Part shown: positions 1-64,000 of the stretch, one piece after another
Position numbering within the stretch: the first letter of the stretch is position 1
How the letters are laid out: each line of letters opens with the position of its first letter
Assembly: GCA_023078555.1 (NCBI GenBank)
Contig: CM041197.1
Location: 11,443,257 to 11,507,256 of the forward strand
Direction: 5' to 3'
Length of the DNA: 64,000 nt
From: Ulva prolifera
Taxonomy: Eukaryota; Chlorophyta; Ulvophyceae; Ulvales; Ulvaceae
Position numbers and translations under genes: made by a program
Notes under the pieces: generated by a model
What the model was told of the DNA's origin: nothing
Seen by the model: the letters and a program-made list of their open reading frames with translations, nothing else
The model's database searches: none

Positions 1-225
1 TGGGCCTTATGGCACGGTGCCACATCACAGCTGTTTTCAACGCCAACCGGGCTCTGCCCTTGAGTGCCGCAGGAGCATCATGAGCACAACCACCACAACT
101 ACGAGCGCTCCACTCGAACGCCCGATCGCAGTGCTGCTGCAGTGAACACTGCTCAACACCCCCTCAGGCACGAGTATTCGAAGCTGAGGCGACAGAACGG
201 CCCTCACTGAGCCAGCACCATGCAG

Positions 226-1929
226 GTCGCAGATGTGCTTGACGACCAAGGCGATCAGGGCTGGGTGGACGCCCTGGGGTGGCTGGTCGCCGACACGGAC
301 TGGAGCGACGCCTGTGCGGCAGAGCCCATGCACTGCGCCCTCCTCGCCCTCCCCCCGCACCCCCTCCACCGCGTCATGTCCGCCTGCCTCGGTGCACTTT
401 CTCTCACCTCCTTTCTCACAGCGGCCCCTGCTGACCTCCACGCTGCGGCCGTCTCCGCCGCCCTCAGAGATGGCGTCCTACACATTCCTGACTCTTATGC
501 CACAGCTATACTGCCGCAGCTCCAGTGGGCGTCGTTCCCAGCACCCGGCCTGCAGCGTGTCTGCCTCCACGGCAACAGTGCATCGATGTTCCCCGCATCC
601 TCTGGTGGCCTCTTGGCACGAGGCCTCGCCGCCCATCCCTCCCTCACCAGCATCGCGTATAGCGCCGCCATGCACGGCTCCGCGCTTACGCCGCGGTGGC
701 TGCACAGCTTCGCGGCGTGCCTCCGCCCCGGCGCGCTGCCGCACCTCGTGGACCTGGAACTCACCGTCGCCGCCCACCCCGGCGGCTGCGCTGCGCTCGC
801 CGCCTGCCTCCGCCTCCTGCCCACCCTGACCTCCCTCCGCGCAGTCTTCAAGATCTCTCGGCCGCAGAGCACAGCGGCGGTGCCTCTTTCAGCCTATGGC
901 CGCTTCGCAGGCGCTCCCGCGTCCCTCCCGCGCTTGCAGTCGCTCGCCGTCACCGAGGACAGCAAACCAGATGGTGTCAGTGATGCGGGGCAGCCACTCA
1001 CCTGCCTCCATTCCTTCCTCTCCCTCCTCAGCGCTCCAGAGCTGCAGAAGCTTCGCCTCGACTGGTGCCCTTGCGGTGCCTCGGCTTCTGCTGTGCTGAA
1101 GTTGATCACTCGTGCCCGGTTTCCGGGTTTGAGAGAGTTGCGCATTCTCACAGCTGTTGACGCGGAAGATGCTGCGAACATGATGCCTGGGGGTGACGGG
1201 GTCCTGACAGGGCTGCCGCCACTGACCGACCTCGACTTGGACGGCCCGTGCCCTGTGTCGGGGCTGGCCATTGCAACATCTGTCTGCAGCGCCGTCACCG
1301 CCTCGCTCACGTCCCTGACGGTGGGTGCGCGTTCGCACGACCACGACAAACACCCCGTGAAGTGTGACGCCATGGCCGTGCGGCACGCCTGGGAGCCGTT
1401 CTGGGCTCAAGTCGGGCGTTGCACTGAGCTCGAGCTCGCTGCTCTGGAGGTGCATGACCCCTTCTGGTGGACAGCAGCGCCCGGCGCACAAGCAAGCAAA
1501 GTTGTAGCAGCTGCACTGCGGCCGTTGTCGAAGCTGCGCAGCTTGAGCCTGCATGCTGCGAGTCCACCCAGCTGCCGGGCAGAGCAGTGTGTGATGCTAA
1601 GTGGCAGCATCCTCGGCAGCGCTCTCGCCACGCTCACACGCCTGAGGAGCTTGGCGATCTCACATCGAGGCTGCCGGATCGAGTTTGACTCGGTGCAGCC
1701 GCTGCTGGGCGCGTGCATGCACCTGCAGCACGTGTCGCAGCTTGGCCTGTGCTTTCCTGGGGTCACTGTGCCGCTGCTGGCCGCGCTTGTGTCCGAGCTG
1801 CCTGCCCTCGAGGGTGTAACCTTTGATAAGGAGGTCCTCGAGTCAGGTGGCCCAGGAGGTGGCCTGGGGGCGCTTCAGGCCAGGTTCCCGAGCGTTGTGT
1901 TCAAGCGGTGTGGTAGCAGCCAGTTGTAA
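226..1929 (+). CDS. Copy 1: BTB-LRR-like protein, exon 2 only (exon 1 lies left of the window)
   Basis: This is the second exon of a two-exon family member, 567 codons from GTC GCA GAT (VAD) at 226 to TAA at 1927-1929. The splice acceptor CAG is at 223-225. The ATG at 220 is chance: several paralogs have GTGCAG or TCCAG there, so translation does not start at it. The product has a helical linker (ALLALPPHPLHRVMSACL), then conserved blocks of the repeat region: LHSFAACLRPGALPHL, AHPGGCAALAACLRLLPTL, CLHSFLSLLSAPEL, RFPGLRELRI, LATLTRLRSLAIS and LGLCFPGVTVPLL. It belongs to subfamily A with copies 3, 4 and 6. No stop or frame break is visible. Bases 1-225 are the end of the intron and resemble the intron ends of the other A copies. 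Function is inferred from the BTB-like N-terminus of paralogs. Confidence 0.85.
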   Translation, partial: VADVLDDQGDQGWVDALGWLVADTDWSDACAAEPMHCALLALPPHPLHRVMSACLGALSLTSFLTAAPADLHAAAVSAALRDGVLHIPDSYATAILPQLQWASFPAPGLQRVCLHGNSASMFPASSGGLLARGLAAHPSLTSIAYSAAMHGSALTPRWLHSFAACLRPGALPHLVDLELTVAAHPGGCAALAACLRLLPTLTSLRAVFKISRPQSTAAVPLSAYGRFAGAPASLPRLQSLAVTEDSKPDGVSDAGQPLTCLHSFLSLLSAPELQKLRLDWCPCGASASAVLKLITRARFPGLRELRILTAVDAEDAANMMPGGDGVLTGLPPLTDLDLDGPCPVSGLAIATSVCSAVTASLTSLTVGARSHDHDKHPVKCDAMAVRHAWEPFWAQVGRCTELELAALEVHDPFWWTAAPGAQASKVVAAALRPLSKLRSLSLHAASPPSCRAEQCVMLSGSILGSALATLTRLRSLAISHRGCRIEFDSVQPLLGACMHLQHVSQLGLCFPGVTVPLLAALVSELPALEGVTFDKEVLESGGPGGGLGALQARFPSVVFKRCGSSQL

Positions 1930-2104
1930 CGATGAGACTCCGGGGCTGACACAGGGTCACCACAGTGCCTTTAGGTTTCTGTATGTGCCTTGATGTGTGC
2001 CCGTTCACATGCGTGTCCGCAGATGTACATTGGGCACTTGAAGACAGCAGACCCTTTGCACATTATGCGGGAATCGGCATCTGCATCCCAAGGGGCAGAC
2101 ACAC
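1930..2104. other. 3' flank of copy 1, interrupted by a transposon
   Basis: This short spacer after copy 1 holds a segment ending CATCTGCATCCCAAGGGG that is also found 3' of copy 3 (about 11408-11422), in degenerate form 3' of copy 6. The flank was therefore duplicated with the gene. It is split by the 1.42-kb inverted-repeat element that begins at 2105. The last 8 bases (2097-2104, AGACACAC) are the left target duplication. Confidence 0.6.
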
Positions 2105-3526
2105 AGGGGGTCAACCACTCCCGCTACATGGTGGGCCCACCTACGGCGCGCAAGATCGGCTGCGATTTTGGCCGCGTGGGGAAGACTTTGGCTAATGTCT
2201 ATGTTGAATGGGCATTCGTAGTGTGTCATCTCACTCGGGTGGGGAAAATGGCCATTGATCGTCCATATGGCTCGTCTGGTTGGGGGAAATCGGCCTTTCG
2301 CGACGCTGGCTCCCCAACAGGCGCAGACGCTCAGTCGCCTCCCCAAACCTCCCCAAACGTTCGCACGTGTCCCCAAACGCCTTTAAAATGAGCTCTCTGA
2401 AGCTCTTGTTGGTGATCGCAAGGCTGTATGTGCATGTTTTTCGTCGGTGAGGCTTTATGAAGCTGTATACGGCTGAGTTTCCTGGAGGCTGGCCACATAG
2501 TGACGCACGGTATGCAATTTGAGTCGTATTAATCCTTCTGATAATGCTGGATAGGTCCGAATCTCTGGATATCCGGACAGGGCGTCCTACCTGCGATCTG
2601 TGTGTAGCATGGGATAGTGGCTCGAACTGAATTATACACGAGATATCAAACCTTCACTGCCTGATCCTGATTGATCGTTACTCTCGTAGAACGTTTGATG
2701 TCGGCATGGGGCACATGAGTATCTTGATTCCTGTGACAGGCCTGACAGGCCCTTGTGATGGAGCATGATCCGGAGCTTTGCAGTCCACCTGCTACGTGTG
2801 TACTTCTGACGTCAGATGTCAGCGTAGGTATGCCTAGGTCATCTTTTGCGTAGTGTCACTGGAGACGTGTTGAGTTACTCTGGCCTGCTGTGATCATGCC
2901 TCACCATTGTACACTAATGAATCATTTCAATAGAGCTGTGGATGCTGGATACACGTTGGATACATCATTGATGTGCATTTGTGGTATCATTTGAGTCACA
3001 TGCTATGAAATAAGGTGTAGATGTGACGTTGCATTACAAAACATGGGCATTCACCGTTGCACATAAAATTGAGGCAGGGTCCTTCAACACGCAATATTCA
3101 ACACGCAATATTCAACACGCAATATGCTGCCAATCAATGCTGGCATGTCGCCTGACCAGTGCGTGAGCGCCCCGCCATGTCGGCCCGATCAGGTTGAATA
3201 TTACCTCACTTGCCGAATGCTACCCACAAATGTGACAGAAGCAATATGTCATAACCCGGTGAGTATTATAGCATATTTTGAGTGTGCTGTGTGTTCTCGA
3301 TGCAATGGCACACGTTTGGGCATGAACGACCCTCGTTTGGGGAAAAGCGCGGTAAATCGACAAAACCCGGGTTTGCGTTGGGGAGACTCCCCAACAGCGA
3401 GATAGCACACTACGAATGCCCATTCAACATAGACAATAGCCAAAGTCTTCCCCAAGCGGCCAAAATCGCAGCCGATCTTGCGCGCCGTAGGTGGGCCCAC
3501 CATGTAGCGGGAGTGGTTGACCCCCT
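2105..3526. mobile_element. Non-autonomous DNA transposon with 128-bp terminal inverted repeats and 8-bp target duplication
   Basis: The left end 2105-2232 and the right end 3399-3526 are inverted copies of each other over about 128 bp with only a few mismatches. Both begin AGGGGGTCAACCACTCCC when read inward. The element is flanked by a perfect direct repeat AGACACAC at 2097-2104 and 3527-3534. The interior is AT-richer than its surroundings and has no transposase-like reading frame, so it must have been moved in trans. It carries a 14-bp tandem repeat at 3083-3124. An 8-bp duplication is typical of hAT, P and Novosib groups. The terminal bases do not decide between them. The near-identity of the ends suggests a fairly recent insertion. 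Confidence 0.88.
3083..3124 (+). repeat. 14-bp tandem repeat, three units, inside the 1.42-kb element
   Basis: The unit TTCAACACGCAATA is repeated three times without change at 3083-3096, 3097-3110 and 3111-3124. Confidence 0.95.
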
Positions 3527-3534
3527 AGACACAC

Positions 3535-4398
3535 CACAAAATTTACAGAGCACCCACACAAGTACACAACAGCAGACCACCATCGCCTCCTGCACACCAT
3601 GTGCCCGTGTTGCGGCGTGCGTAAGCTATCAGACGTGTATCGGCTTTACACCATGCATATGCATCATCTGTGCCTGATGCACTGTTGTGTTTTGGGGCAT
3701 GTCAGGCAGTGCAGCGTCCGGCGTGTGTATCCACCAGCTTCCAGAGCTCGAGATCCAGCTGGTGACGCTGACGTGCCCACAGTTGGTGAGCAGTGCAGAG
3801 CTGGGATAAGCACTAGTAGCACCGAGCAGCAAGAGCGGTACACCAACATGCTGCCTGTGAACACTAATGTGAATTCATGAATTCGATCAAACATCGAAGG
3901 AAAGTCGCGGACCAGAATCCGCTGACGCGGCTGTGGATTGAGGGCACCTGTCCGATTCGCCTGCTTATAATACCAGTGGTGTCTTAGCACAGCTTACAAC
4001 TTTGTAAAAATGGTTTGATTTGATCTGCTGATTGGTAGTTCAACAGCCCTCGTGCTGAACAGAACCAATGCAGGTCCACGTGACTGAAGTTAGCTGCCAT
4101 GAACGCTGATCTGTGTCACGAGTGCTCGACAGCGTCGTGCTGCTCAATGCCTTTCACAGCGAAGCCGTTCACCGTCAACGATTAGCGAGCAGTGGCACAC
4201 ACCTAGTCTACCTTCGCATGCATGCGATGATGATCATCGCGGGGGAAATGTGCTTTCGAAGCGGCACCAAAGGAGATAGTGAAAACCGTACGATCGAAAA
4301 GACAGCTGCTTCTGGAAATCTGTGTAACGATTATCTGAGATCAGTCACGCTTGTCTACGCTCTCACAGGAGATCTCTAGAGAGCTTCCTACAGGAGCG
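3535..4398. other. Intergenic region upstream of copy 2
   Basis: Continuation of the duplicated 3' flank of copy 1. The motif of a TGATGCA(C/T)TGTT stretch followed by a GTGT-TCCACCAG stretch recurs 3' of copies 3, 4 and 6. No gene is seen. Open frames here are short and have no similarity to the family. Confidence 0.4.
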
Positions 4399-6797
4399 AT
4401 GACAGGTGAGCGAGGCACGCAAGGCTTCGGCTCCTGTCGGAAGAGAAGTCGCGTAGTCCTAGCGGCAGACGTCCACTCTCTGAAATCAGACCATCCTGCT
4501 GTTGTCGCTGGGAGCTGCATCCCGCATGAAGCCGTCAAACGATCGCGGCTTCTGTCCGGGCTTGGTGACACGGAAGGCCTCGCTAGCCGGAGCTCCGCTC
4601 CCAGGCGACCTATTACCTGAGGATATTCAACTGTGGGGAAGAGCTTGTTCCGTCAATACTGAACTCTCTCCAAGCGAACTGGTGACAGTGCTGAAGGTAC
4701 GAGGTTGTGTTGCTGATGTCCGTCTGCACACGCACGCGCTCAGAGCTCTGTCAGCAGATCGTACGTAGCTATGTCCCATGTGTCGCGCTACTGCTGGCGT
4801 ATGAGTCCGCTGCATGCCGGCGCAGCTATCTTCGCTGCGGCCATTTGTTCTGAACCAGCGGACTCGTGATCGTCATCGCGCGATATACGTCGAAGAAGCT
4901 AGAAAGTGATTCAGCTGTTCCCTGACTGGAGTTTCAGCGTGTCTGGCTGGCGTTCTGAGCTATGTGCCTCTCGATTGTGACGACCTGCTGTCGCTTCGTT
5001 GACCCAGTTCAAATGTCTGGCCCATACTGTCGCCTGTTCATGGTTTTCCCTCCCAGAATCCACTTCTCGCAAAAATTAGAGCTGTTGCATTGTGCAATTT
5101 CGTGCTGCACGGCCCTGCCAGAGATCGCCATGCTGACAGGCACATGTGCTGCTACACCCCTCCTCCACCGCGTCATGTCCGCCTGCCTGAAGCACACCGG
5201 CCTCGCCGCCCTTCTCAGCACCTTCCCGGATTCCTTCAACACCGCAGCCACATCTGCCGCCGTCACGGACGGCGGATACGAAATCTGGCTCAGCGATGCC
5301 GCCACCATCCTGCCGCACCTGCCGTCCGCCTCCATCCCGGCGCCCGGCCTAAATGTCATCTGCTTGATGTGTGATGAATACGACACCATGCCTGCGGCGG
5401 TGGGGGGGCTCCTCGCGCGCGCACTCGCCGCCCACCCGTCCGTGACCCGCTTCGCGTTTCTCAAAACTTCCGCCCTCTACAACACCGCCCTTGCGCCGCA
5501 GTGGCTGCACAGCTTCGCGGCGTGCCTCCGCCCCGGCGCGCTGCCGAACCTGCCCCGGCGCGCTGCCCCGGCGCGCTGCCCCGGCGCGCTGCCCCGGCGC
5601 GCTGCCGAACCTCGTGCAGATGGACCTCCGCGTCGCCGCCCACCCCGGCGGCTACGTAGCCCTCGCCGCCTGCCTCCGCCTCCTGCCCGCCCTGACCTCC
5701 CTCCACACAGTGTTCGAGCTCTCAAAGAAGCAGCGGTCAACAGCGGTGCCTCGTTCCTCCTACGCCACCCTCGCAGGCGCGCCAGCCGTCCTCCCCCACT
5801 TGAAGAAACTCCTCATAGAGGACGAATACAGCGATGAAGAAGGTGGTGATGAAGGCGTGGAACCGCCACCGACCTGCCTACACTCCTTCCTCTCCCTGCT
5901 CCGCGCTCTGGCCTTACACGAGTTGTCGATCACCTGGAACCCCTCTGACGTCCCCGCTGCCACCGTGCTGAGAGCGGTGACGCGCGCTCGATTCCCGGTG
6001 CTGCAAGAGCTTCGTATTGATACCGCTCTCGGCGCGACGGAGGCTACGTCGATGCTGCCAGGGGGACGCGGGTGCCCGGCGGAGCTGCCCCCCCTTGCAG
6101 ACCTGAGGATCGGCGGCCCTTGCTCAACGTCCATGTTGGCGATTGCTGCTGCTGTCTGCAGCACCGCCTCCGCCTCCCTCACTTCCATACAGCTGGAGCC
6201 CCCGCTGTATTGGCTGTACACTTACCCTGTGAGCTGCGGGGCGAGGGAGTTGCGGCAGGTGTGGGAGCCGTTCTGGCAACAGATCGGGCGTTGCACTCAC
6301 CTTGCGGCTCTGGACGTGCATGATCTGTTTGGCGTGGCCACGATGCCCCGGGAGCGTGTCAGCCGAGTCTTAGCAGCTGCTCTGCGGCCGCTGACGCAGC
6401 TGCGTAGCTTGTCCCTCTTTGCCGTGACTCCGCCAAAGGAACCCCGGGGGGTGGGTGTGGAGTTGAGTGGCAGCATCGTCGGCAGCGCTCTCGCCACACT
6501 CACCCGCTTGCGGAGCTTGGCGATTTCCGATTCGCACTGCCGGTCGGCTTTGACTCGGTGCAGCCGCTGCTAGAGGCGTGCACGCACCTGCAGCACGTGT
6601 CGCACCTTGCCCTGTTCTTTCCTGGGGTGACAGTGCCGCTGCTGGCTGCGGCTGTGTCCGGGATGCCCGCTCTCAAGAGCGTGAGCTTGACACAGGATCC
6701 CTCAGCTGCCGGTGCTGCGGGCAACGCGCTGGAAGTTCTGCGAGCACGGTTCCTGGGCATTCGGTTTGTGGGACATGTCCGCGGCGAGTCGTATTGA
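4399..6797 (+). pseudogene. Copy 2: broken BTB-LRR-like gene (exon 1 4399-4696; exon 2 remnant about 5157-6797)
   Basis: Exon 1 begins MTGERGTQGF, carries the conserved CRKRSRVVLA and VKRSRLLSGLGDTEGLA blocks, and ends ELVTVLK before GT at 4697. A 10-bp insertion (AGCCGGAGCT, about 4582-4591) shifts the frame, and the family sequence resumes one frame over (APLPGDLLPEDIQLW). Exon 2 lacks the usual VADAL start and first 35 or so codons. Homology starts near LLHRVMSACL (5157). A 61-bp expansion of a GC-rich 13-bp repeat (5544-5604) causes a second frameshift. A 1-bp deletion near 6552 (CCGGTCGGC for CCGGATCGAG) causes a third. The last part ends at TAA 6795-6797. Three independent disruptions and a missing exon start make it a clear pseudogene of subfamily A. 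Confidence 0.9.
5531..5604 (+). repeat. 13-bp minisatellite expansion in copy 2
   Basis: The unit CCCCGGCGCGCTG occurs once at 5531-5543, then after 9 bp (CCGAACCTG) four more times in a row at 5553-5565, 5566-5578, 5579-5591 and 5592-5604. Intact paralogs have a single unit here, encoding RPGALP. The extra 61 bp is not a multiple of three. It is explained by one 22-bp slippage followed by three 13-bp slippages. Confidence 0.92.
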
Positions 6798-7336
6798 CCC
6801 GGACCTAGACCTGTAGAGTGCTAACTGTAACAGCCTGATCGTGTTGATAATCCTGTGTCTACAATCACACGTATATTGCCCTGCATGCATTCAGACTCTT
6901 TTCCTGTGATGTACCAGTCATATCTGACTCCGTTATGTCTCAACCTTCCAGGAATCAATCCCTGCGGAACTGGTGACGGAGTGTCTGTACGTCAACAATG
7001 CACTACAACCTATTGTAGTGATCTAGATCTGATCTAGAACCGGCACACCGCTCCGGCCAGATCGAGCGGAGAGCAATCATCGGACGGGGCTGTGGTACCT
7101 GCCCTCCAACTTGGACTTGGCGTGCCCTCAGCGGAGCTGCAGAGCGCATGGCTGGGGGCCTCGGGCACATGGCGCATGGCTTTCCCGAGGAGCAGCCTTA
7201 ATTAAGCTTCTCGAGACGTCATGACAGGATTCTTCAGCCACGTTAGCAAGCCTGTTAAGACATGCATTTCAGGTCCAGGCCAGTTTTTCCCTGTCGATGT
7301 AGACCTGCGTCTACACCTCGTATGCATGTGCGGCAC
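6798..7336. other. Intergenic region between copies 2 and 3
   Basis: No gene seen. The 3' flank of copy 2 has TGTAA about 30 bp after the stop, which could be an algal-type polyadenylation signal but is not conserved in the other copies. The MITE at 7345 lies just to the right. Confidence 0.4.
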
Positions 7337-7344
7337 TTCTGCAG

Positions 7345-7455
7345 CAGTGTTGGGTCATCGGGCCCGATCACACGGAACAACTCCGACTACTCACATCTGA
7401 TGTTGGGGTCGCCGCGGTGACAGCCCTGGAAACGCTGCAAAGCGACCCAACACTG
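7345..7455. mobile_element. hAT-like MITE, copy A (111 bp)
   Basis: It has perfect 12-bp terminal inverted repeats, CAGTGTTGGGTC at 7345-7356 and GACCCAACACTG at 7444-7455. A perfect 8-bp target duplication TTCTGCAG flanks it at 7337-7344 and 7456-7463. CAGTG ends with 8-bp duplications are typical of hAT elements. It is too short to code. Two further copies lie at 9121 and 53200. Confidence 0.93.
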
Positions 7456-7859
7456 TTCTGCAGTGGCAGATGCGGCATATGCGGCATATGATCATATGCC
7501 ATCGATGTCACCCTGAGGGCTACCGCGTGCCATGCTGCATGGACTTGCCACGTGTTACCATGCAGCTTGTCCTGTGGTGCCTTCTGAGGTGCACCATCCA
7601 TGGCTACGGGTGGAGTGGCGAACATGTCTCGAATCACTACATAGCATAGTCATACATGGCCACTGTAGCGCACTGTGATAGGCACCTGTTAAGAAAGCAA
7701 GGATGTCGCCCTGCTTAGTGGCGCTGCGATATATAGCATGATCCCGCTTTCATCGAGTAGCCCCCATGAGCGTACATTGTACCTCTTGCTGCGGGCGGGG
7801 GTCGCTGTTGTGCAAGGACGGCTCGACATTCTCTACATACATTGTCGACGCCGTCGACT

Positions 7860-8040
7860 GCGTGGCGAGCAGTGCACGTGGCCTTGTCACAGTCCGGCTC
7901 AGCATGTTTTGGCATGCATGCGGGGTGGGACTGCGTTGCGGAATCACGTTTCGAAGACTGCAGTAAAGAGATATCAGGAAGCTTTCCAGACTGCCGCATC
8001 TTTGCTGATCTGATGTGTTAGATAAAGGCTCGTTAGCGCG
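7860..8040 (+). promoter_or_regulatory. Conserved upstream module of copy 3 (putative promoter)
   Basis: About 180 bp upstream of the copy 3 start are shared with copies 4 and 6. Ordered blocks are GTGGC(G/A)AGCAG, a GCATGCATG core, ACTGCGTTGCGGAAT, CGTTTC(G/A)AA and GCAGT(G/A)AAGAG. Conservation may reflect only recent duplication, but the module sits directly before the start codon and is the best promoter candidate. No clear TATA box is seen. Confidence 0.4.
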
Positions 8041-11000
8041 ATGGCGGATACTCACGGGAAGCCAGAATCCGGCGCTTGCCGAAAGAGAAGTCACGTCACT
8101 TTGGCGGAAGACTTTCAAGGCTTGCGTTCCGATGGAAGTGGTCATGCGGTTGTGGCCGGGAGCTGCATCTCGCGTGAAGGTGTCAAACGATCGCGGCTTC
8201 TCTCCGGGCTGGGGGACACCGAAGGCCTCGCTGCGCTCCCAGGCGAAATATTGCCTGAAGATATCAAATTGTGGGATATAGCCGTACAGTTTGACACTGA
8301 ACTGTGTCCTGAAGAGCTCGTGACAGTGCTGAAGGTACGGGGTCGTGTCGCTGCTGTCCTTCTAGATCTGCACATGCACAGGCCACGTGTCTGACATTAC
8401 TGTACTTTACATACCTGTTTTTTATGATTTGTCTGTGTGCCAACATACCTGTCTGCGCTGCCGGCGTGCGTCTTGCCGACATCTCCGCGTGCGCTGCTGC
8501 TGGGGTCTTCGTCGCAGCCCTGGGTCATATCTCGCAAAGTCCAAGCACACTTCAGCTCTGAGTCGTTGACATGGACTTTGTAGATACGGGTTTCTGAGGG
8601 CTGCGGCTTTTGCTCGTGACATGCCACGTAACGCGTAGCTGAGCAGTTCAAACGTCCGAGCGATGCAATCGTTGGCAGTGTAAGCTCTGCAGTCGACGAT
8701 CAGTTTTCGCCAACGCGACCGAATGAGCGCTATGCAACATAGCATTACATGGTCCTACCAGACATTCTTTCGCTCGCAAGTCAACGTGTCAATGCTCCAC
8801 AGTTCGCCATCTCGTAAAGCAATCTGGTGAGCAGCTCTGCTCGGGCTGTTGACGGTTCACTTGACCTTGCTGCAGAGTTTTGGTCTTCTCGAGTCATGAG
8901 CGGTCTCCGTGTTGTGCGGTGCTGTGTTGCCATGACACTGCCCTGTTGCTTCCACCCGACTGGCCACCTCTGCCCATGATCATGAGCACCAGCAGCATCA
9001 ATCCCAAAGTCACCACAGCTGCGAGGGCTGTGCACAGGTGTCTAAGGCCAATGCTGCTGCGGTGCACACAGCGATGCGGGGGGTGGGTGTGTGTGTGTGC
9101 CACTGGGGTGTGGTGGTTGCCAGTCTTGGGTCGCGGTGCAGCGTTTCCGGGGCTGCCACCGTGACCCAAATATTAGACCTGCATATCCGGAATTGTTCTA
9201 TGTGATCGGGCTTGATGACCCAACGCTGGTGGGTGCCACCACATGTGGGTCTGGCTGCGGCCTGGGCTGGTGCGCGCGTGAGCGGGTACATGAATGTGTT
9301 TATCTGTGTTGCGTGTTGTATGAGTGGGTGTGTGATTCCCCTGCCTCTGACCTGTGGTGCTACCGGCCTCGCTGGCTCTTTCCTTGTAACACAACGATGC
9401 AGAATGGCCACACGGGTGAGCGTGTTTTGCGGCCTTGCGCCACTGTTGCAACCAATTGGTGATGGCACTGTGTGCTGTGACTCGATTGTTGCTCTGCCAC
9501 ACACCGACCGGAGCCTTCGTCATTTGCTTACATTATCTTCAGCTGACCCTACAAAGTAGCGGTGCAGGTTGCAGACGCGCTGGGCGACCAGGGCGACGAG
9601 GCGTGGGTGGACAGCCTAGCAGCCGCAGCCACAGCAACAGATTGGAGTGATGCGGCCGCCACAGACGCCATGCTGTGCACGCTCCTCCGCCTGCCCGAGC
9701 ACCTCCTCCACCGCGTCATGTCCGCCTGCCTCGATCCTGACGATGAATTCAGTCTCCTCAACACCCTCCGCGCGTTCCCTGTGCCCCTCCACATTGCAGC
9801 CATCTCCGGCGCCCTCGCGGAGGGCGCTCTGCGCCTGTGCTACGATGCAGCCCACTCTGTCATGCCGCACCTGCAGTGGGCCACGTTCCCTGCACCCGGC
9901 CTGCAGGCTCTGCACGTATACAGCGGCGGCTTTGTCTCCGTGCCCGCGGCTGCCGGCGGCGTCCTTGCGCGAGCACTCGCCGCACACCCCTCCCTCACCC
10001 TGCTCGAGCTCAACACCAGTGATGCCGCACTCACGCCGCAGTGGCTGCACAGCTTCGCGGCGTGCCTCCGCCCCGGCGCCCTGCGCAATCTTGCGGACCT
10101 GGAAACCCGCGTCGACGCGCACCCTGGCGGCCATGTCGCGCTCGCCGCGTGCCTCCGCTCCCTGACAGCCCTGACGTCCCTGCAGACGACCTTTGATCAC
10201 TTTGAGCAGCGCGGTGCGGCGGGAGTGCCGGTCTCAGCGTATTCCCGCCTCGCAGGCGCCCCAGTATCCCTGCCCCACTTGCAGCATCTCAGGCTACTTG
10301 AGGATAGCACCGTGAATGAAGTTGCAATTGCGCAGCAGCCGCCCAACTGCCTTCACTCCTTCCTCTCCCTTCTCAGCGCTCCAGAACTGCAGACAGTGCA
10401 CCTCGAGTTCGGCCCGTCCAGGGCCTCTGCGGCTGCCGTGTTGAACGCAGTCACACAGTCTCGCTTTCCGGGCTTGAAGACGCTGCACATTGAAACAGCT
10501 GTCAATGTAGGGGAAGTCATGCGCATGGTGCCTGGCGGCTGCGCAGTCCAACCAGAGCTGCCCCCGCTATCCCGCCTCAGCCTAGCCGGCCCGTGCTGCG
10601 CGTCCATGCTGGCCGTCGCCGCGGCTGTCTGCAGCGCCACCGCCGCCTCGCTCACATCCCTGTACCTGGATGCCGCAGAGCCTGGCATTTGCAGCTTCTC
10701 TGCTAGATGCGGGGCGACAGAGGCGCGGCAGGTGTGGGAGGCTTTCTGGCAACAGGTCGGGCGTTGCTCTCAGCTTGCTGAGCTGATCGTGCACGGTCTG
10801 GTAGGGATAGGTCCAGCGCCCCGGGTCCGTGTCAGCCACGTCCTGGCAGCTGCGCTGCGGCAGCTGCCGCAGCTGCGCAGCTTGTTCCTGGGTGCGGTCC
10901 TTGCGCCAGATGAATACATCCCCGTTGGGCTGAGTGGCAGCGTCCTGGGTAGCGCCCTCGCCACACTCACCCGCCTGACGGCCTTGGCGATCGCCGAGCG

Positions 11001-11262
11001 GCCCTGCCGGATCGAGTTTGATGAGGTGCAGCCGCTGTTGGACGCCTGCACGCAGCTGCGAAGCGTAGAGCAGCTTGGCCTGTGCTTTCCAGGGGTCACT
11101 GTGCCGCTGCTGAAGGCGGCGGTGAAGGAGATGCCGGCTCTCAAGAGTGTGCTCTTAGCAGAGGGAACCCCCGCTGCCGGTGGCATGGATCACGGGCTAG
11201 ATGCTCTGCAGGTCCAGTTCCCGGGTGTCACTTTTCGGCGCCGCGTCGGGAATGGATTGTAA
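8041..11262 (+). CDS. Copy 3: BTB/POZ-like and leucine-rich repeat-like protein, join(8041-8334, 9568-11262)
   Basis: Exon 1 encodes 98 residues from ATG 8041. Exon 2 encodes 564, ending at TAA 11260-11262 (662 aa). The donor is AAG|GTACGG and the acceptor GTGCAG|GTTGCAGAC, phase 0, intron 1233 nt. Residues 13-21 are CRKRSHVTL. Residues 37-57 (VVAGS...KRSRLLSGL) resemble the BTB helix-strand core, 66-78 (LPGEILPEDIKLW) the 'spe-f' segment, and 91-103 (EELVTVLK|VADAL) the last BTB helix. A linker with LLRLPEHLLHR follows (about 136). Repeat-region blocks are near 228 (LARALAAHPSL), 255 (WLHSFAACLRPGAL), 359 (CLHSFLSLLSAPEL), 397 (RFPGLKTLHI) and 601 (LGLCFPGVTVPLL). A Cullin-3 adaptor role is inference. 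The intron carries MITE copy B. Confidence 0.88.
8629..8673 (+). other. Intron segment conserved among copies 3, 4 and 6
   Basis: A 45-bp stretch starting TAACGCGTAG, then GATCAGTTCAAA-type and CGATGCAATCGTT sequence, recurs in the introns of copy 4 (14151-14195) and copy 6 (19592-19636) at a comparable distance from the donor. It shows that the intron was duplicated with its gene. A functional role is not shown. Confidence 0.6.
9121..9228. mobile_element. hAT-like MITE, copy B (108 bp), in the intron of copy 3
   Basis: Ends CAGTCTTGGGTC (9121-9132) and GACCCAACGCTG (9217-9228) are inverted with two mismatches. Flanking 8-mers GTGGTTGC (9113-9120) and GTGGGTGC (9229-9236) match at 7 of 8. 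The interior shares CCGGAATTGTTCTATGTGAT with copy C, and it reads in the opposite sense to copy A. The weaker ends suggest that it is older than A and C. Confidence 0.85.
9355..9395 (-). repeat. Dispersed ~38-bp repeat, copy in the intron of copy 3
   Basis: On the minus strand it reads TGTTACAAGG, then AGCCAGCGAGGC, then CGGTAGCACC. Related sequences are at 27231-27270 (+), 31661-31690 (+), 32038-32078 (+), 58187-58222 (+) and, more weakly, 23795-23830 (-). Confidence 0.6.
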
Positions 11263-12117
11263 CTACTGGGTTCCGGTGCTGATCACCACAAGCTCTTGAG
11301 AGTTTGTGTCTGCCATCATGTGTGTCATCGTCGGGCTACATGCGTATCTCTGCAAACAACACAGTGGTGAAGAGGATTCCGGTGCCATGCCCGTTACGAA
11401 CGGGAAGCTGCATCCCAGGGGGTGGGCACATCGCACACATGGAACATGTGCATTGAACAATGAATCTTGCACACAAGTGATCGGCCAGCTCGTTGCAGCC
11501 CAAGTGGCCGCTGAGCTGCGTCGACCAACCTTGAAACCCGTGCAGATAAGGCCCTGTGCGTGATGCATTGTTCTGTTTTAGTTTCGCGGGTTTGGTGTCT
11601 GGGCCACTGTTTACAGATGTGTCCAGTGGGGTACACTGTCCACTGGGCTACAGATCTCGATATGGAGTTCACATGAGTGCAACGGTGGAGCAATAGCCGC
11701 AGGCTAAGCTCTGGGTTATAGAGCTTCTGCCCGCGCAACGTACAGCACGTGCGTCGTACCTGCACTTGCAATGAGCTGCACGCGCTCGCGAATCAGAGCA
11801 TGACATGCACCGGTGTGCCATGAACGTAAGTAGCTCGGCACTGCTACTGCCAATACGCTCTAGCACCTGTGTCCGCCAGGGTACAGAGCTCGAGGTAGAG
11901 CTGAATTTCGCTGACGCGGCCACAGTGACGCAGCAGTGCGAAGCATCGCAGGCGCAGCTACCTCACTGGTGCAACACCCCCCCCTGATGGAGTTTCCTAT
12001 CTATGTACTGTACACTGCAGTCCGTTTGCGTGTGGCGGGGTGCGGGAGTGGGCGTGTTGACAAGTAGTGGCGCTGGTTTGCATGGGTGCACCGTGGTGCT
12101 GGTGGACAGCGTCGTCT
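11263..12117. other. 3' flank of copy 3
   Basis: No gene seen. The first 60 bp contain CTGATCACCACAAGCTC, which recurs after copies 4 and 6 (CTGATCACC(A/G)C(A/C)AG). Further duplicated flank includes CATCCCAGGGGGTGGGC at 11411-11427 and an ATGTGTCCAGTGGGGTAC segment. Short frames in this stretch have no family similarity. Confidence 0.5.
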
Positions 12118-12580
12118 CAGAGTTGCAATAGTACATTTCGTGATAAATTACGTTCAGCAAAATACGCGTATGGTAAGTTGGCTTTAATCTTTGGGGGTTG
12201 AAATGTACGCTGCATAGGCTACATCACTGGCTTGGCGCCTGAGGCGCCAAGCCGGTCATGCATGGCCAGACTTGGTAGTGCCACGATCACTGCCATCTGT
12301 GCTTAGGCACACTATTGCAGAGAATATGTATTGCAGTCCAATATACTAACAGTCGATTAAATGACCAGGTTACTCAGGTTCATCATGCAATGCAAGGGAT
12401 GTTAAAAACCTCCTTTGGACTTGTGGCTAGAGGTGCATCACAGTGCAGAGCTCTAGGCTCTCTCGAAACGCGCAAGTCCGAAACGTACGCGCGTACTACA
12501 CGCTGATAAAAGTACGTTAGAACAAAATACGCGTATTAAACGTACCGAAATCGAAAGATACGCGTGTTAATGCAACTCTG
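12118..12580. mobile_element. 463-bp non-autonomous DNA element with inverted ends
   Basis: It starts CAGAGTTGCA (12118-12127) and ends TGCAACTCTG (12571-12580), a perfect 10-bp inverted repeat. A palindrome ATACGCGTAT lies exactly 44 bp in from each end (12162-12171 and 12527-12536), and the bases between are partly complementary. Flanking 7-mers GTCGTCT and GACGTCT match at 6 of 7, so the target duplication is uncertain. It holds no coding frame but has a 12-bp inverted repeat at 12229-12253. I cannot name the superfamily. Confidence 0.7.
12229..12253. repeat. Perfect inverted repeat, 12-bp arms, 1-nt spacer
   Basis: GGCTTGGCGCCT at 12229-12240 is the exact reverse complement of 12242-12253. 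It lies inside the 463-bp element and would form a stable hairpin or cruciform. Confidence 0.95.
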
Positions 12581-13383
12581 GACGTCTGAGTACTAGTGCT
12601 GATCTATATCTCAGCAGAGCTGCTCTACATGTCTCCATATGCAGTGACATTGGTGACTCACATGGCGGTGGTCACAGTGACTCCACATGCGCTTGTTCCA
12701 GTTCGAGGCGGGCGAGCACATCCCGCGGATATCGATGCTTTTACCTGCCCATCAGACTTTGTCCTCGTAAATTGCTGCAGCCCCCTTGTACCACAAGTAG
12801 GCACAAGTAGGAGCAGCCGCGTGGCCCTGGGGCGGCATGGCGTGGCAGAGTGTCGTGGAGAGGTACCGCAAACCACTGTACTGTGTACCGGCTCCGGAGC
12901 CTGGATCCAGGCTTGCCACGCAGCTGGGGACTACTAGTAGCTAGCAATAGGGCTCCTGTAGGATTCCCGCCGACGGCCCTGCCCGCGTCTGTGGCCACGG
13001 GGGCGCACGACACAAACGTGGGCTTCTCGGCGGTGAGCTCAAGTCGGTGCATGTCCGTCGGGCTGCCGGGCAGCTGCGCCGTCAATCCAGCGGAGGTATT
13101 GCTGATGCGCAGCTTGAGGCTGGGGCGCGGCAACGCGGCCCTGCGGCCCTTTGCCGACCTGGGTGCGCATGCATGCAATTCTCCTCTGCGCGTCCACTCG
13201 CTGCGGCCTAGGCTTGCAAGAGGGCTGCTGTGCGAGGACGACTTGAATCTCTACATAGTGCTCAGTCGCTGTCGGCATATGCATATGCATATGCGGTCTA
13301 TGCGGTCCCTTCAATTCGGAGTTGTCAATGTCCAATAGGATACGGCTCAGTAAATTCAGATTATACTTTGCTTTACTGTCAAA
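12581..13383. other. Intergenic region upstream of copy 4
   Basis: No gene seen. Contains a short GCATAT repeat (13274-13293, GCATATGCATATGCATATGC). Open frames of about 110-160 codons run over both strands here without family similarity or biased codon use, so I do not call them. Confidence 0.4.
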
Positions 13384-13580
13384 TGCGTGGCAAGCAGGGG
13401 CCTCGTCAAAGTGAGGCCGACCATGTAGTCGCATGCATGTGCTGATCACGCTGGACTGCGTTGCGGAATTGCGTTTCAAAATCGCAGTGAAGAGAATCAT
13501 AAATGCACATAATTTGAAGATTTCCACCATGCCACATCTTTCCTAATCCTCTATGTAAACAAAGGTTCCCCGAGCGCAAG
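13384..13580 (+). promoter_or_regulatory. Conserved upstream module of copy 4 (putative promoter)
   Basis: It carries the same ordered blocks as upstream of copy 3: GCGTGGCAAGCAG, GTCGCATGCATG, GGACTGCGTTGCGGAATTGC, CGTTTCAAAA and GCAGTGAAGAG. It then runs directly into the start at 13581. Confidence 0.4.
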
Positions 13581-16362
13581 ATGGCGGACGAGCGTGGTAT
13601 GCCAGATCCCGGCGCCTGCCGAAAGAGGAGTCACGTCGTCCTGGCGGGAGAACTGCAAGACCTGGCCTCAAATGGGAGTGGTCATGCGGTTGTAGCTGGG
13701 AGGTGCATCTCGCGTGAAGGTCTCAAACGATCGCGCCTTCTGTCAGGGCTTGGGGACACGGAAGGCCTTGCTCCGCTCCCAGGCGATATATCGCCCGAAG
13801 ACATTAAGATGTGGGATACAGCCGTTCTGTTCAACACGAAGTTGTGTCCTGATGAGCTCGTGGCTGTGCTGAAGGTACGGCACCGTCTTGCTGCTGTCCG
13901 TCTGCACATGCTCGGACCGCGGTCATGCACATGGCTACGATTTACGTTCCTTTGCTGAGGACCAGGCCATGTGCTGAGGAAGCTATCTGCGTTGCGGATG
14001 TGCGTGATGCCGACGTCACTGCACGTGTGGAGCACTTGATCCCGACCGTACGTTACCCGTCACAAAAGGCCACACACGATTTAGCTGTTGACATTGATTT
14101 TGCACCTTTGTTTTTCTGAGGAGCGCAGCTGTTGCTCGTGATATGCCCGGTAACGCGTAGTCGATCAGTTCAAATGTCCGAGCGATGCAATCGTTCTTTT
14201 CGTGAACTCTCCAGTCAAGTACCAGCTCAAGCCAACGCAGCTGAGATCGCATTCTGCGACATCGTACGCGTACTGCATTGCCCCACCAGGCATTTTCTCG
14301 CGCAAAGGTCATTGTGCCATTGACCTGGCAGCTGGACATTGAGACCTCGAAACTGAGCATTTTGGCTCAGAAGCTGCAGCTCTGCCAGCGCAATTGTCCA
14401 CACTTGGCCGTGGTGCGTAGTGTCAAGTCTGCAGTTCTGAACCGCTCTGTCTCTTGCTGTTCTGTGTAGCCTTGGCACTGCACCCTTGCTCCACCCGAAG
14501 TGCTACCTCTGCCCACGAGCACGAGCGGCATCACGAGCACCATCAACACGGCTGCGAGGGCTGTGCACAGATGCCTGAGGCCAGTGCTGCTGCCGTGCAC
14601 ACAGCGATGCACAGTGCCCCCAGTTGTAATCGTACTTTCCTGACGCGATGAGCCAGCTGTGCAGGTTGCAGACGCGCTGGGCGACCAGGGCGCCAAGGCG
14701 TGGGTGGACAGCCTAGCAGCGACAGTTGCCGCAACAGACTGGAGCGACAGTGACACCTCAGACGCCATGCTCTGCACGCTCCTCCGCCTGCCCGAGCACA
14801 TCCTCCACCGCGTCATGTCTGCCTGCCTTGTTGACACCGACCTCAGCCGCCTCCTCGACCGGCTTCCTGCGCACCTGCATGTCGCGGCCGTCTCCGGCGC
14901 CCTGACGGACGGCGATCTAATTTTTGCGTACAATGACGATACACACGTCCTGGCGGCGCTGCCGTGGGCCTCGTTCCCGGCTCCCGGCCTGCAGGAGGTC
15001 CACATGTGCATGGGCGAGTGGGACGGTGTGCCTGCTGTCGGGGGTGGCCTCCTCGCGCGAGCCCTCGCCGCCCACCCGTCCCTCACCCGCCTCGTCTGTG
15101 ACGACATGGACGCCCCACTCACGCCGCAGTGGCTGGACAGCTTTGCGGACTGCCTCCGCCCCGGCGCCCTGCCGAACCTCGTGGACCTGAGCCTCCGCGT
15201 CATCGCCCACCCCGGCGGCTACATAGCCCTCGCCGCCTGCCTCCGCCTCCTGCCCGCCCTGACCTCCCTCCACGCGACCTTTCATCACGACGACGAGCAG
15301 CGCCCTGTGGCCGTATCGCTCGCAGCATACGCGCGCCTTGCAGGCGCCGCAGCGAGTCTTCCTCGCTTGCAGACGCTCACCGTATCGATATCTGCGGACA
15401 GCACCCTGGACGGTGCAGAGATGAAGGAGCACCCGCTGAACTGCACACACTCCTTTCTTTCCCTTCTCAGTGCGCCAGAGCTGCACGCTATGCGCCTCGA
15501 ATGGAGCCCGTCCGGCGTCCCTGCCGCTGATGTGTTGAATGCAGTCACACGGTCTCGCTTCCCGGGCCTCAAGAAGCTGCACATTGACGCAGTCGTTGAT
15601 GTGGGAGAAGTTGCCCCCAGGGCGCCTGGCGGCTGCGCAGCCCCAACCGAGCTGCCCCCGCTGACAGATCTCAGCATGACTGGAGGCTGCGCGGTGTCCA
15701 TGTTGACCTGCGCCGCAGCTGTGTGCACCGCCGCGGCGGCCTCCCTCACGTCCCTGCAGCTGGACCCCCCCCGGCCTTGGACGTGCAATTACCCTGTCAA
15801 ATGCGGGGTGAAGCAGTTGCGGTATGTGTTGCAGCCGTTTTGGCAACGAGTTGGGCGTTGCTCTCAGCTGGCTGCTCTGCAAGTGCATGGTCTGTTTGGG
15901 GTCGCTGTGGTGCCTCCGAACCGTGCCAGCCGCAGCATTGCAGACGCTCTGCGGCAGCTGCCGCAGCTGCGCAGCTTGGGTCTGATTGCGGTCCCTCCGC
16001 CCCACGAGCACCATTGCGACCCCGTGGGGCTGAGCGGAAAAGTAGTCGGCGGCGCTCTCGCCACACTCACCCGCCTCACGGCCTTGACGATCTCTGGGTG
16101 GAGCTGCCAGATGGAGTTTGACGAGGTTCAGCCGCTGTTAGACGCCTGCACACGTCTAACCCGCGTATCGCAGCTTGGGCTGTGCTTTCGGGGTGTCAGT
16201 GTGCCTTTGCTGTCTGCGCTGGTGCCGGAGATGCCGGCTCTCAAGAGCGTGAGCTTAGCAGAGGGAGCCCCCGCTGCCGGTGGCACAACGGACGAGCTGG
16301 AAGCTCTGCAGGTCGAGTTCCCTAGTGTTAGTTTCCGGAGACGTGCCGGAGATGATAAGTAA
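13581..16362 (+). CDS. Copy 4: BTB/POZ-like and leucine-rich repeat-like protein, join(13581-13874, 14665-16362)
   Basis: Exon 1 (98 codons) starts MADERGMPD, carries CRKRSHVVLAG and LKRSRLLSGLGDTEGLAPL, and ends ELVAVLK before GTACGG. Exon 2 (565 residues) starts at GTTGCAGAC after GTGCAG and ends at TAA 16360-16362, giving 663 aa. The 790-nt intron is phase 0. The linker is LLRLPEHILHRVMSACL. Repeat blocks include LLARALAAHPSL, AHPGGYIALAACLRLLPAL, THSFLSLLSAPEL, RFPGLKKLHI, LATLTRLTALTIS and LGLCFRGVSVPLL. It is closest to copies 3 and 6, which share upstream, intron and downstream sequence with it. No frame break is seen. Confidence 0.88.
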
Positions 16363-17273
16363 TGGTTGAACTCTCGCGCTTCATCAGCTGATCACCGCAA
16401 GATGGCCATGGCTGTGTGACTGCTATCATCTCTTGCGTTGTCTATCAACATGCATGTGTCCGCATGTACAGTCTCTTGAGGACATCTCAATCATCATGCC
16501 GCTGCCACACGCTGACCGGCCTCTGCATCTCAGGAGCGCACACGGCAATCATGTGCGGGGAAACGGATCGCAGAGGTGTACGGATCGCATGCAAAGGCAA
16601 CTCTGTCCGTAGATCATAACAGACCTATTCCTTCAAGCGTAAGTTACAGACATTAACGTTATTCAGTACATGTTGATCAGACAGCACCATGGCCGGGTGT
16701 ACCCTCTGGCTGCTGTCCCAGTATGGCGTGACTGCTACGGCGTTCCATAACATGCCTGCACACGAATTCGACTGTCGCCATTGTATATGTTGCAAAACAA
16801 CACTATCGACCATTCCAGTCCAAGTGGCCAGTGCGCTGGCGTCTGGTCAGATCGAAATGTTTGCATGGTCCTGTGCCCAATGCATTGTACTATTTTGAAT
16901 TCGCGTGTTTGATGTGTGTGTAGTTTCCTGCAGACGTGTCCACCAGGGGTACGAGGCTGGCATTCGCCAGCGCATTCTAGATCTCAACAGGCCAGGTGGG
17001 CAGGCAAGTGCACGGGCAATCGCTGCTGAAGTCATAGGTTGCCTACGGTGCTAGAAGCAACTGCCCGAGCGGTGTACAGACTGTGCTGCGTACCTGAGTT
17101 TTTTTTTGGTGCGATAATTGTATGCCCCACGCGCTACCGCCTCGCACGAGCACGCCAGTGTACAGGAGGCACTGCGCATCACCTCGGCGAGCATCCCACT
17201 GCCTGCTCAACACTTTCTTTAGAAAGGCCTTCTCTGGCTGCAGCTGGGAGCACAGGTAGGCAACGCTGTATCT
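16363..17273. other. 3' flank of copy 4
   Basis: No gene seen. It begins with the shared CTGATCACCGCAAG motif and includes the GCAGACGTGTCCACCAGGGG segment found after the other A copies. It ends where the copy 5 fragment begins. Confidence 0.45.
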
Positions 17274-17622
17274 AGAGGTGGAAGCATCGCCGGCAGCGCT
17301 GCCGGCTAGCGCTGCCGCCACGCTCACCCGCCGGAGGAGCTTTGCGGTCTGTTCGGGCCGCCTGATGCAGTGCAGCCGCTGCTGGATGCCCGCACGTACC
17401 TGCGGCATGTGTCGCATCTCGGGCTGTACAACGTTGACTCCGGGCGTGAAAGTCCTCGCTGCGGCTGTGCGCGGGATGCCTGCTCTCAGGAGCATGAGCT
17501 TGAGAGAGCACTCCTGAGTTGCGCGTTCTGGAGGGGGCCAACTGGAGGCATTGGCGGCTCGGTTCCCGGGTTTTCGTTTGGAGCAGTGTCTACCGGCGGC
17601 GTCACGGTAACGTGGTCCTAGA
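17274..17622 (+). pseudogene. Copy 5: 3' fragment of a subfamily A exon 2
   Basis: About 350 bp match the last 115 codons of exon 2: GSxxGSALATLTRLRSL, then VQPLLDACTYLRHVSHLGL, then AAVxGMPALRSMSL. A 13-bp insertion (GCCGGCTAGCGCT, about 17301-17313) and other indels disrupt the frame. It stands alone with no exon 1 nearby, about 0.9 kb after the intact copy 4. This suggests a remnant of a partly deleted tandem copy. Confidence 0.8.
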
Positions 17623-18354
17623 TCTAGAGTGGTTGATGGATTAGCTGTGCCATAAGCCTTGCATACAGTGCTCTGTGTGGACACTGACATATTTTCGACG
17701 GATTCCCCTGCGTTCCTCAACGTTCGATGTATCAGGTCATTCTGAATGACTATTATAAGTATACGGCAGGACGTACGTGATCATGCCTGCAAGCTTGCTA
17801 GTGCGTGAAGGCATGCCCCATCCGTGACATGGCCCTGAACAAGTTGGGGCACTTCATACACAATACTGTGTAACAACAGTCACGTGAGAGTGCACTCTCG
17901 CACAGAGATGCATCTCATGCCTCTGCGAGCTGCTGCCAGCCCTCGCCTGTCTATCTGCATGCCAATTGTTAACTTCGAGTAGTAGTATTGTTGCGTATCC
18001 GGGGTACTGTTGTCCGAGGGAAGTCCTCTACGGCATGTGTCCCCGTTCAGTCGGATGCATCAATGACATCTTCAGGATCCGGCCGAGTCAGAATAAATTT
18101 ACCTGACTGCACTGCACACGCTGATGGCACGTCACGCGGGCAAGGCAGTTTTGGCGGGACTCACAGTCCCGTCTGATGACCTCTCGCCGCTTACAGGCCA
18201 TCCGGCCTGAGCGGTGGGGTGCCCCTCGGGCGCCCCGTCCGCTTGACGCCACCGACCTGTGGCCTCTGACACCGGGTAGGCCGGGTCCGATGGGTGTGCG
18301 GGGTGCCTTCGTTGGCATGTGCAAGGACTGCGGAGACGGCTTGGGCGATGCATA
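17623..18354. other. Intergenic region between copy 5 and copy 6
   Basis: No gene seen. A plain spacer that becomes GC- and GT-rich to the right, where the dispersed repeat at 18355 begins. Confidence 0.4.
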
Positions 18355-18800
18355 GTCCTGGGTGCGGTGCGGCGTGGGCCGGCGAGGCTGCGCGGCGGTG
18401 TGCCGGGCTGGCGTGGTGGGCTGTGGCTCGGTGGGGTGGGGGTGGGTCTAGACCCACCCAAGCTTGGGGGGGGGCTAGGGCGGCCCCCGGCAATCGGGCG
18501 GCCATGATGGGCGGCCTCAGGCAGCAGTGTGTTGGGTTTGGCCCTGTCGTACGGCGGCGGGCGTTGTGGTGTGGGTGGTTGTGATGTTGTGTGTCGGCCG
18601 TGGGGTCTGTGCCACGCACGCACGTGCGTGTGTGGGTTCGGGTTTGTGGGTGTGTGGGTGTCTGGGTGTGTGCTTGGCGGTCTGCGGCTCTGTGTCTTTT
18701 GATGCGCCGGTGGTGGGTCTCCTGGGCGTGGTGGGTGTCGCGTGCGTGCGTGTCTGTGTGTTTGCTTCGTCTGTTTGCTTCTGTCGCGGTGCTGCCCGCC
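18355..18800 (+). repeat. Dispersed GC/GT-rich repeat, copy 1
   Basis: From GTCCTGGGTGCGGTGCGGCG to TCGCGGTGCTGCCCGCC it matches the reverse complement of 31675-32029 closely, for example CCCCCGGCAATCGGGC and CATGATGGGCGGCCTCAGGC. It also has about 90 bp of extra GT-rich sequence near 18600-18690. Long frames on both strands are due to low complexity and do not agree between the two copies, so I regard it as non-coding repeat DNA. Confidence 0.8.
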
Positions 18801-18812
18801 ACACTGTCAAAG

Positions 18813-19013
18813 TTGTGGCGAGCAGTGGCCTCGCCATGGTCAAACTCGGCATGTTGTCGCATGCATGCTCTGCTCACGAGGGACCATTGCGTTTCGAAAA
18901 TGCAGTGAAGAGGATGGCAAACGCAAATCTTCGAACTCTGTCATGCTGCTGCAGTGAACGGCCTTGAACGGCTATGTTAGAACGGCTATGTTAGATGAAG
19001 GCCACTGAGCGCG
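18813..19013 (+). promoter_or_regulatory. Conserved upstream module of copy 6 (putative promoter)
   Basis: Blocks GTTGTGGCGAGCAGTGGCC, GTCGCATGCATG, CGTTTCGAAAATGCAGTGAAGAG match those before copies 3 and 4, although ACTGCGTTGCGGAAT is missing here. A 14-bp direct repeat, AACGGCTATGTTAG, lies at 18967-18980 and 18981-18994 close to the start codon and is absent from the paralogs. Confidence 0.4.
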
Positions 19014-21777
19014 ATGGCGGATACGCATGATAAGCCAAATCCCGGTGCTTGCCGAAAGAGAATTCACGTCACTCTGGCGCAAGATTTGCAAGGCCTGCCT
19101 TCCAATTGTAGTGGTCATGCGGTAGTGGCTGGGAGCTGCATCTCGCATGAAGGTCTCAAACGATCGCGGCTTCTGTCCGGGCTGGGGGACACCGAAGGCC
19201 TTGCTCCGCTCCCAGGCGATATATCGCCCTAAGACATCAAACTGTGGGATACAGCCGTTTTGTTCAACACGGAACTTTCTCCTGACGAGCTTGTGACTGT
19301 GCTGAAGGTGCGGGATCGTGCTGCTGCTGTCTTTCTGTACATGCTCGGGCCACGCTCCGGACCTTGGCTGCAATGTGCCTGCACGTTTCTATGAATTGGC
19401 TTGGATAGAGCTATCCACGGCGGATGTGGCGGATGTGCGTGATGCAGGCATCGCTCCATGTACGGGGCTCGTGATCGCATCCTTGCGTTACACGTCGCAA
19501 CGCCCAAGTATACTTCGGCTGTGAGACATTAAACCCATGTTTGTGTTCAAGCTGCTTTGAGGAACGTGGCTCGTGCTTGTGCAGTGCCCGTTAACGCGTA
19601 GTTGATCAGTTCAAACGTCGAAGCGTTGCAATCGTTGACTTCTCCTGTCAAGTACCAGCTCTCGCCAACGCAACTACATCTACAATCTGCAACATAGCAT
19701 TGCACGGCCCTACCAGGCATTCTGTCGCCCGTAGGTCAACGTGTCACTGCGATGTCGTTCGCCATGTCGTAAACTGCACAATCTTGTGGACAAGCGCTTG
19801 TGCAGCTGTGCCAGTGCAAACGTTCACGGAACACTTGTCTGTGGTGCATAGTGTTGGTCTGATCCGTCTCTGTCCTTCGCTGTGCTGTGGTGCCATGATA
19901 CCCTTGCGCGCCCCCACTGGGAAATGCTCTGCCAATGCGCACCAGAAGCATTCAGTGCAGAACTAACATGGCCGCGAGGGCTCCCCACAGATGCCTGGGG
20001 CTAACACTGCTGTGGTGTACTCAGTGATGCAGTGTGACCACAGTTGTGAGTGTGCTGTACTGGGGACGCATACGAGACGACTGTGCAGGTTGCAGACGCG
20101 CTGGGCGACCAGGGCGACAAGGCGTGGGTGGACAGCCTAGCAGCGACAGTTGCCGCAACAGACTGGAGCGACAGCGACGCCACAGACGCCATGCTCTGCA
20201 CTCTCCTCCGCCTGCCCGAGCACCTCCTCCACCGCATCATGTCCGCCTGCCTCCGTGACACCGATCTCATCAGACTTCTCTACCAGCTTCCTGCACACCT
20301 CCACGTTGCAGCCATCTCCGGCGCCCTGAAGGACGGCGGCGTTCTGCGCTTCCCATTCGAAGAAGACTCACACATCCTGGCGGCTCTGCCGTGGGCCTCG
20401 TTTCCGCCACCCGGCCTGCAGGCTGTCCGCATGTACGTCTGCGATTTCGCCGGTACGCCTGCTGCCGCGGGTGGCCTCCTCGCGAGGGCCCTTGCCGCGC
20501 ACCCATCCCTCACCAGCATTGAATGTGACGACATCGAGGCTGCCATATCGCCGCAGTGGCTGCACAGCTTCGCGTCGTGCCTACGCCCCGGCGCCCTGCC
20601 GCACCTCGTGGACCTGAACCTCCGCGTCGACGCCCACCCCGGCGGCTACGTCGCGCTTGCTTCCTGCCTCCGCCTCCTGCCAGCCCTGACGACTCTCCAG
20701 GCGACCTTTGATCACTTCGAACCACCGGCCTCCGCAGCGGTTCCGCGGTCCGCCTATGCCCGCCTCGCGGGCGCCCCCGCATCCCTCCCCGAATTGCGGC
20801 AGCTCAAAGTGTACGAAGACAGTTCCGTGAGCGATGACGACTTCGCCAAGCAGTCGTCCAACTGCCTCCATTCCTTCCTCTCCCTTCTCAGCGCTCCAAA
20901 GCTGCACGCGATGCGCCTCGAGTTCAGCCCGTCCAGAGTCTCTGCGGCTGCCGTTCTGAATGCAGTCACGTGGTCTCGCTTCCCCGGCTTCAAGACGCTG
21001 CACATTGAAGCAGCCGTCGATGTGCCAGATGTCGACGGCCTGGTGCCTGGGGGCTGCGCAGTCCCACCAGAGCTGCCGCCGCTGACAGAGCTCAGCATGA
21101 CCGGCCCGTGCTCCGCGTCCATGCTGGCCTGCGCTGCGGCTGTCTGCAGCGCCACCGCCGCCTCGCTCACATCCCTGCACCTGGGCGCCCCATGGCCTGG
21201 CAGGTGCACCTTCGCTGGTAGATGCGGGGCCTCAGAGGTGCGGCAGGTGTGGGAGCCTTTCTGGCAACAGGTCGGCCGCTGCTCCCAACTCGCTGTTCTG
21301 CATGTGCATGGTCTGTTTGGGATGGCTACGTGCCCCGGAGTGAGTGTCAGCCGCGTCCTAGCAGCCGCGCTGCGGCAGCTGCCGCAGCTGCACAGCCTGT
21401 GCCTGGTTGCGGTTCATTCGTCAGACGATTATACCCCCGCGGCGCTGAGTGGTAGCATAGTCGGCAGCGCTCTCGCCACACTCACGCGCGTAATGGCCTT
21501 GACAATCTCTGAGCTCGGCTGCCGGATCGAGTTTGACGAGATTCAGCCGGTGTTAGATGCCTGCAGGTACCTGCAAAGCGTAGAGCAGCTTGGCCTGTGC
21601 TTCCCAGGGGTTTCTGTGTCGGCGGTAGCTGCGGCTGTACCCAAGATGCCCGCTCTGAAGAGCGTGAGCTTGCCAGAGGGTATTTCCGCTGCCGCTGGCG
21701 TGGGGGATGGGTTGGCCGCTCTGCGGGTCGAGTTCCCTAGGATGACGTTTCGGCGTGGTCTCGGCGACAATGTGTAA
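19014..21777 (+). pseudogene. Copy 6: BTB-LRR-like gene with one nonsense codon in exon 1, join(19014-19307, 20089-21777)
   Basis: Exon 1 has the family length (98 codons, MADTHDKPNPGACRKRIHVTL to ELVTVLK). Codon 73 is TAA (19230-19232) where paralogs have GAA or GAG (SPED). The rest of exon 1 stays in frame and the donor AAG|GTGCGG is intact. Exon 2 is fully open, 562 residues from VADALGDQGDKAW to TAA 21775-21777, with all repeat-region blocks. The 781-nt intron has CTGTGCAG as acceptor. A single base change therefore separates it from an intact gene. It may be a very young pseudogene, a stop allele, a sequencing error, or a gene using a later start such as ATG 20191. Subfamily A. Confidence 0.75.
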
Positions 21778-22698
21778 CAACTGAGCTCTTATGGTGTATC
21801 ATCTGATCACCACCAGCTCGCCAGGGCTGTATGGCTGCCATACTCTAGATCTGTGCCATTGTATCGCAACATGTGTGCCTGCACATTTGACATATCTGTG
21901 CAGACGACTCCGGCGCCATGCCTGCTCTAAACGAAGATACGCTTCTGCGACCCAGGGGGAGGGGGGGGGAGGGGGGGGCAGCTTTCAGAAGACAAAGTCG
22001 GACATGTGTGCATACATGAATTCTTGCACACCCAAACGATCGACCTGTTGCAGTCCAATTGACCATTTAGTGCTGTGACGATCGAGCTTGAATCGTGTTG
22101 AAGGTCCTGTGTCTGTTGCAGTACATGCAGGTCTGATTTGGAGGTCGGATTCGTTGTATTCGTCGCTGCTTGCAGATGTGTCTACCAGGGTACAGCTCGT
22201 TGCACAGTTCACGCGTGTTCGCCACGGCGCAGCGGTGCAGTCGTATTCTAAGCTATGTTGTTAGATGCAGTTGCAAATGCAGTGTAAGTCATGTGCATGG
22301 TGTCTGTATGTGCAGTAAAATGAGCGCACTTACGAGTCGTCACATGTGCACTGATGTGCTGCAAATGTACACTGTGCCATACGCTGGTGCATCTGTGTCC
22401 ACCGGGGCGCAGAGCGCTGACGCGACCAACCATGGCGCGGCAATGTGAATCATTCCGGGCTCAGACACGTTGTCGAAATCAGCATTCCACTGACGGAATA
22501 TCCTGTGTACATACTGTGCGTGGCAGCTGTACGTGCAGCCAAAAGTTCAACGTTGCGAACAGAGCTAGCACACCAATCACCTTGCCCCAGCGTCTGACTA
22601 CCCGCTAATATTGATAATATGCCTTCAGCACTCACAGTGTCTGTATTGTAACCTGCCATCTGCATCGCTGGTGTCAAGAGTCCGCCTTCCAGCTCAGC
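21778..22698. other. Spacer between copies 6 and 7
   Basis: No gene seen. It opens with the shared CTGATCACCACCAG flank motif. A run of guanines at 21955-21978 interrupted only by two adenines could form G-quadruplex DNA. At the matching place other copies have only CCCAGGGGG, so the run grew after duplication. Confidence 0.5.
21955..21978 (+). repeat. Poly-G tract (G-quadruplex candidate)
   Basis: Three G runs of 5, 10 and 8 bases separated by single A residues lie in the 3' flank of copy 6. Confidence 0.85.
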
Positions 22699-25600
22699 AT
22701 GGTCGTCGATGCATCAGTTCGGCGCAGCCTGGTCGCCCTGACAGAAGACAAGAACGACGACAGCTCAGCAGACCATTCCATCGTTGTTGGTCACTGTCTG
22801 CGCCAAGAAGCGGCTATGCGGTCGGATGTGCTGTCCGGTATTGGCGACACTGAAGGCCTCGCCACGCTCCCAGGCCTGCTGTCACCGGAAGACATACAGC
22901 TCTGGCAGACTGCCTGCGTCGTTGAATGCCAGCTATCAACTCCCGAGCTGGTCACTGTCGCGAAGGTGTGCTCCTCCACGCTGCTGGCTCGTTGCGGTTG
23001 CCACGTGGAGTGCATTCTCTCGGCGGAGCTCCGGTATGGGATCACCCCGACGTTCGTCACTGCAGGCAGGTGCTCCGCGTAAGAGACTAAGCACGCTTCC
23101 CTTGATATCACGATGTAGCAGCCACTGTCGCGTGAGCCTATGTGAAGCTACGTCTGTGCGATCCGACTCGGCGCGATATGATGCACGCACGACACGAGCT
23201 CGCCTTCCTCGTTCGTCTCCGTCGCTGGCGCTGAAACAGATCCCACGAATGTACACGTAATATCAAATTTGCAAAATGAATATCAAGCGGGCGACATGTG
23301 ACTTGACAACGGAGATGGCTTGCCATCAATCGTTTCCTGTTTGTGCCATCACCACAACATCTCTCGCTGTTCTCGGTTCGCAGTCTATGTAGGCTTGCCG
23401 GCACCACCACTGCCCCACAGGCACTTGCAAAGGCTGTGTCTGGCAATACTGCCTGCTAATCCTATTTTTCTATGAGGTAATGCCCCAACAATCTGCTGTG
23501 GACGGGTCAGGCGTGGCCTTGCACAACCCACCCATTGCTGCAGCGGACAGCATGGCGCCATGCCTGATCAAACACTTCGCTCCCAGGTACTTGTATGTTT
23601 CAGTAGTGGGTACCATGGTCGTGTCCTACATGCCTCACTTTGATCTACTTCATTCTCTATCCGTAGTGCTCGATCAGCAGGAGGAAGCAGAAGCACGTAG
23701 AAGTGCCTGTGATACATGCGCGTCAGATCTTCCCAAGGCAGCAAGCTACTACATAGCAATGCCAAGTTGTTCTCGAGGTGCTCGCTGTTTCCGTGGCGCT
23801 ACCTGCCTCGTCCTCCTAGTCACACACACCAACATGGCTGGGGTCACAAACTCTCGGCACTCCGTGATACTTGCCTGTGCAGTCCTCGGCTCTGCACCGT
23901 TGACACCTACACACATCAGCGGCTGTGCCTGAACCCCAAAGCTTTGCACGTACCCCGCCACTGGTCTCCGTGCCTGACCTCTGCCTGCACTGATGAGCCG
24001 TGGCCACAGGCGAGGTGTGATGGCACTGTGGTGTACGTGTGTTGCAAGGACAATGCAAGCAAGGCAGTTATGTGGTGTGCGTGCATCACCCGCAGTGCTG
24101 CTTACCTCTTTCCCGACGCTGTATGCTGACAAAAGAACTGCAAAAGAAGAGCATAGCACATGGGGACCTTACCTGCAGTGCAGACAAGTGGACACGGGAT
24201 TCGTTTGCTCGTGCGTGTGCTGTGTGCTGTGTGCGTTGCCTGCATTGCCACCCACATCACTTCTGTTTCTGTGAGACTCTCTCCATGTACATGGAGCAAC
24301 TAGCAATGCTTGGTGCCACGTCCAGGTCGCCGACGTGCTCGCGGACACGGACAGCGCGAACTGGATCGCGATGCTCACCCAGCGCGCCCTCACCGCCAAG
24401 TGGCAGGACCATCGCGCCGCCAACGACATGCTCTGCAGCCTCCTCCACCTCCCTCCCCAGCTCCTCAAGCGCGTCCTCTCCGCGGCCGTCGCCGCCAAGG
24501 GCCTCGACGACCTCCTCGGCACCTTCCCCCTCCCCCTCCACCCCTCCATCATCGCCGCCGCCGCCGCCTCAGGCAGCCTCCAGCTCCCGAAGCTCGCCGT
24601 CGACACCTTCCTCATGCTCCTCGCATCCACCCCGATCCCACCGCCGCACCTCCTCTCCCTCCGCGCCCCCGACGCGTCGTTCCCGGCGGCCTACCCGACC
24701 GCCACCGCCGCACTTCTCGCGCGCGCGCTCGTTGCGCACCCCTCCCTCACAACCCTCAAGCTCGACGGCCTCCGCCTCCGGCCCGCGTGGATCCGCGAGC
24801 TCAGCACATCGCTCTCCGCGACGACCCTCCCCGCGCTCGCGGAGCTCTGCATCAGCACGGACGTCCACCCCGGCGGCTGCGCGGAGCTCGGCGCGGCGCT
24901 CAAAAACCTCCCGGCGCTGACGTCGCTCGACGTGCGGCTGCGCTTCAACAAGACGCCCGCCGCTGCGGCGCCGACGCTCGCGACGTACATCCGCTCCGCG
25001 GCCTGCCCCGCGCAGCTGACGTGCCTGCAGCGGCTCATGTTTGTCGAGCTGCACGACGACGACGACCTGTCGTCGCAGGCGCAGAGCGCGAGCAGCGTGC
25101 ACCACCTGCTGCCGCTCTTCCGCGCGCCCGCGCTGTCGTACCTGCGCTTCGCGTCCGACGCGGCGACGATCTCGTACCCGGCGCTGCTGCGCGCGCTGCG
25201 GCACTTCTCGTCCTTGCAGCTGCTCTACGTCGACGCGGAGCTGCGCGAGGCCGGCGACGCGGCCGCGGCTGGGGCCGCGGCGGCGGCGCAGCCGCCGCCG
25301 CTGGCCGCCGCCGCCTGCACGCTCGAGGCGCTGCAGAAGATCGACATCAAGAGCGGGTGCGCGATCGCACCGGTCACGCTCGCGGCGGCGGCCGCCGCAC
25401 AGGCCGGCGGCGCGCTCACGAGCCTCTCCCTGCAGCACCTCCACGTCGGCCGCGGCCGCTACGCTGCCAAGCACACCTCGCAGCAGCTGCGCGCCGCGTG
25501 GGGGGGCCTCCTCCCCGTCCTCGGCCGCTGCGCCGGCCTCCGCCAGCTCGAGCTCGACAACCTGTGCGGCGTTCCGGGCGGTGATGTGTCCCCGTCGTCC

Positions 25601-26056
25601 GCCGCCGCGGCGCCCGGCTGGAGCGAGGCGCTTGCGGCGGCCCTCACGCCACTCACAGCGCTCACGCGCCTCGCGCTGCAGGGCGTGTGCGAGCACTGCA
25701 GCCCGCGCCTGCAGACCGTGCTGCGTGTGCTACGCGGCGAGGTGATCGGCACCGCGCTGCGCGAACTGACGTCGCTCGCGAGCCTCTACATCCGCAGCGG
25801 CACCGGCCACCTCGAGTTTGAGGAGCCGGAGCATGTGCTGGGCGCGCTGCCGGCGCTCACGCGGCTGACATCGCTCGGGCTGTGTTTCCATGGGGTGCAG
25901 CTGGCGCAGGTGGCGGAGGTGGTGCCTCGGCTGCAGGGGCTCGCGGAGATGGAGCTGCGGTCTGACATGTTTGGGCAGGCGGGGGAGGAGGACCTGGACA
26001 CATTTGCGACGAGGTTCCCGGACGTGACTGTGCGCCGCTGCGGCTGCGAGAAGTGA
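22699..26056 (+). CDS. Copy 7: BTB/POZ-like and leucine-rich repeat-like protein, subfamily B, join(22699-22965, 24326-26056)
   Basis: Exon 1 (89 codons) starts MVVDASVRRSLVALTED, has SIVVGHCLRQEAAMRS and LSPEDIQLW, and ends ELVTVAK before GTGTGC. Exon 2 (576 residues) starts GTCGCCGAC after TCCAG and ends at TGA 26054-26056. The protein is 665 aa with a phase-0 intron of 1360 nt. The linker reads LLHLPPQLLKRVLSAAV and the repeats include LLARALVAHPSL, HPGGCAELGAALKNLPAL and LGLCFHGVQLAQVAEVV. The C-terminus is RRCGCEK. The exon is more GC-rich than its neighbours, with an Ala/Pro-rich insert near 25254-25330. The acidic loop is HDDDD. It groups with copies 16 and 17 by exon 1 sequence, although it stands among A and C copies. 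Confidence 0.86.
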
Positions 26057-27659
26057 GGCGGGTGTATCCGGCCTGCTGTGCATTGCGGCGAGGCATGCGG
26101 GCTCTAGGGACAGCTTTGAGCATTCGGTGGCGAAGCTGTGAGCACTGATGTCAGCTGATTGTGTTAGATTCAGGCATGGACTGACTCGACCAGATTTTTG
26201 ATTAGGCAGGGTAACTTCTGATTGTGAACATCTCGATGGTTGATTTTGCTGTCGGTGCAATCGACGGCAGCGCCGTGCACACGGGTATAGTGTCTTGTGG
26301 TGCACCATTCTCTCTTGCATGAATTTCCGTCGCGTAGGTGCCTGTCGAGGCATCGGCGCCTGTGAGTGCAGTGCTGTTCGTGGCCATGATGTGAGTGTGC
26401 ACGGCGCTGCGTGAGGTGTGATCGCGTTGTTTGGTGATCGTAGCCTGCTGTGCGACCTTTACACCTTGCACCTTTACATTTGTCCTTGTTGCCGTAATCG
26501 TGTGCAGCGGATGTTTTGGGCGTGTGCTGTGTGCTGCGTGCTGAGGACGTGTGCTGTGTGCTGCGTGATCAGATGGCTCAGGGCCCTCAACATTGTACCA
26601 AGCTGGCCCCAGGTGCGTGGCGGCACCTTCGTACGCCGTAGTACATGCACTGCACACATGGGACAGTGCATTACGCCGTGAAATTGTATCTTGCCGTTAA
26701 CTGTGTGTCCGACGTGAGCAACGACATGTTCACAGCAGATGCTTTCCAGAGCTTTTCATACTTTTGGAGACTGTGCTCGCGGCATGTGATGCCTGGCCGC
26801 CGCATCTTCTGCTGCCGACTGTGGTGGCGGCCGATTCTGGCATGGCAAGCATATGTTGGATGTCGCGATGTTGCATATATGCCGCTACAGGTTAGGTAAA
26901 CGGCTTCTGACACAGGACACCGCCGACTTGGCTTTCCTGTGCACAAAAGCCAGCGCTGAGCTCAACATCGTACGCCGCCCAGATCAGGTCGACCTCCCCC
27001 TCCAGGGTGCCAGGTATGTGGTGCTGCTTCAGCGCTGGTGTCGAGTAGGCAGCAGGTTTGAACAAGGCGCACACAGTAGTGGCATCGGGGAGTGGCCACT
27101 GGCACCGCCGCCTGCCTGCTGCCCCGAGGGCTGGAGCGCTGAGGCTGCCCCTGCTCGGCCTCCCTCTGGTGCTTGCTTGGTACAGCAGGCAACCACTTGC
27201 CTGGTAGCAAATAGCGGGGACCTCACCTGTGTGTTACAAAGGCACAGCCAGACAGGCAGGTAGCACCGCAGGACACAGGGGCAATACACACCCACGGACC
27301 CGTGTGTACACATGTGGACTCAGAGCATGCAGGCCTAGGTTCACATTTCTGAGGGATGCTGTGGCGCTGCCTGGCTTTCTGATCTGTGGAGCTGTCATGG
27401 TTTGGGGTACCCGGTGATTGTGCTGTGTACTTGTGCGGTGCCTGCTTTTGCTGGTTGCCCATCTGACTTTGTCTCTCGCGACTGATCGTGACACTGGCAC
27501 CCCGTTCGCTGGTGGCGTCGGCTCTGGCTCTGGCGTCGGCTCTGGCGTCAATGGATGTTGAACCATAAATGAGGCTTTTGCTCTGCTGGTACTGTCTGAG
27601 TGAGCTGTTCGCTGCTGTGCGGCGTGCCTGTTACGCACCGAACATTAGCTGCTGTCGCG
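26057..27659. other. Intergenic region between copies 7 and 8
   Basis: No gene seen. It holds a 20-bp direct repeat CGTGTGCTGTGTGCTGCGTG at 26521-26540 and 26548-26567, a copy of the dispersed ~38-bp repeat at 27231-27270, and a short GGCGTCGGCTCTG repeat at about 27506-27550. Frames up to about 135 codons show no family similarity. Confidence 0.45.
27231..27270 (+). repeat. Dispersed ~38-bp repeat
   Basis: Reads TGTTACAAAGGCACAGCCAG, then ACAGGCAGGTAGCACCGC. Related copies are at 9355 (-), 31661, 32038 and 58187. Confidence 0.6.
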
Positions 27660-30236
27660 ATGGCTGAAGATGGTGTTCTGGATCTGGACAGTCAGATGCC
27701 GTGTCGCAAAGCGCCACGTCTCCGACACGTCACGCTGTTCCGCAATTCCACCGGGGAGGATGCAGAACGATGTATCGTAGTGGGCCATCTCTTGCGGAGG
27801 GACGCAGCTGAGCAGTCTGGGGTGCTTTCGGGCTTGTCAGACGCCGACGGGATGGCGTCGCTGCCCAACAAGCTAACGCCAGAGGACGTGCAGCTGTGGC
27901 AGTTAGCAAATATACTCCCAACCGCTCCTACTACAGATGATCTAGTGACGATTCTGACGGTACGTTCGTCGGACCCTGCCTGGCCGGGACTGCCATACTG
28001 CTACGTACGTGTGTCGCTGGACTCTTGTAGGCATTTTATTTGCGAGTGTCATTTATGGATTTTTTTTCGAGATGGCGGGGCTTCGTTGCGATTCCTCGCT
28101 CGTGGTCCAGCCCCTGCAGCACCACCAGGGCCCTGGTGGTGCTGCAGTCCGAAGAGACATGTGACTATCCAAGAATGCGTTAAGTGCCACCAGTGGTGCT
28201 AGTCTCTGTAAGGAGCAGTGTCACTTCTAGCTACGTTGTGAATGAGTTTAAGCCCAGTTTTTCCGACTCGATGCTTTTGTACATATCTCTACTACTATCT
28301 GACCAGGCAGCTTTTTCTGGCCTCCCCCACACGTGGCGTCCTCATCGCACGCCACTGCACTAAACAGTGTCTGGTCTCAGCAAAAGAGCACCGACTCGCC
28401 GAAACAGGCACACATCATGGGTGCATGTGCTGCCAGTGCGCCGTTGACCGACAATGCGGCGCACATCGATGATCAAATCACAGACGCTGTCTCAGGTGAC
28501 TGAGCCTTTCGGCTGGCATGCAGGTCGCAGACGCTCTAGCTGACACGAATCAAAGTCGCTGGGTGGACTTGCTCGTGCAGCGCATCAAGGACACAAAATG
28601 GCAGAACACTGAGAGCTCCGACCCGATGCTGGCCAACCTCCTGTCTCTTCCACCGCACATCCTCCACCACTGCCTGGCCGCCTACAAACCCAAGTCGCTG
28701 ACCTTGCCTGCCAGTGGACTCTTGAAGACCCTCCCGCTCGCCCTCCACCAGCCGATGATTGCCGCGGCTGCCGCTGAAGGCACTCTTAAGCTGTCCGTGC
28801 CACTTGACTCCTCCATCCTGGCGCTGCTGTCCAGCACTATTGTGCCGCCGCCCGGCCTGCGACATCTCAAGGCAGCAGACGGAGACAGTACGGGCAAGAT
28901 CACCCACTGCGTCTCCTCGGCGCAGGCGGCGCTGATCGCACGAAGTATCTCAGGACACAGTGCGTCTCTCGAGACCCTCGACCTCGGTGATGTGCGGTTC
29001 AAGAAGAAAGCGCTGGAGCAGTTCGCAATGTGCCTCGGTCATGGCAGCCCGTGGCAACTAGTCGACCTGTCAATCAGCACTGAGTACCCTGATGGAATCG
29101 CAGCGCTGCTGAACTGCTTGAAGCACGTCATTGCACTGTCTCGCCTGGGGCTCAGCGTACAGCCACACCAAAGGGCCGGCGGCCTATTGGTCGGTCTCAT
29201 GAGCAGCGCCCTGAGTCGCTCCGCTGCTTCGCCCGCCTGCCTCCCCAGCCTCCGCTCCCTTGTTGTGCTCGAAGAACTCAGGCTGCCCGAAGACAATGCG
29301 CAGCACGCCGACAGCTGCCTGCCTACGATTCTTCCGCTCATCAACGCGCCGGGCCTTCGCAGCCTCGAGCTGGTGACTCACCAATCGCGGATGGTCTACA
29401 CGCATCTGGGCAGATCCTTATCGCACATGCGATCACTTCAGAAGCTGCTCATTGATTCCGAGGCCCGGAACGCGTCGCCGGTAGATGATCTGTTCAGCAA
29501 AACATGCCAGACTGCCACCCTTGCGCTGCCGGCGCTGACAGACATCGCCATCACAAGCCAGTGCCCCGAGTCGCCTGTGACAGCTGCAGCATTCGCTGCA
29601 CAGATTGCGCCGATGGTGACAAGTCTGATCGTCGAGAGCGGTGGCGTGAAGCTGCGATTCACAGCCCGGAGGTCATCGGAGTGTGTGCAGCAGGCCTGGG
29701 CGGCCCTCCTGCCGGCTCTAGCGCGTTGCTCGCGCCTACAGCATCTCGACCTTCTCACGCTGTGTGGCGTGCACACAGGCGCAGAGGTTCTGAGCCACAG
29801 CACAGAGCTGGCGGCGGCGCTCAAGCCGCTGACGGGTCTCACCTGCCTCAACCTCAGCGCCGTTGAGGAGCTGGTGGTTGCCGGCTCCCACTGCCGCATG
29901 CATGGGCAGCCCTTGGGCGACGCGCTGGCAGATCTGACCGCGCTTGAGGCTTTCTCCGTGTGCAATGCATCCGGGAAGATCGAGGTACAGGAGCCGCAGC
30001 ATGTGCTGGAGGCTTGCGCCGGCCTCTCAAAGCTGTCACAGCTGGGCCTGTGCATGCACACGGAGCAGGAGTTGAGGCTGCATGAGCTCATCCCGAAGAT
30101 GCGGGCGCTGCGGCGGCTGGACATCGGGGGCGGCTTGCGCAGCCAGGCGGAGGGCGGCACCGACGCGTTGCAGGCCCGCTTCCCGGACGTGCATGTCCAT
30201 GTCTGCAGCTGCTCGTCTCGAGCAGAAGCCTCGTGA
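27660..30236 (+). CDS. Copy 8: BTB/POZ-like and leucine-rich repeat-like protein, join(27660-27959, 28524-30236)
   Basis: Exon 1 (100 codons) starts MAEDGVLDLD, has RKAPRLRHVTLF, CIVVGHLLRRDAAEQSGVLSGL and LTPEDVQLWQ, and ends DDLVTILT before GTACGT. It is the only copy with Thr in place of the final Lys. Exon 2 (570 residues) starts GTCGCAGAC after GCATGCAG and ends at TGA 30234-30236, giving 670 aa. The 564-nt intron is phase 0. The linker is LLSLPPHILHHCLAAYK. The repeats include LLPALARCSRLQHLDLLTL, CGVHTGAEVLSHSTELAAALKPLTGL and KLSQLGLCMHTEQEL. The end HVCSCSSRAEAS gives the Cys-rich C-terminus of subfamily C. Of the plus-strand C copies it is the most distinct. Confidence 0.87.
28114..28147. 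repeat. Perfect 34-bp palindrome in the intron of copy 8
   Basis: CTGCAGCACCACCAGGG (28114-28130) is followed with no spacer by its exact reverse complement (28131-28147). No target duplication is evident at its ends. Confidence 0.97.
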
Positions 30237-31660
30237 CCTTGTGGCCGAAGGTGCGGTCCCGCAGCGGTGCCATTGGGTGTGGTCCTTTGCGGACAATGCC
30301 AAGATATGCACATGTGCATGTCTGCATGTTTATGCAGCTGCATATCCATTGTGACAACTTGAAGTAACGGGCATTCTGTAGCAGCCGCATGCTATCGCAA
30401 GTAGGATAACCCCTCTATGCTTTGTCAGGCGTTCTCCTTTACGGGGGGCGACGATATCGGGAGAGGCCAACATCCCTGTCGATAGGGGGTTGTCGTTCTT
30501 GCAATGCGCTGACAGCGGCAAAGTAGCGTGTGCAGCTAGAAGGGTTTGCGTGAGGAGTCCACTTCACAGCCCAGAACTGCTGGCAGATATCCTAGAAGCA
30601 GCAGATCCCCACAGCGCCGTGTTGCTGCCGACAGGTTGTACATGTTCCTGTGTAGTGGCCATGGTGGAGCCGGGCCCCCTGCGTGCCGGTGCATGCCATG
30701 TGGACGTATGACGAGGCCTCGCGAGGCCGGAGTTCGTTTCAAGGCGCATGTGAGCATACAGGTGAACTGATGGTGCTGTGCGGCGTCGTCTCCAGCTGCA
30801 GGTTGACGCTCACGCTGCAGTGCGCAGGGTGCGGTTATTCTGCTCTGATCACGGTGCATGAATCAGCTTATTGTGTCGCTTCAACTGAGTGGCGAAGGGG
30901 TGCTCGCTGTGCAGCTCGATGCATTGGCTCCTGCGCACGCCGGTGTGCCCGTCATGCAAGCAGCTCCTGAGGAAGCACTGATTGGTGATTACAATTACCT
31001 CCATGAAAGCCCTGCCTGTGTGTGCGTTCGGGCCTGATGATCAATACATATTTATGAAAAAAACAACAACAATTTCTGATGTGTAAGATTGCAATGACAT
31101 TTTCATCTGCATGTGCATCACTGCGGGCAAACACATGCAGTTTTGATACCTCGATACATGTACAAGACATGTCTTGAGCCCTGGACCAAGCAGACGAGTT
31201 TTTTTGCAATGCAGGCGTGTCCAACACTGAGTAGTGTGAGATATGGCGTTTGTCTGGAGCCGCTGCCGGTACGTATACTGTAGTACCACTAGTGTCGGAG
31301 GCAACTGTCACCGTGGCGGGCGGCGTCGCTGCGCAGATCTGCGTCCAGAGACGAAGGAATCGCGACAATGAAGCATCACATGTGAGTACTAGGCAGCACG
31401 CTGGTGCAAGTGGGTATTGTACGCATAGCATGCGCCTCCATCGAAAAACGACAATGCATGATGCTAGCACCTATGCCGTGCTAGCATCATGCATTCCACG
31501 TCGAGTGCATGTGCATGTCTGCCTGTACATCAAGCCCAGGGCTGCGTGCCTGTGTAAAGTCCTTGGCTGTGAGTTGAATTGGCATATTTCCTACAAACTG
31601 CTGGCGCCAGTGACTAGGCTGTCAACAAACGCGTGAGTCCCCTTGCGCCTGTGGTACTAG
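30237..31660. other. Intergenic region downstream of copy 8
   Basis: No gene seen. Low-GC stretches near 31030-31110 carry A- and T-runs. A perfect 18-bp hairpin lies at 31453-31495. Confidence 0.45.
31453..31495. repeat. Perfect hairpin, 18-bp stem, 7-nt loop
   Basis: AATGCATGATGCTAGCAC at 31453-31470 is exactly complementary to 31478-31495, with CTATGCC between. Confidence 0.96.
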
Positions 31661-32078
31661 GACAAAGGCAGCAAGGCGGGCAGCACCGCGAAAGAAGCAA
31701 GCAGACAAAGCAGCAAACGACGAGACACCCACGCCCGCGACACCCACCACGCCCAGAAAACCCATCACCGGCGCAGCAAACGACACAGATCCGTAGACCG
31801 CCACTGGCCCACACACAACAACACAACCGCCAACACCACAACGCCCGCTGCCGTACGACAGGGCCACGCCCAACACACCGCTGCCTGAGGCCGCCCATCA
31901 TGGCAGCCCGATTGCCGGGGGCCGCCCCAGCCCCAAACCCCACCCCCACCCCACGAGCCACAGTCCACCACGCCAGCCCGGCACGCCGCCGCGCAGCCTC
32001 GCCGACGTACGCCGCACCGTACCCAGGACAAGGCGCCTGTGTTACAGTGACAAAGCAAGCAAGGCAGGTAGCACCGCG
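31661..32078 (-). repeat. Dispersed GC-rich repeat, copy 2, bounded by 30-bp direct repeats
   Basis: The core 31675-32029 matches 18355-18800 in reverse orientation but lacks its GT-rich insert. Near-identical 30-mers bound the unit, at 31661-31690 (GACAAAGGCAGCAAGG...) and 32049-32078 (GACAAAGCAAGCAAGG...), both ending AGCACCGCG. They belong to the dispersed ~38-bp repeat family. Long frames here are low-complexity and are not called. Confidence 0.72.
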
Positions 32079-33042
32079 AGCAGCAACCAGAGGAAGCGCA
32101 CACCAACGCAACCAGCCGCACGCAGCACACACCAACACACCCACGCATCTTCAGCACGTGCGCTGGCCACAGCCACACAACCAGTCCCATGGCGCCTGTG
32201 TACATGTTTGAGCCTGCTCTGACTGAGGATGATCACTGAGAGGCAGGCATGTGGCACATATGCCTCTCTGCACCACTCCCACCCTGTGGATGCTCTACAC
32301 CTTGGTGCTGTAGTGATGGCCATATATATACTCCCCGGCATTCTTCCTGCCTCACCCAAGACGCTGTCCATTGGGGGGATCGGGGGCCTCCCCGAGGCGA
32401 GAGCCTCACCCAGGCGGGGGGTTGTTGTCGGGGTCTCGCTGTTTCTTTGTTCGGCAGCCTTGGCTGCGCATGCGTGTCACACGGTGCTGTCGATCGGGGC
32501 TCTTGCGCCTGGCTGGTTCGTGTGCACCACTTGAGTGCACCAGCCAGTGTGAGCGATGCTCGGCGTTGATGCGTCGACGCTGACTGTTATCATACATACT
32601 TCCCTTGGACAGGTCGCAGTTATCCTGGGCGTGAGGCGATGAAATCAGCGATCACAGAGACACTGATCATGCATGACACCCAGCATGCTGGCGCGCCAGC
32701 AATTGCAATTTTCCCCACCGGATGACACATCTGACATTCTGCTACATGCTGGCCTGCGTGAGTCCTGACACCGACAAACTGAGGAGATCAAGCGCATGGC
32801 GTTTGCGCCTGCGCGAACATGCATGGACATCAGCGGCGAGCAGTGGTGTGAAGTGCTGCCATGCATGATGAAGTGATGTAGGATCTGGTGCGAACTCTAC
32901 GGCCAGCCTGGATCCACCGCACGCCATCACGACCACGATCGTATCCAAAATTTCAATGTAAATGCAGCTGTTGTCATTGCTGCTTCAGCTTTGGCCACGG
33001 TTTCCGAGTTGTTTCATCTCTCTCGAGCGAGCTCAGGCCAAG
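32079..33042. other. Intergenic region upstream of copy 9
   Basis: No gene seen and no upstream module like that of subfamily A. The stretch just before the start codon (33000-33042) is pyrimidine-rich, then reads CGAGCGAGCTCAGGCCAAG. Confidence 0.4.
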
Positions 33043-36000
33043 ATGTCAGAATCAGACGGCGTGCAGCAGGCCAAGCGCAAGCTGAGCCAAGTGACACTCA
33101 CACAAGACGCAGGAAATGGGGATGATGATGAGCGCAGGCCGATCGTGGTCGGCCATCATGTGCGCGAGGACGTGGCCGAAAAGTCTGGCTTGCTCGCAGG
33201 ACTGCCGCACGCAGGTGGCCTTGCGTCCCTCCCTGACGATATATCTCCAGAAGACGTGCAATTATGGCAAGCATCGAAAGTGGTCAACACGGCTCCGTCT
33301 ACAGACGAGCTCGTGACGATCTTGAAGGTGCGCTCGCACTGTCGCTGGCACTGGTACATGGAAGCAATCGCACGAAAGTGCAACACCATTGGAGCGCCAC
33401 TGCACACTATAATCTCGAACAGGTGACGATATTGCTTACGTGTCTCGAGTCGTGGGACGTGCTCCTTGATCCAAGCAGCTGGCAGACACAGCTGCCAGCT
33501 ATTGCCCGTTTCCCTGGCACAATTTGACTCCCCAACGACGTCTCAGCTGTACAAGCTTGTACTCAAGCATATATGCTCATGAGCTGGTTACGTGCAATCA
33601 CCCGTGACCTTGTGATCTGATCCACAGCCATGCCCCGATGGTGCCCTAGTCCTTCTGATGCACTGCTGTGACACAGCTCTGTGGTCATGTCTTCCATACA
33701 GCAGGCCTGCACCGTCCACGCCTCCTGGGTGCACACCTGAAGATGCTCATGGCCGATGTGATTCGTTACGTGTGCTGCGCTTATAGCTGTCTCCAGTGGT
33801 CATGCTCGTTGGCTGTTGTGGTGCTGTGTCGACACCAGGCGACTCCCGACAACTGATTGCATCGGGTCCATGGTGAAAGGGCGCCTAGCACCCACAGCTC
33901 CCGGGCCCCTCTTCCCCCTGAGATTCCGCACCGGGCTGCCATCAACCCGACGTGCATTGGTGTCTGCTGTTGCAATATCCCGGTGCATGCCTGTCATGCA
34001 TGCTGCAAACACAGCGAGACAGAGCTTGATCAAAAGACAGCCTATCTGCATTCTAGGCCTGCAGGTCAGCGTCTGGGGGCGCCACAGTGCGTCTCTGTGT
34101 TGCCACTCTGCCGTCTATGGGAAACGGTGTGGGTCCTGCGATCGCGAATTCCTGTAGGCAATGTCACGTTTGAATCTGGCCCCTGTCTGTAGTTTGAGAG
34201 GAACGGGGACTGGTGCCTCTGCTGTTGATTGACCCTCTGAGCCTGCTCAGCCTGTACACGACAGGCAAGGCTTTTAGAAAACAAACGGCTTGAGGAATGC
34301 ACGCATGTGGAGCTCTGAGACATATCTCGCACGCCTGAGTCCCTCAACCGTGCGACACTGATGAGTGATCTGTTGGCCGCTTGCTACTATCGCATGTACA
34401 CCGGACGACCACTCCCCGCATGCATGCTGTGCTCGTCGTAGTTGTAGCAGTTTTAGTCACGCCTATCGGCTAGCCACTTTGCCACATGCAGCCCATGCTC
34501 TCTGACACACCTTCCATCCGGATGCGCGATCTCCAAAGCATAAATAGCTGCACCCTGCTGTTGAAGCTCGAGCGTGCACATCCCAGCAGTGTGCATGCAT
34601 GCAGGTGGCTGATGTGCTCTCGGACAGCGACGACGGCGCATGGGCCGACATGCTGGTCCACCGTGTGCTCAACACAGACTGGGAGGACACCGCGTGCGCC
34701 GCCAAGATGGAGTGCGCGCTCCTCACGCTTCCACCCCACCTCCTCACCCGCTGCCTCGCCGCCTGTGCCCCTCTGGCCAAGCACGTGACGGGCTGCGAGC
34801 CGCAGATCAACCTCTTCGAGGTCCTCCCCCTGACCCTCCACCAGCCACTCATGGTCGCCGCCGCCGCCGCCAATGGCGCCATCAGCGTGCCCACCGCCCT
34901 GCCGAAGCTGTACCTGACGCTTCTTGCGAGCGCTGAATTCCCGTCCCCAGGGCTCCAGACGATGGAGATACACGACGAGGTGTACATGGAGAGCGGCGAC
35001 CGGGTGAGCCTGGTGCAGGCCGTCCTCCTCGCCCGCGCCCTCGCTGCTCATCCCTCCCTGCACAGGCTAGGCATGCAGGACGTCCTCATCGAGCCGCCGG
35101 TTCTCGAGCGCTTTGCTGCGTGCCTGCCGCGCGGCGCTCTGCCGCGGCTGACGGAGCTGCACATCCACACCGCGGAGCACCCCGGCGGCTGCGCCGCCCT
35201 CGCGGGCTGCTTGAAGCGCCTCCCCGCACTCTCGTGCCTGCACATTGAACTCCGCCAAAACAGCAATCCTGGAGGCGGTGCGCTCGCGTCCTTCCGCCGC
35301 GCTGCTGCGTCCCCCGTGACCCTCTCCAGCCTGGTCAACTTGACCATCGATGAGGAGGGCGGGCGCGATCCAATAGGACTGCATGACGATCAAAACTGCG
35401 AGGAGCTCACAGCTTCGGGAGGACGGCACAGCAGCATAACCTCGTTCCTCCCTCTGTTCAACCTCCCCTCCGTCACGGAGCTGTCCCTGCGCACGGCAGC
35501 CCCCCGCCTCTCCTTCACGCTGTTCCGGTCAGCACTGGCGCGCCTCACCTCCCTCTGCAAGCTCACATTGAATGCCGATGTGCGGGACGGCAGCAGCAGC
35601 GCGCCAGGCAGCCAGGCCGTTGGCGATGTGCTGCCCGCGCTCCACGATGTCACCATCAACAGCGGGTGCCCGCTGTCTCCGCTGCTTGTGGCGAAGCTTG
35701 CTGCCGAGATGGCGCCCCAGATGACCTCTCTGAAGCTGACATGCAAATACATGTTTGAAAGGACAGCAAGGCAGTGCACAGTGGATGAGGTTGCTGATGC
35801 ATGGGCCGCGTTCCTGGTGGCCTTGGGCCGCTGCACGCGCCTCCAGCGGCTGCGGCTGGGTCAGCTGAGTGGTGTGCACTCAGATGAGCGAGTTCCACCG
35901 GCGGTGTTGAGCCACAGCACACAGCTCGCGGCCGCTCTCAGGCCCCTCACTGCCCTGACAGAGCTCCACCTCGGCGCTGTCACGGAGCTGGTGTTTGCAA

Positions 36001-36350
36001 ACTCTCACTGCACCCTGCACGGCGAGCCCCTCGGCGGCGCGCTTTCCGCTCTGGCAGCTCTGCAGACCCTCCATATTTGTCAAGGGCGTGGGTGGCTCGA
36101 GGTTCTGGAGCCTGAGCATGTGATCAATGCATGCGCTGCCCTGACGAAGCTGACGCGTCTCAGGCTGTGCATGACGGCGCTGAACGCTCCGCTTGCGGAG
36201 CTGGTCCCCAAGCTGCCTGCCCTGGAGCAGCTGGAGGTTGGGGGCAGCTTGCTCATGCATGCCGGAGGCGACGTCGAGGCTCTTCAAGCTCGCTTCCCCA
36301 ATGTAAAGGCCACGCCGTGCGGGTGCAGAAGATGGAACCAGCATGCGTGA
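33043..36350 (+). CDS. Copy 9: BTB/POZ-like and leucine-rich repeat-like protein, subfamily C, join(33043-33327, 34605-36350)
   Basis: Exon 1 has 95 codons. The start at 33043 (MSESDGVQQAKRKLSQVTL) was chosen because copies 12 and 13 start MSESEN at the same place, although the frame is open upstream. It carries PIVVGHHVREDVAEKSGLLAGL, SLPDDISPEDVQLWQ and ends ELVTILK before GTGCGC. Exon 2 (581 residues) starts GTGGCTGAT after GCATGCAG and ends at TGA 36348-36350 (676 aa). The intron is 1277 nt. Repeat blocks include LLARALAAHPSLHRL, EHPGGCAALAGCLKRLPAL, ITSFLPLF, LGRCTRLQRLRLGQL, LSHSTQLAAALRPLTAL and EPEHVINAC. The variable loop is long and acidic (DEEGG...). The C-terminus is TPCGCRRWNQHA. 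Confidence 0.88.
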
Positions 36351-37559
36351 GGCCTGCGCAGCGACGGCGGTGGTGCCGTGTCTGCATGTCGGTGCTGGTG
36401 CTGGTGTGCTCCGCTTCGCCTCTGCATCATGGTGGCATTGCCACGGTTGCATGCTGGGATACCATACCCCGCTGTGAAGCACACTGTAAATGCCCCATGA
36501 TCTGCAATAGCACAGGCATCATCTGGTCCACACAGTAGCCTTCGCGTGCAGGTGCCCCTCACGAGTGCTCCTCTCCGGCGGTCGCGCTGGCTCGCGAAGT
36601 CTCGCCATCGCCGCCACAGTCGAAGGCAGCCTGCGCTAGGCCCGGCGTGCGCCATCTTCGCGCAGCGGGCTCCTTGTTCATTTCCCTGGACCCAGCATGC
36701 ATGCTATGCCAAGCCGCTACGCTCCACCGAGCCCCGTCTGCCCCGCTCACCAGCCCTTGCGTCCGCGGCGATGTTCCCGAGCCCCGTCTGCGCCGATGTT
36801 CCAGCCAAGCCTTTGCTGTGCCTCCAGTCACCGGCACGCTCAGCCTGTGTATGTGTCATGGGGATCTCGCATGGGCTGTGGCGCCACAGCGCGCGCATGC
36901 ATGGGTACGCGCTGCTGCGGCAAGGGTGTCCGCTGTTGCTGGGCTTTGGTGGGGCGCAGGCGTGCATGGGGAGAAAAGGAAGGGGGGAGCAGGCAGGGGC
37001 ATGCTGGCTGACGCATAACAACCAGAGCAGATTCCGGCGAAGCGTACCGGGGGGGGGCTGCAAGTGTTCATGTGATCCCGCAGGCGCAGCCTTGCGTGCG
37101 GGCTGCAGGCCTACACCTCACAAGTTTGACCTGTCATGCTGTGCATGCTGCTTGCGTCACCGGATGATGTGCACCCATCTTCTGTGGCGGGGCTGGCGCC
37201 GCTGCTCCGAGCGACTGTCCGGCGTGTGCAGCGTCGGCAACATATGGTAGCTTTGCACACTGCAGAATGCCTTCCAGCAGGCACATGCATGTTTCTATGA
37301 CCAGTTGCGTGTGTAGTTCCATTTGTGCTGCGGGAACAGTGTTATTTGCTGCAATGTTGAGTCAGTTGAGCTGCAGCAACGACACAGAATTTAGTAATTG
37401 TGCGCACATGTACATACATGGCCGGGAAGGCACCCATGATGCAAGACACGTATGCAGATGGTTCCAGAACTTGTCACAGGCTGTGTGGACTGGAGTGTTG
37501 TGCCACAGGGCATTGTGAGCCACAGGGTGCACCGCGGGGTGCACCATGGTTGTAACTGA
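36351..37559. other. 3' flank of copy 9
   Basis: A GC-rich flank whose parts recur after copies 10 and 11, for example GCTGTGGCGCCACAGCGC, a CCGCCGCCGC-rich stretch and an AGCATGCATGC segment. A 234-codon frame crosses it at 36546-37250. The same DNA after copies 10 and 11 does not keep that frame, so I do not call a gene. Confidence 0.5.
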
Positions 37560-37860
37560 ATTGAGACTACAAAAAAGAGAAGAAAACACTACGTACTCGA
37601 GATCCCGACAAGCTGTCGGCGTTTGAACGACTGTCGGATGAGATTCGGTTTCGGTGTTTTCTCCCGTTCACTCTTTTGTAACGCCTGTCTGGTACTAGTA
37701 CTGTCGGGGGTCCCGAAAAGCACAACTGGCGGCCGTCGGGCACGCCCGACGGCACTCCCCTGCCTTGTCGGGAAAACCGACGGCTCGGTTCGCTCACCGT
37801 CGGTTATTTTGCTCTTTTCCAGAATATATCGGGAAACCGATCGGGATGTAGAGCCCTGCT
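37560..37860. repeat. Cluster of CCGAC/GTCGG motifs, possible terminal region of a DNA transposon
   Basis: About a dozen GTCGG or CCGAC pentamers lie in 300 bp, in both orientations, some as inverted pairs (GCCGTCGGGCACGCCCGACGGC at 37731-37752). The left side holds GACTACAAAAAAGAG and a CACTA pentamer. Dense subterminal motifs are typical of CACTA and some other DNA transposons, but I cannot define ends or a target duplication. Confidence 0.45.
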
Positions 37861-38417
37861 TGCTACTCCGTGCTCTGAGCGTCTGACAAGAACAAGGCGG
37901 GTGGGTAGACAGCACAGAACACACTGCAAGTACTGCACCTCCAGGCCTGCCATGCAAGCATCCATAGAATGGTGCTCATGAAGACCGTCGTACTGCTGTC
38001 TCTAGAGCCTGCAACTTAAGAATTCTGCTGACGTTGACACCACTTAGCACTTGTGGAGTCCACTTGTGGAGTCCACAATGTGGACATCAACTGTTCTGTG
38101 CTGGCGCCATACAAGGAGCCCGTATGCAGAGTTGTTTGTTGGCCAGCGTTAGCTTGGGTCACATGATGGAGCTCTCGTTGCCTTAAGTGTGCTGCGCACC
38201 CGCCCGGGTTGTCCTTGTAAGCGTCCCAGATGCCGATGGCGTTGGGCCATCATGCATGCGGCATTGCACAGGCGCAACGCTGTGAACGTGGCCCACCGTG
38301 CAGCGGCTCCTAGCCCCGGTGCTGACCCGCCATCCGGTCCACGTCACATCTGAGTCCCCATTGCGCCAAGGTTTGGTGTTTTCCACGTTCACGAACTGCT
38401 TCATATCTCAGACCAGC
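37861..38417. other. Spacer upstream of copy 10
   Basis: No gene seen. It includes a short direct repeat, CACTTGTGGAGTCCA, at about 38049-38075. Confidence 0.4.
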
Positions 38418-41116
38418 ATGCCACGGCCAGACGACATCGACGTTAGAGTTAGCAAGAGGCTACGGCAGGGCCATGTGACTCTAGCACACAACGCAAACAC
38501 AGGTGAATGTGGTTCGCAGAGGACCATCATCGTTGGCCATCGCGTGCGCGATGAAGTAGCTGGAAAATCTGTTCTGCTGGAAGGACTGGCGCACGCAGGT
38601 GGCCTCGCGTCCCTCCCTGACGATCTATCTCCAGAAGACGTGCAGCTATGGCAAGCGTCTAAGCTGGTGGACACGATTCCGTCAACAGATGAGCTGGTGA
38701 CCGTCTTGAAGGTGCGCTGTCGGTCTCGCCTGCACTTGTACGAGGCAGCACTCGTCAGGAACTGAAGATTCATGGCGATGCAACCTAACAGCATGGTTCC
38801 GAAGAGGCTACAGAAGCATGGACGTCTCTCGAGTCGTACGACATGCTGCATCGTTCCTGAAGAGGGCAGATGCCATCTAAATGCCCTGCTACTGGCACAA
38901 ACGACTGCCCGACGACCTCTCAGCTGCACGGGAAAACATGCCTGTGTTTCAGTGTCATCTGAATACCCTTGCGCGTGTGACGTGACCGAGAGCAATGCCG
39001 TGTCAATGCCCGTTAACGTTGCAAGACCTTGCCCTCAGCCACTTCCAGTCCGTCAGCTTAGTTTTCATGAATTTTATGCGCAAATCCTGGAAAATGGTTC
39101 GTTGTTTGAAAGCAAATGCGAAATGTGACGTGCTTACGATCAGGTCGTGATCGGGGTTGCACTTGTAGACATTTACAACAGACACACGATGCTGATGTAC
39201 GTGCTGTGCCAGCGGCAAGGTGCTGGCACAGCGCGTACATCAATACCATATTGTACTGGTCACAAGGGGAAAGGAGTGATGACGCCCGTATCCATCTCAT
39301 ACACCCGGTGACACATGACGGATCGGTAATGTGAAAGCTGGATCCATCTCGAGGGTGCGCATGCCGACTGCCTGCATGCATGCAGGTGGCAGACGTGCTC
39401 TCAGACCGCGACGACGGCGCCTGGGTGGACATGCTCGCCCGCCGTGTGCGCAACACCAAGTGGCATCACACCGAGTGCGCTGCCGGGCTGGAATGCGCCC
39501 TGCTTTCGCTTCCGCCGCACCTCCTCCAACGCTGCCTTTCCAGATGTCTGCCGCTCTGGCCCAGTGTGTTGGAAGCATTTGAAGCCGTCCCCCTGACCCT
39601 CCACCAGCCACTCATAGCCGCCGCCGCCGCCGCAGCCGACGGCAGTGTCAGCGTCCCCCCCTCCTTACCACACCTGTACCTTACACTCCTCGCGTCTGCC
39701 GAGATCCCACCTCAAGGGCTCCGCAGTGTGGAGGTTCGTGACGAGGCGAGTGGCCTCGCCGGAAGTGGCGGCGCCGGCGCTGTGACGCCGGTACAGGCCG
39801 CTCTGCTTGCCCGTGCTCTCGCTGCACACCCCTCGCTGATGAAGATCAACCTCGAGGCGGTCCACATCGCGCCGTCGGTTCTGGAGCGCTTTGCCGCGTG
39901 CCTGCCGCGTGGCGCTCTGCCGCGGCTCGCTGAGCTGCGTGTCCACACCGCGGAACACCCCGGCGGCTGCGCCGCCCTCGCCAGCTGCCTGAAGCGCCTC
40001 CCCGCACTCTCCTGCCTACACGCCTGCATCTTGCAGAATTCCAATCCTGGAGGCGGCGCCGTCGCCTCCTTTTGCCGCGCAGCTGCGTCTCCTGTGACCC
40101 TCTCCAGCCTGGTCAGCTTGACCATCGAAGAGGAGAAAGGGCTTACCGCAGCTTCACAGGCACAGCACCACGATTCAGCTGCAGTCAACGATGAGAACGC
40201 GCAAGTTGAAGCACGACTCAGCAGCATCACCTCGTTCCTCCCTCTCGTCCACCTCCCCTCCCTCACGGAGCTCTCCCTGTCCACGTTTGCTCCCCGCCTC
40301 TCCTTCAGCCAGTTCCGATCAGCACTGGCACGCCTCACCTCCCTCTGCAAGCTCGAATTGATGTGTGGTCTGCGGGACGCCAGCCCGTATGCTCCTGGGG
40401 GCCGCGAGGCTGGTGCCGTGCTGCCCACGCTCCGCGACGTCACCATCTACAGCCAGTGCCCGCTGTCTCCGCTGCTTGTGGCGACGCTCGCTGCCGAGAT
40501 GGCGCCCCAGATGACCTCCCTGCGGCTGGTCGGAGAGTTCATCTCCGCGAGTAAAGGGCGGGAGTGCACGGTGGATGAGGTCACTGATGCATGGGCTGCA
40601 TTTCTGCCGGCCCTGGGCCGCTGCACGCTCCTCCGGCGGCTGCGGCTGGGACAGCTCGATGGCGTGCACACGGGTGAGCACGTGCTGAGCCACAGCACAC
40701 GCCTCGCGGCCGCCCTCAAGCCGCTCATCGCCCTCACCGAACTCGACCTCTACGCAGTCGCGGAGAAAGTGCACCGAAATTCTCACTGCCGCCTGCACGG
40801 CCGGCCCCTGGGCGACGCACTTGCTGCGCTGACCGCCCTGCAGTCACTCTGCATCTGCAGAGGGTATCGGGTGCTCGAGATGCTGGAGCCTGAGCATGTG
40901 CTCGACGCTTGCACTGCCATGACAAAGCTGTCGCAGCTCGTCCTGTGCATGTTTATCGGGGAGCAAGTTCCCCTTGCGGAGGTTCTTGCAGGGCTGCCTG
41001 CCCTGAGGCAGCTGGTGCTCGGAGGCAGCTTCCCCACGCACGACATCACGGATGCCCTACAAGCTCGCTTCCCCAATGTAGAGTTTGACTACTGCGACTG
41101 CAGTGAAGGTCTCTGA
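38418..41116 (+). CDS. Copy 10: BTB/POZ-like and leucine-rich repeat-like protein, subfamily C, join(38418-38711, 39386-41116)
   Basis: Exon 1 (98 codons) starts MPRPDDIDVRVSKRLRQ, has TIIVGHRVRDEVAGKS and LPDDLSPEDVQLWQASK, and ends ELVTVLK before GTGCGC. Exon 2 (576 residues) starts GTGGCAGAC after GCATGCATGCAG and ends at TGA 41114-41116, giving 674 aa. The 674-nt intron is phase 0 and carries a strong hairpin at 39193. The linker is LLSLPPHLLQRCLSRCL. The repeats are nearly collinear with copy 9: HPGGCAALASCLKRLPAL, ITSFLPLVHLPSLTELSL, GVHTGEHVLSHSTRLAAALK and LEMLEPEHVLDAC. The loop before ITSFLPL is the longest in the array (about 35 residues). The end is FDYCDCSEGL. Confidence 0.88.
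39193..39242. repeat. 21-bp hairpin with 8-nt loop in the intron of copy 10
   Basis: The arms TGATGTACGTGCTGTGCCAGC (39193-39213 without its last base shown as 20-mer TGATGTACGTGCTGTGCCAG) and 39222-39242 pair over 21 bp with one mismatch that is a G-U pair in RNA. The loop is GGCAAGGT. The size is that of a small-RNA precursor stem, but no expression evidence is available. Confidence 0.9.
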
Positions 41117-42549
41117 GGCGCATGAGGCCTGTACAGCCAGGATGGTGCTGTGCTCATGGCGGCACTGGTTCAGGTGTGCTATTCTTGGCCTATGCATGGC
41201 ATTGATCCTGCCGCCCTCATTATCGTCGCAGTGCGCTTGCAGCACTGTGACCACCACAAGCAAGTTATCGCCCCTGCAGTAGAGCAGTATGTGCATGCCG
41301 CCGAGGCGCTTCCTGCGAAAATTTCTGATGTTGTATGGGCCATGGCGACATATTGTTACGGGCAGTCTATTCATACAGGACTATTCAGATGGACACGGTG
41401 CTTGCCACTCGCCGACCTCCTCCTGGCTGACAGCAGTCCATCAATGTCAATTGCCGGGCCTTGCGGGCGGTGCTGCGTGTAGTCGCGTCTGCTCAGGGTC
41501 TGCGCCATCGCCGCTGCCGCCGCCGCAGACACTCAACAGCTGCCGCCAGCTGCGTGGAGACCACCGTCATGCGATCGTGGGCCTAATGCTCCCAGAATGC
41601 ATGCATGCATCAGCCCCGTTGCGTCTGCGCCCTGGAGGCGATGCTCCGGCTGAGCCTATGGTTGCTTCCCTTCTGGGTGTCTGCATGCTTAGCACCACAG
41701 ACAGGGATCACCTGCAGGCTGTGGCGCCACAGCGCACGCAGGCATGGACTCAGGAGGTGCTGCGGCTCGAGTATTAGCTGCTGCTGGGGTTTCATGGGGC
41801 TATACGGGGGTTGGTGGGGCCATTTCTGTCACTTTCTTTCACTGTCACGCGAGGACTTCCGTCCATGTCTAGCGATCAGCTGTATCTCAGGTGCCGCCCT
41901 ACATGTGGGCTGTAAGCCTCTCTACGCTGGTCTTTCTGCTTTGGCTGGTAGATGCTACGCAGTCCCCCTCCGCAGCGTGTGCCGTTATTGCAGAGTTGGC
42001 GGGGCGTGCCGTGAGTGTGCACCTTGTAAGAGCACATCATCCAACCATTCTATTTGTAGTGTGTCAAGGCACATGTATCAGGGAACTGTTGAAGAAGCTG
42101 CCCGTGTGTCTAAACAGGCTTGTGCATAGGCTCACATACCTCCTGCAGTGGATGCCTGCATCCACAGCGCAACTGCTCTTGCTGTGCTGTTGTTTGCACA
42201 GGCTCACATTCTACGCTGTACAGCAATGAGTACGCGCTATGCTGGCGGCCCAGTGTCATTCGTATGCAGACAGCACTGTCGTCATTCTGCTGCTGTGTGT
42301 GAAGCCCGAAGCTCCTGACGAGGTGGGACACTGCAGAGCACTGGCGGACATCTGGTCTACCCTCGAGCCATGTGAGGTCTCCATGGTGCCTGTGTGCGGA
42401 TTGTATGTCAGCCAGTTGGAATTGCATGCTGGAGGGGTGTACTACATCTCTGCATTCCATCCGGCCATAATGCATGGATCAATTCACAGCCTGCGGAATC
42501 TTCACCAGCTCTCAGCCTTGCCCTGGTGTGTTGAACATTTTGGCGGTGA
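41117..42549. other. Spacer between copies 10 and 11
   Basis: No gene seen. It contains the duplicated 3' flank shared with copy 9 (CTGTGGCGCCACAGCGC near 41720). The expected exon 1 and the first half of exon 2 of copy 11 are absent. Confidence 0.5.
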
Positions 42550-43449
42550 AGATCCTCCACCTCCCCTCCCTCACGGAGCTCTCCCAGTGCACGTTTGCTT
42601 CCCGCCTCTCCTTCAGCCAGTTTCAGTTAGCACTGGCGCGCCTCACCTCCCTCTGCAAGCTCACAGTGAATTCTGAAGTGCGGGACGCCAGCCCCTGTGC
42701 GCCTGGGTGCCTGCCGGCTGGGGCCGTGCTGCCGGCACTCTCTGATGTCACCATCTACAGCTTGTGCCCGCTGTCTCCACGGCTTGTTGCAGAACTCGCT
42801 ACGCAGATGGCGCCGCAGATGACCTCCTTGAGTATCGTATGCGGGTCCGGTAAGGAGGTCTATGCGGGGGTGTGCACCATGGAAGAGGTGTTTGACGCAT
42901 GGACCGTCCTGCTGCCCGCCCTGGGCCGCTGCGCGCACCTCCAGCGATTGCGGCTAAGCATCCTGGGCGGCGTTCACACAGGCATGCATGTGCTAAGCCA
43001 TAGCACACAGCTCGCGGCCACTCTCCAGCCGCTCACCGCCCTGACAGACCTTCATCTCAGCGCAATCAAGGAGACAGTCTGAAGGGTCGCACTGCCGCAT
43101 GCATGGCTGGATTCTGGGCAGCGCGCTTGCTGCACTGACAGCCCTGCAGTCCCTCCGCATTTGCAACGGGGAGGACAGGCTTGAGATGCTGGAGCCTCAG
43201 TACGTGCTGGATGCATGCGCTGCCATGACGGGGCTGACGCGGCTCGGCCTGTGCATGACGACGGCGCATGAGGTGCAGCTTGCTGATCTCGTTTCGAAGC
43301 TGCCTGCGCTGAAGCAGCTGCAGGTCGGGCGAAGCTTGCTCCCGCACGATGAAATCAGCGAAGACGCCACCCTGATAGCCCTGGACGCTCTCTGCCCCGG
43401 TCTGGAGCCCTATCTGTGCGACTGCAGCGATTCGGACTCAGACGCATGA
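42550..43449 (+). pseudogene. Copy 11: 5'-truncated subfamily C exon 2 with a frameshift
   Basis: Homology to copy 10 starts at LHLPSLTELS (about 42553) in mid exon 2. There is no exon 1, linker or early repeat. The frame runs through SRLSFSQFQLALARLTSLCKL, LGRCAHLQRLRLSIL and LSHSTQLAATLQPLTAL to a TGA at 43080. Family sequence continues one frame over (GSHCRMHG, then LAALTALQSLRIC, LEMLEPQYVLDAC) to TGA 43447-43449, so a 1-nt indel lies near 43070-43085. The C-terminus YLCDCSDSDSDA keeps the Cys-rich end. Confidence 0.85.
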
Positions 43450-45882
43450 GTTTTCGTGGCTAGAAGGGCTCCGTACTCACGGCAGCGCTGGCACGCGTGT
43501 GTCCCCCTACGCCTGTGATGCATTTCCACTGCTGCACCTACGCGGCGCACCACCCTTGCAGCACACTGCGAATGTCTCAGACCAGCATCAGCCATCAAAT
43601 CGCTACAGTTCTCCTGGCTTGCAGCTGCCCCTTGGGCACGGAGGACTCATCGTTGGTGATGCCGCTTGCTGCCGAGATCTCCGCCGTCGCCGCTACCACC
43701 GCCTGAAACAACCTACATTTCCCCAAAGCCCGGCAAGTGGCATCATTGCGCGCATCGCGCTGCTCCGGCCTCCACATGCGCCTAGCATGCATGCGACACC
43801 AAGTCAGTATCGACCCAGTACGTCGCGCCAACCCCGCTCACCGGCCCTAGATGCAAGCTTGCATCTCCGCCCGAGACGTTGATTCGGCCAATTGCTTGCA
43901 TGCCAACCTCTGTCTCCCATGTAGTCACTGGCATGCTCAGCATCTACGTCGGGCAGCACATGCGTATGCAGCCTCCGGCGCCACAGCTCGCGCATGCAGG
44001 AGCATGAGCAGTGTTGCAATGGCCACAGAATCCGCTCGTGAGGGTTCCTCATGGGGCGCAGCCCGGGATCGGGGAGGATTGCTGACTCAACACTTCGGCA
44101 TCGCCATGCATGAGTTCCGATGTAGCTGCAGGTGCTCTTACGCAGGTGGAGGCGTACATGTGTCATGTTCGTGTGGGTCGGCTGCCTCCCAAAGAACATC
44201 AGTCGTGTGGAGTCTCGGCAGTGACTCGGAGTTACTGCACCCATGGGCGGTTTTGTGTGAGGCTGAATCCCAACAAACTTGTCATGCATGCAGGGCATGC
44301 AGTGCCGATGGTGTACGGGTGGCAGCGACGATCTTGCCTCAATTGTGATGGGATGTGGCCATCAATGCACCCGAGCTCGAGGCTGCCCTCTATGAGCTGT
44401 GACGTCATCTGCAGGATACACCAGCTGGTATATGGCAGGCATCTACAAGCAGGCAGAGCACAAGCCGTTCACCGGCGAATGCTGTGTTATAGCGTGAGTC
44501 ATCTTGCAGACGCTGTGACGTAGACCTGAGCAGTGAAATTGTGCAGCGGTGTGGTCCCTTCCTGTCTCTACGAGCCGCGCCTGAGGTTAGATTTGTGATA
44601 GGCTTGTCAAGGTAATGGTGGATCATGCACACTCGCAGCTCCAAATTCCGGAATGCACGGATCCTGGAACAGTGACCTGCCACACAACATTGCAGTGCAC
44701 TGGAAGGAGGGTTTCGATCATGCAGCAGACAGGCAAAACAACAGTGAACCCTACAGCTTCTGCGAATCACAAAACTTCTCCCTCATCATGATCTTGCACG
44801 GAAATTGCCAAGTGCACGGCAAGGTACTGGATATTGTATAATTATGTACATTTCAGCACTGCGCGTGATGCAGTGAAGTCTGCGGGCTGGTACCGTGGTA
44901 GTGGTCACACAAACATGTGTTCACGACACAGTTCAAACGGAATTCTGCCCTAGAATCGTGCACATGATGCACCAGTCTGGTCTCACACCTCAGCTACACT
45001 TAGACCTAGCAAGCACAGGAACCGCATAGCCACATCTGTAAGTTGCAGAAGCCCAGAAATACGAAAAAAAAACCCCTGACCCATCACCACGCCTCCGCAA
45101 GTGCCGGCGCACAGCTGCGGAAGTCTGAGATTCAGAATTGCTGCATGCATGCGTTCATAGCGCCTCGGGGCTGCGTACACCGGAAGTACACTAGAGAACA
45201 CGTATCTTCCCGCGGCGATGCCCCCCACATGAGTGTGGGCTCTCTTGTGGGACTTGAAAGCTCAGGAGTGCGCGCCGGCCTTGAGTCTTGCAACCAGCGG
45301 CAGGGCTCCAAGCGCGGCTGTTCGATACTCAGCCGGGCTCCTGGCGCTGGTGTCGGAGCCGCGTTGGCGCGCCGGGCGGTGTGTTGAGGGTGTGGAGCAT
45401 CACGCTCGGCAGGCAGACTGCCAGCAGGGCTGGAGGGTCGGCTTGGCGGACCGGAGAGGCACCATTGCAGTGCCCATGAGGATACACCTGCCTCCGGCCG
45501 GCGCGCTGTCAGGGGAACATCGCTTGCTCTGCACACTATCGCACCGCTGAGGCAGCTGGTGCCAGCGGGCCACGGCGTCCTTGGCAGAGCTGAGGCAGCG
45601 GGGCTGGTCACATGCGATGCATGCATCGGCAACACATGGTGCCGTGACACCCTTCACGGGTGGGCGGCGTGTCTTGATGTACGAAGGCAGGCACCGGTCT
45701 GGACAAGCTGCAGGCAAGCAAAATGTACACGCGCATGTGTACACTGATGATGCGCTCTGATGTTTGCATAATGAGCGAGCGGGGCGGGAGGTACGCGGCG
45801 GGCATTGAGCTCTTGGCTTAGCACAGCGCCTCAGCCCTGACAATGGCGCAACAGTCATGCATCGGAGCACACCTTGGGCATG
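43450..45882. other. Convergent spacer between copies 11 (+) and 12 (-)
   Basis: This is the orientation switch of the array: 3' ends face each other. The left part repeats the 3' flank of copies 9 and 10 (CTCCGGCGCCACAGCTCGCG near 43975-43994). The right part resembles the 3' flanks of copies 13 and 15. No gene seen. Frames of 110-170 codons are present on both strands but lack family similarity. Confidence 0.5.
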
Positions 45883-48753
45883 TCATTCACTGCAGGTGCA
45901 CAATTCAAAACTGACACTTGGGAAGCTCTTGCACAGGGCGTCAAAGCTGTCAACATGCCGCTCGAAGTCCTTGCCAATGTTCAGCTGCCGCAGTGCCGGC
46001 AGCTGCAGGATGAGCTCAGGCAGCTGCACCTCCCGCAACGTGTAGAAGCAGAGGTCCAGCCGCGACAGCTTGGCTAGACCTGTGCAGGCCTCCAGCACAT
46101 GCTGTGGCTCTTGCAGCTCAAGCACACCTCCCCCGCCGTACCCGCTGCATATGCGGAGGGTCTGCAGGGCAGTGAGCGCCGTCAGCGCGTCACCCAGGGG
46201 CTGGCCATGCAAGGAGCAGGACCCGGAGGAGGCAGTGAGTCCGGGTCGGGCGACCAGATGAAGGTAGGTGAGAGCTGTCAGTGGCTTGAGGGCCGTCGCC
46301 AGGTCCTTGCTGTGGCACAGCACGCCCTCGCCTGTGTGCGCGCCACACAGCATGCCCAGCATGAGGTGCTGGAGACCTTTGCACTGCCCCAAGGACTGCA
46401 GCATTGATGCGCACGCAAACTTGACTTGCTCCACAGAGGCTCTCTTTGAAAATTCATGGGTGATATTGTTCGTGACGACCAGCTTTGTCATGTTGGGCGC
46501 GAGCTGCGCTGAAAAGGTCACGAGATGAGGAAGCGACAGTGGGCACATGCTTGCCAGGCGAACGCTGGACAGCACCGGCAGCACAGAGTCTGCTCTGCTG
46601 TGCAGCGGCAGGAGGGACGTGCAGTTCCGCATCTCGCCATCCATGTGCAGCTCGCAGAGGGAGGGGAGGTGGGCTAGAGCTGCCCGGAAATGGCTGAACG
46701 CAATGCGGCGTACGTTGGTCACAAACTTGAGCAAAGTCAGCATGGGGGCGCTGATGAAAGGCAGAAGCGAGAGTATGAATGCGCTGCGGTCGAACGGAGC
46801 GCCGGTGACGCTGTCACCATCGGCCCCCTCCCTTGCCGCTTCAGCTTCAGTATTGATGTCGATTGTTTCCAGGCGGGGCAGGTGCACAGGCATCGCAGCA
46901 GAGCGCAGGCACGATGAAAGCACCGGCGCATCTGCGATGCTATGCGCCGCCTGGTCTTTGATGGCTACGATCTGCAGCTGAGACAGAGACGAGAGGCCCT
47001 TCAGGCAGTCCATGAGGGCTGCGCTGCTGGCGGGGTGCTCAGTGACCGTGATGGACAGGTCTGCCAGCTGCGGCAAGGCGCCCCGGGGGAGGCATGCTGC
47101 AAATCGCTTCAACGGGATTGGCCCGAACGTGAAATTGAGGAGGTCGACTTTTGACAGGGATGCATGCGCTGCGATGGTGCGAGCAAGCAGAGCTGCTTGA
47201 CCCACAGTGCAGCAGTGGTTGATGCCCTTTTCTTGCTCACCCAGGCTCAGCTCCAGCAGGCCCGGATGCGGCACGACCGTAGCCGAGAGCAATGCCAGAA
47301 CGGTCACCTCTTGGGTGGCAGGGATCTCGAGAGTACCATCAGCGGCAAAGGATGCAACGAGGGCTTGGTGAAGCGGTTGGGGGAGCAGCTCGAGGGCATC
47401 GCCTAGGCTGACCCAGAGGGGCACGCAGGCCACGAGGCAGCGGTGCAGGAGGTGGGGGGGCAGCGCGAGGAGGCTGGCCTGCATCGCGTCAGCGTGCTCC
47501 TCAGACGTCCACTCTGCCTCCACGACACGCTGGCCCACCATGTCCACCCAGGCCGCCTGGTCATCCCCGCCCAGCGCATCCGCCACCTGCACACCCACCC
47601 CGGAAACAGGTGAACAAGCGGAGGCAGGTACTGCAGCGCATCAACGGGGGCTCGACCGCTCTACATGCACGAGTGTGGGCAGTGGCGTTTGCACCGCCAT
47701 GGCACACTACCGATCTTCTAAGACCGGCGTTGGGCTCTGTTCAAGAGAGCTGCTTTTGTTAATGATCATTTTGTCGATCAGAGTGCCGCAGAGTGTCGCC
47801 AAAAAGGGAGGGATGGGAGGAGATGCTCCCCCGCCACCGCTCGCGATTGCTTGTGTGTTCGGACGTGTACATGTGCTGCAGCATGCACCCAAAGCAGAGG
47901 CTGCTGCTGCTGTTGTAAAGCCATAAAGCAAATTCCACACGCATGGACCTTCAGGTTTTTTGCATAGCAGACACTAGCGCCGACAGCTATGGACTCCATG
48001 TTGGCCAGGCATGTCTCAAGAGATGTAGTGGCAAGCTTTGTAAGGCTCCGACGCTGCGATGCACTGCAAACGCTTTCAGGTCATGAAGCGTTTGCTGGCA
48101 AGACTGTGTGCTGTTGACAGCCGATCTTCGAAACTCGTCCTTCTGAACAGTGAGGCAGAGCCAAATGTACGTACAGGTCTCGCAACACACAGAGAACGAG
48201 GATCGTGAGGAAACAGCCAGTAGCAATGTCGCGCTGTACATCTTAGATCACGTACCCGTGCTTGAAAGATTTGCAGGCGGAAAAAGGGGCTCGGCATCGG
48301 CGCTGCTCGCTACATGTTTCCACGGAGACAACGAGCCAAACTCTGTGCTGGGTACTCGGATCAGATACCATCTAGCCATAAAGGTACCTTTAACAATTAC
48401 GCTCAATATACTCCGACTACGTGGCAACATATGCAGGTTGACTCCAGTTGGTCCGTGCAGGGCGACACCTTAACGATCGTCACCAGCTCGTCTGTTGACG
48501 GAAAAATTCCTCGTAGTCTGGCTGCTTGCCATAAGTGCACGTCCTCTGGTGAGAGGTCGTCGGGAAGGGAAGCCAGGCCGTCGACTTGTGCCAGCCCCGA
48601 CAGCAGGCCAGACTTCTGTGCAACGTCTTTGCGCACTCGATGGCCCACCACAACGAAGCTATCGGAGTCTCCGGTAACTTCTGAATCTTGTGTGAGCGTC
48701 ACATGCGCTCGCCGTGGCACCTTAGATTGCCGGATGTTCTCAGATTCCGACAT
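45883..48753 (-). CDS. Copy 12: BTB/POZ-like and leucine-rich repeat-like protein, subfamily C, complement(join(45883-47586, 48469-48753))
   Basis: Exon 1 (95 codons) starts MSESENIRQSKVPRRAHVTL at 48753, has FVVVGHRVRKDVAQKSGLLSGL and LPDDLSPEDVHLWQ, and ends ELVTIVK before GTGTCG. Exon 2 (567 residues) starts GTGGCGGAT after GTGTGCAG at 47586 and ends at TGA 45885-45883, giving 662 aa. The 882-nt intron is phase 0. The linker is LLALPPHLLHRCLVACV. Blocks include LLARTIAAHASLSKV, KRFAACLPRGALPQL, LLPFISAPMLTLL, GAHTGEGVLCHSKDLATALKPL and LQEPQHVLEAC. The C-terminus is ELCTCSE. It is closest to copy 13, next on the same strand. Confidence 0.88.
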
Positions 48754-51068
48754 GCTGTCTACGAGCAGAGCTAATTCCGCGTATACAAGTGAAGCGTGCG
48801 TCAGTGAGATGAACGAAGATCCAGCTGCAGGTATCAATGTTGCCCGTAATTCCTCGCGTGAATTGCCCATGGAAATCAGGCTGGGAAGCCTGCCCAAACG
48901 GGGGAGTCGGCACTTGGGAGCACGACCACCAGGATCCTGCTTTCGCACGCGAACAAGCCAGAGAAGCGCTGTGGCGGTCTATGGACTATTGATGACGGCC
49001 TGAATGCCACTGATTCCATCATGTTTCATCGCTGGTCGTATATGGCCGTGTAAGCTGAGCTACACGCTGTCAGGATGATGATTGCTGCCTTGTGATTGAC
49101 CGGGGCACACCCTTGGGCCTCAGATGACCCTGCATTCATTTCATCTGGTCATGGAGATGCTGCTTACCAATCATTGGGGTGCTGCAGGCGGTACAATTGA
49201 TCACCCCAATCATGCCTTCAACTGTACAGATTGCTGCAGCCTAGGCTCCCCGAATGTTGTCGGCAACGGGGGTGACAATTTGTCTATCCGACTTCGCCTC
49301 TGTGCTACGCCAACTGCAGCTAGCGTGAGTGCTGCAGCCAGTGTAGCCCCCGGGCAAGGGCGAGGCATCATGCATATGCAGGTGGCTACCCGGCCAACCC
49401 TTTGCACCACCCATGTCGGGGGTCGGGTTGTGATCGGCCAGATAACAAAGTATTAGGCATGCGCGCATCTAGGTCTATGGGACGAACGGGCTTGTCGACA
49501 CGGCCTTTCAAATGACTCGAACCATGGCGGGGGCTCCCCAATGATAAAGCGTTGACAACTAATTATCCTAGGAGATGCCCAGCGTTGCATTCTGCAACTC
49601 GAGCAAACTACGAAACCACGCCATGGTCGTGATCTTGCATGCTTATGACCCCACATTGTGAGGCTCACACGATAAGTGTCGTCCCATGAGAGGCCGAGTA
49701 CTGTAATTTTCAACTAGACCTGATGGCCTGACATGCCACCAGCGGCTGTGCACGTACCAGCACTGCTGCCCGTGACATGCACACACAAAAGGCCTTACAC
49801 AGAGCCGTACTTGACGGTAGCAGACACATCAATCACAGAGCCACATCTGACAGCACCTGCAGATGCCCGGAATTTCTGCCCCCTCTGGAACGTTCAGGTG
49901 GCGGAGTGCGATCTGCATTACATGTACTTGTTTACCTCTGTTACAACTAGATCCATTGCACCGGTATACAAGTGCAGACATTCTCATGACTTGCGGCAAA
50001 GCACGACCCGCATCCCAATCACCACAACAGGTGGTTGGTGGATGTGGGAGCGGTTGCATGGACGCACGCGCACAACCTCCCTGGTCCCTGGAGCTCGTCC
50101 ACATCATCACAATCAGGCCCACACACACAGCAATGGCAGCCACATTCACGTTGGCACCCGCCGGCGCCCTTGCAGCAGGCGCTACTTCAACGCACTGCCG
50201 CATGCACACCGGCAATGCAGAAACTGGTCAGAGCGGCAGCACACAGATGCTGATGAGATCACGTTTCCGGCAGTCCTGCTGGGCCACGATTGCGCAAGGT
50301 GGCAAGGCGCCGCTGCATGCATGTGTTGACCACGCGGCGGGGCTGTGCACCTTCCCGCGGCCATGCCCCCGGGGCGGCCATGCCCCCGGGGTACGCATGA
50401 GCCTACCGTTGAGCCTGAGAACTGTACACTGGCTACGTGCCTTGTGACCAGTGCGAGGGTTTCAGGCGCGGCTCTGCGATATCACAGCAGCGCTCCCGAA
50501 GCTGTCGTTGGCGGCGTGTTTGCAGGCTGGAAGGTGTCTTGAGGGGGTGTGGGGCCACCCGGCGTGGCGATCGAAGACACGCCGGTGACAGTGGAGGGTC
50601 TAGATTGGCAGGGCCGCCCTGGCATCAGTGAGATCCTTGGGCGATGCAGCTGGATCTGACTGAGTGCTTGAACGTGAGCGCCGTCCGCGCTGCACATGAC
50701 CCCACCTCTGTGAGACAGCTTGCACCAGCGCTCTGAACAGCCAAAACATCAACAGCAACCACAAAAAAAACAGCATGCCTGGCTGTTCCATGTATGGGAT
50801 AACGGGAAGGGGTCTTGATTCACTCTGTACGATGGGCGTGGTGCTCTGACTTACCGGCAGCAGGAAGCAGTACTGCCTTGCCTAAGGCACAAACACACAC
50901 ACGCACAAGCACGCACGCACACTGACTGTGCAGCTTTGGCATGATTGCGCAAGGAGTGTGAGTGACATGAGTATGCAGGGGGTGTCCCTTCGCGGCATGC
51001 ATCGTCTCAGCTTGGAGTGCAGTTCAACAGCCACATGCAGAGTAAAAAACTTCGACGCGTAGTGCACC
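48754..51068. other. Spacer between copies 12 and 13 (minus-strand block)
   Basis: No gene seen. The right half (about 49900-50600) resembles 56230-56900, which is the 3' flank of copy 15, so these flanks were duplicated with the genes. It includes a 17-bp direct repeat CGGCCATGCCCCCGGGG at about 50358-50391. An inverted pair ATCATTGGGGTG / CACCCCAATCAT flanks 49183-49201. Confidence 0.5.
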
Positions 51069-54000
51069 TCATTCGCAGCAACAGCACTGGTCGACTGTGA
51101 CCCCTGGCCAACGAGGCTGAAGGTGTTGGGCATCAACGGCGCTGCCGCACAGACTCCCGCCCACGTGCAGCTTCTGTAGCGCTCGCAGCTTCGGGATGAG
51201 CTCAGGCAGCTGCACGTCCCGCCTGGAGTGGAAGCACAGGTCCAGCCACGACAGCTTGGCGAGGCCTGCGCAGGCCTCCAGCACATGCTGGTGCTCCTGG
51301 AGATGCAGCACCGCTCCCGCTGGGGTTCCGCTGCAGATGCGGAGGGCCTGCAGGGCGGTGAGCGCCGTCAGCGCGTCGGCCAGGACGCTGCCGCGCAGAC
51401 TGCAGCGCAGAGAGGAGCCGGGGAGCCCCGGCCGAGCGACTAGGTGGAGGTAGGTCAGATCTGTCAGTGGCTTGAGGGCCGCCGCCAGCTCTGCGGTGTG
51501 GTTCAGCACATCCTCGCCTGTGTGCAGGTCGCTGCACAGCGTGTACATCTTCAGGTGCCGGAGATGGGTGCATTGCCGCAGGGCCGACAGCATGGATGCA
51601 CGCGCATCCTTGACATCCTCCAGGGACGCCCGCTTCGCAAACGCTGTGCTGATTTTGATTGAAAGAGCCAGCTTCGTCATGTTGGGCGCCAGCTGTGCTG
51701 AAAGAGTCACCAGCTGTGGGAGCGACACCGGGCACATGCTATGCAGATTGACGCTGGTCAGGACCGGCAGCACAGCGCTGTGCACTGGCAGCGGCAGGCA
51801 GGAACTGCGATTTAGCATCTCGGCGTTCATGCTCAGCTCGCGGAGGGAGGGGAAGCGGGCCAGAGCTGCCCTGAAATGGCTGAACGAGATGTTGCGTGAA
51901 TACGTTCCGAATTCGAGCAATGTCAGCGAGGGGGCACAGATGAAAGGGAGCAGCGAGAGAATGAAGATGCTCCGGACGGACGGAGCGACCTCACTGCCCT
52001 CCCCGTCCGCCTCCTTTTCTTCTGCTTCAACTTCAGCATCTATGACGAGCGCTCTGAGGCTGGGAAGGTGCACAGGCATCACTGCAGATCGCAGAGACGC
52101 AGCCTGCACCGCCGTGTCCGCGGCCGCCTCTGCCTGTGGCAGCTGATTATTATCAGTGTTGACCTCTAACCGTGTCAACTTGCAGAGGCGCTTCAAGCAG
52201 TCAACAACAGGTGCGCTGCTGCTGGGGTGGTCCGCCACGATGATGAACAGCTGCGCCAGCCGCGGCGTGGCGCCGCGAGGCAGGCACGCTGCAAACGTCT
52301 GCAGTGCGGGCGGGTCAAACACGAGGTCTGAAAGCAGGACTTTCGTGAGTGATGTGTGCAACGCGACGGTCCGTGCGAGGAGGGCTCCTTGACCCGGAGT
52401 GCACCGGTGATTGCATGCGGCCTCGAGGTTGCAAACGTCCTTGTTGCCACCCAGCTTCAGCTCCAGAAGGCCCGGCAGCGGCACGGCCGTGGCTGAGAGC
52501 AACTCCAGAAACGCGCCGTCTGTCGTGATGGGGACCTCCAGCGTGCCCTCAGCAGCAAAGGAGGCAACAAGAGCGTGGTGGAGGGGCAGGGGAAGCAGCT
52601 GCAGGGCTTCAGGCAGGCTGTCCCAGAGCGGCGCACAGGCGACGAGGCAGCGGTGCAGGAGGTGGGGCGGGAGCATGAACAGGTTGGCCAACATCGCGTC
52701 AGCACGCTTCTCAGCCTTCCAGTCCGCCTCTACGATGCGCTGCGCCAGGATGCCCTCCCAGGCCGCCTGGTCGTCCCCGCCCAGCGCATCCGCCACCTGC
52801 ACGCCCAGGCCATGAAGAATGGAGCATAAAGAATCATGCGAGCACAATGCAGAGCGCCGATGGCGGTCTGCTGCATGCATGCATGTGGCCAGGGGCAGCC
52901 GGACCACCACAGCAGCCCGCGAGACATCGTGGGATTGATTGCAACTACAGTCCTCCGCCGAGATTGCTCCGAGATCGTCCAGAGGCAAGACCTCGTGAAG
53001 CTCTTCGCTGTGAGCGCATGCCTGAGTCAGTGTAGATGCGTCTGTGTGTGGCGCGCTGATTTGCGCTGTGCCGGCGGTGGCTGCAGGAAGGTGGTGCCCA
53101 GCTTGGCACCAGGACAGCGTCATATGATCTGTGCAGACTGTGTGGCTCCGTACGAGTCATTTGCAAGTGGTCTCCGTGGCAGAGAGACGGGGTGTCAATC
53201 ATTATTGGGTCGCTTTGCAGCATTTCCAGGACTGACAGCCTCAAATTAGATCTGAATATTCGGAACTGTTCTATGTGATCGGGCCCGATGACCCAACACT
53301 GGTGTCAATGAGAGCGGAGTGATGGTGGAGATGCGTGCACCCCGCTCATGAATGCTTCTGAGATTGACTGTGTACATGTTCTGGAGCATTCTCGAGAGCA
53401 CAGCATGCTGCTGTTGCCGTTCTCACACACAACACGTTACAGCAGCACCTTCCTTTGAAACATGCCAAAGCTGACATCATGCACTCCATGAGGGTGGTTG
53501 ATGACAGCAGAGGTAGAGTGTCCAGGCTTCGACGTTCTGACAAGATGCGGACGCTTGAACGCAGAATGCTGTTAAGGCTTGGTGCTGTACACTTTTTGAG
53601 CCTGTGCCCACTCACGATGAAACCAGACCCGACCAGGGCGGAAAACAAGTATCCCTAGAACTTTGCGTGCATCCAAAATGACCTCCGTGTAAAAGTGATG
53701 TATATACAGATTTGAGAGAGTAACGGTGGCAAGAACGCTTGGCAACAACGGTGCTGGCTGTGTCGTTCGAACACCCCGATCCAAACTCTGTGTTGGGCAG
53801 CGGATCCATCTGCTTAGCAGCTATGAAGCAGGGAGCTTCAACGAACATGCTGCATATGCGTGTGAACACGCGGCGATCATGTATGCAGACTGAGACCGAC
53901 GGTACGTGCAGCGCTAGCGCGATACCTTCACAACCGTCACCAGCTCGGATATCGACGGAATAGTATCTCGTAGGCTACACAACTGCCACAGCTGTACATC

Positions 54001-54210
54001 TTCGGGCGAGATGTCGTCGGGGAGGGACGCCAGGCCGTCGACTTGCGCCAGTCCCGACAGCAGGCCAGACTTCTCTGCGATGTCCTCGCGCACTCGATAG
54101 CCCACTACAATCGATCTGCTTGAGTCCTTGGCAATGTCTGAGCTTTGTGTGAGCGTCACGTGCGCCAGCCGTGGCACCTTGGCCGGCGGGATGTTCTCGG
54201 ATTCTGACAT
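51069..54210 (-). CDS. Copy 13: BTB/POZ-like and leucine-rich repeat-like protein, subfamily C, complement(join(51069-52796, 53926-54210))
   Basis: Exon 1 (95 codons) starts MSESENIPPAKVPRLAHVTL at 54210, has SIVVGYRVREDIAEKSGLLSGL and LPDDISPEDVQLWQ, and ends ELVTVVK before GTATCG. Exon 2 (575 residues) starts GTGGCGGAT after GGCGTGCAG at 52796 and ends at TGA 51071-51069, giving 670 aa. The open frame runs on upstream into the intron to 53123, but that part has no family similarity. The 1129-nt intron holds MITE copy C. The linker is LFMLPPHLLHRCLVACA. Blocks include FAACLPRGATPRL, LLPFICAPSLTLLEF, DLHTGEDVLNHTAELAAALKPL and LQEHQHVLEAC. The end is DQCCCCE. Confidence 0.88.
53200..53301. 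mobile_element. hAT-like MITE, copy C (102 bp), in the intron of copy 13
   Basis: Ends CATTATTGGGTC (53200-53211) and GACCCAACACTG (53290-53301) are inverted with two mismatches. A perfect 8-bp target duplication GTGTCAAT lies at 53192-53199 and 53302-53309. The interior matches copy B in the same sense and the reverse complement of copy A (GATCGGGCCCGATGACCCAA). Confidence 0.92.
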
Positions 54211-54857
54211 GCTGTCTACGACTACCTCAGATCTAGAATACGTGCAGGCAAATGAAGCGGGCTTGAACAAGGTGAGACAAAGTCATCTGCAGGTGCCGCC
54301 AATGGCCGAAACAACATGCACATGGACGTCATCCAGATCTCTGTCGTCCTACGTTTCGGAGCAGCGGACGAAAGCATTTTCAGCGGAAAGCTCTTCGCCA
54401 CTCGACATAGCGAGGGTGTCAATCGCACGCCTGTCGACAGTGCTGCAAAGGTCACGATCGGTATGCACCTGGTGCTCGGTTCAGGGCTAAGCATAGCTGG
54501 TGTTGGCTGGGCACCTCCTAATGTGGTCATTGGGTTTACGTACGTCAACTGGGCGATGGAGCCAGCAAAGATCGCGACGTACATCAGCGCCATGACGCCG
54601 TTACATGCTCGCAAAAACGGCTGCAACATCAAGTAGGCCGCTGTCAAACTCTTGCCATTGGTGCTGTCTGCGGCTTGCCTCACGGCCTGACATTCGCTGT
54701 GCGTTTGTGCCTGGACCATGTCCAAGCGCCGAAGTAACAGTGCTCGAAAGCCGTAACAGGGCAACGGGTAGCTCGCACCATTGGTGCATTTCGCTGAAAA
54801 TTCTACCAAGCTTACCAAAGCCGTACAGCCGAGGTGTGAGGTTGAGCCAGGCGCGCT
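54211..54857. other. Divergent spacer between copy 13 (-) and relic copy 14 (+)
   Basis: This 647-bp stretch is the only plausible promoter region of copy 13. A 106-codon frame at 54316-54636 (+) and a longer one on the minus strand have no recognisable similarity and overlap each other, so I do not call them. Confidence 0.4.
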
Positions 54858-55870
54858 AGACTTTCGGTCCGGCATCGGCTCTGCTGCGGTGTTGGCCTCT
54901 CTCGACGGCGGTGTATCGCTGGAAGATCTATAAATCTTGCAAAATGCCTGCATTTGGAAGTGTGACCCAGGTACCGACGAGCTGATCACAGTCTTGAAGG
55001 TGCGAGTTGAAGGCTCTGCCGGTCCGAATTGCTCAATCTGTTTCCGAACTCTCCGCTTGCAAGACAAGTGGCTGTATCGGACGAATGAGTATTGTTCCAC
55101 GAGTGGGTAGGGGCGTGAGCGCCCTCGCTGCTACAGATAAGCGGGCTCTTGCCTGAATAACGTCGTCAGCTGCTCCCGGGTGTGCACTGTCCTAGATCTC
55201 AGCCAGTCCTGCGTAGCGGCGAAAGAAGGCTCAAATTAGAGCTGCAGCGGTCAATGTAGATTAAGAAGCGAGATTTTGTTGCGCTACAGCAAGCATTGTT
55301 TTCGCTAAGTAGGAATTGTGTACGATGTCACAGCTCCACCTCACTGTCAGTGTTGTCTATGCATTATTCGCTGTGTCTTTGCGACGTTGGCAACCATCAT
55401 ATGATTACCACACGCTCAGAAGTGCTAATCTAGCACAACAATGTCAGATCTGTGGCACTGGCCATCTCCATCGTGTCGGCTCATTGTGCCATGCGGTCCC
55501 ATGAGCTGGCCATGGCCACCTCTGGTCAGCTTTGTGCGCATGCCTTCCCTCATGATCTGCTGCAGTCACTCTATCCTAGCACAGCAGCGCTTCTTGTTCC
55601 TATCTTGCCTGATCACAGGATTGAGCGATGCATGCAGGTTGCAGACGCGCTGAATGCAATCAACTCATATGTCAAAGCTGAAACATGGGTCCGCACACTC
55701 GCACAGCGCACTGTAGCCACCGAATGGCAGCACACTCGCCGTGCCGAAATCGTGGTCGGCACGCTCCTCCTCCTGCTCGCACACCTGCTCCACCGTGGCC
55801 TCTCGGCCAGGCCGCCCAATGTCGGGCTCTCCGAACTCATACATCCCGCCTTCACAGTGCGCCAGCACAG
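54858..55870 (+). pseudogene. Copy 14: relic with the end of exon 1 (about 54858-54999) and the start of exon 2 (55638 to about 55860)
   Basis: Read in the frame ending AAG at 54999, the exon 1 relic gives RSGIGSAAVLASL, then GGVSLEDL, a stop, ILQNACIWKCDPG and TDELITVLK before GTGCGA. The first half of exon 1 is missing. After a 638-nt intron-like gap, exon 2 starts GTTGCAGAC at 55638 behind GCATGCAG. It keeps the linker only (VADALNAIN, then LLLLLAHLLHRGLSA) and loses similarity after about 75 codons. Splice sites are preserved although the gene is gone. Exon 1 resembles subfamily B. Confidence 0.75.
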
Positions 55871-57329
55871 TCATGGCCGCACATGATACGGGATGCTCCA
55901 TGTGGAGTTGAACTGTGTCATTGATGATAGGCACCGCTGACCCAACACGCCAACAGAGGCTGTGCCAGGATTCAGGAACAGCTCGTGGCACGCACATACG
56001 CTGACCTGCCTCAGAGCCACATTGGACACCAGTGGACACATGGGCTTCTCCGCCACATTTGGGTATTGGACGCCCGTTCATGCAATGTCAGGCGATATGA
56101 AATTGCCACCGGAGTGGCTCGACACGACGCCTCACAGGATGCAAGCCTGTTGCCTACAGCCAGAAAGTGCGTCTTCCTTTTTGCCTAGAGGACTTCAGCG
56201 AGCATTGCATGCCTCTGCTGAGATGCAGGTGGTCGAGCGATGTCTGACTTGGAAATGTGCACGTGTTACATGTGCTTCTGTTGCACTGACATACATGCGC
56301 ATACAGTGCCATAGTTTCCGGCACGGCAACTTCATACAGTGCCATAGTGTCCGGCACGGCGTTCCTATCACCATAGCAGGTGGTGGCTGTGCAAGCGTGT
56401 GCGTGTACGCCTGCGCGCTTGCTCCCTGGAGGCCGCCCACACACCACCACGATCGAAGTGATGCATTCGCACACAGCCAAAGCCACGGCCATCTAGGTAT
56501 CCACGTGTACAGCAGGACCTGCTCCTACAGCAATGCCACATGTACAGCCGCGATGCAGAAACAGCTCGAGGCGGTAGCACGCAGATGCTGCTGAGGTAGT
56601 GATCCCGGCAGTCCGGCTGGGCTGCGATCGCACGAGGTGGCAAAGCACCGCTGCATGCATGTGTTGACTACGCGGCGGGGCTGTACATCTTGCCGCGGCG
56701 ATGCCCCGGTGGCGGGCATGAGCCTGTCGACTTGCCTAAGGGCGCTCCGCCGACCACGTGTGCCTTTTGACAAGCGAGAGGGCTACAACCGAAGCTCTGC
56801 CAGATGTCAGCAGCAGTCCCAAAGCTGGCTTTGGAGGCGTGTCCGCAGGCTGGCAGGTGTCTTCGGCGGGCGCTGAGCCACCAGGCTTGGCGACCAAAGA
56901 CACAGCGGGTAAGGGAGGAGCGTCACGTTGGCGCCTGCCAACCATGGTTTACAGCTGGGTGACGGGGGAGTGCACGCACGTGCGCGCGGCTTGCACCGCA
57001 TGCAACCTCTCCACTGAGGCAGCGCCATCAACTGGGCATGCAGCCCTGGGCAGCTGGAACACAGAGGCTGCATGCCTGGCCATTGCATGCATGGGCCAAG
57101 GTCACACAGGGTGCCCTGACTCCGGCAGCAGGAACCAATACTGACTAATCTAGGGAATACACGCACACGTGCCCAAGCATGCACACCCACATTGACAATG
57201 TCAGTTTGCATTGAATGCAGATTACAAGAGAGTCGCTGTACGGCGCTACGGCATGCGTGCAGCTTCAGCACAGCATCACAGCTGGGAGCGTGGCCAGCAT
57301 AGAGTACCACCTTAAACGCACGATACACC
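55871..57329. other. Spacer between copies 14 and 15
   Basis: No gene seen. The middle (56230-56900) is the counterpart of 49900-50600. It has a 33-bp tandem duplication at 56300-56332 and 56333-56365 (ATACAGTGCCATAGT, then TCCGGCACGGC). A 210-codon frame (55962-56594) runs over this duplication and is not kept in the counterpart. Confidence 0.5.
56300..56365 (+). repeat. 33-bp tandem duplication
   Basis: Two adjacent 33-bp units starting CATACAGTGCCATAGT differ at only a few bases. Confidence 0.9.
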
Positions 57330-58085
57330 TCAACAGCTGCAGTCGCACACGCAAAACTTGACCCCTGGGAAGCGGTCCCGTAAGAGCCAGCCGTGGACGA
57401 ACATGCTTTCTCCTATGTGCAGCTGCTGCAGAGGCCGCAGCCTAGGCAGGAACTCAGGCAGCTGCGTGGCCCCCTCCGAGTTGATGCACAGGCCGAGGCA
57501 CGACAGCTTGGGAAGACCTGTGCAGGCCTCCAGCACATGCTGGTGCTCCTGGACCTCAAGCACCCCTCCATTGGTGCGTCCGCTACACATGCGGAGGGTC
57601 TGCAGAGCGGTGAGCGCCGTCAGCGCGTCGCCCAGGGGCCGGCCGTGCAGCAGGCAGTGGGAGCTCCGGCTCGAGTCGGAAAGGGATAGCACTGTCCGGG
57701 CGATCAGATGAAGGTGGGTTAGAGCCGTCAGCGGCTTGATCGCTGCCGCCAGGTCTGTGCTGTGGCGCAGCACAGCCTCACCGGTGTGCACGCAACACGG
57801 CGTGGCCAGCGTGAGATGCTGGAGATGCGTGCACTGCCCTAGTGCCGGCAGCATTGATGCCCACGCATCCTTGGTATCCCCTAGGGAAGGAATCCCCGCA
57901 AACTCTTGGCTGACATCGCACATGCCATATAGCTTCGTCATGTTGGGCGCGAGTTGAGCAGCGAAGGCCACGAGATGGGGGAGCGACACGGGGCACATAC
58001 CCTCCAGGCGAACGCTGGACAGCACCGGCAGCACAGCGTCTGCCTTGCTGTGCAGGGGCAGGCGGGTCGTGCGGTTCTTCATCTC
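57330..58085 (-). pseudogene. Copy 15: 5'-truncated subfamily C exon 2
   Basis: An open frame of 250 codons matches the last 45 percent of copy 12, starting at its EMRNCTSLLPLHS (here EMKNRTTRLPLHS, about 58085). It continues through LPALGQCTHLQHLTL, HTGEAVLRHSTDLAAAIKPL and VQEHQHVLEAC to TGA 57332-57330 with end VCDCSC. To the right of 58085 similarity stops abruptly. No exon 1 or first half of exon 2 is present. Because the frame is intact, the truncation is probably recent. Whether a shortened product is made cannot be told. Confidence 0.82.
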
Positions 58086-58840
58086 GATCTGACTGTGTGT
58101 CGGCCACTGTCCGGCGGCCAGCCAGGCCTATCAACGGGCCGTGCCGAGCGATCAGTGTCGACATGTGTTTCACGCGTACAAATGTGCCTTGAAAGACACA
58201 GTCGGACAGGCAGGTAGCAATGCTGGCATCGAACAGTAATTTTGGGCAACATCTGAAGTTGTTGATGCGTAGGTATGTAGGAAAGCGGTGTAGGTTCCAG
58301 CAATGCTACATGCAGTCTTTCCGCATGCAGACGAGCCATACAAGTGAGATTAGAGAGCGCGCCTGACACGCATTGCGCAGGTGACAGCAGCATGTACAGG
58401 CACATCCAAATTAGTCTGATGCGTCGGAGACTTATCGCTTTTGGAAGGCAGTGAATTTGTCCTGCGCGCAGTAGCTCCTCTAGGTTTAAATCGACAGGCG
58501 TGTGTTCGATCGCAGACGCCCGAAGCTTCAGTCATCGAATATTGCAGATTCATTTTACAGGTGTGGGAACGAGACTATCATCTGGGGAAACATGCCGACG
58601 TGACGTTTGTGTTAGGTCCATTGCGACGCCCGCCGGGGTTGCCGCGCATCAATGCTCTCTGCTACACGGGCATCACAACTGTACGATGACTGCTTGAAGA
58701 TCGTTCTGCAAGGCTGCCTGACGTCGTTGGTCTCGGCAGCCCGTTCGGGACAACAAAGGTCGGACCTGCAGCTGCAGGCTACGCACTCCAGCGCTGAGCA
58801 AGGCTCAGTGAACGACATCTAAAGGCTGATGTGAAATCAG
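58086..58840. other. Divergent spacer between copies 15 (-) and 16 (+)
   Basis: No gene seen. A copy of the dispersed ~38-bp repeat lies at 58187-58222. It is the second orientation switch of the array, and the breakpoint at 58085 truncates copy 15. Confidence 0.5.
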
Positions 58841-61107
58841 ATGACTGCGAGCTTGAGGCAAGGTGCGCAGAGCTTGGTGACGCTGACCGAGGAGACGCCC
58901 GAGCACGCAGACGGTGACACGCCTGTAGTGTTTGGAAATCACGTCCGCCAGGAAGCGGCGCGCCGATCTGGTGTACTATCAGGCGTTGGAAACACTCATG
59001 GGCTAGCAGAGCTGCCTGGGCAGCTGAGCCCCGACGACATCCGCCTGTGGGAAGCTGCGTGCCTCGTTGATCGTGAGCCATCGACCAGCGAACTCGTGAC
59101 CATCCTCAAGGTATTCATCATCGTCTCTGATCAAGCTTACAATACATCAGTGCCTTTATGCATGTCAGCGCTGCTGCGTTCAGTGACGTAACCGGAACAG
59201 TGTCTCCCGATACCAGGTGTGAGCGCGCGTACAGTACATTCGGCAGCCCAGCTTTACCATAGTGCTAAGTTCAATGCCGCGAGTGCCATCTATCTTACGG
59301 CCTGTCGACACGAGCTGGTTGAGAAGACTGCTGGCCTCCCACAGCTGGATGCTGCTGTGCCGACTGACGTGCACCATGGCCAATTGTGCAGGTGGCAGAT
59401 CTGCTAGGAGACGGCCACATTGCCGCATGGGTAGACATGTTCTCAAACCGGATCATACCATCCAAGTGGGCAGACCCCAAAGCAGCGGAAGCATTGCAGT
59501 GTAGCCTGCTGCAGCTCCCCAGCCACCTCCTCAGGCGTGTGCTCATTGACCGCCTCGCCTCAGATGGTCTCGATGCCTTGCTGTCAACCTTTCCGGGCAC
59601 TCTTCACCCATCAATCGTCGCTAGCTGCGCTTCCACCGGCGCCATTACCCTTCCGAGCAAGCTCACGCACCTCGACACGGTGCTCTCTTGCCTTGCCATC
59701 ACCTCGTGTTCGCCTCCTGGGCTCCTGTCTTTGAAGTATCCGAGCACGTTCTCCAGCGGCATCGCCTCTGACACGGCCGCTGCCTTGTTGGCGCTCGCCG
59801 TCTCCGCTCACCCCTCGCTCACCTCCCTCAATCTCCAAACGATAATCCTCCGAGTCTCATTTTTCCGTCAGCTGGGCCTGGGCCTGGCGCACAACGCCCT
59901 GCCCAACCTCATCTCCTTACGCTTGTGCACAAACGTCCATCCAGATGGCTGCGCAGAACTGGCCCGCTGTCTGAAGTACCTTTCGGCGCTTACCTTCCTG
60001 CAGGCAGGGCTGTATTTCAATGATTGCGCCTCAGCCACAAGCAGTCTCGGGGCGTATGTGAGAATTGCAGCATCTCCAGCACGACTCTTGAATCTGAAGC
60101 AGCTTGTTGTGCACGAGCTGCACCACGTCAACCAGAGGAAGCTGCACCCTTGCAGTAGCAGCGTAAGCCACCGATTGTTTCCCCTCCTAGCCACTCCCAA
60201 CGTCACCTCTATCAGCTTCTTCTCAGACGTCGTCCGCGGGGCGATGCCAGCCCTCCTCCAGTCTCTCCGCCACATGCAGTCCCTTCAGGAGCTCAACATC
60301 GATGCCGACATGAAGAGTGACAACGCCCCACTCATAGCCCCCGTGTATGCCGGTGACAGCAGCGGTGAAGACATGCTGCCCGATCTCCACACCCTCACCA
60401 TCACCAGCGCGGACATCGTGTCCCCCATCGCCATCGCTGCTGCCGTCACCGCTGCAGGCGCCCTCACCCGCCTCTCCATGCACCATGTGCACATCACTGA
60501 GCGGAAGTTCATCGGCAAGGCAAGCAGTCCCCCCGATCAGCAGCGCACCCTGCCGACACCGACAAGCCAAGACATCAAGACGGCGTGGGGCGACCTCATG
60601 CCGGGCCTCGGCAGGTGCAACAGCCTCCGCGAGCTGTCGCTGAGTTGCCTGTGCAGCTCGCATGGAGGCGCCAACGACGCAAGCTTCAGCGATCGCCTGT
60701 CCGCCGCGCTCCAGCAGCTGCCGCTGCTAACCAAGCTGCGGCTGGAGGCGGTGTGCCGGCAGTGCGCCCCAGGCGCACTCTGCCAGCTGCAGGGCGGGGC
60801 GCTCGGCCAGCCACTGCGGGCGCTGACGGGGCTGCAGGCGCTGGCCGTGTGCGGGGCGGCAGAAGCGCTCGAGGTGAGCGCCCCGGAGCGCGTGCTGGCA
60901 GCGCTGCCGCAGTTGCAGCAGCTGACGTCGCTGGGCCTATGCTTTGCCGGCCTGCAGCAGGCCCAGGTTGCGGAATTGATTTCACAGCTTGGTGCTCTGA
61001 AAGAATGTGAGTTGTTGACCCCTGTCCTTGGTGAGACGGAGGAACAGGCTGTGGCATTCAAGGCCAAGTTTCCGAAGGTTGCATTCCAAGTGTGTGGCTC
61101 CACTTGA
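58841..61107 (+). CDS. Copy 16: BTB/POZ-like and leucine-rich repeat-like protein, subfamily B, join(58841-59110, 59392-61107)
   Basis: Exon 1 (90 codons) starts MTASLRQGAQSLVTLTEETP, has PVVFGNHVRQEAARRSGVLSG and LPGQLSPDDIRLWEAAC, and ends ELVTILK before GTATTC. Exon 2 (571 residues) starts GTGGCAGAT after TTGTGCAG and ends at TGA 61105-61107 (661 aa). The intron is the shortest complete one, 281 nt. The linker is LLQLPSHLLRRVLIDRL. Repeat blocks include LLALAVSAHPSLTSL, HPDGCAELARCLKYLSAL, LGRCNSLRELSLSCL and LGLCFAGLQQAQVAELI. The variable loop is His/Ser-rich instead of acidic. The end VAFQVCGST keeps one Cys. It is closest to copy 17 and then to copy 7. Confidence 0.88.
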
Positions 61108-62811
61108 TTCTGGATAGTTCGGGATGGTGTTTCTAGTTGTGGTTCTTGTCGCTTTGTTGTAGACATATGAGGTCCGCAGCGGGGAGCCGGCGCTGGTTCG
61201 CCAGCTCTGTGTGTTCTGGGCGCCTCAGGCGGGCCTGTTCATCTGCTGGTGGCGAGGTGCATGTGATGCCTGCACATAAGAACTATGTTGTAGCACCAGC
61301 GGCATGGCGATCGAATCGGTGATATGTAAACAGCCTCTTCTGGGCGTGGTCCATGTTGGCATTGCCATGGTTTGCGCTTGTACAGGGTCGTTCATCGCAC
61401 GATTCTGCAGCTTGACTCCAGCCGGTGACCCGTGCCTGCTTGGTCGAGCAACAAGGTGCCAGGTGTTTTGCGCACAGGCCGGGCTCATTGCTCACTAATG
61501 CCATCACCAGTTCACTGCAGTGATCGATGCTTAAGCAGTTGCACTAGTACTGAGTCATGCAACATGGTTGCAGCTCCGGGCTGCGTATGAATACTTATAT
61601 GTAGCTGCACTTTGCCAATTTCTGTTTCTGGGCCAGCTGTGGTGGTGCCATCAGACCGGCGGCCTCTCCACCTGCTGCTTGATTGCTGCGCAAGCCGCAG
61701 CTGGATCCACGCCACCAGGCTAGACCGCACATGTGGCAGACTGACGCCGACTGGAGGTGGACGGGCATCCCAGCATATTCACGGCTCAGAATCGTCAAGG
61801 TGGACGGTGGAAGACCGCGGCAGCTCCCATCCGCGGCTCGGTGGCTGACCACTTCGACTGATGCACAATTGGTGGGTGCTATATATGGAACGGGGTCTGC
61901 CACTGGCAGTCGGTACATGGGCAGCCGTGCTGATCATGGGCTTATGTCGCAGGTGGCGCAATGCATGGGCACAGGCACTGCATATCAATTGCAAGTCGTG
62001 CGAAACACGAACACGGTCACTGCAGTGAAATTGCAGAGCATGGACAAGCTAATGCAAGCCTCGGGCACTGTCCACCCACTCACAAATAGTAGAGATGCAC
62101 TTGCTGGAGAAGGGCACCTTGCCGGAAACTCCGAGTTTCTGATTGTTCAAGCTGGCATGGGGGTACATCTGGATTCTCAGCAGTCTCTTAGCTGTCTTGC
62201 AGTCTGCCTCTCACGCCGCATCTCTATTTCGACTGATGCCTTGCTACGCATACATGGCTTGCTACGTGCAGCAGTACATGCAGGATGCATTGATCAAATG
62301 ATGGATGTAGTTTGAATTCATGCGCACTCGAAGTGCTGCACCCACAACAAACTTGCGTGAAGAGCTTGCTGGTGGGCGAGCGCGTGCAGCGTCGGGCCGG
62401 GGCCCCTTCGACACTGCGACATCGCCGTCGATGTTGTACAAACACTGTCTTTTGTACACTTTCACGTCGCAACAGACATGGCCAAACGCCGCTACAGCAT
62501 GCTGTCGCTCGTAGCATGCGTGCACTGTAGTCAATCTGCACACGTACGCTTCCGCTTCCGCTTCCGCCTCCACATCGCCACCGTCAGTGGTCACCAAATC
62601 ACATTTGAGCCATACAGCCTGAGTCACAAGCGTCCACTTTGACGATGAGGCAGCTGTGTAGATACTGTGGTATTTCTGCAGGCCATTGATTCCCGCATAC
62701 TCGTCCAGATCTGAATTTGCGGGCTTTGAGGCTCCTGGCATTTGCCAGTTGAACGCAAGCGCTAGCTCTGCGAGAGAACACGCTGCCCGGCCCAATCCCA
62801 TCTATTAAATC
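61108..62811. other. Spacer between copies 16 and 17
   Basis: No confident gene. A 210-codon frame at 61683-62315 (+) has fairly even composition but no recognised similarity and no counterpart at other copies. It may be chance in this lower-GC stretch. A short CTTCCG repeat is at about 62549-62567. Confidence 0.35.
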
Positions 62812-64000
62812 ATGGCTGGCGTCAAGCGGAAGTTGTGCATGGTAGCACTCACCGAAGAGAAGCCTGAAGAGGATTGTCGCCAGATGTCGGTCGTGTTCGG
62901 GGATCACGTTCGACCAGCCGCAGCTCGTCGGTCTGAGATACTCACACATCACGAAAGCACTGACAGAATTTCAGAGCTTCCGGGTCGTCTCAGTCCGGAC
63001 GAGATTCGGCTCTGGCAGGCTGCGTGCCTGCTTGAATGTGAGCCATCCACCAGCGAGCTCGTGACAATCCTGAAGGTAGCTCCCAACGTCTCTGGCGCAA
63101 CTGTGATCATGTCAGTGCCGGAAACACGTCGGCAAGCCACTGATGCGATTGTATCTTCCGCCACACCGTTAGTCTTCAGAGGCGCAGGCCTTGTGAACTG
63201 GTTGCCACGCACTCCGCAGCCAAGAGATACCAGATTATCGCATGCATCACTGCGTTCGCCAGTGATTTCACAGACAGCTGACCAGTGAGTTTGCGTCGAA
63301 GACAAGTGACCGCATGCAGCTGGGTGCTGCCGTGCTACACTGACGGTGACCATTGGTGCAGGTGGCCGACGTGTTGGGAGATAGCCACATCGCCGCCTGG
63401 GTAGACATGTTCTCAAAGAGGGTCATGCCATCCAGATGGGCAGACGGAGATGCAGCTAAAGCGCTGCAGTGCAGCCTGCTGCAGCTCCCCAGCCACCTCC
63501 TCAGCCGCGTGCTGGCTGCCTGCCTGGCCATGCACAGACTCGATGCCTTGCTGTCAGCCTTCCCAGCCACTCTCCACCCATCCCTCGTCTCCGTCTGCGC
63601 GTCTGCAGGCGCCATCACCCTCCCACACACACTCCCGCACCTGGACACGGTGCTCTCTTGCCTCGCCATCACCTCGTGCCCGCCGCCCGGGCTGCTGTCC
63701 GTGGACCTACCAAGCACGTACTGCGAAGGCATGGAGTCTGACACGCATGCTGCCCTGCTGGCACGCGCCCTCTCCGCTCACCCGTCCCTCACCTCCCTCG
63801 GCCTCCACCAGTTCGTCCTCCCGGTCTCCTACTTCCGCCAGCTCGGCCTCGGCCTCGCGCACACCGCCCTGCCGAACCTTGTCTCGCTGCACTTGTGCAC
63901 CGAAGTCTTCCCAGACGGCTGCGCGGAGCTTGCGCGCTGCCTGAGGCACCTCTCGGCGCTTATCTTCCTGCACGCGGAGCTATACTTCGAGGACCGCCTC
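62812..64000 (+). CDS. Copy 17: BTB/POZ-like and leucine-rich repeat-like protein, subfamily B, join(62812-63075, 63362->64000)
   Basis: Exon 1 (88 codons) starts MAGVKRKLCMVALTEEKPEE, has SVVFGDHVRPAAARRSEIL and LPGRLSPDEIRLWQAAC, and ends ELVTILK before GTAGCT. The acceptor is GGTGCAG and exon 2 starts GTGGCCGAC at 63362. It stays open for 213 codons to the window edge, so the 3' part is missing. The intron is 286 nt, nearly the same as in copy 16. Visible parts are VADVLGDSHIAAWVDMFSKR, LLQLPSHLLSRVLAACL, LLARALSAHPSLTSL and FPDGCAELARCLRHLSAL. In exon 1, LTHHESTDRISELPG replaces the usual LSGxGDTxGLAxLPG, a local change in the BTB-like core. Confidence 0.87.

Follow-up and report, generated by a model that had tools for sequence, protein, structure and literature searches.

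A tandem array of two-exon genes with predicted leucine-rich-repeat solenoids in a probable green-algal genome

Results

Copies in the window and extent of the array

The window, that is, the whole stretch of 64,000 nucleotides analysed here, holds 17 copies of one gene family, 11 open and 6 broken, as found by tblastn and profile searches; an earlier reading made from the letters alone (the sequence-only reading) had arrived at the same numbers. Twelve exon-2 bodies, one of them truncated at the right window edge, were recovered at E ≤ 5.2e-76 by tblastn with exon-2 frames and by profiles run against six-frame translations, and broken copies were recovered besides. Copy 1 is represented by an open exon 2 (226-1929, plus strand), and its exon 1 (C2:11442377-11442634) falls outside the window, a little upstream. 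It is followed on the plus strand by the broken copy 2 (4438-6798; exon 1 at 4438-4696 in two frames, exon 2 at 5100-6798 in several), copy 3 (exon 1 8041-8334, exon 2 9568-11262), copy 4 (13581-13874 and 14665-16362; the copy used for structure prediction), copy 5 (16956-17589, a faint, frame-broken remnant of an exon-2 end), copy 6 (19044-19307 and 20089-21777), copy 7 (22699-22965 and 24326-26056), copy 8 (27660-27959 and 28524-30236), copy 9 (33043-33327 and 34605-36350), copy 10 (38418-38711 and 39386-41116), and the broken copy 11, of which only the second half of exon 2 is present, in more than one frame (42495-43431). Copies 12 (exon 1 48469-48753, exon 2 45883-47586) and 13 (exon 1 53926-54210, exon 2 51069-52796) are on the minus strand, and so is the broken copy 15, reduced to the exon-2 end (57336-58097). 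The broken copy 14 (54757-56210, plus strand) consists of an exon-1 remnant with stops (54757-54999) and an exon-2 start (55623-56210). Copy 16 (58841-59110 and 59392-61107) and copy 17 (62812-63075 and 63362-64000) complete the array on the plus strand; exon 2 of copy 17 is cut by the window edge and has 565 open codons in the genome (locus L028). Within the window, exon 1 is open at 10 places, carries an in-frame TAA at another (19230, copy 6) and is broken at two more. Exon 2 of copy 6 is open, but the stop inside exon 1 is the reason it was counted as broken.

Sixteen of the copies are firm and one is faint, since copy 5 is weak in tblastn and escaped both the profile, run at a domain E cut-off of 0.05, and two genome searches. 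Several copies align collinearly with it over the exon-2 end in two frames; the best single tblastn piece scored 37.7 bits, and two pieces from copy 4 gave a combined E of 9.8e-7. An antisense match within copy 4, obtained with a single query, scored 35.8 bits, about as much as copy 5, and we take it to be spurious. The two profiles were also run on 20 third-order Markov versions of the window, where they produced 2 matches in total at E ≤ 0.01. The profile matches relied on here were at E ≤ 6e-9, except at 54940-54999, an exon-1 remnant with E 0.0035.

The recognised exons amount to 27,084 of the 64,000 bases, and the gene spans including introns to 37,592 (16 copies, the faint copy 5 left out). 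The earlier statement that one family fills nearly the whole 64 kb therefore overstates the share covered. Genes outside the family were not recognised: Pfam gave no match at E ≤ 0.01 for any of the 10 larger intergenic frames examined, and no tRNA was found in the window. The cluster extends past the window, with at least 24 full-length exon-2 frames across ∼270 kb of contig C2, and outlying members occur elsewhere in the 88.9 Mb genome. Among the loci chosen for further analysis, 29 full-length exon-2 frames are free of stops; locus L024, for example, did not enter the tree, the rate estimates or the map test, even though its exon 2 stays open over 555 codons. Of 18 pattern matches in viral contigs, none encoded a relative, and in a literature search on BTB/LRR or tandem LRR families in algae none of the matches listed was recognised as the present family. 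Light-harvesting gene matches were found at 38 places in the genome, and 644 PDB sequences match one of these; such genes point to a green alga, and the genome is probably green-algal.

Gene model

A complete copy consists of exon 1 (88-100 aa), a phase-0 GT-AG intron and exon 2 (562-581 aa). The model was examined in 31 pairings in which profiles matched both exons within 2.5 kb, some of them broken or partial and several from the window. The donor was GT in 29 pairings and GC in two, the acceptor was AG in 30 of the 31, and the introns measured 100-1360 nt. These signals agree with the two-exon, phase-0 architecture proposed earlier. The two exons would be spliced together, giving a predicted product of roughly 650-680 aa per gene, and the copies are presumably expressed. 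Judged by sequence, the family is nuclear, has two exons per gene and has expanded in tandem, in what is probably a green alga.

Exon 2 and the predicted leucine-rich-repeat solenoid

Structure prediction for exon 2 of copy 4 gave an N-terminal helical cap followed by an LRR solenoid (pLDDT 79, pTM 0.81), in keeping with the LRR-like repeats that had been noticed in the letters. The cap occupies model residues 9-80, and the N-terminal module is followed by 14 LxxLxLxx registers in one predicted curved solenoid. COI1 was the top Foldseek match. The model resembles the LRRs of COI1/TIR1/FBXL and of others, and proteins of very different functions match it equally well. The VIA alignment to FBXL2 begins at residue 82, i.e., without the helical cap; that a family is missing from the VIA structure-match list was not counted as evidence.

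Curated Pfam LRR models cover particular subfamilies. None scored above its cut-off, the best being LRR_14 in 1 of 11 exon-2 proteins (5.3e-5, 22.6 bits vs a cut-off of 40). We filed the family under the LRR superfamily by fold because the repeat pattern, LxxLxLxx strands alternating with helices, and the solenoid are the defining features of that superfamily. The check by profile HMMs and structure prediction proposed with the sequence-only reading came out in part: a solenoid is predicted, but no BTB or LRR Pfam model reaches its cut-off. Ribonuclease-inhibitor-like LRRs (RNI superfamily) share the strand-helix repeats and the single curved solenoid; the present family differs in its irregular repeat lengths and in its own N-terminal module.

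The N-terminal module

Exon 1 and the first ∼80 helical residues of exon 2 form a conserved N-terminal module of ∼170 aa, which matched no named Pfam family above cut-off. We weighed the reading that this module is a BTB domain interrupted by the intron and followed by LRRs, so that the proteins would be BTB-type cullin-3 adaptors. By eye, exon 1 and the start of exon 2 show the BTB order of elements, and the best hhalign alignment to the BTB profile, although within shuffle noise, covers 55 columns in the register that a BTB would need. The BTB + LRR architecture is also known, from Protochlamydia PEX1 (PMC4209131). However, Pfam reported BTB in none of 20 joined N-terminal domains, in none of the joined N-termini of five window copies (the two sets overlap) and in neither of two sequences composed on the family pattern, and no BTB chain was listed in the PDB for the family profile or for one composed sequence. 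The BTB profile recovered 8/8 left-out BTBs with scores of 51-103, against 13.0 for the family, a score equalled by ∼8% of 400 column shuffles and nearly so by the reversed family profile (12.1). PF00651 was found at four places in the genome, none of them in the family, in an exon-by-exon search that would be weak for a split domain. Exon 1 folded alone gave no confident fold (pLDDT 43.6), which is uninformative for BTB either way. We concluded that the BTB-like front assigned earlier is unsupported by Pfam, PDB profile search, composed queries, and hhalign with its controls, shuffles and reversed profile, and the cullin-3 reading is improbable.

An hhalign comparison with SKP1 gave no support for BTB. 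A short motif resembling F-box helix 1, LPxxLLxxVL, stands in front of the LRRs and is below every cut-off; F-box-like_2 appeared as sub-cut-off matches in 2/11 exon-2 proteins and 2/20 joined N-terminal domains, and of the 23 genomic places that match PF12937 at E ≤ 0.1, none belongs to the family. The motif covers one helix, and the remainder of an F-box was not seen.

Selection and local duplication

Both exons are under purifying selection, with a pooled dN/dS of 0.28 for exon 1 and values of 0.34-0.57 for exon 2. Repeat registers were fixed from the structure model. Buried repeat positions are slow (0.22), and fast change is concentrated at one structural register, position 5 at the centre of the concave face, where dN/dS is near neutral at 1.03 (interval 0.47-2.46) over 8 independent pairs, one per clade and two from the largest, others being dropped; over all within-clade pairs the ratio was 1.31. 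With gene-wide dS, position 5 gave 0.84 (0.53-1.25), position 3 gave 0.39, position 7 gave 0.57, and pooling all three gave 0.62. Position 5 was chosen after all registers had been viewed, and its later test partly reuses those data. The ratios are compatible with relaxed constraint and stop short of showing positive selection.

In 22/24 cases the closest relative of a copy is its neighbour on the map. Together with the broken copies, the agreement of map order and similarity supports the earlier view that copies are born and lost on the spot; the pattern is that of a birth-and-death family with local duplication.

These data also bear on the possibility that the family is simply drifting, by local duplication under weak constraint, with concave-face variation of no special role. 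The fairly high mean dN/dS of exon 2, the breakage of 6/17 window copies and the inclusion of plain neutrality in the position-5 interval would all fit drift, and copy-number change of plant F-box genes has been read as drift (PMC3030570). The 29 stop-free exon-2 frames among the chosen loci, the low ratio of exon 1 and the confinement of fast change mostly to one structural register argue against it, and we consider drift alone quite unlikely.

Discussion

In overall layout the family is close to the SCF substrate receptors FBXL and TIR1-COI1: an LRR solenoid carries a helical N-terminal region directly ahead of it, COI1 is the top structural match, and LPxxLLxxVL occupies the position of F-box helix 1. 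Unlike those receptors, it has no F-box above cut-off and carries an additional domain of ∼90 aa encoded by exon 1. Protochlamydia PEX1 BTB-LRR proteins likewise combine a short N-terminal module with C-terminal LRRs and form large families with tandem arrays, pseudogenes and birth-and-death; they are bacterial, are partly predicted or tested as secreted, and have a BTB that only three of the 73 members lack (PMC4209131), whereas BTB is undetectable in the present family.

A ubiquitin-ligase adaptor or recognition role is our best guess at function. Our leading interpretation, tentative and given somewhat less than an even chance, is that the genes encode LRR recognition adaptors evolving by birth-and-death. 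The products would share a docking partner, to which the conserved N-terminal module would attach by an F-box-like fold or some other adaptor fold; a cullin-RING ubiquitin ligase is the most plausible candidate. Targets would be bound on the concave side of the solenoid, which would be where copies diverge; new copies would come from local duplication and old ones would decay in place. We infer the docking partner, the target binding and the ubiquitin-ligase function alike.

A related explanation dispenses with the ubiquitin ligase: the products would be intracellular recognition proteins that use the N-terminal module for signalling and serve in defence or in the sensing of symbionts. The conserved N-terminus, the fast concave centre and the birth-and-death array suit it, and the same genome holds 33 NB-ARC matches, mostly clustered, with family members at C4:7553383-7562602 lying ∼24-33 kb past the point where the NB-ARC matches of the C4 cluster end. 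That proximity is a single case, however, and the main C2 cluster carries no NB-ARC match; moreover, in 11 exon-2 proteins and five joined N-termini Pfam found neither NB-ARC nor TIR nor kinase, apart from one chance-level nSTAND match (E 0.2, 11 bits vs a cut-off of 27). We regard this explanation as rather unlikely. Plant-type NLRs (NB-ARC-LRR) resemble the family in being clustered LRR genes, with the C4 NLR cluster near some of its members, and differ from it by their NB-ARC; in a comparison with LRR receptor kinases and receptor-like proteins, no kinase was found by Pfam. The single NB-ARC stretch read in the genome encodes NB-ARC plus LRR.

One may ask whether the family is a lineage-specific chlorophyte class of recognition LRR proteins, with its own N-terminal module, no NB-ARC and diversifying target-facing positions, present beside clustered NLR-type genes in one genome and possibly acting via protein degradation; this broader proposal is doubtful, if conceivable. 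To our knowledge, recognition of microbes or self by green algae is poorly known, and expanded, fast-changing LRR families are candidates for it. Because the slow- and fast-changing parts sit in different exons, each can be tested. If confirmed in other algae, the ∼170-aa N-terminal module would be a new domain family, and the clustered NB-ARC genes of this probable green-algal genome bear on the origin of plant NLRs. If the proposal is true, a green alga would possess two expanded recognition repertoires, the family being the second beside the NLR-type genes.

Copy Number and Gene Structure in the Window

A tblastn search with exon-2 frames as queries found 17 family copies in the window, and searches with a profile for each exon confirmed 16 of them. 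The seventeenth, at 16956-17589, is a faint frame-broken remnant to which several copies match collinearly in tblastn, with a score close to that of an antisense match that was taken as spurious. Eleven copies are open and six are broken, which confirms the count of the sequence-only reading, one faint copy included. For copy 1, exon 1 falls immediately beyond the left edge of the window; copy 17 is cut at the right edge and is open in the genome; copy 6 carries an in-frame TAA at 19230 in exon 1 and was scored as broken despite its open exon 2. The accompanying claim that the family occupies nearly the whole 64 kb was too strong in terms of bases: recognised exons account for 27,084 and gene spans for 37,592 of the 64,000. 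No other gene was recognised among 10 intergenic frames tried.

Exon 1 encodes 88-100 aa in the window and ends in a common motif, LVT[IV][LV]K or a near variant, followed by the donor; exon 2 opens with VADxL after the acceptor. Predicted splice sites were tabulated for 31 exon pairings, which include cluster copies as well as members dispersed over contigs C1, C4, C9 and other parts of C2 (the contig of the window), and the figures apply to this choice, made by profile matches to both exons: 29 GT and 2 GC donors, AG acceptors in 30/31, a junction between codons and introns of 100-1360 nt. In four sister pairs the introns are 53-69% identical over aligned columns.

Copies 12 and 13 (45883-54210) lie on the minus strand, flanked by plus-strand copies. 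In the tree, copy 12 groups with a sister at C1:591556 (support 96/89), so the family has seen a copy move from one contig to another. The stretch separating copies 1 and 2 holds an element at 2105-3526 with 131-nt terminal inverted repeats, 96% complementary and 1160 nt apart. Its arm recurs at 97-100% identity in at least 40 genome places (40 scored of 127 candidates), which marks the element as a recently spread inverted-repeat transposon.

Distribution and Turnover in the Genome

The window occupies C2:11443257-11507256 in a genome that comprises 88.9 Mb in 44 contigs. The following counts are lower bounds: one exon-2 query matched 66 places at E ≤ 0.001 (fragments counted), and the chosen loci gave 29 full-length stop-free exon-2 frames, 24 of them on C2 at 11.26-11.53 Mb, with none of the chosen set between 11.31 and 11.43 Mb. 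The 24 C2 frames share 25-70% pairwise identity (median 32%). For 22/24 the closest relative lies within two map places (mean 3.9 and maximum 13 in 2000 shuffles), a pattern indicating that copies duplicate locally; the broken ones indicate that copies also die locally.

Five dispersed loci (C8:1718602, C1:7954838, C2:399645, C8:2471303 and C1:4078384; L042-L046) are 97-99% identical over the fetched ∼2.5 kb and contain the family's exon 1 end, sequence resembling an intron and ∼44 codons from the exon 2 start; three older relatives show 85-93% identity across ∼490 bases. It looks as though a mobile element picked up part of a family gene and dispersed it. Three very divergent single members, L037 (C4), L038 and L039 (both C9), share the family's exon 2 start; L037 and L038 also match exon 1, and their introns measure 169 and 100 nt. 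They may represent older lineages of the family, and their position in the tree is unsure owing to long branches.

Light-harvesting chlorophyll-binding genes matched 38 genome places; one such gene had 644 PDB matches, and the 60 listed are LHCI/LHCII chains or named chlorophyll a-b binding proteins. The source of the genome is thus likely a green alga.

Selection on the Predicted Solenoid

Exon 2 gave dN/dS of 0.34-0.57 in 13 within-clade pairs (dS 0.40-0.69), and exon 1 gave 0.14-0.42 in 4 pairs (pooled 0.28). With strand registers fixed from the predicted model, dN/dS over all within-clade pairs was 0.71 at exposed positions 3, 5, 7 and 8, a value reached by 0.4% of 5000 random sets, and 0.26 at buried positions. 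In 8 independent pairs, dN/dS was 0.22 at buried positions 1, 4 and 6, 0.39 at position 3, 0.57 at position 7 and 0.45 for the gene. Position 5, which was chosen after a first register analysis had given 1.31 over non-independent pairs, reached 1.03 (bootstrap 0.47-2.46), or 0.84 with gene-wide dS; when sets of 14 non-anchor solenoid positions were drawn at random, just 0.2% equalled or exceeded it in replacements per site. The rate pattern is as would be expected for a binding face, and does not prove adaptive change.

The N-terminal Module

The sequence-only reading had placed a BTB-like module ahead of leucine-rich repeat-like blocks, and it is supported in part: the predicted solenoid stands and the BTB is not shown. 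Exon 1 together with the opening ∼80 residues of exon 2 gave no Pfam family above cut-off, and BTB was not detected in the N-terminus by Pfam, PDB profile search, composed queries or hhalign. The BTB profile recovered 8/8 left-out BTBs in hhalign (scores 51-103) and scored 23.6 against SKP1, which is related to the BTB fold, and 13.0 against the family. About 8% of 400 column shuffles matched that 13.0, and the reversed family profile scored 12.1. The weak alignment nevertheless has the correct register for a BTB, presumably what the sequence-only reading saw. Exon 1 folded alone was uninformative (pLDDT 43.6).

Ahead of the repeats is a stretch resembling F-box helix 1 (consensus LPPHLLHRVL). 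F-box-like_2 matched it below the Pfam cut-off in 2/11 and 2/20 sequences, and in hhalign the stretch beat 100/100 shuffles over 14 columns only.

Proposed Function

Among the closest published parallels to the array are the BTB-LRR and F-box-LRR proteins of Parachlamydiaceae, described in the excerpted text of PMC4209131 as large families in tandem arrays with birth-and-death evolution; the other is plant F-box genes (excerpt of PMC3030570). We favor an inferred ubiquitin-ligase role over others, since COI1, the best fold match whose role is known, suggests F-box-LRR proteins, as does the weak motif.

The main rival is a ubiquitin-independent role in immunity or symbiont sensing. The genome has 33 NB-ARC matches, most of them clustered (C4:7.317-7.529 Mb, C6:2.309-2.605 Mb, C1:4.68-4.88 Mb and C8:5.23-5.28 Mb); the one stretch read, L068, has an NB-ARC followed by plant-NLR-like LRRs, and on C4 a distance of ∼24-33 kb separates members of the window's family from the last of the NB-ARC matches. 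The excerpted text of PMC8891106 gives one NBS-LRR candidate for Ulva mutabilis and cites candidates in two further green algae.

Most likely, the genes form a family of LRR recognition adaptors, in which a constant N-terminal module would dock and the LRR target face would vary between copies.
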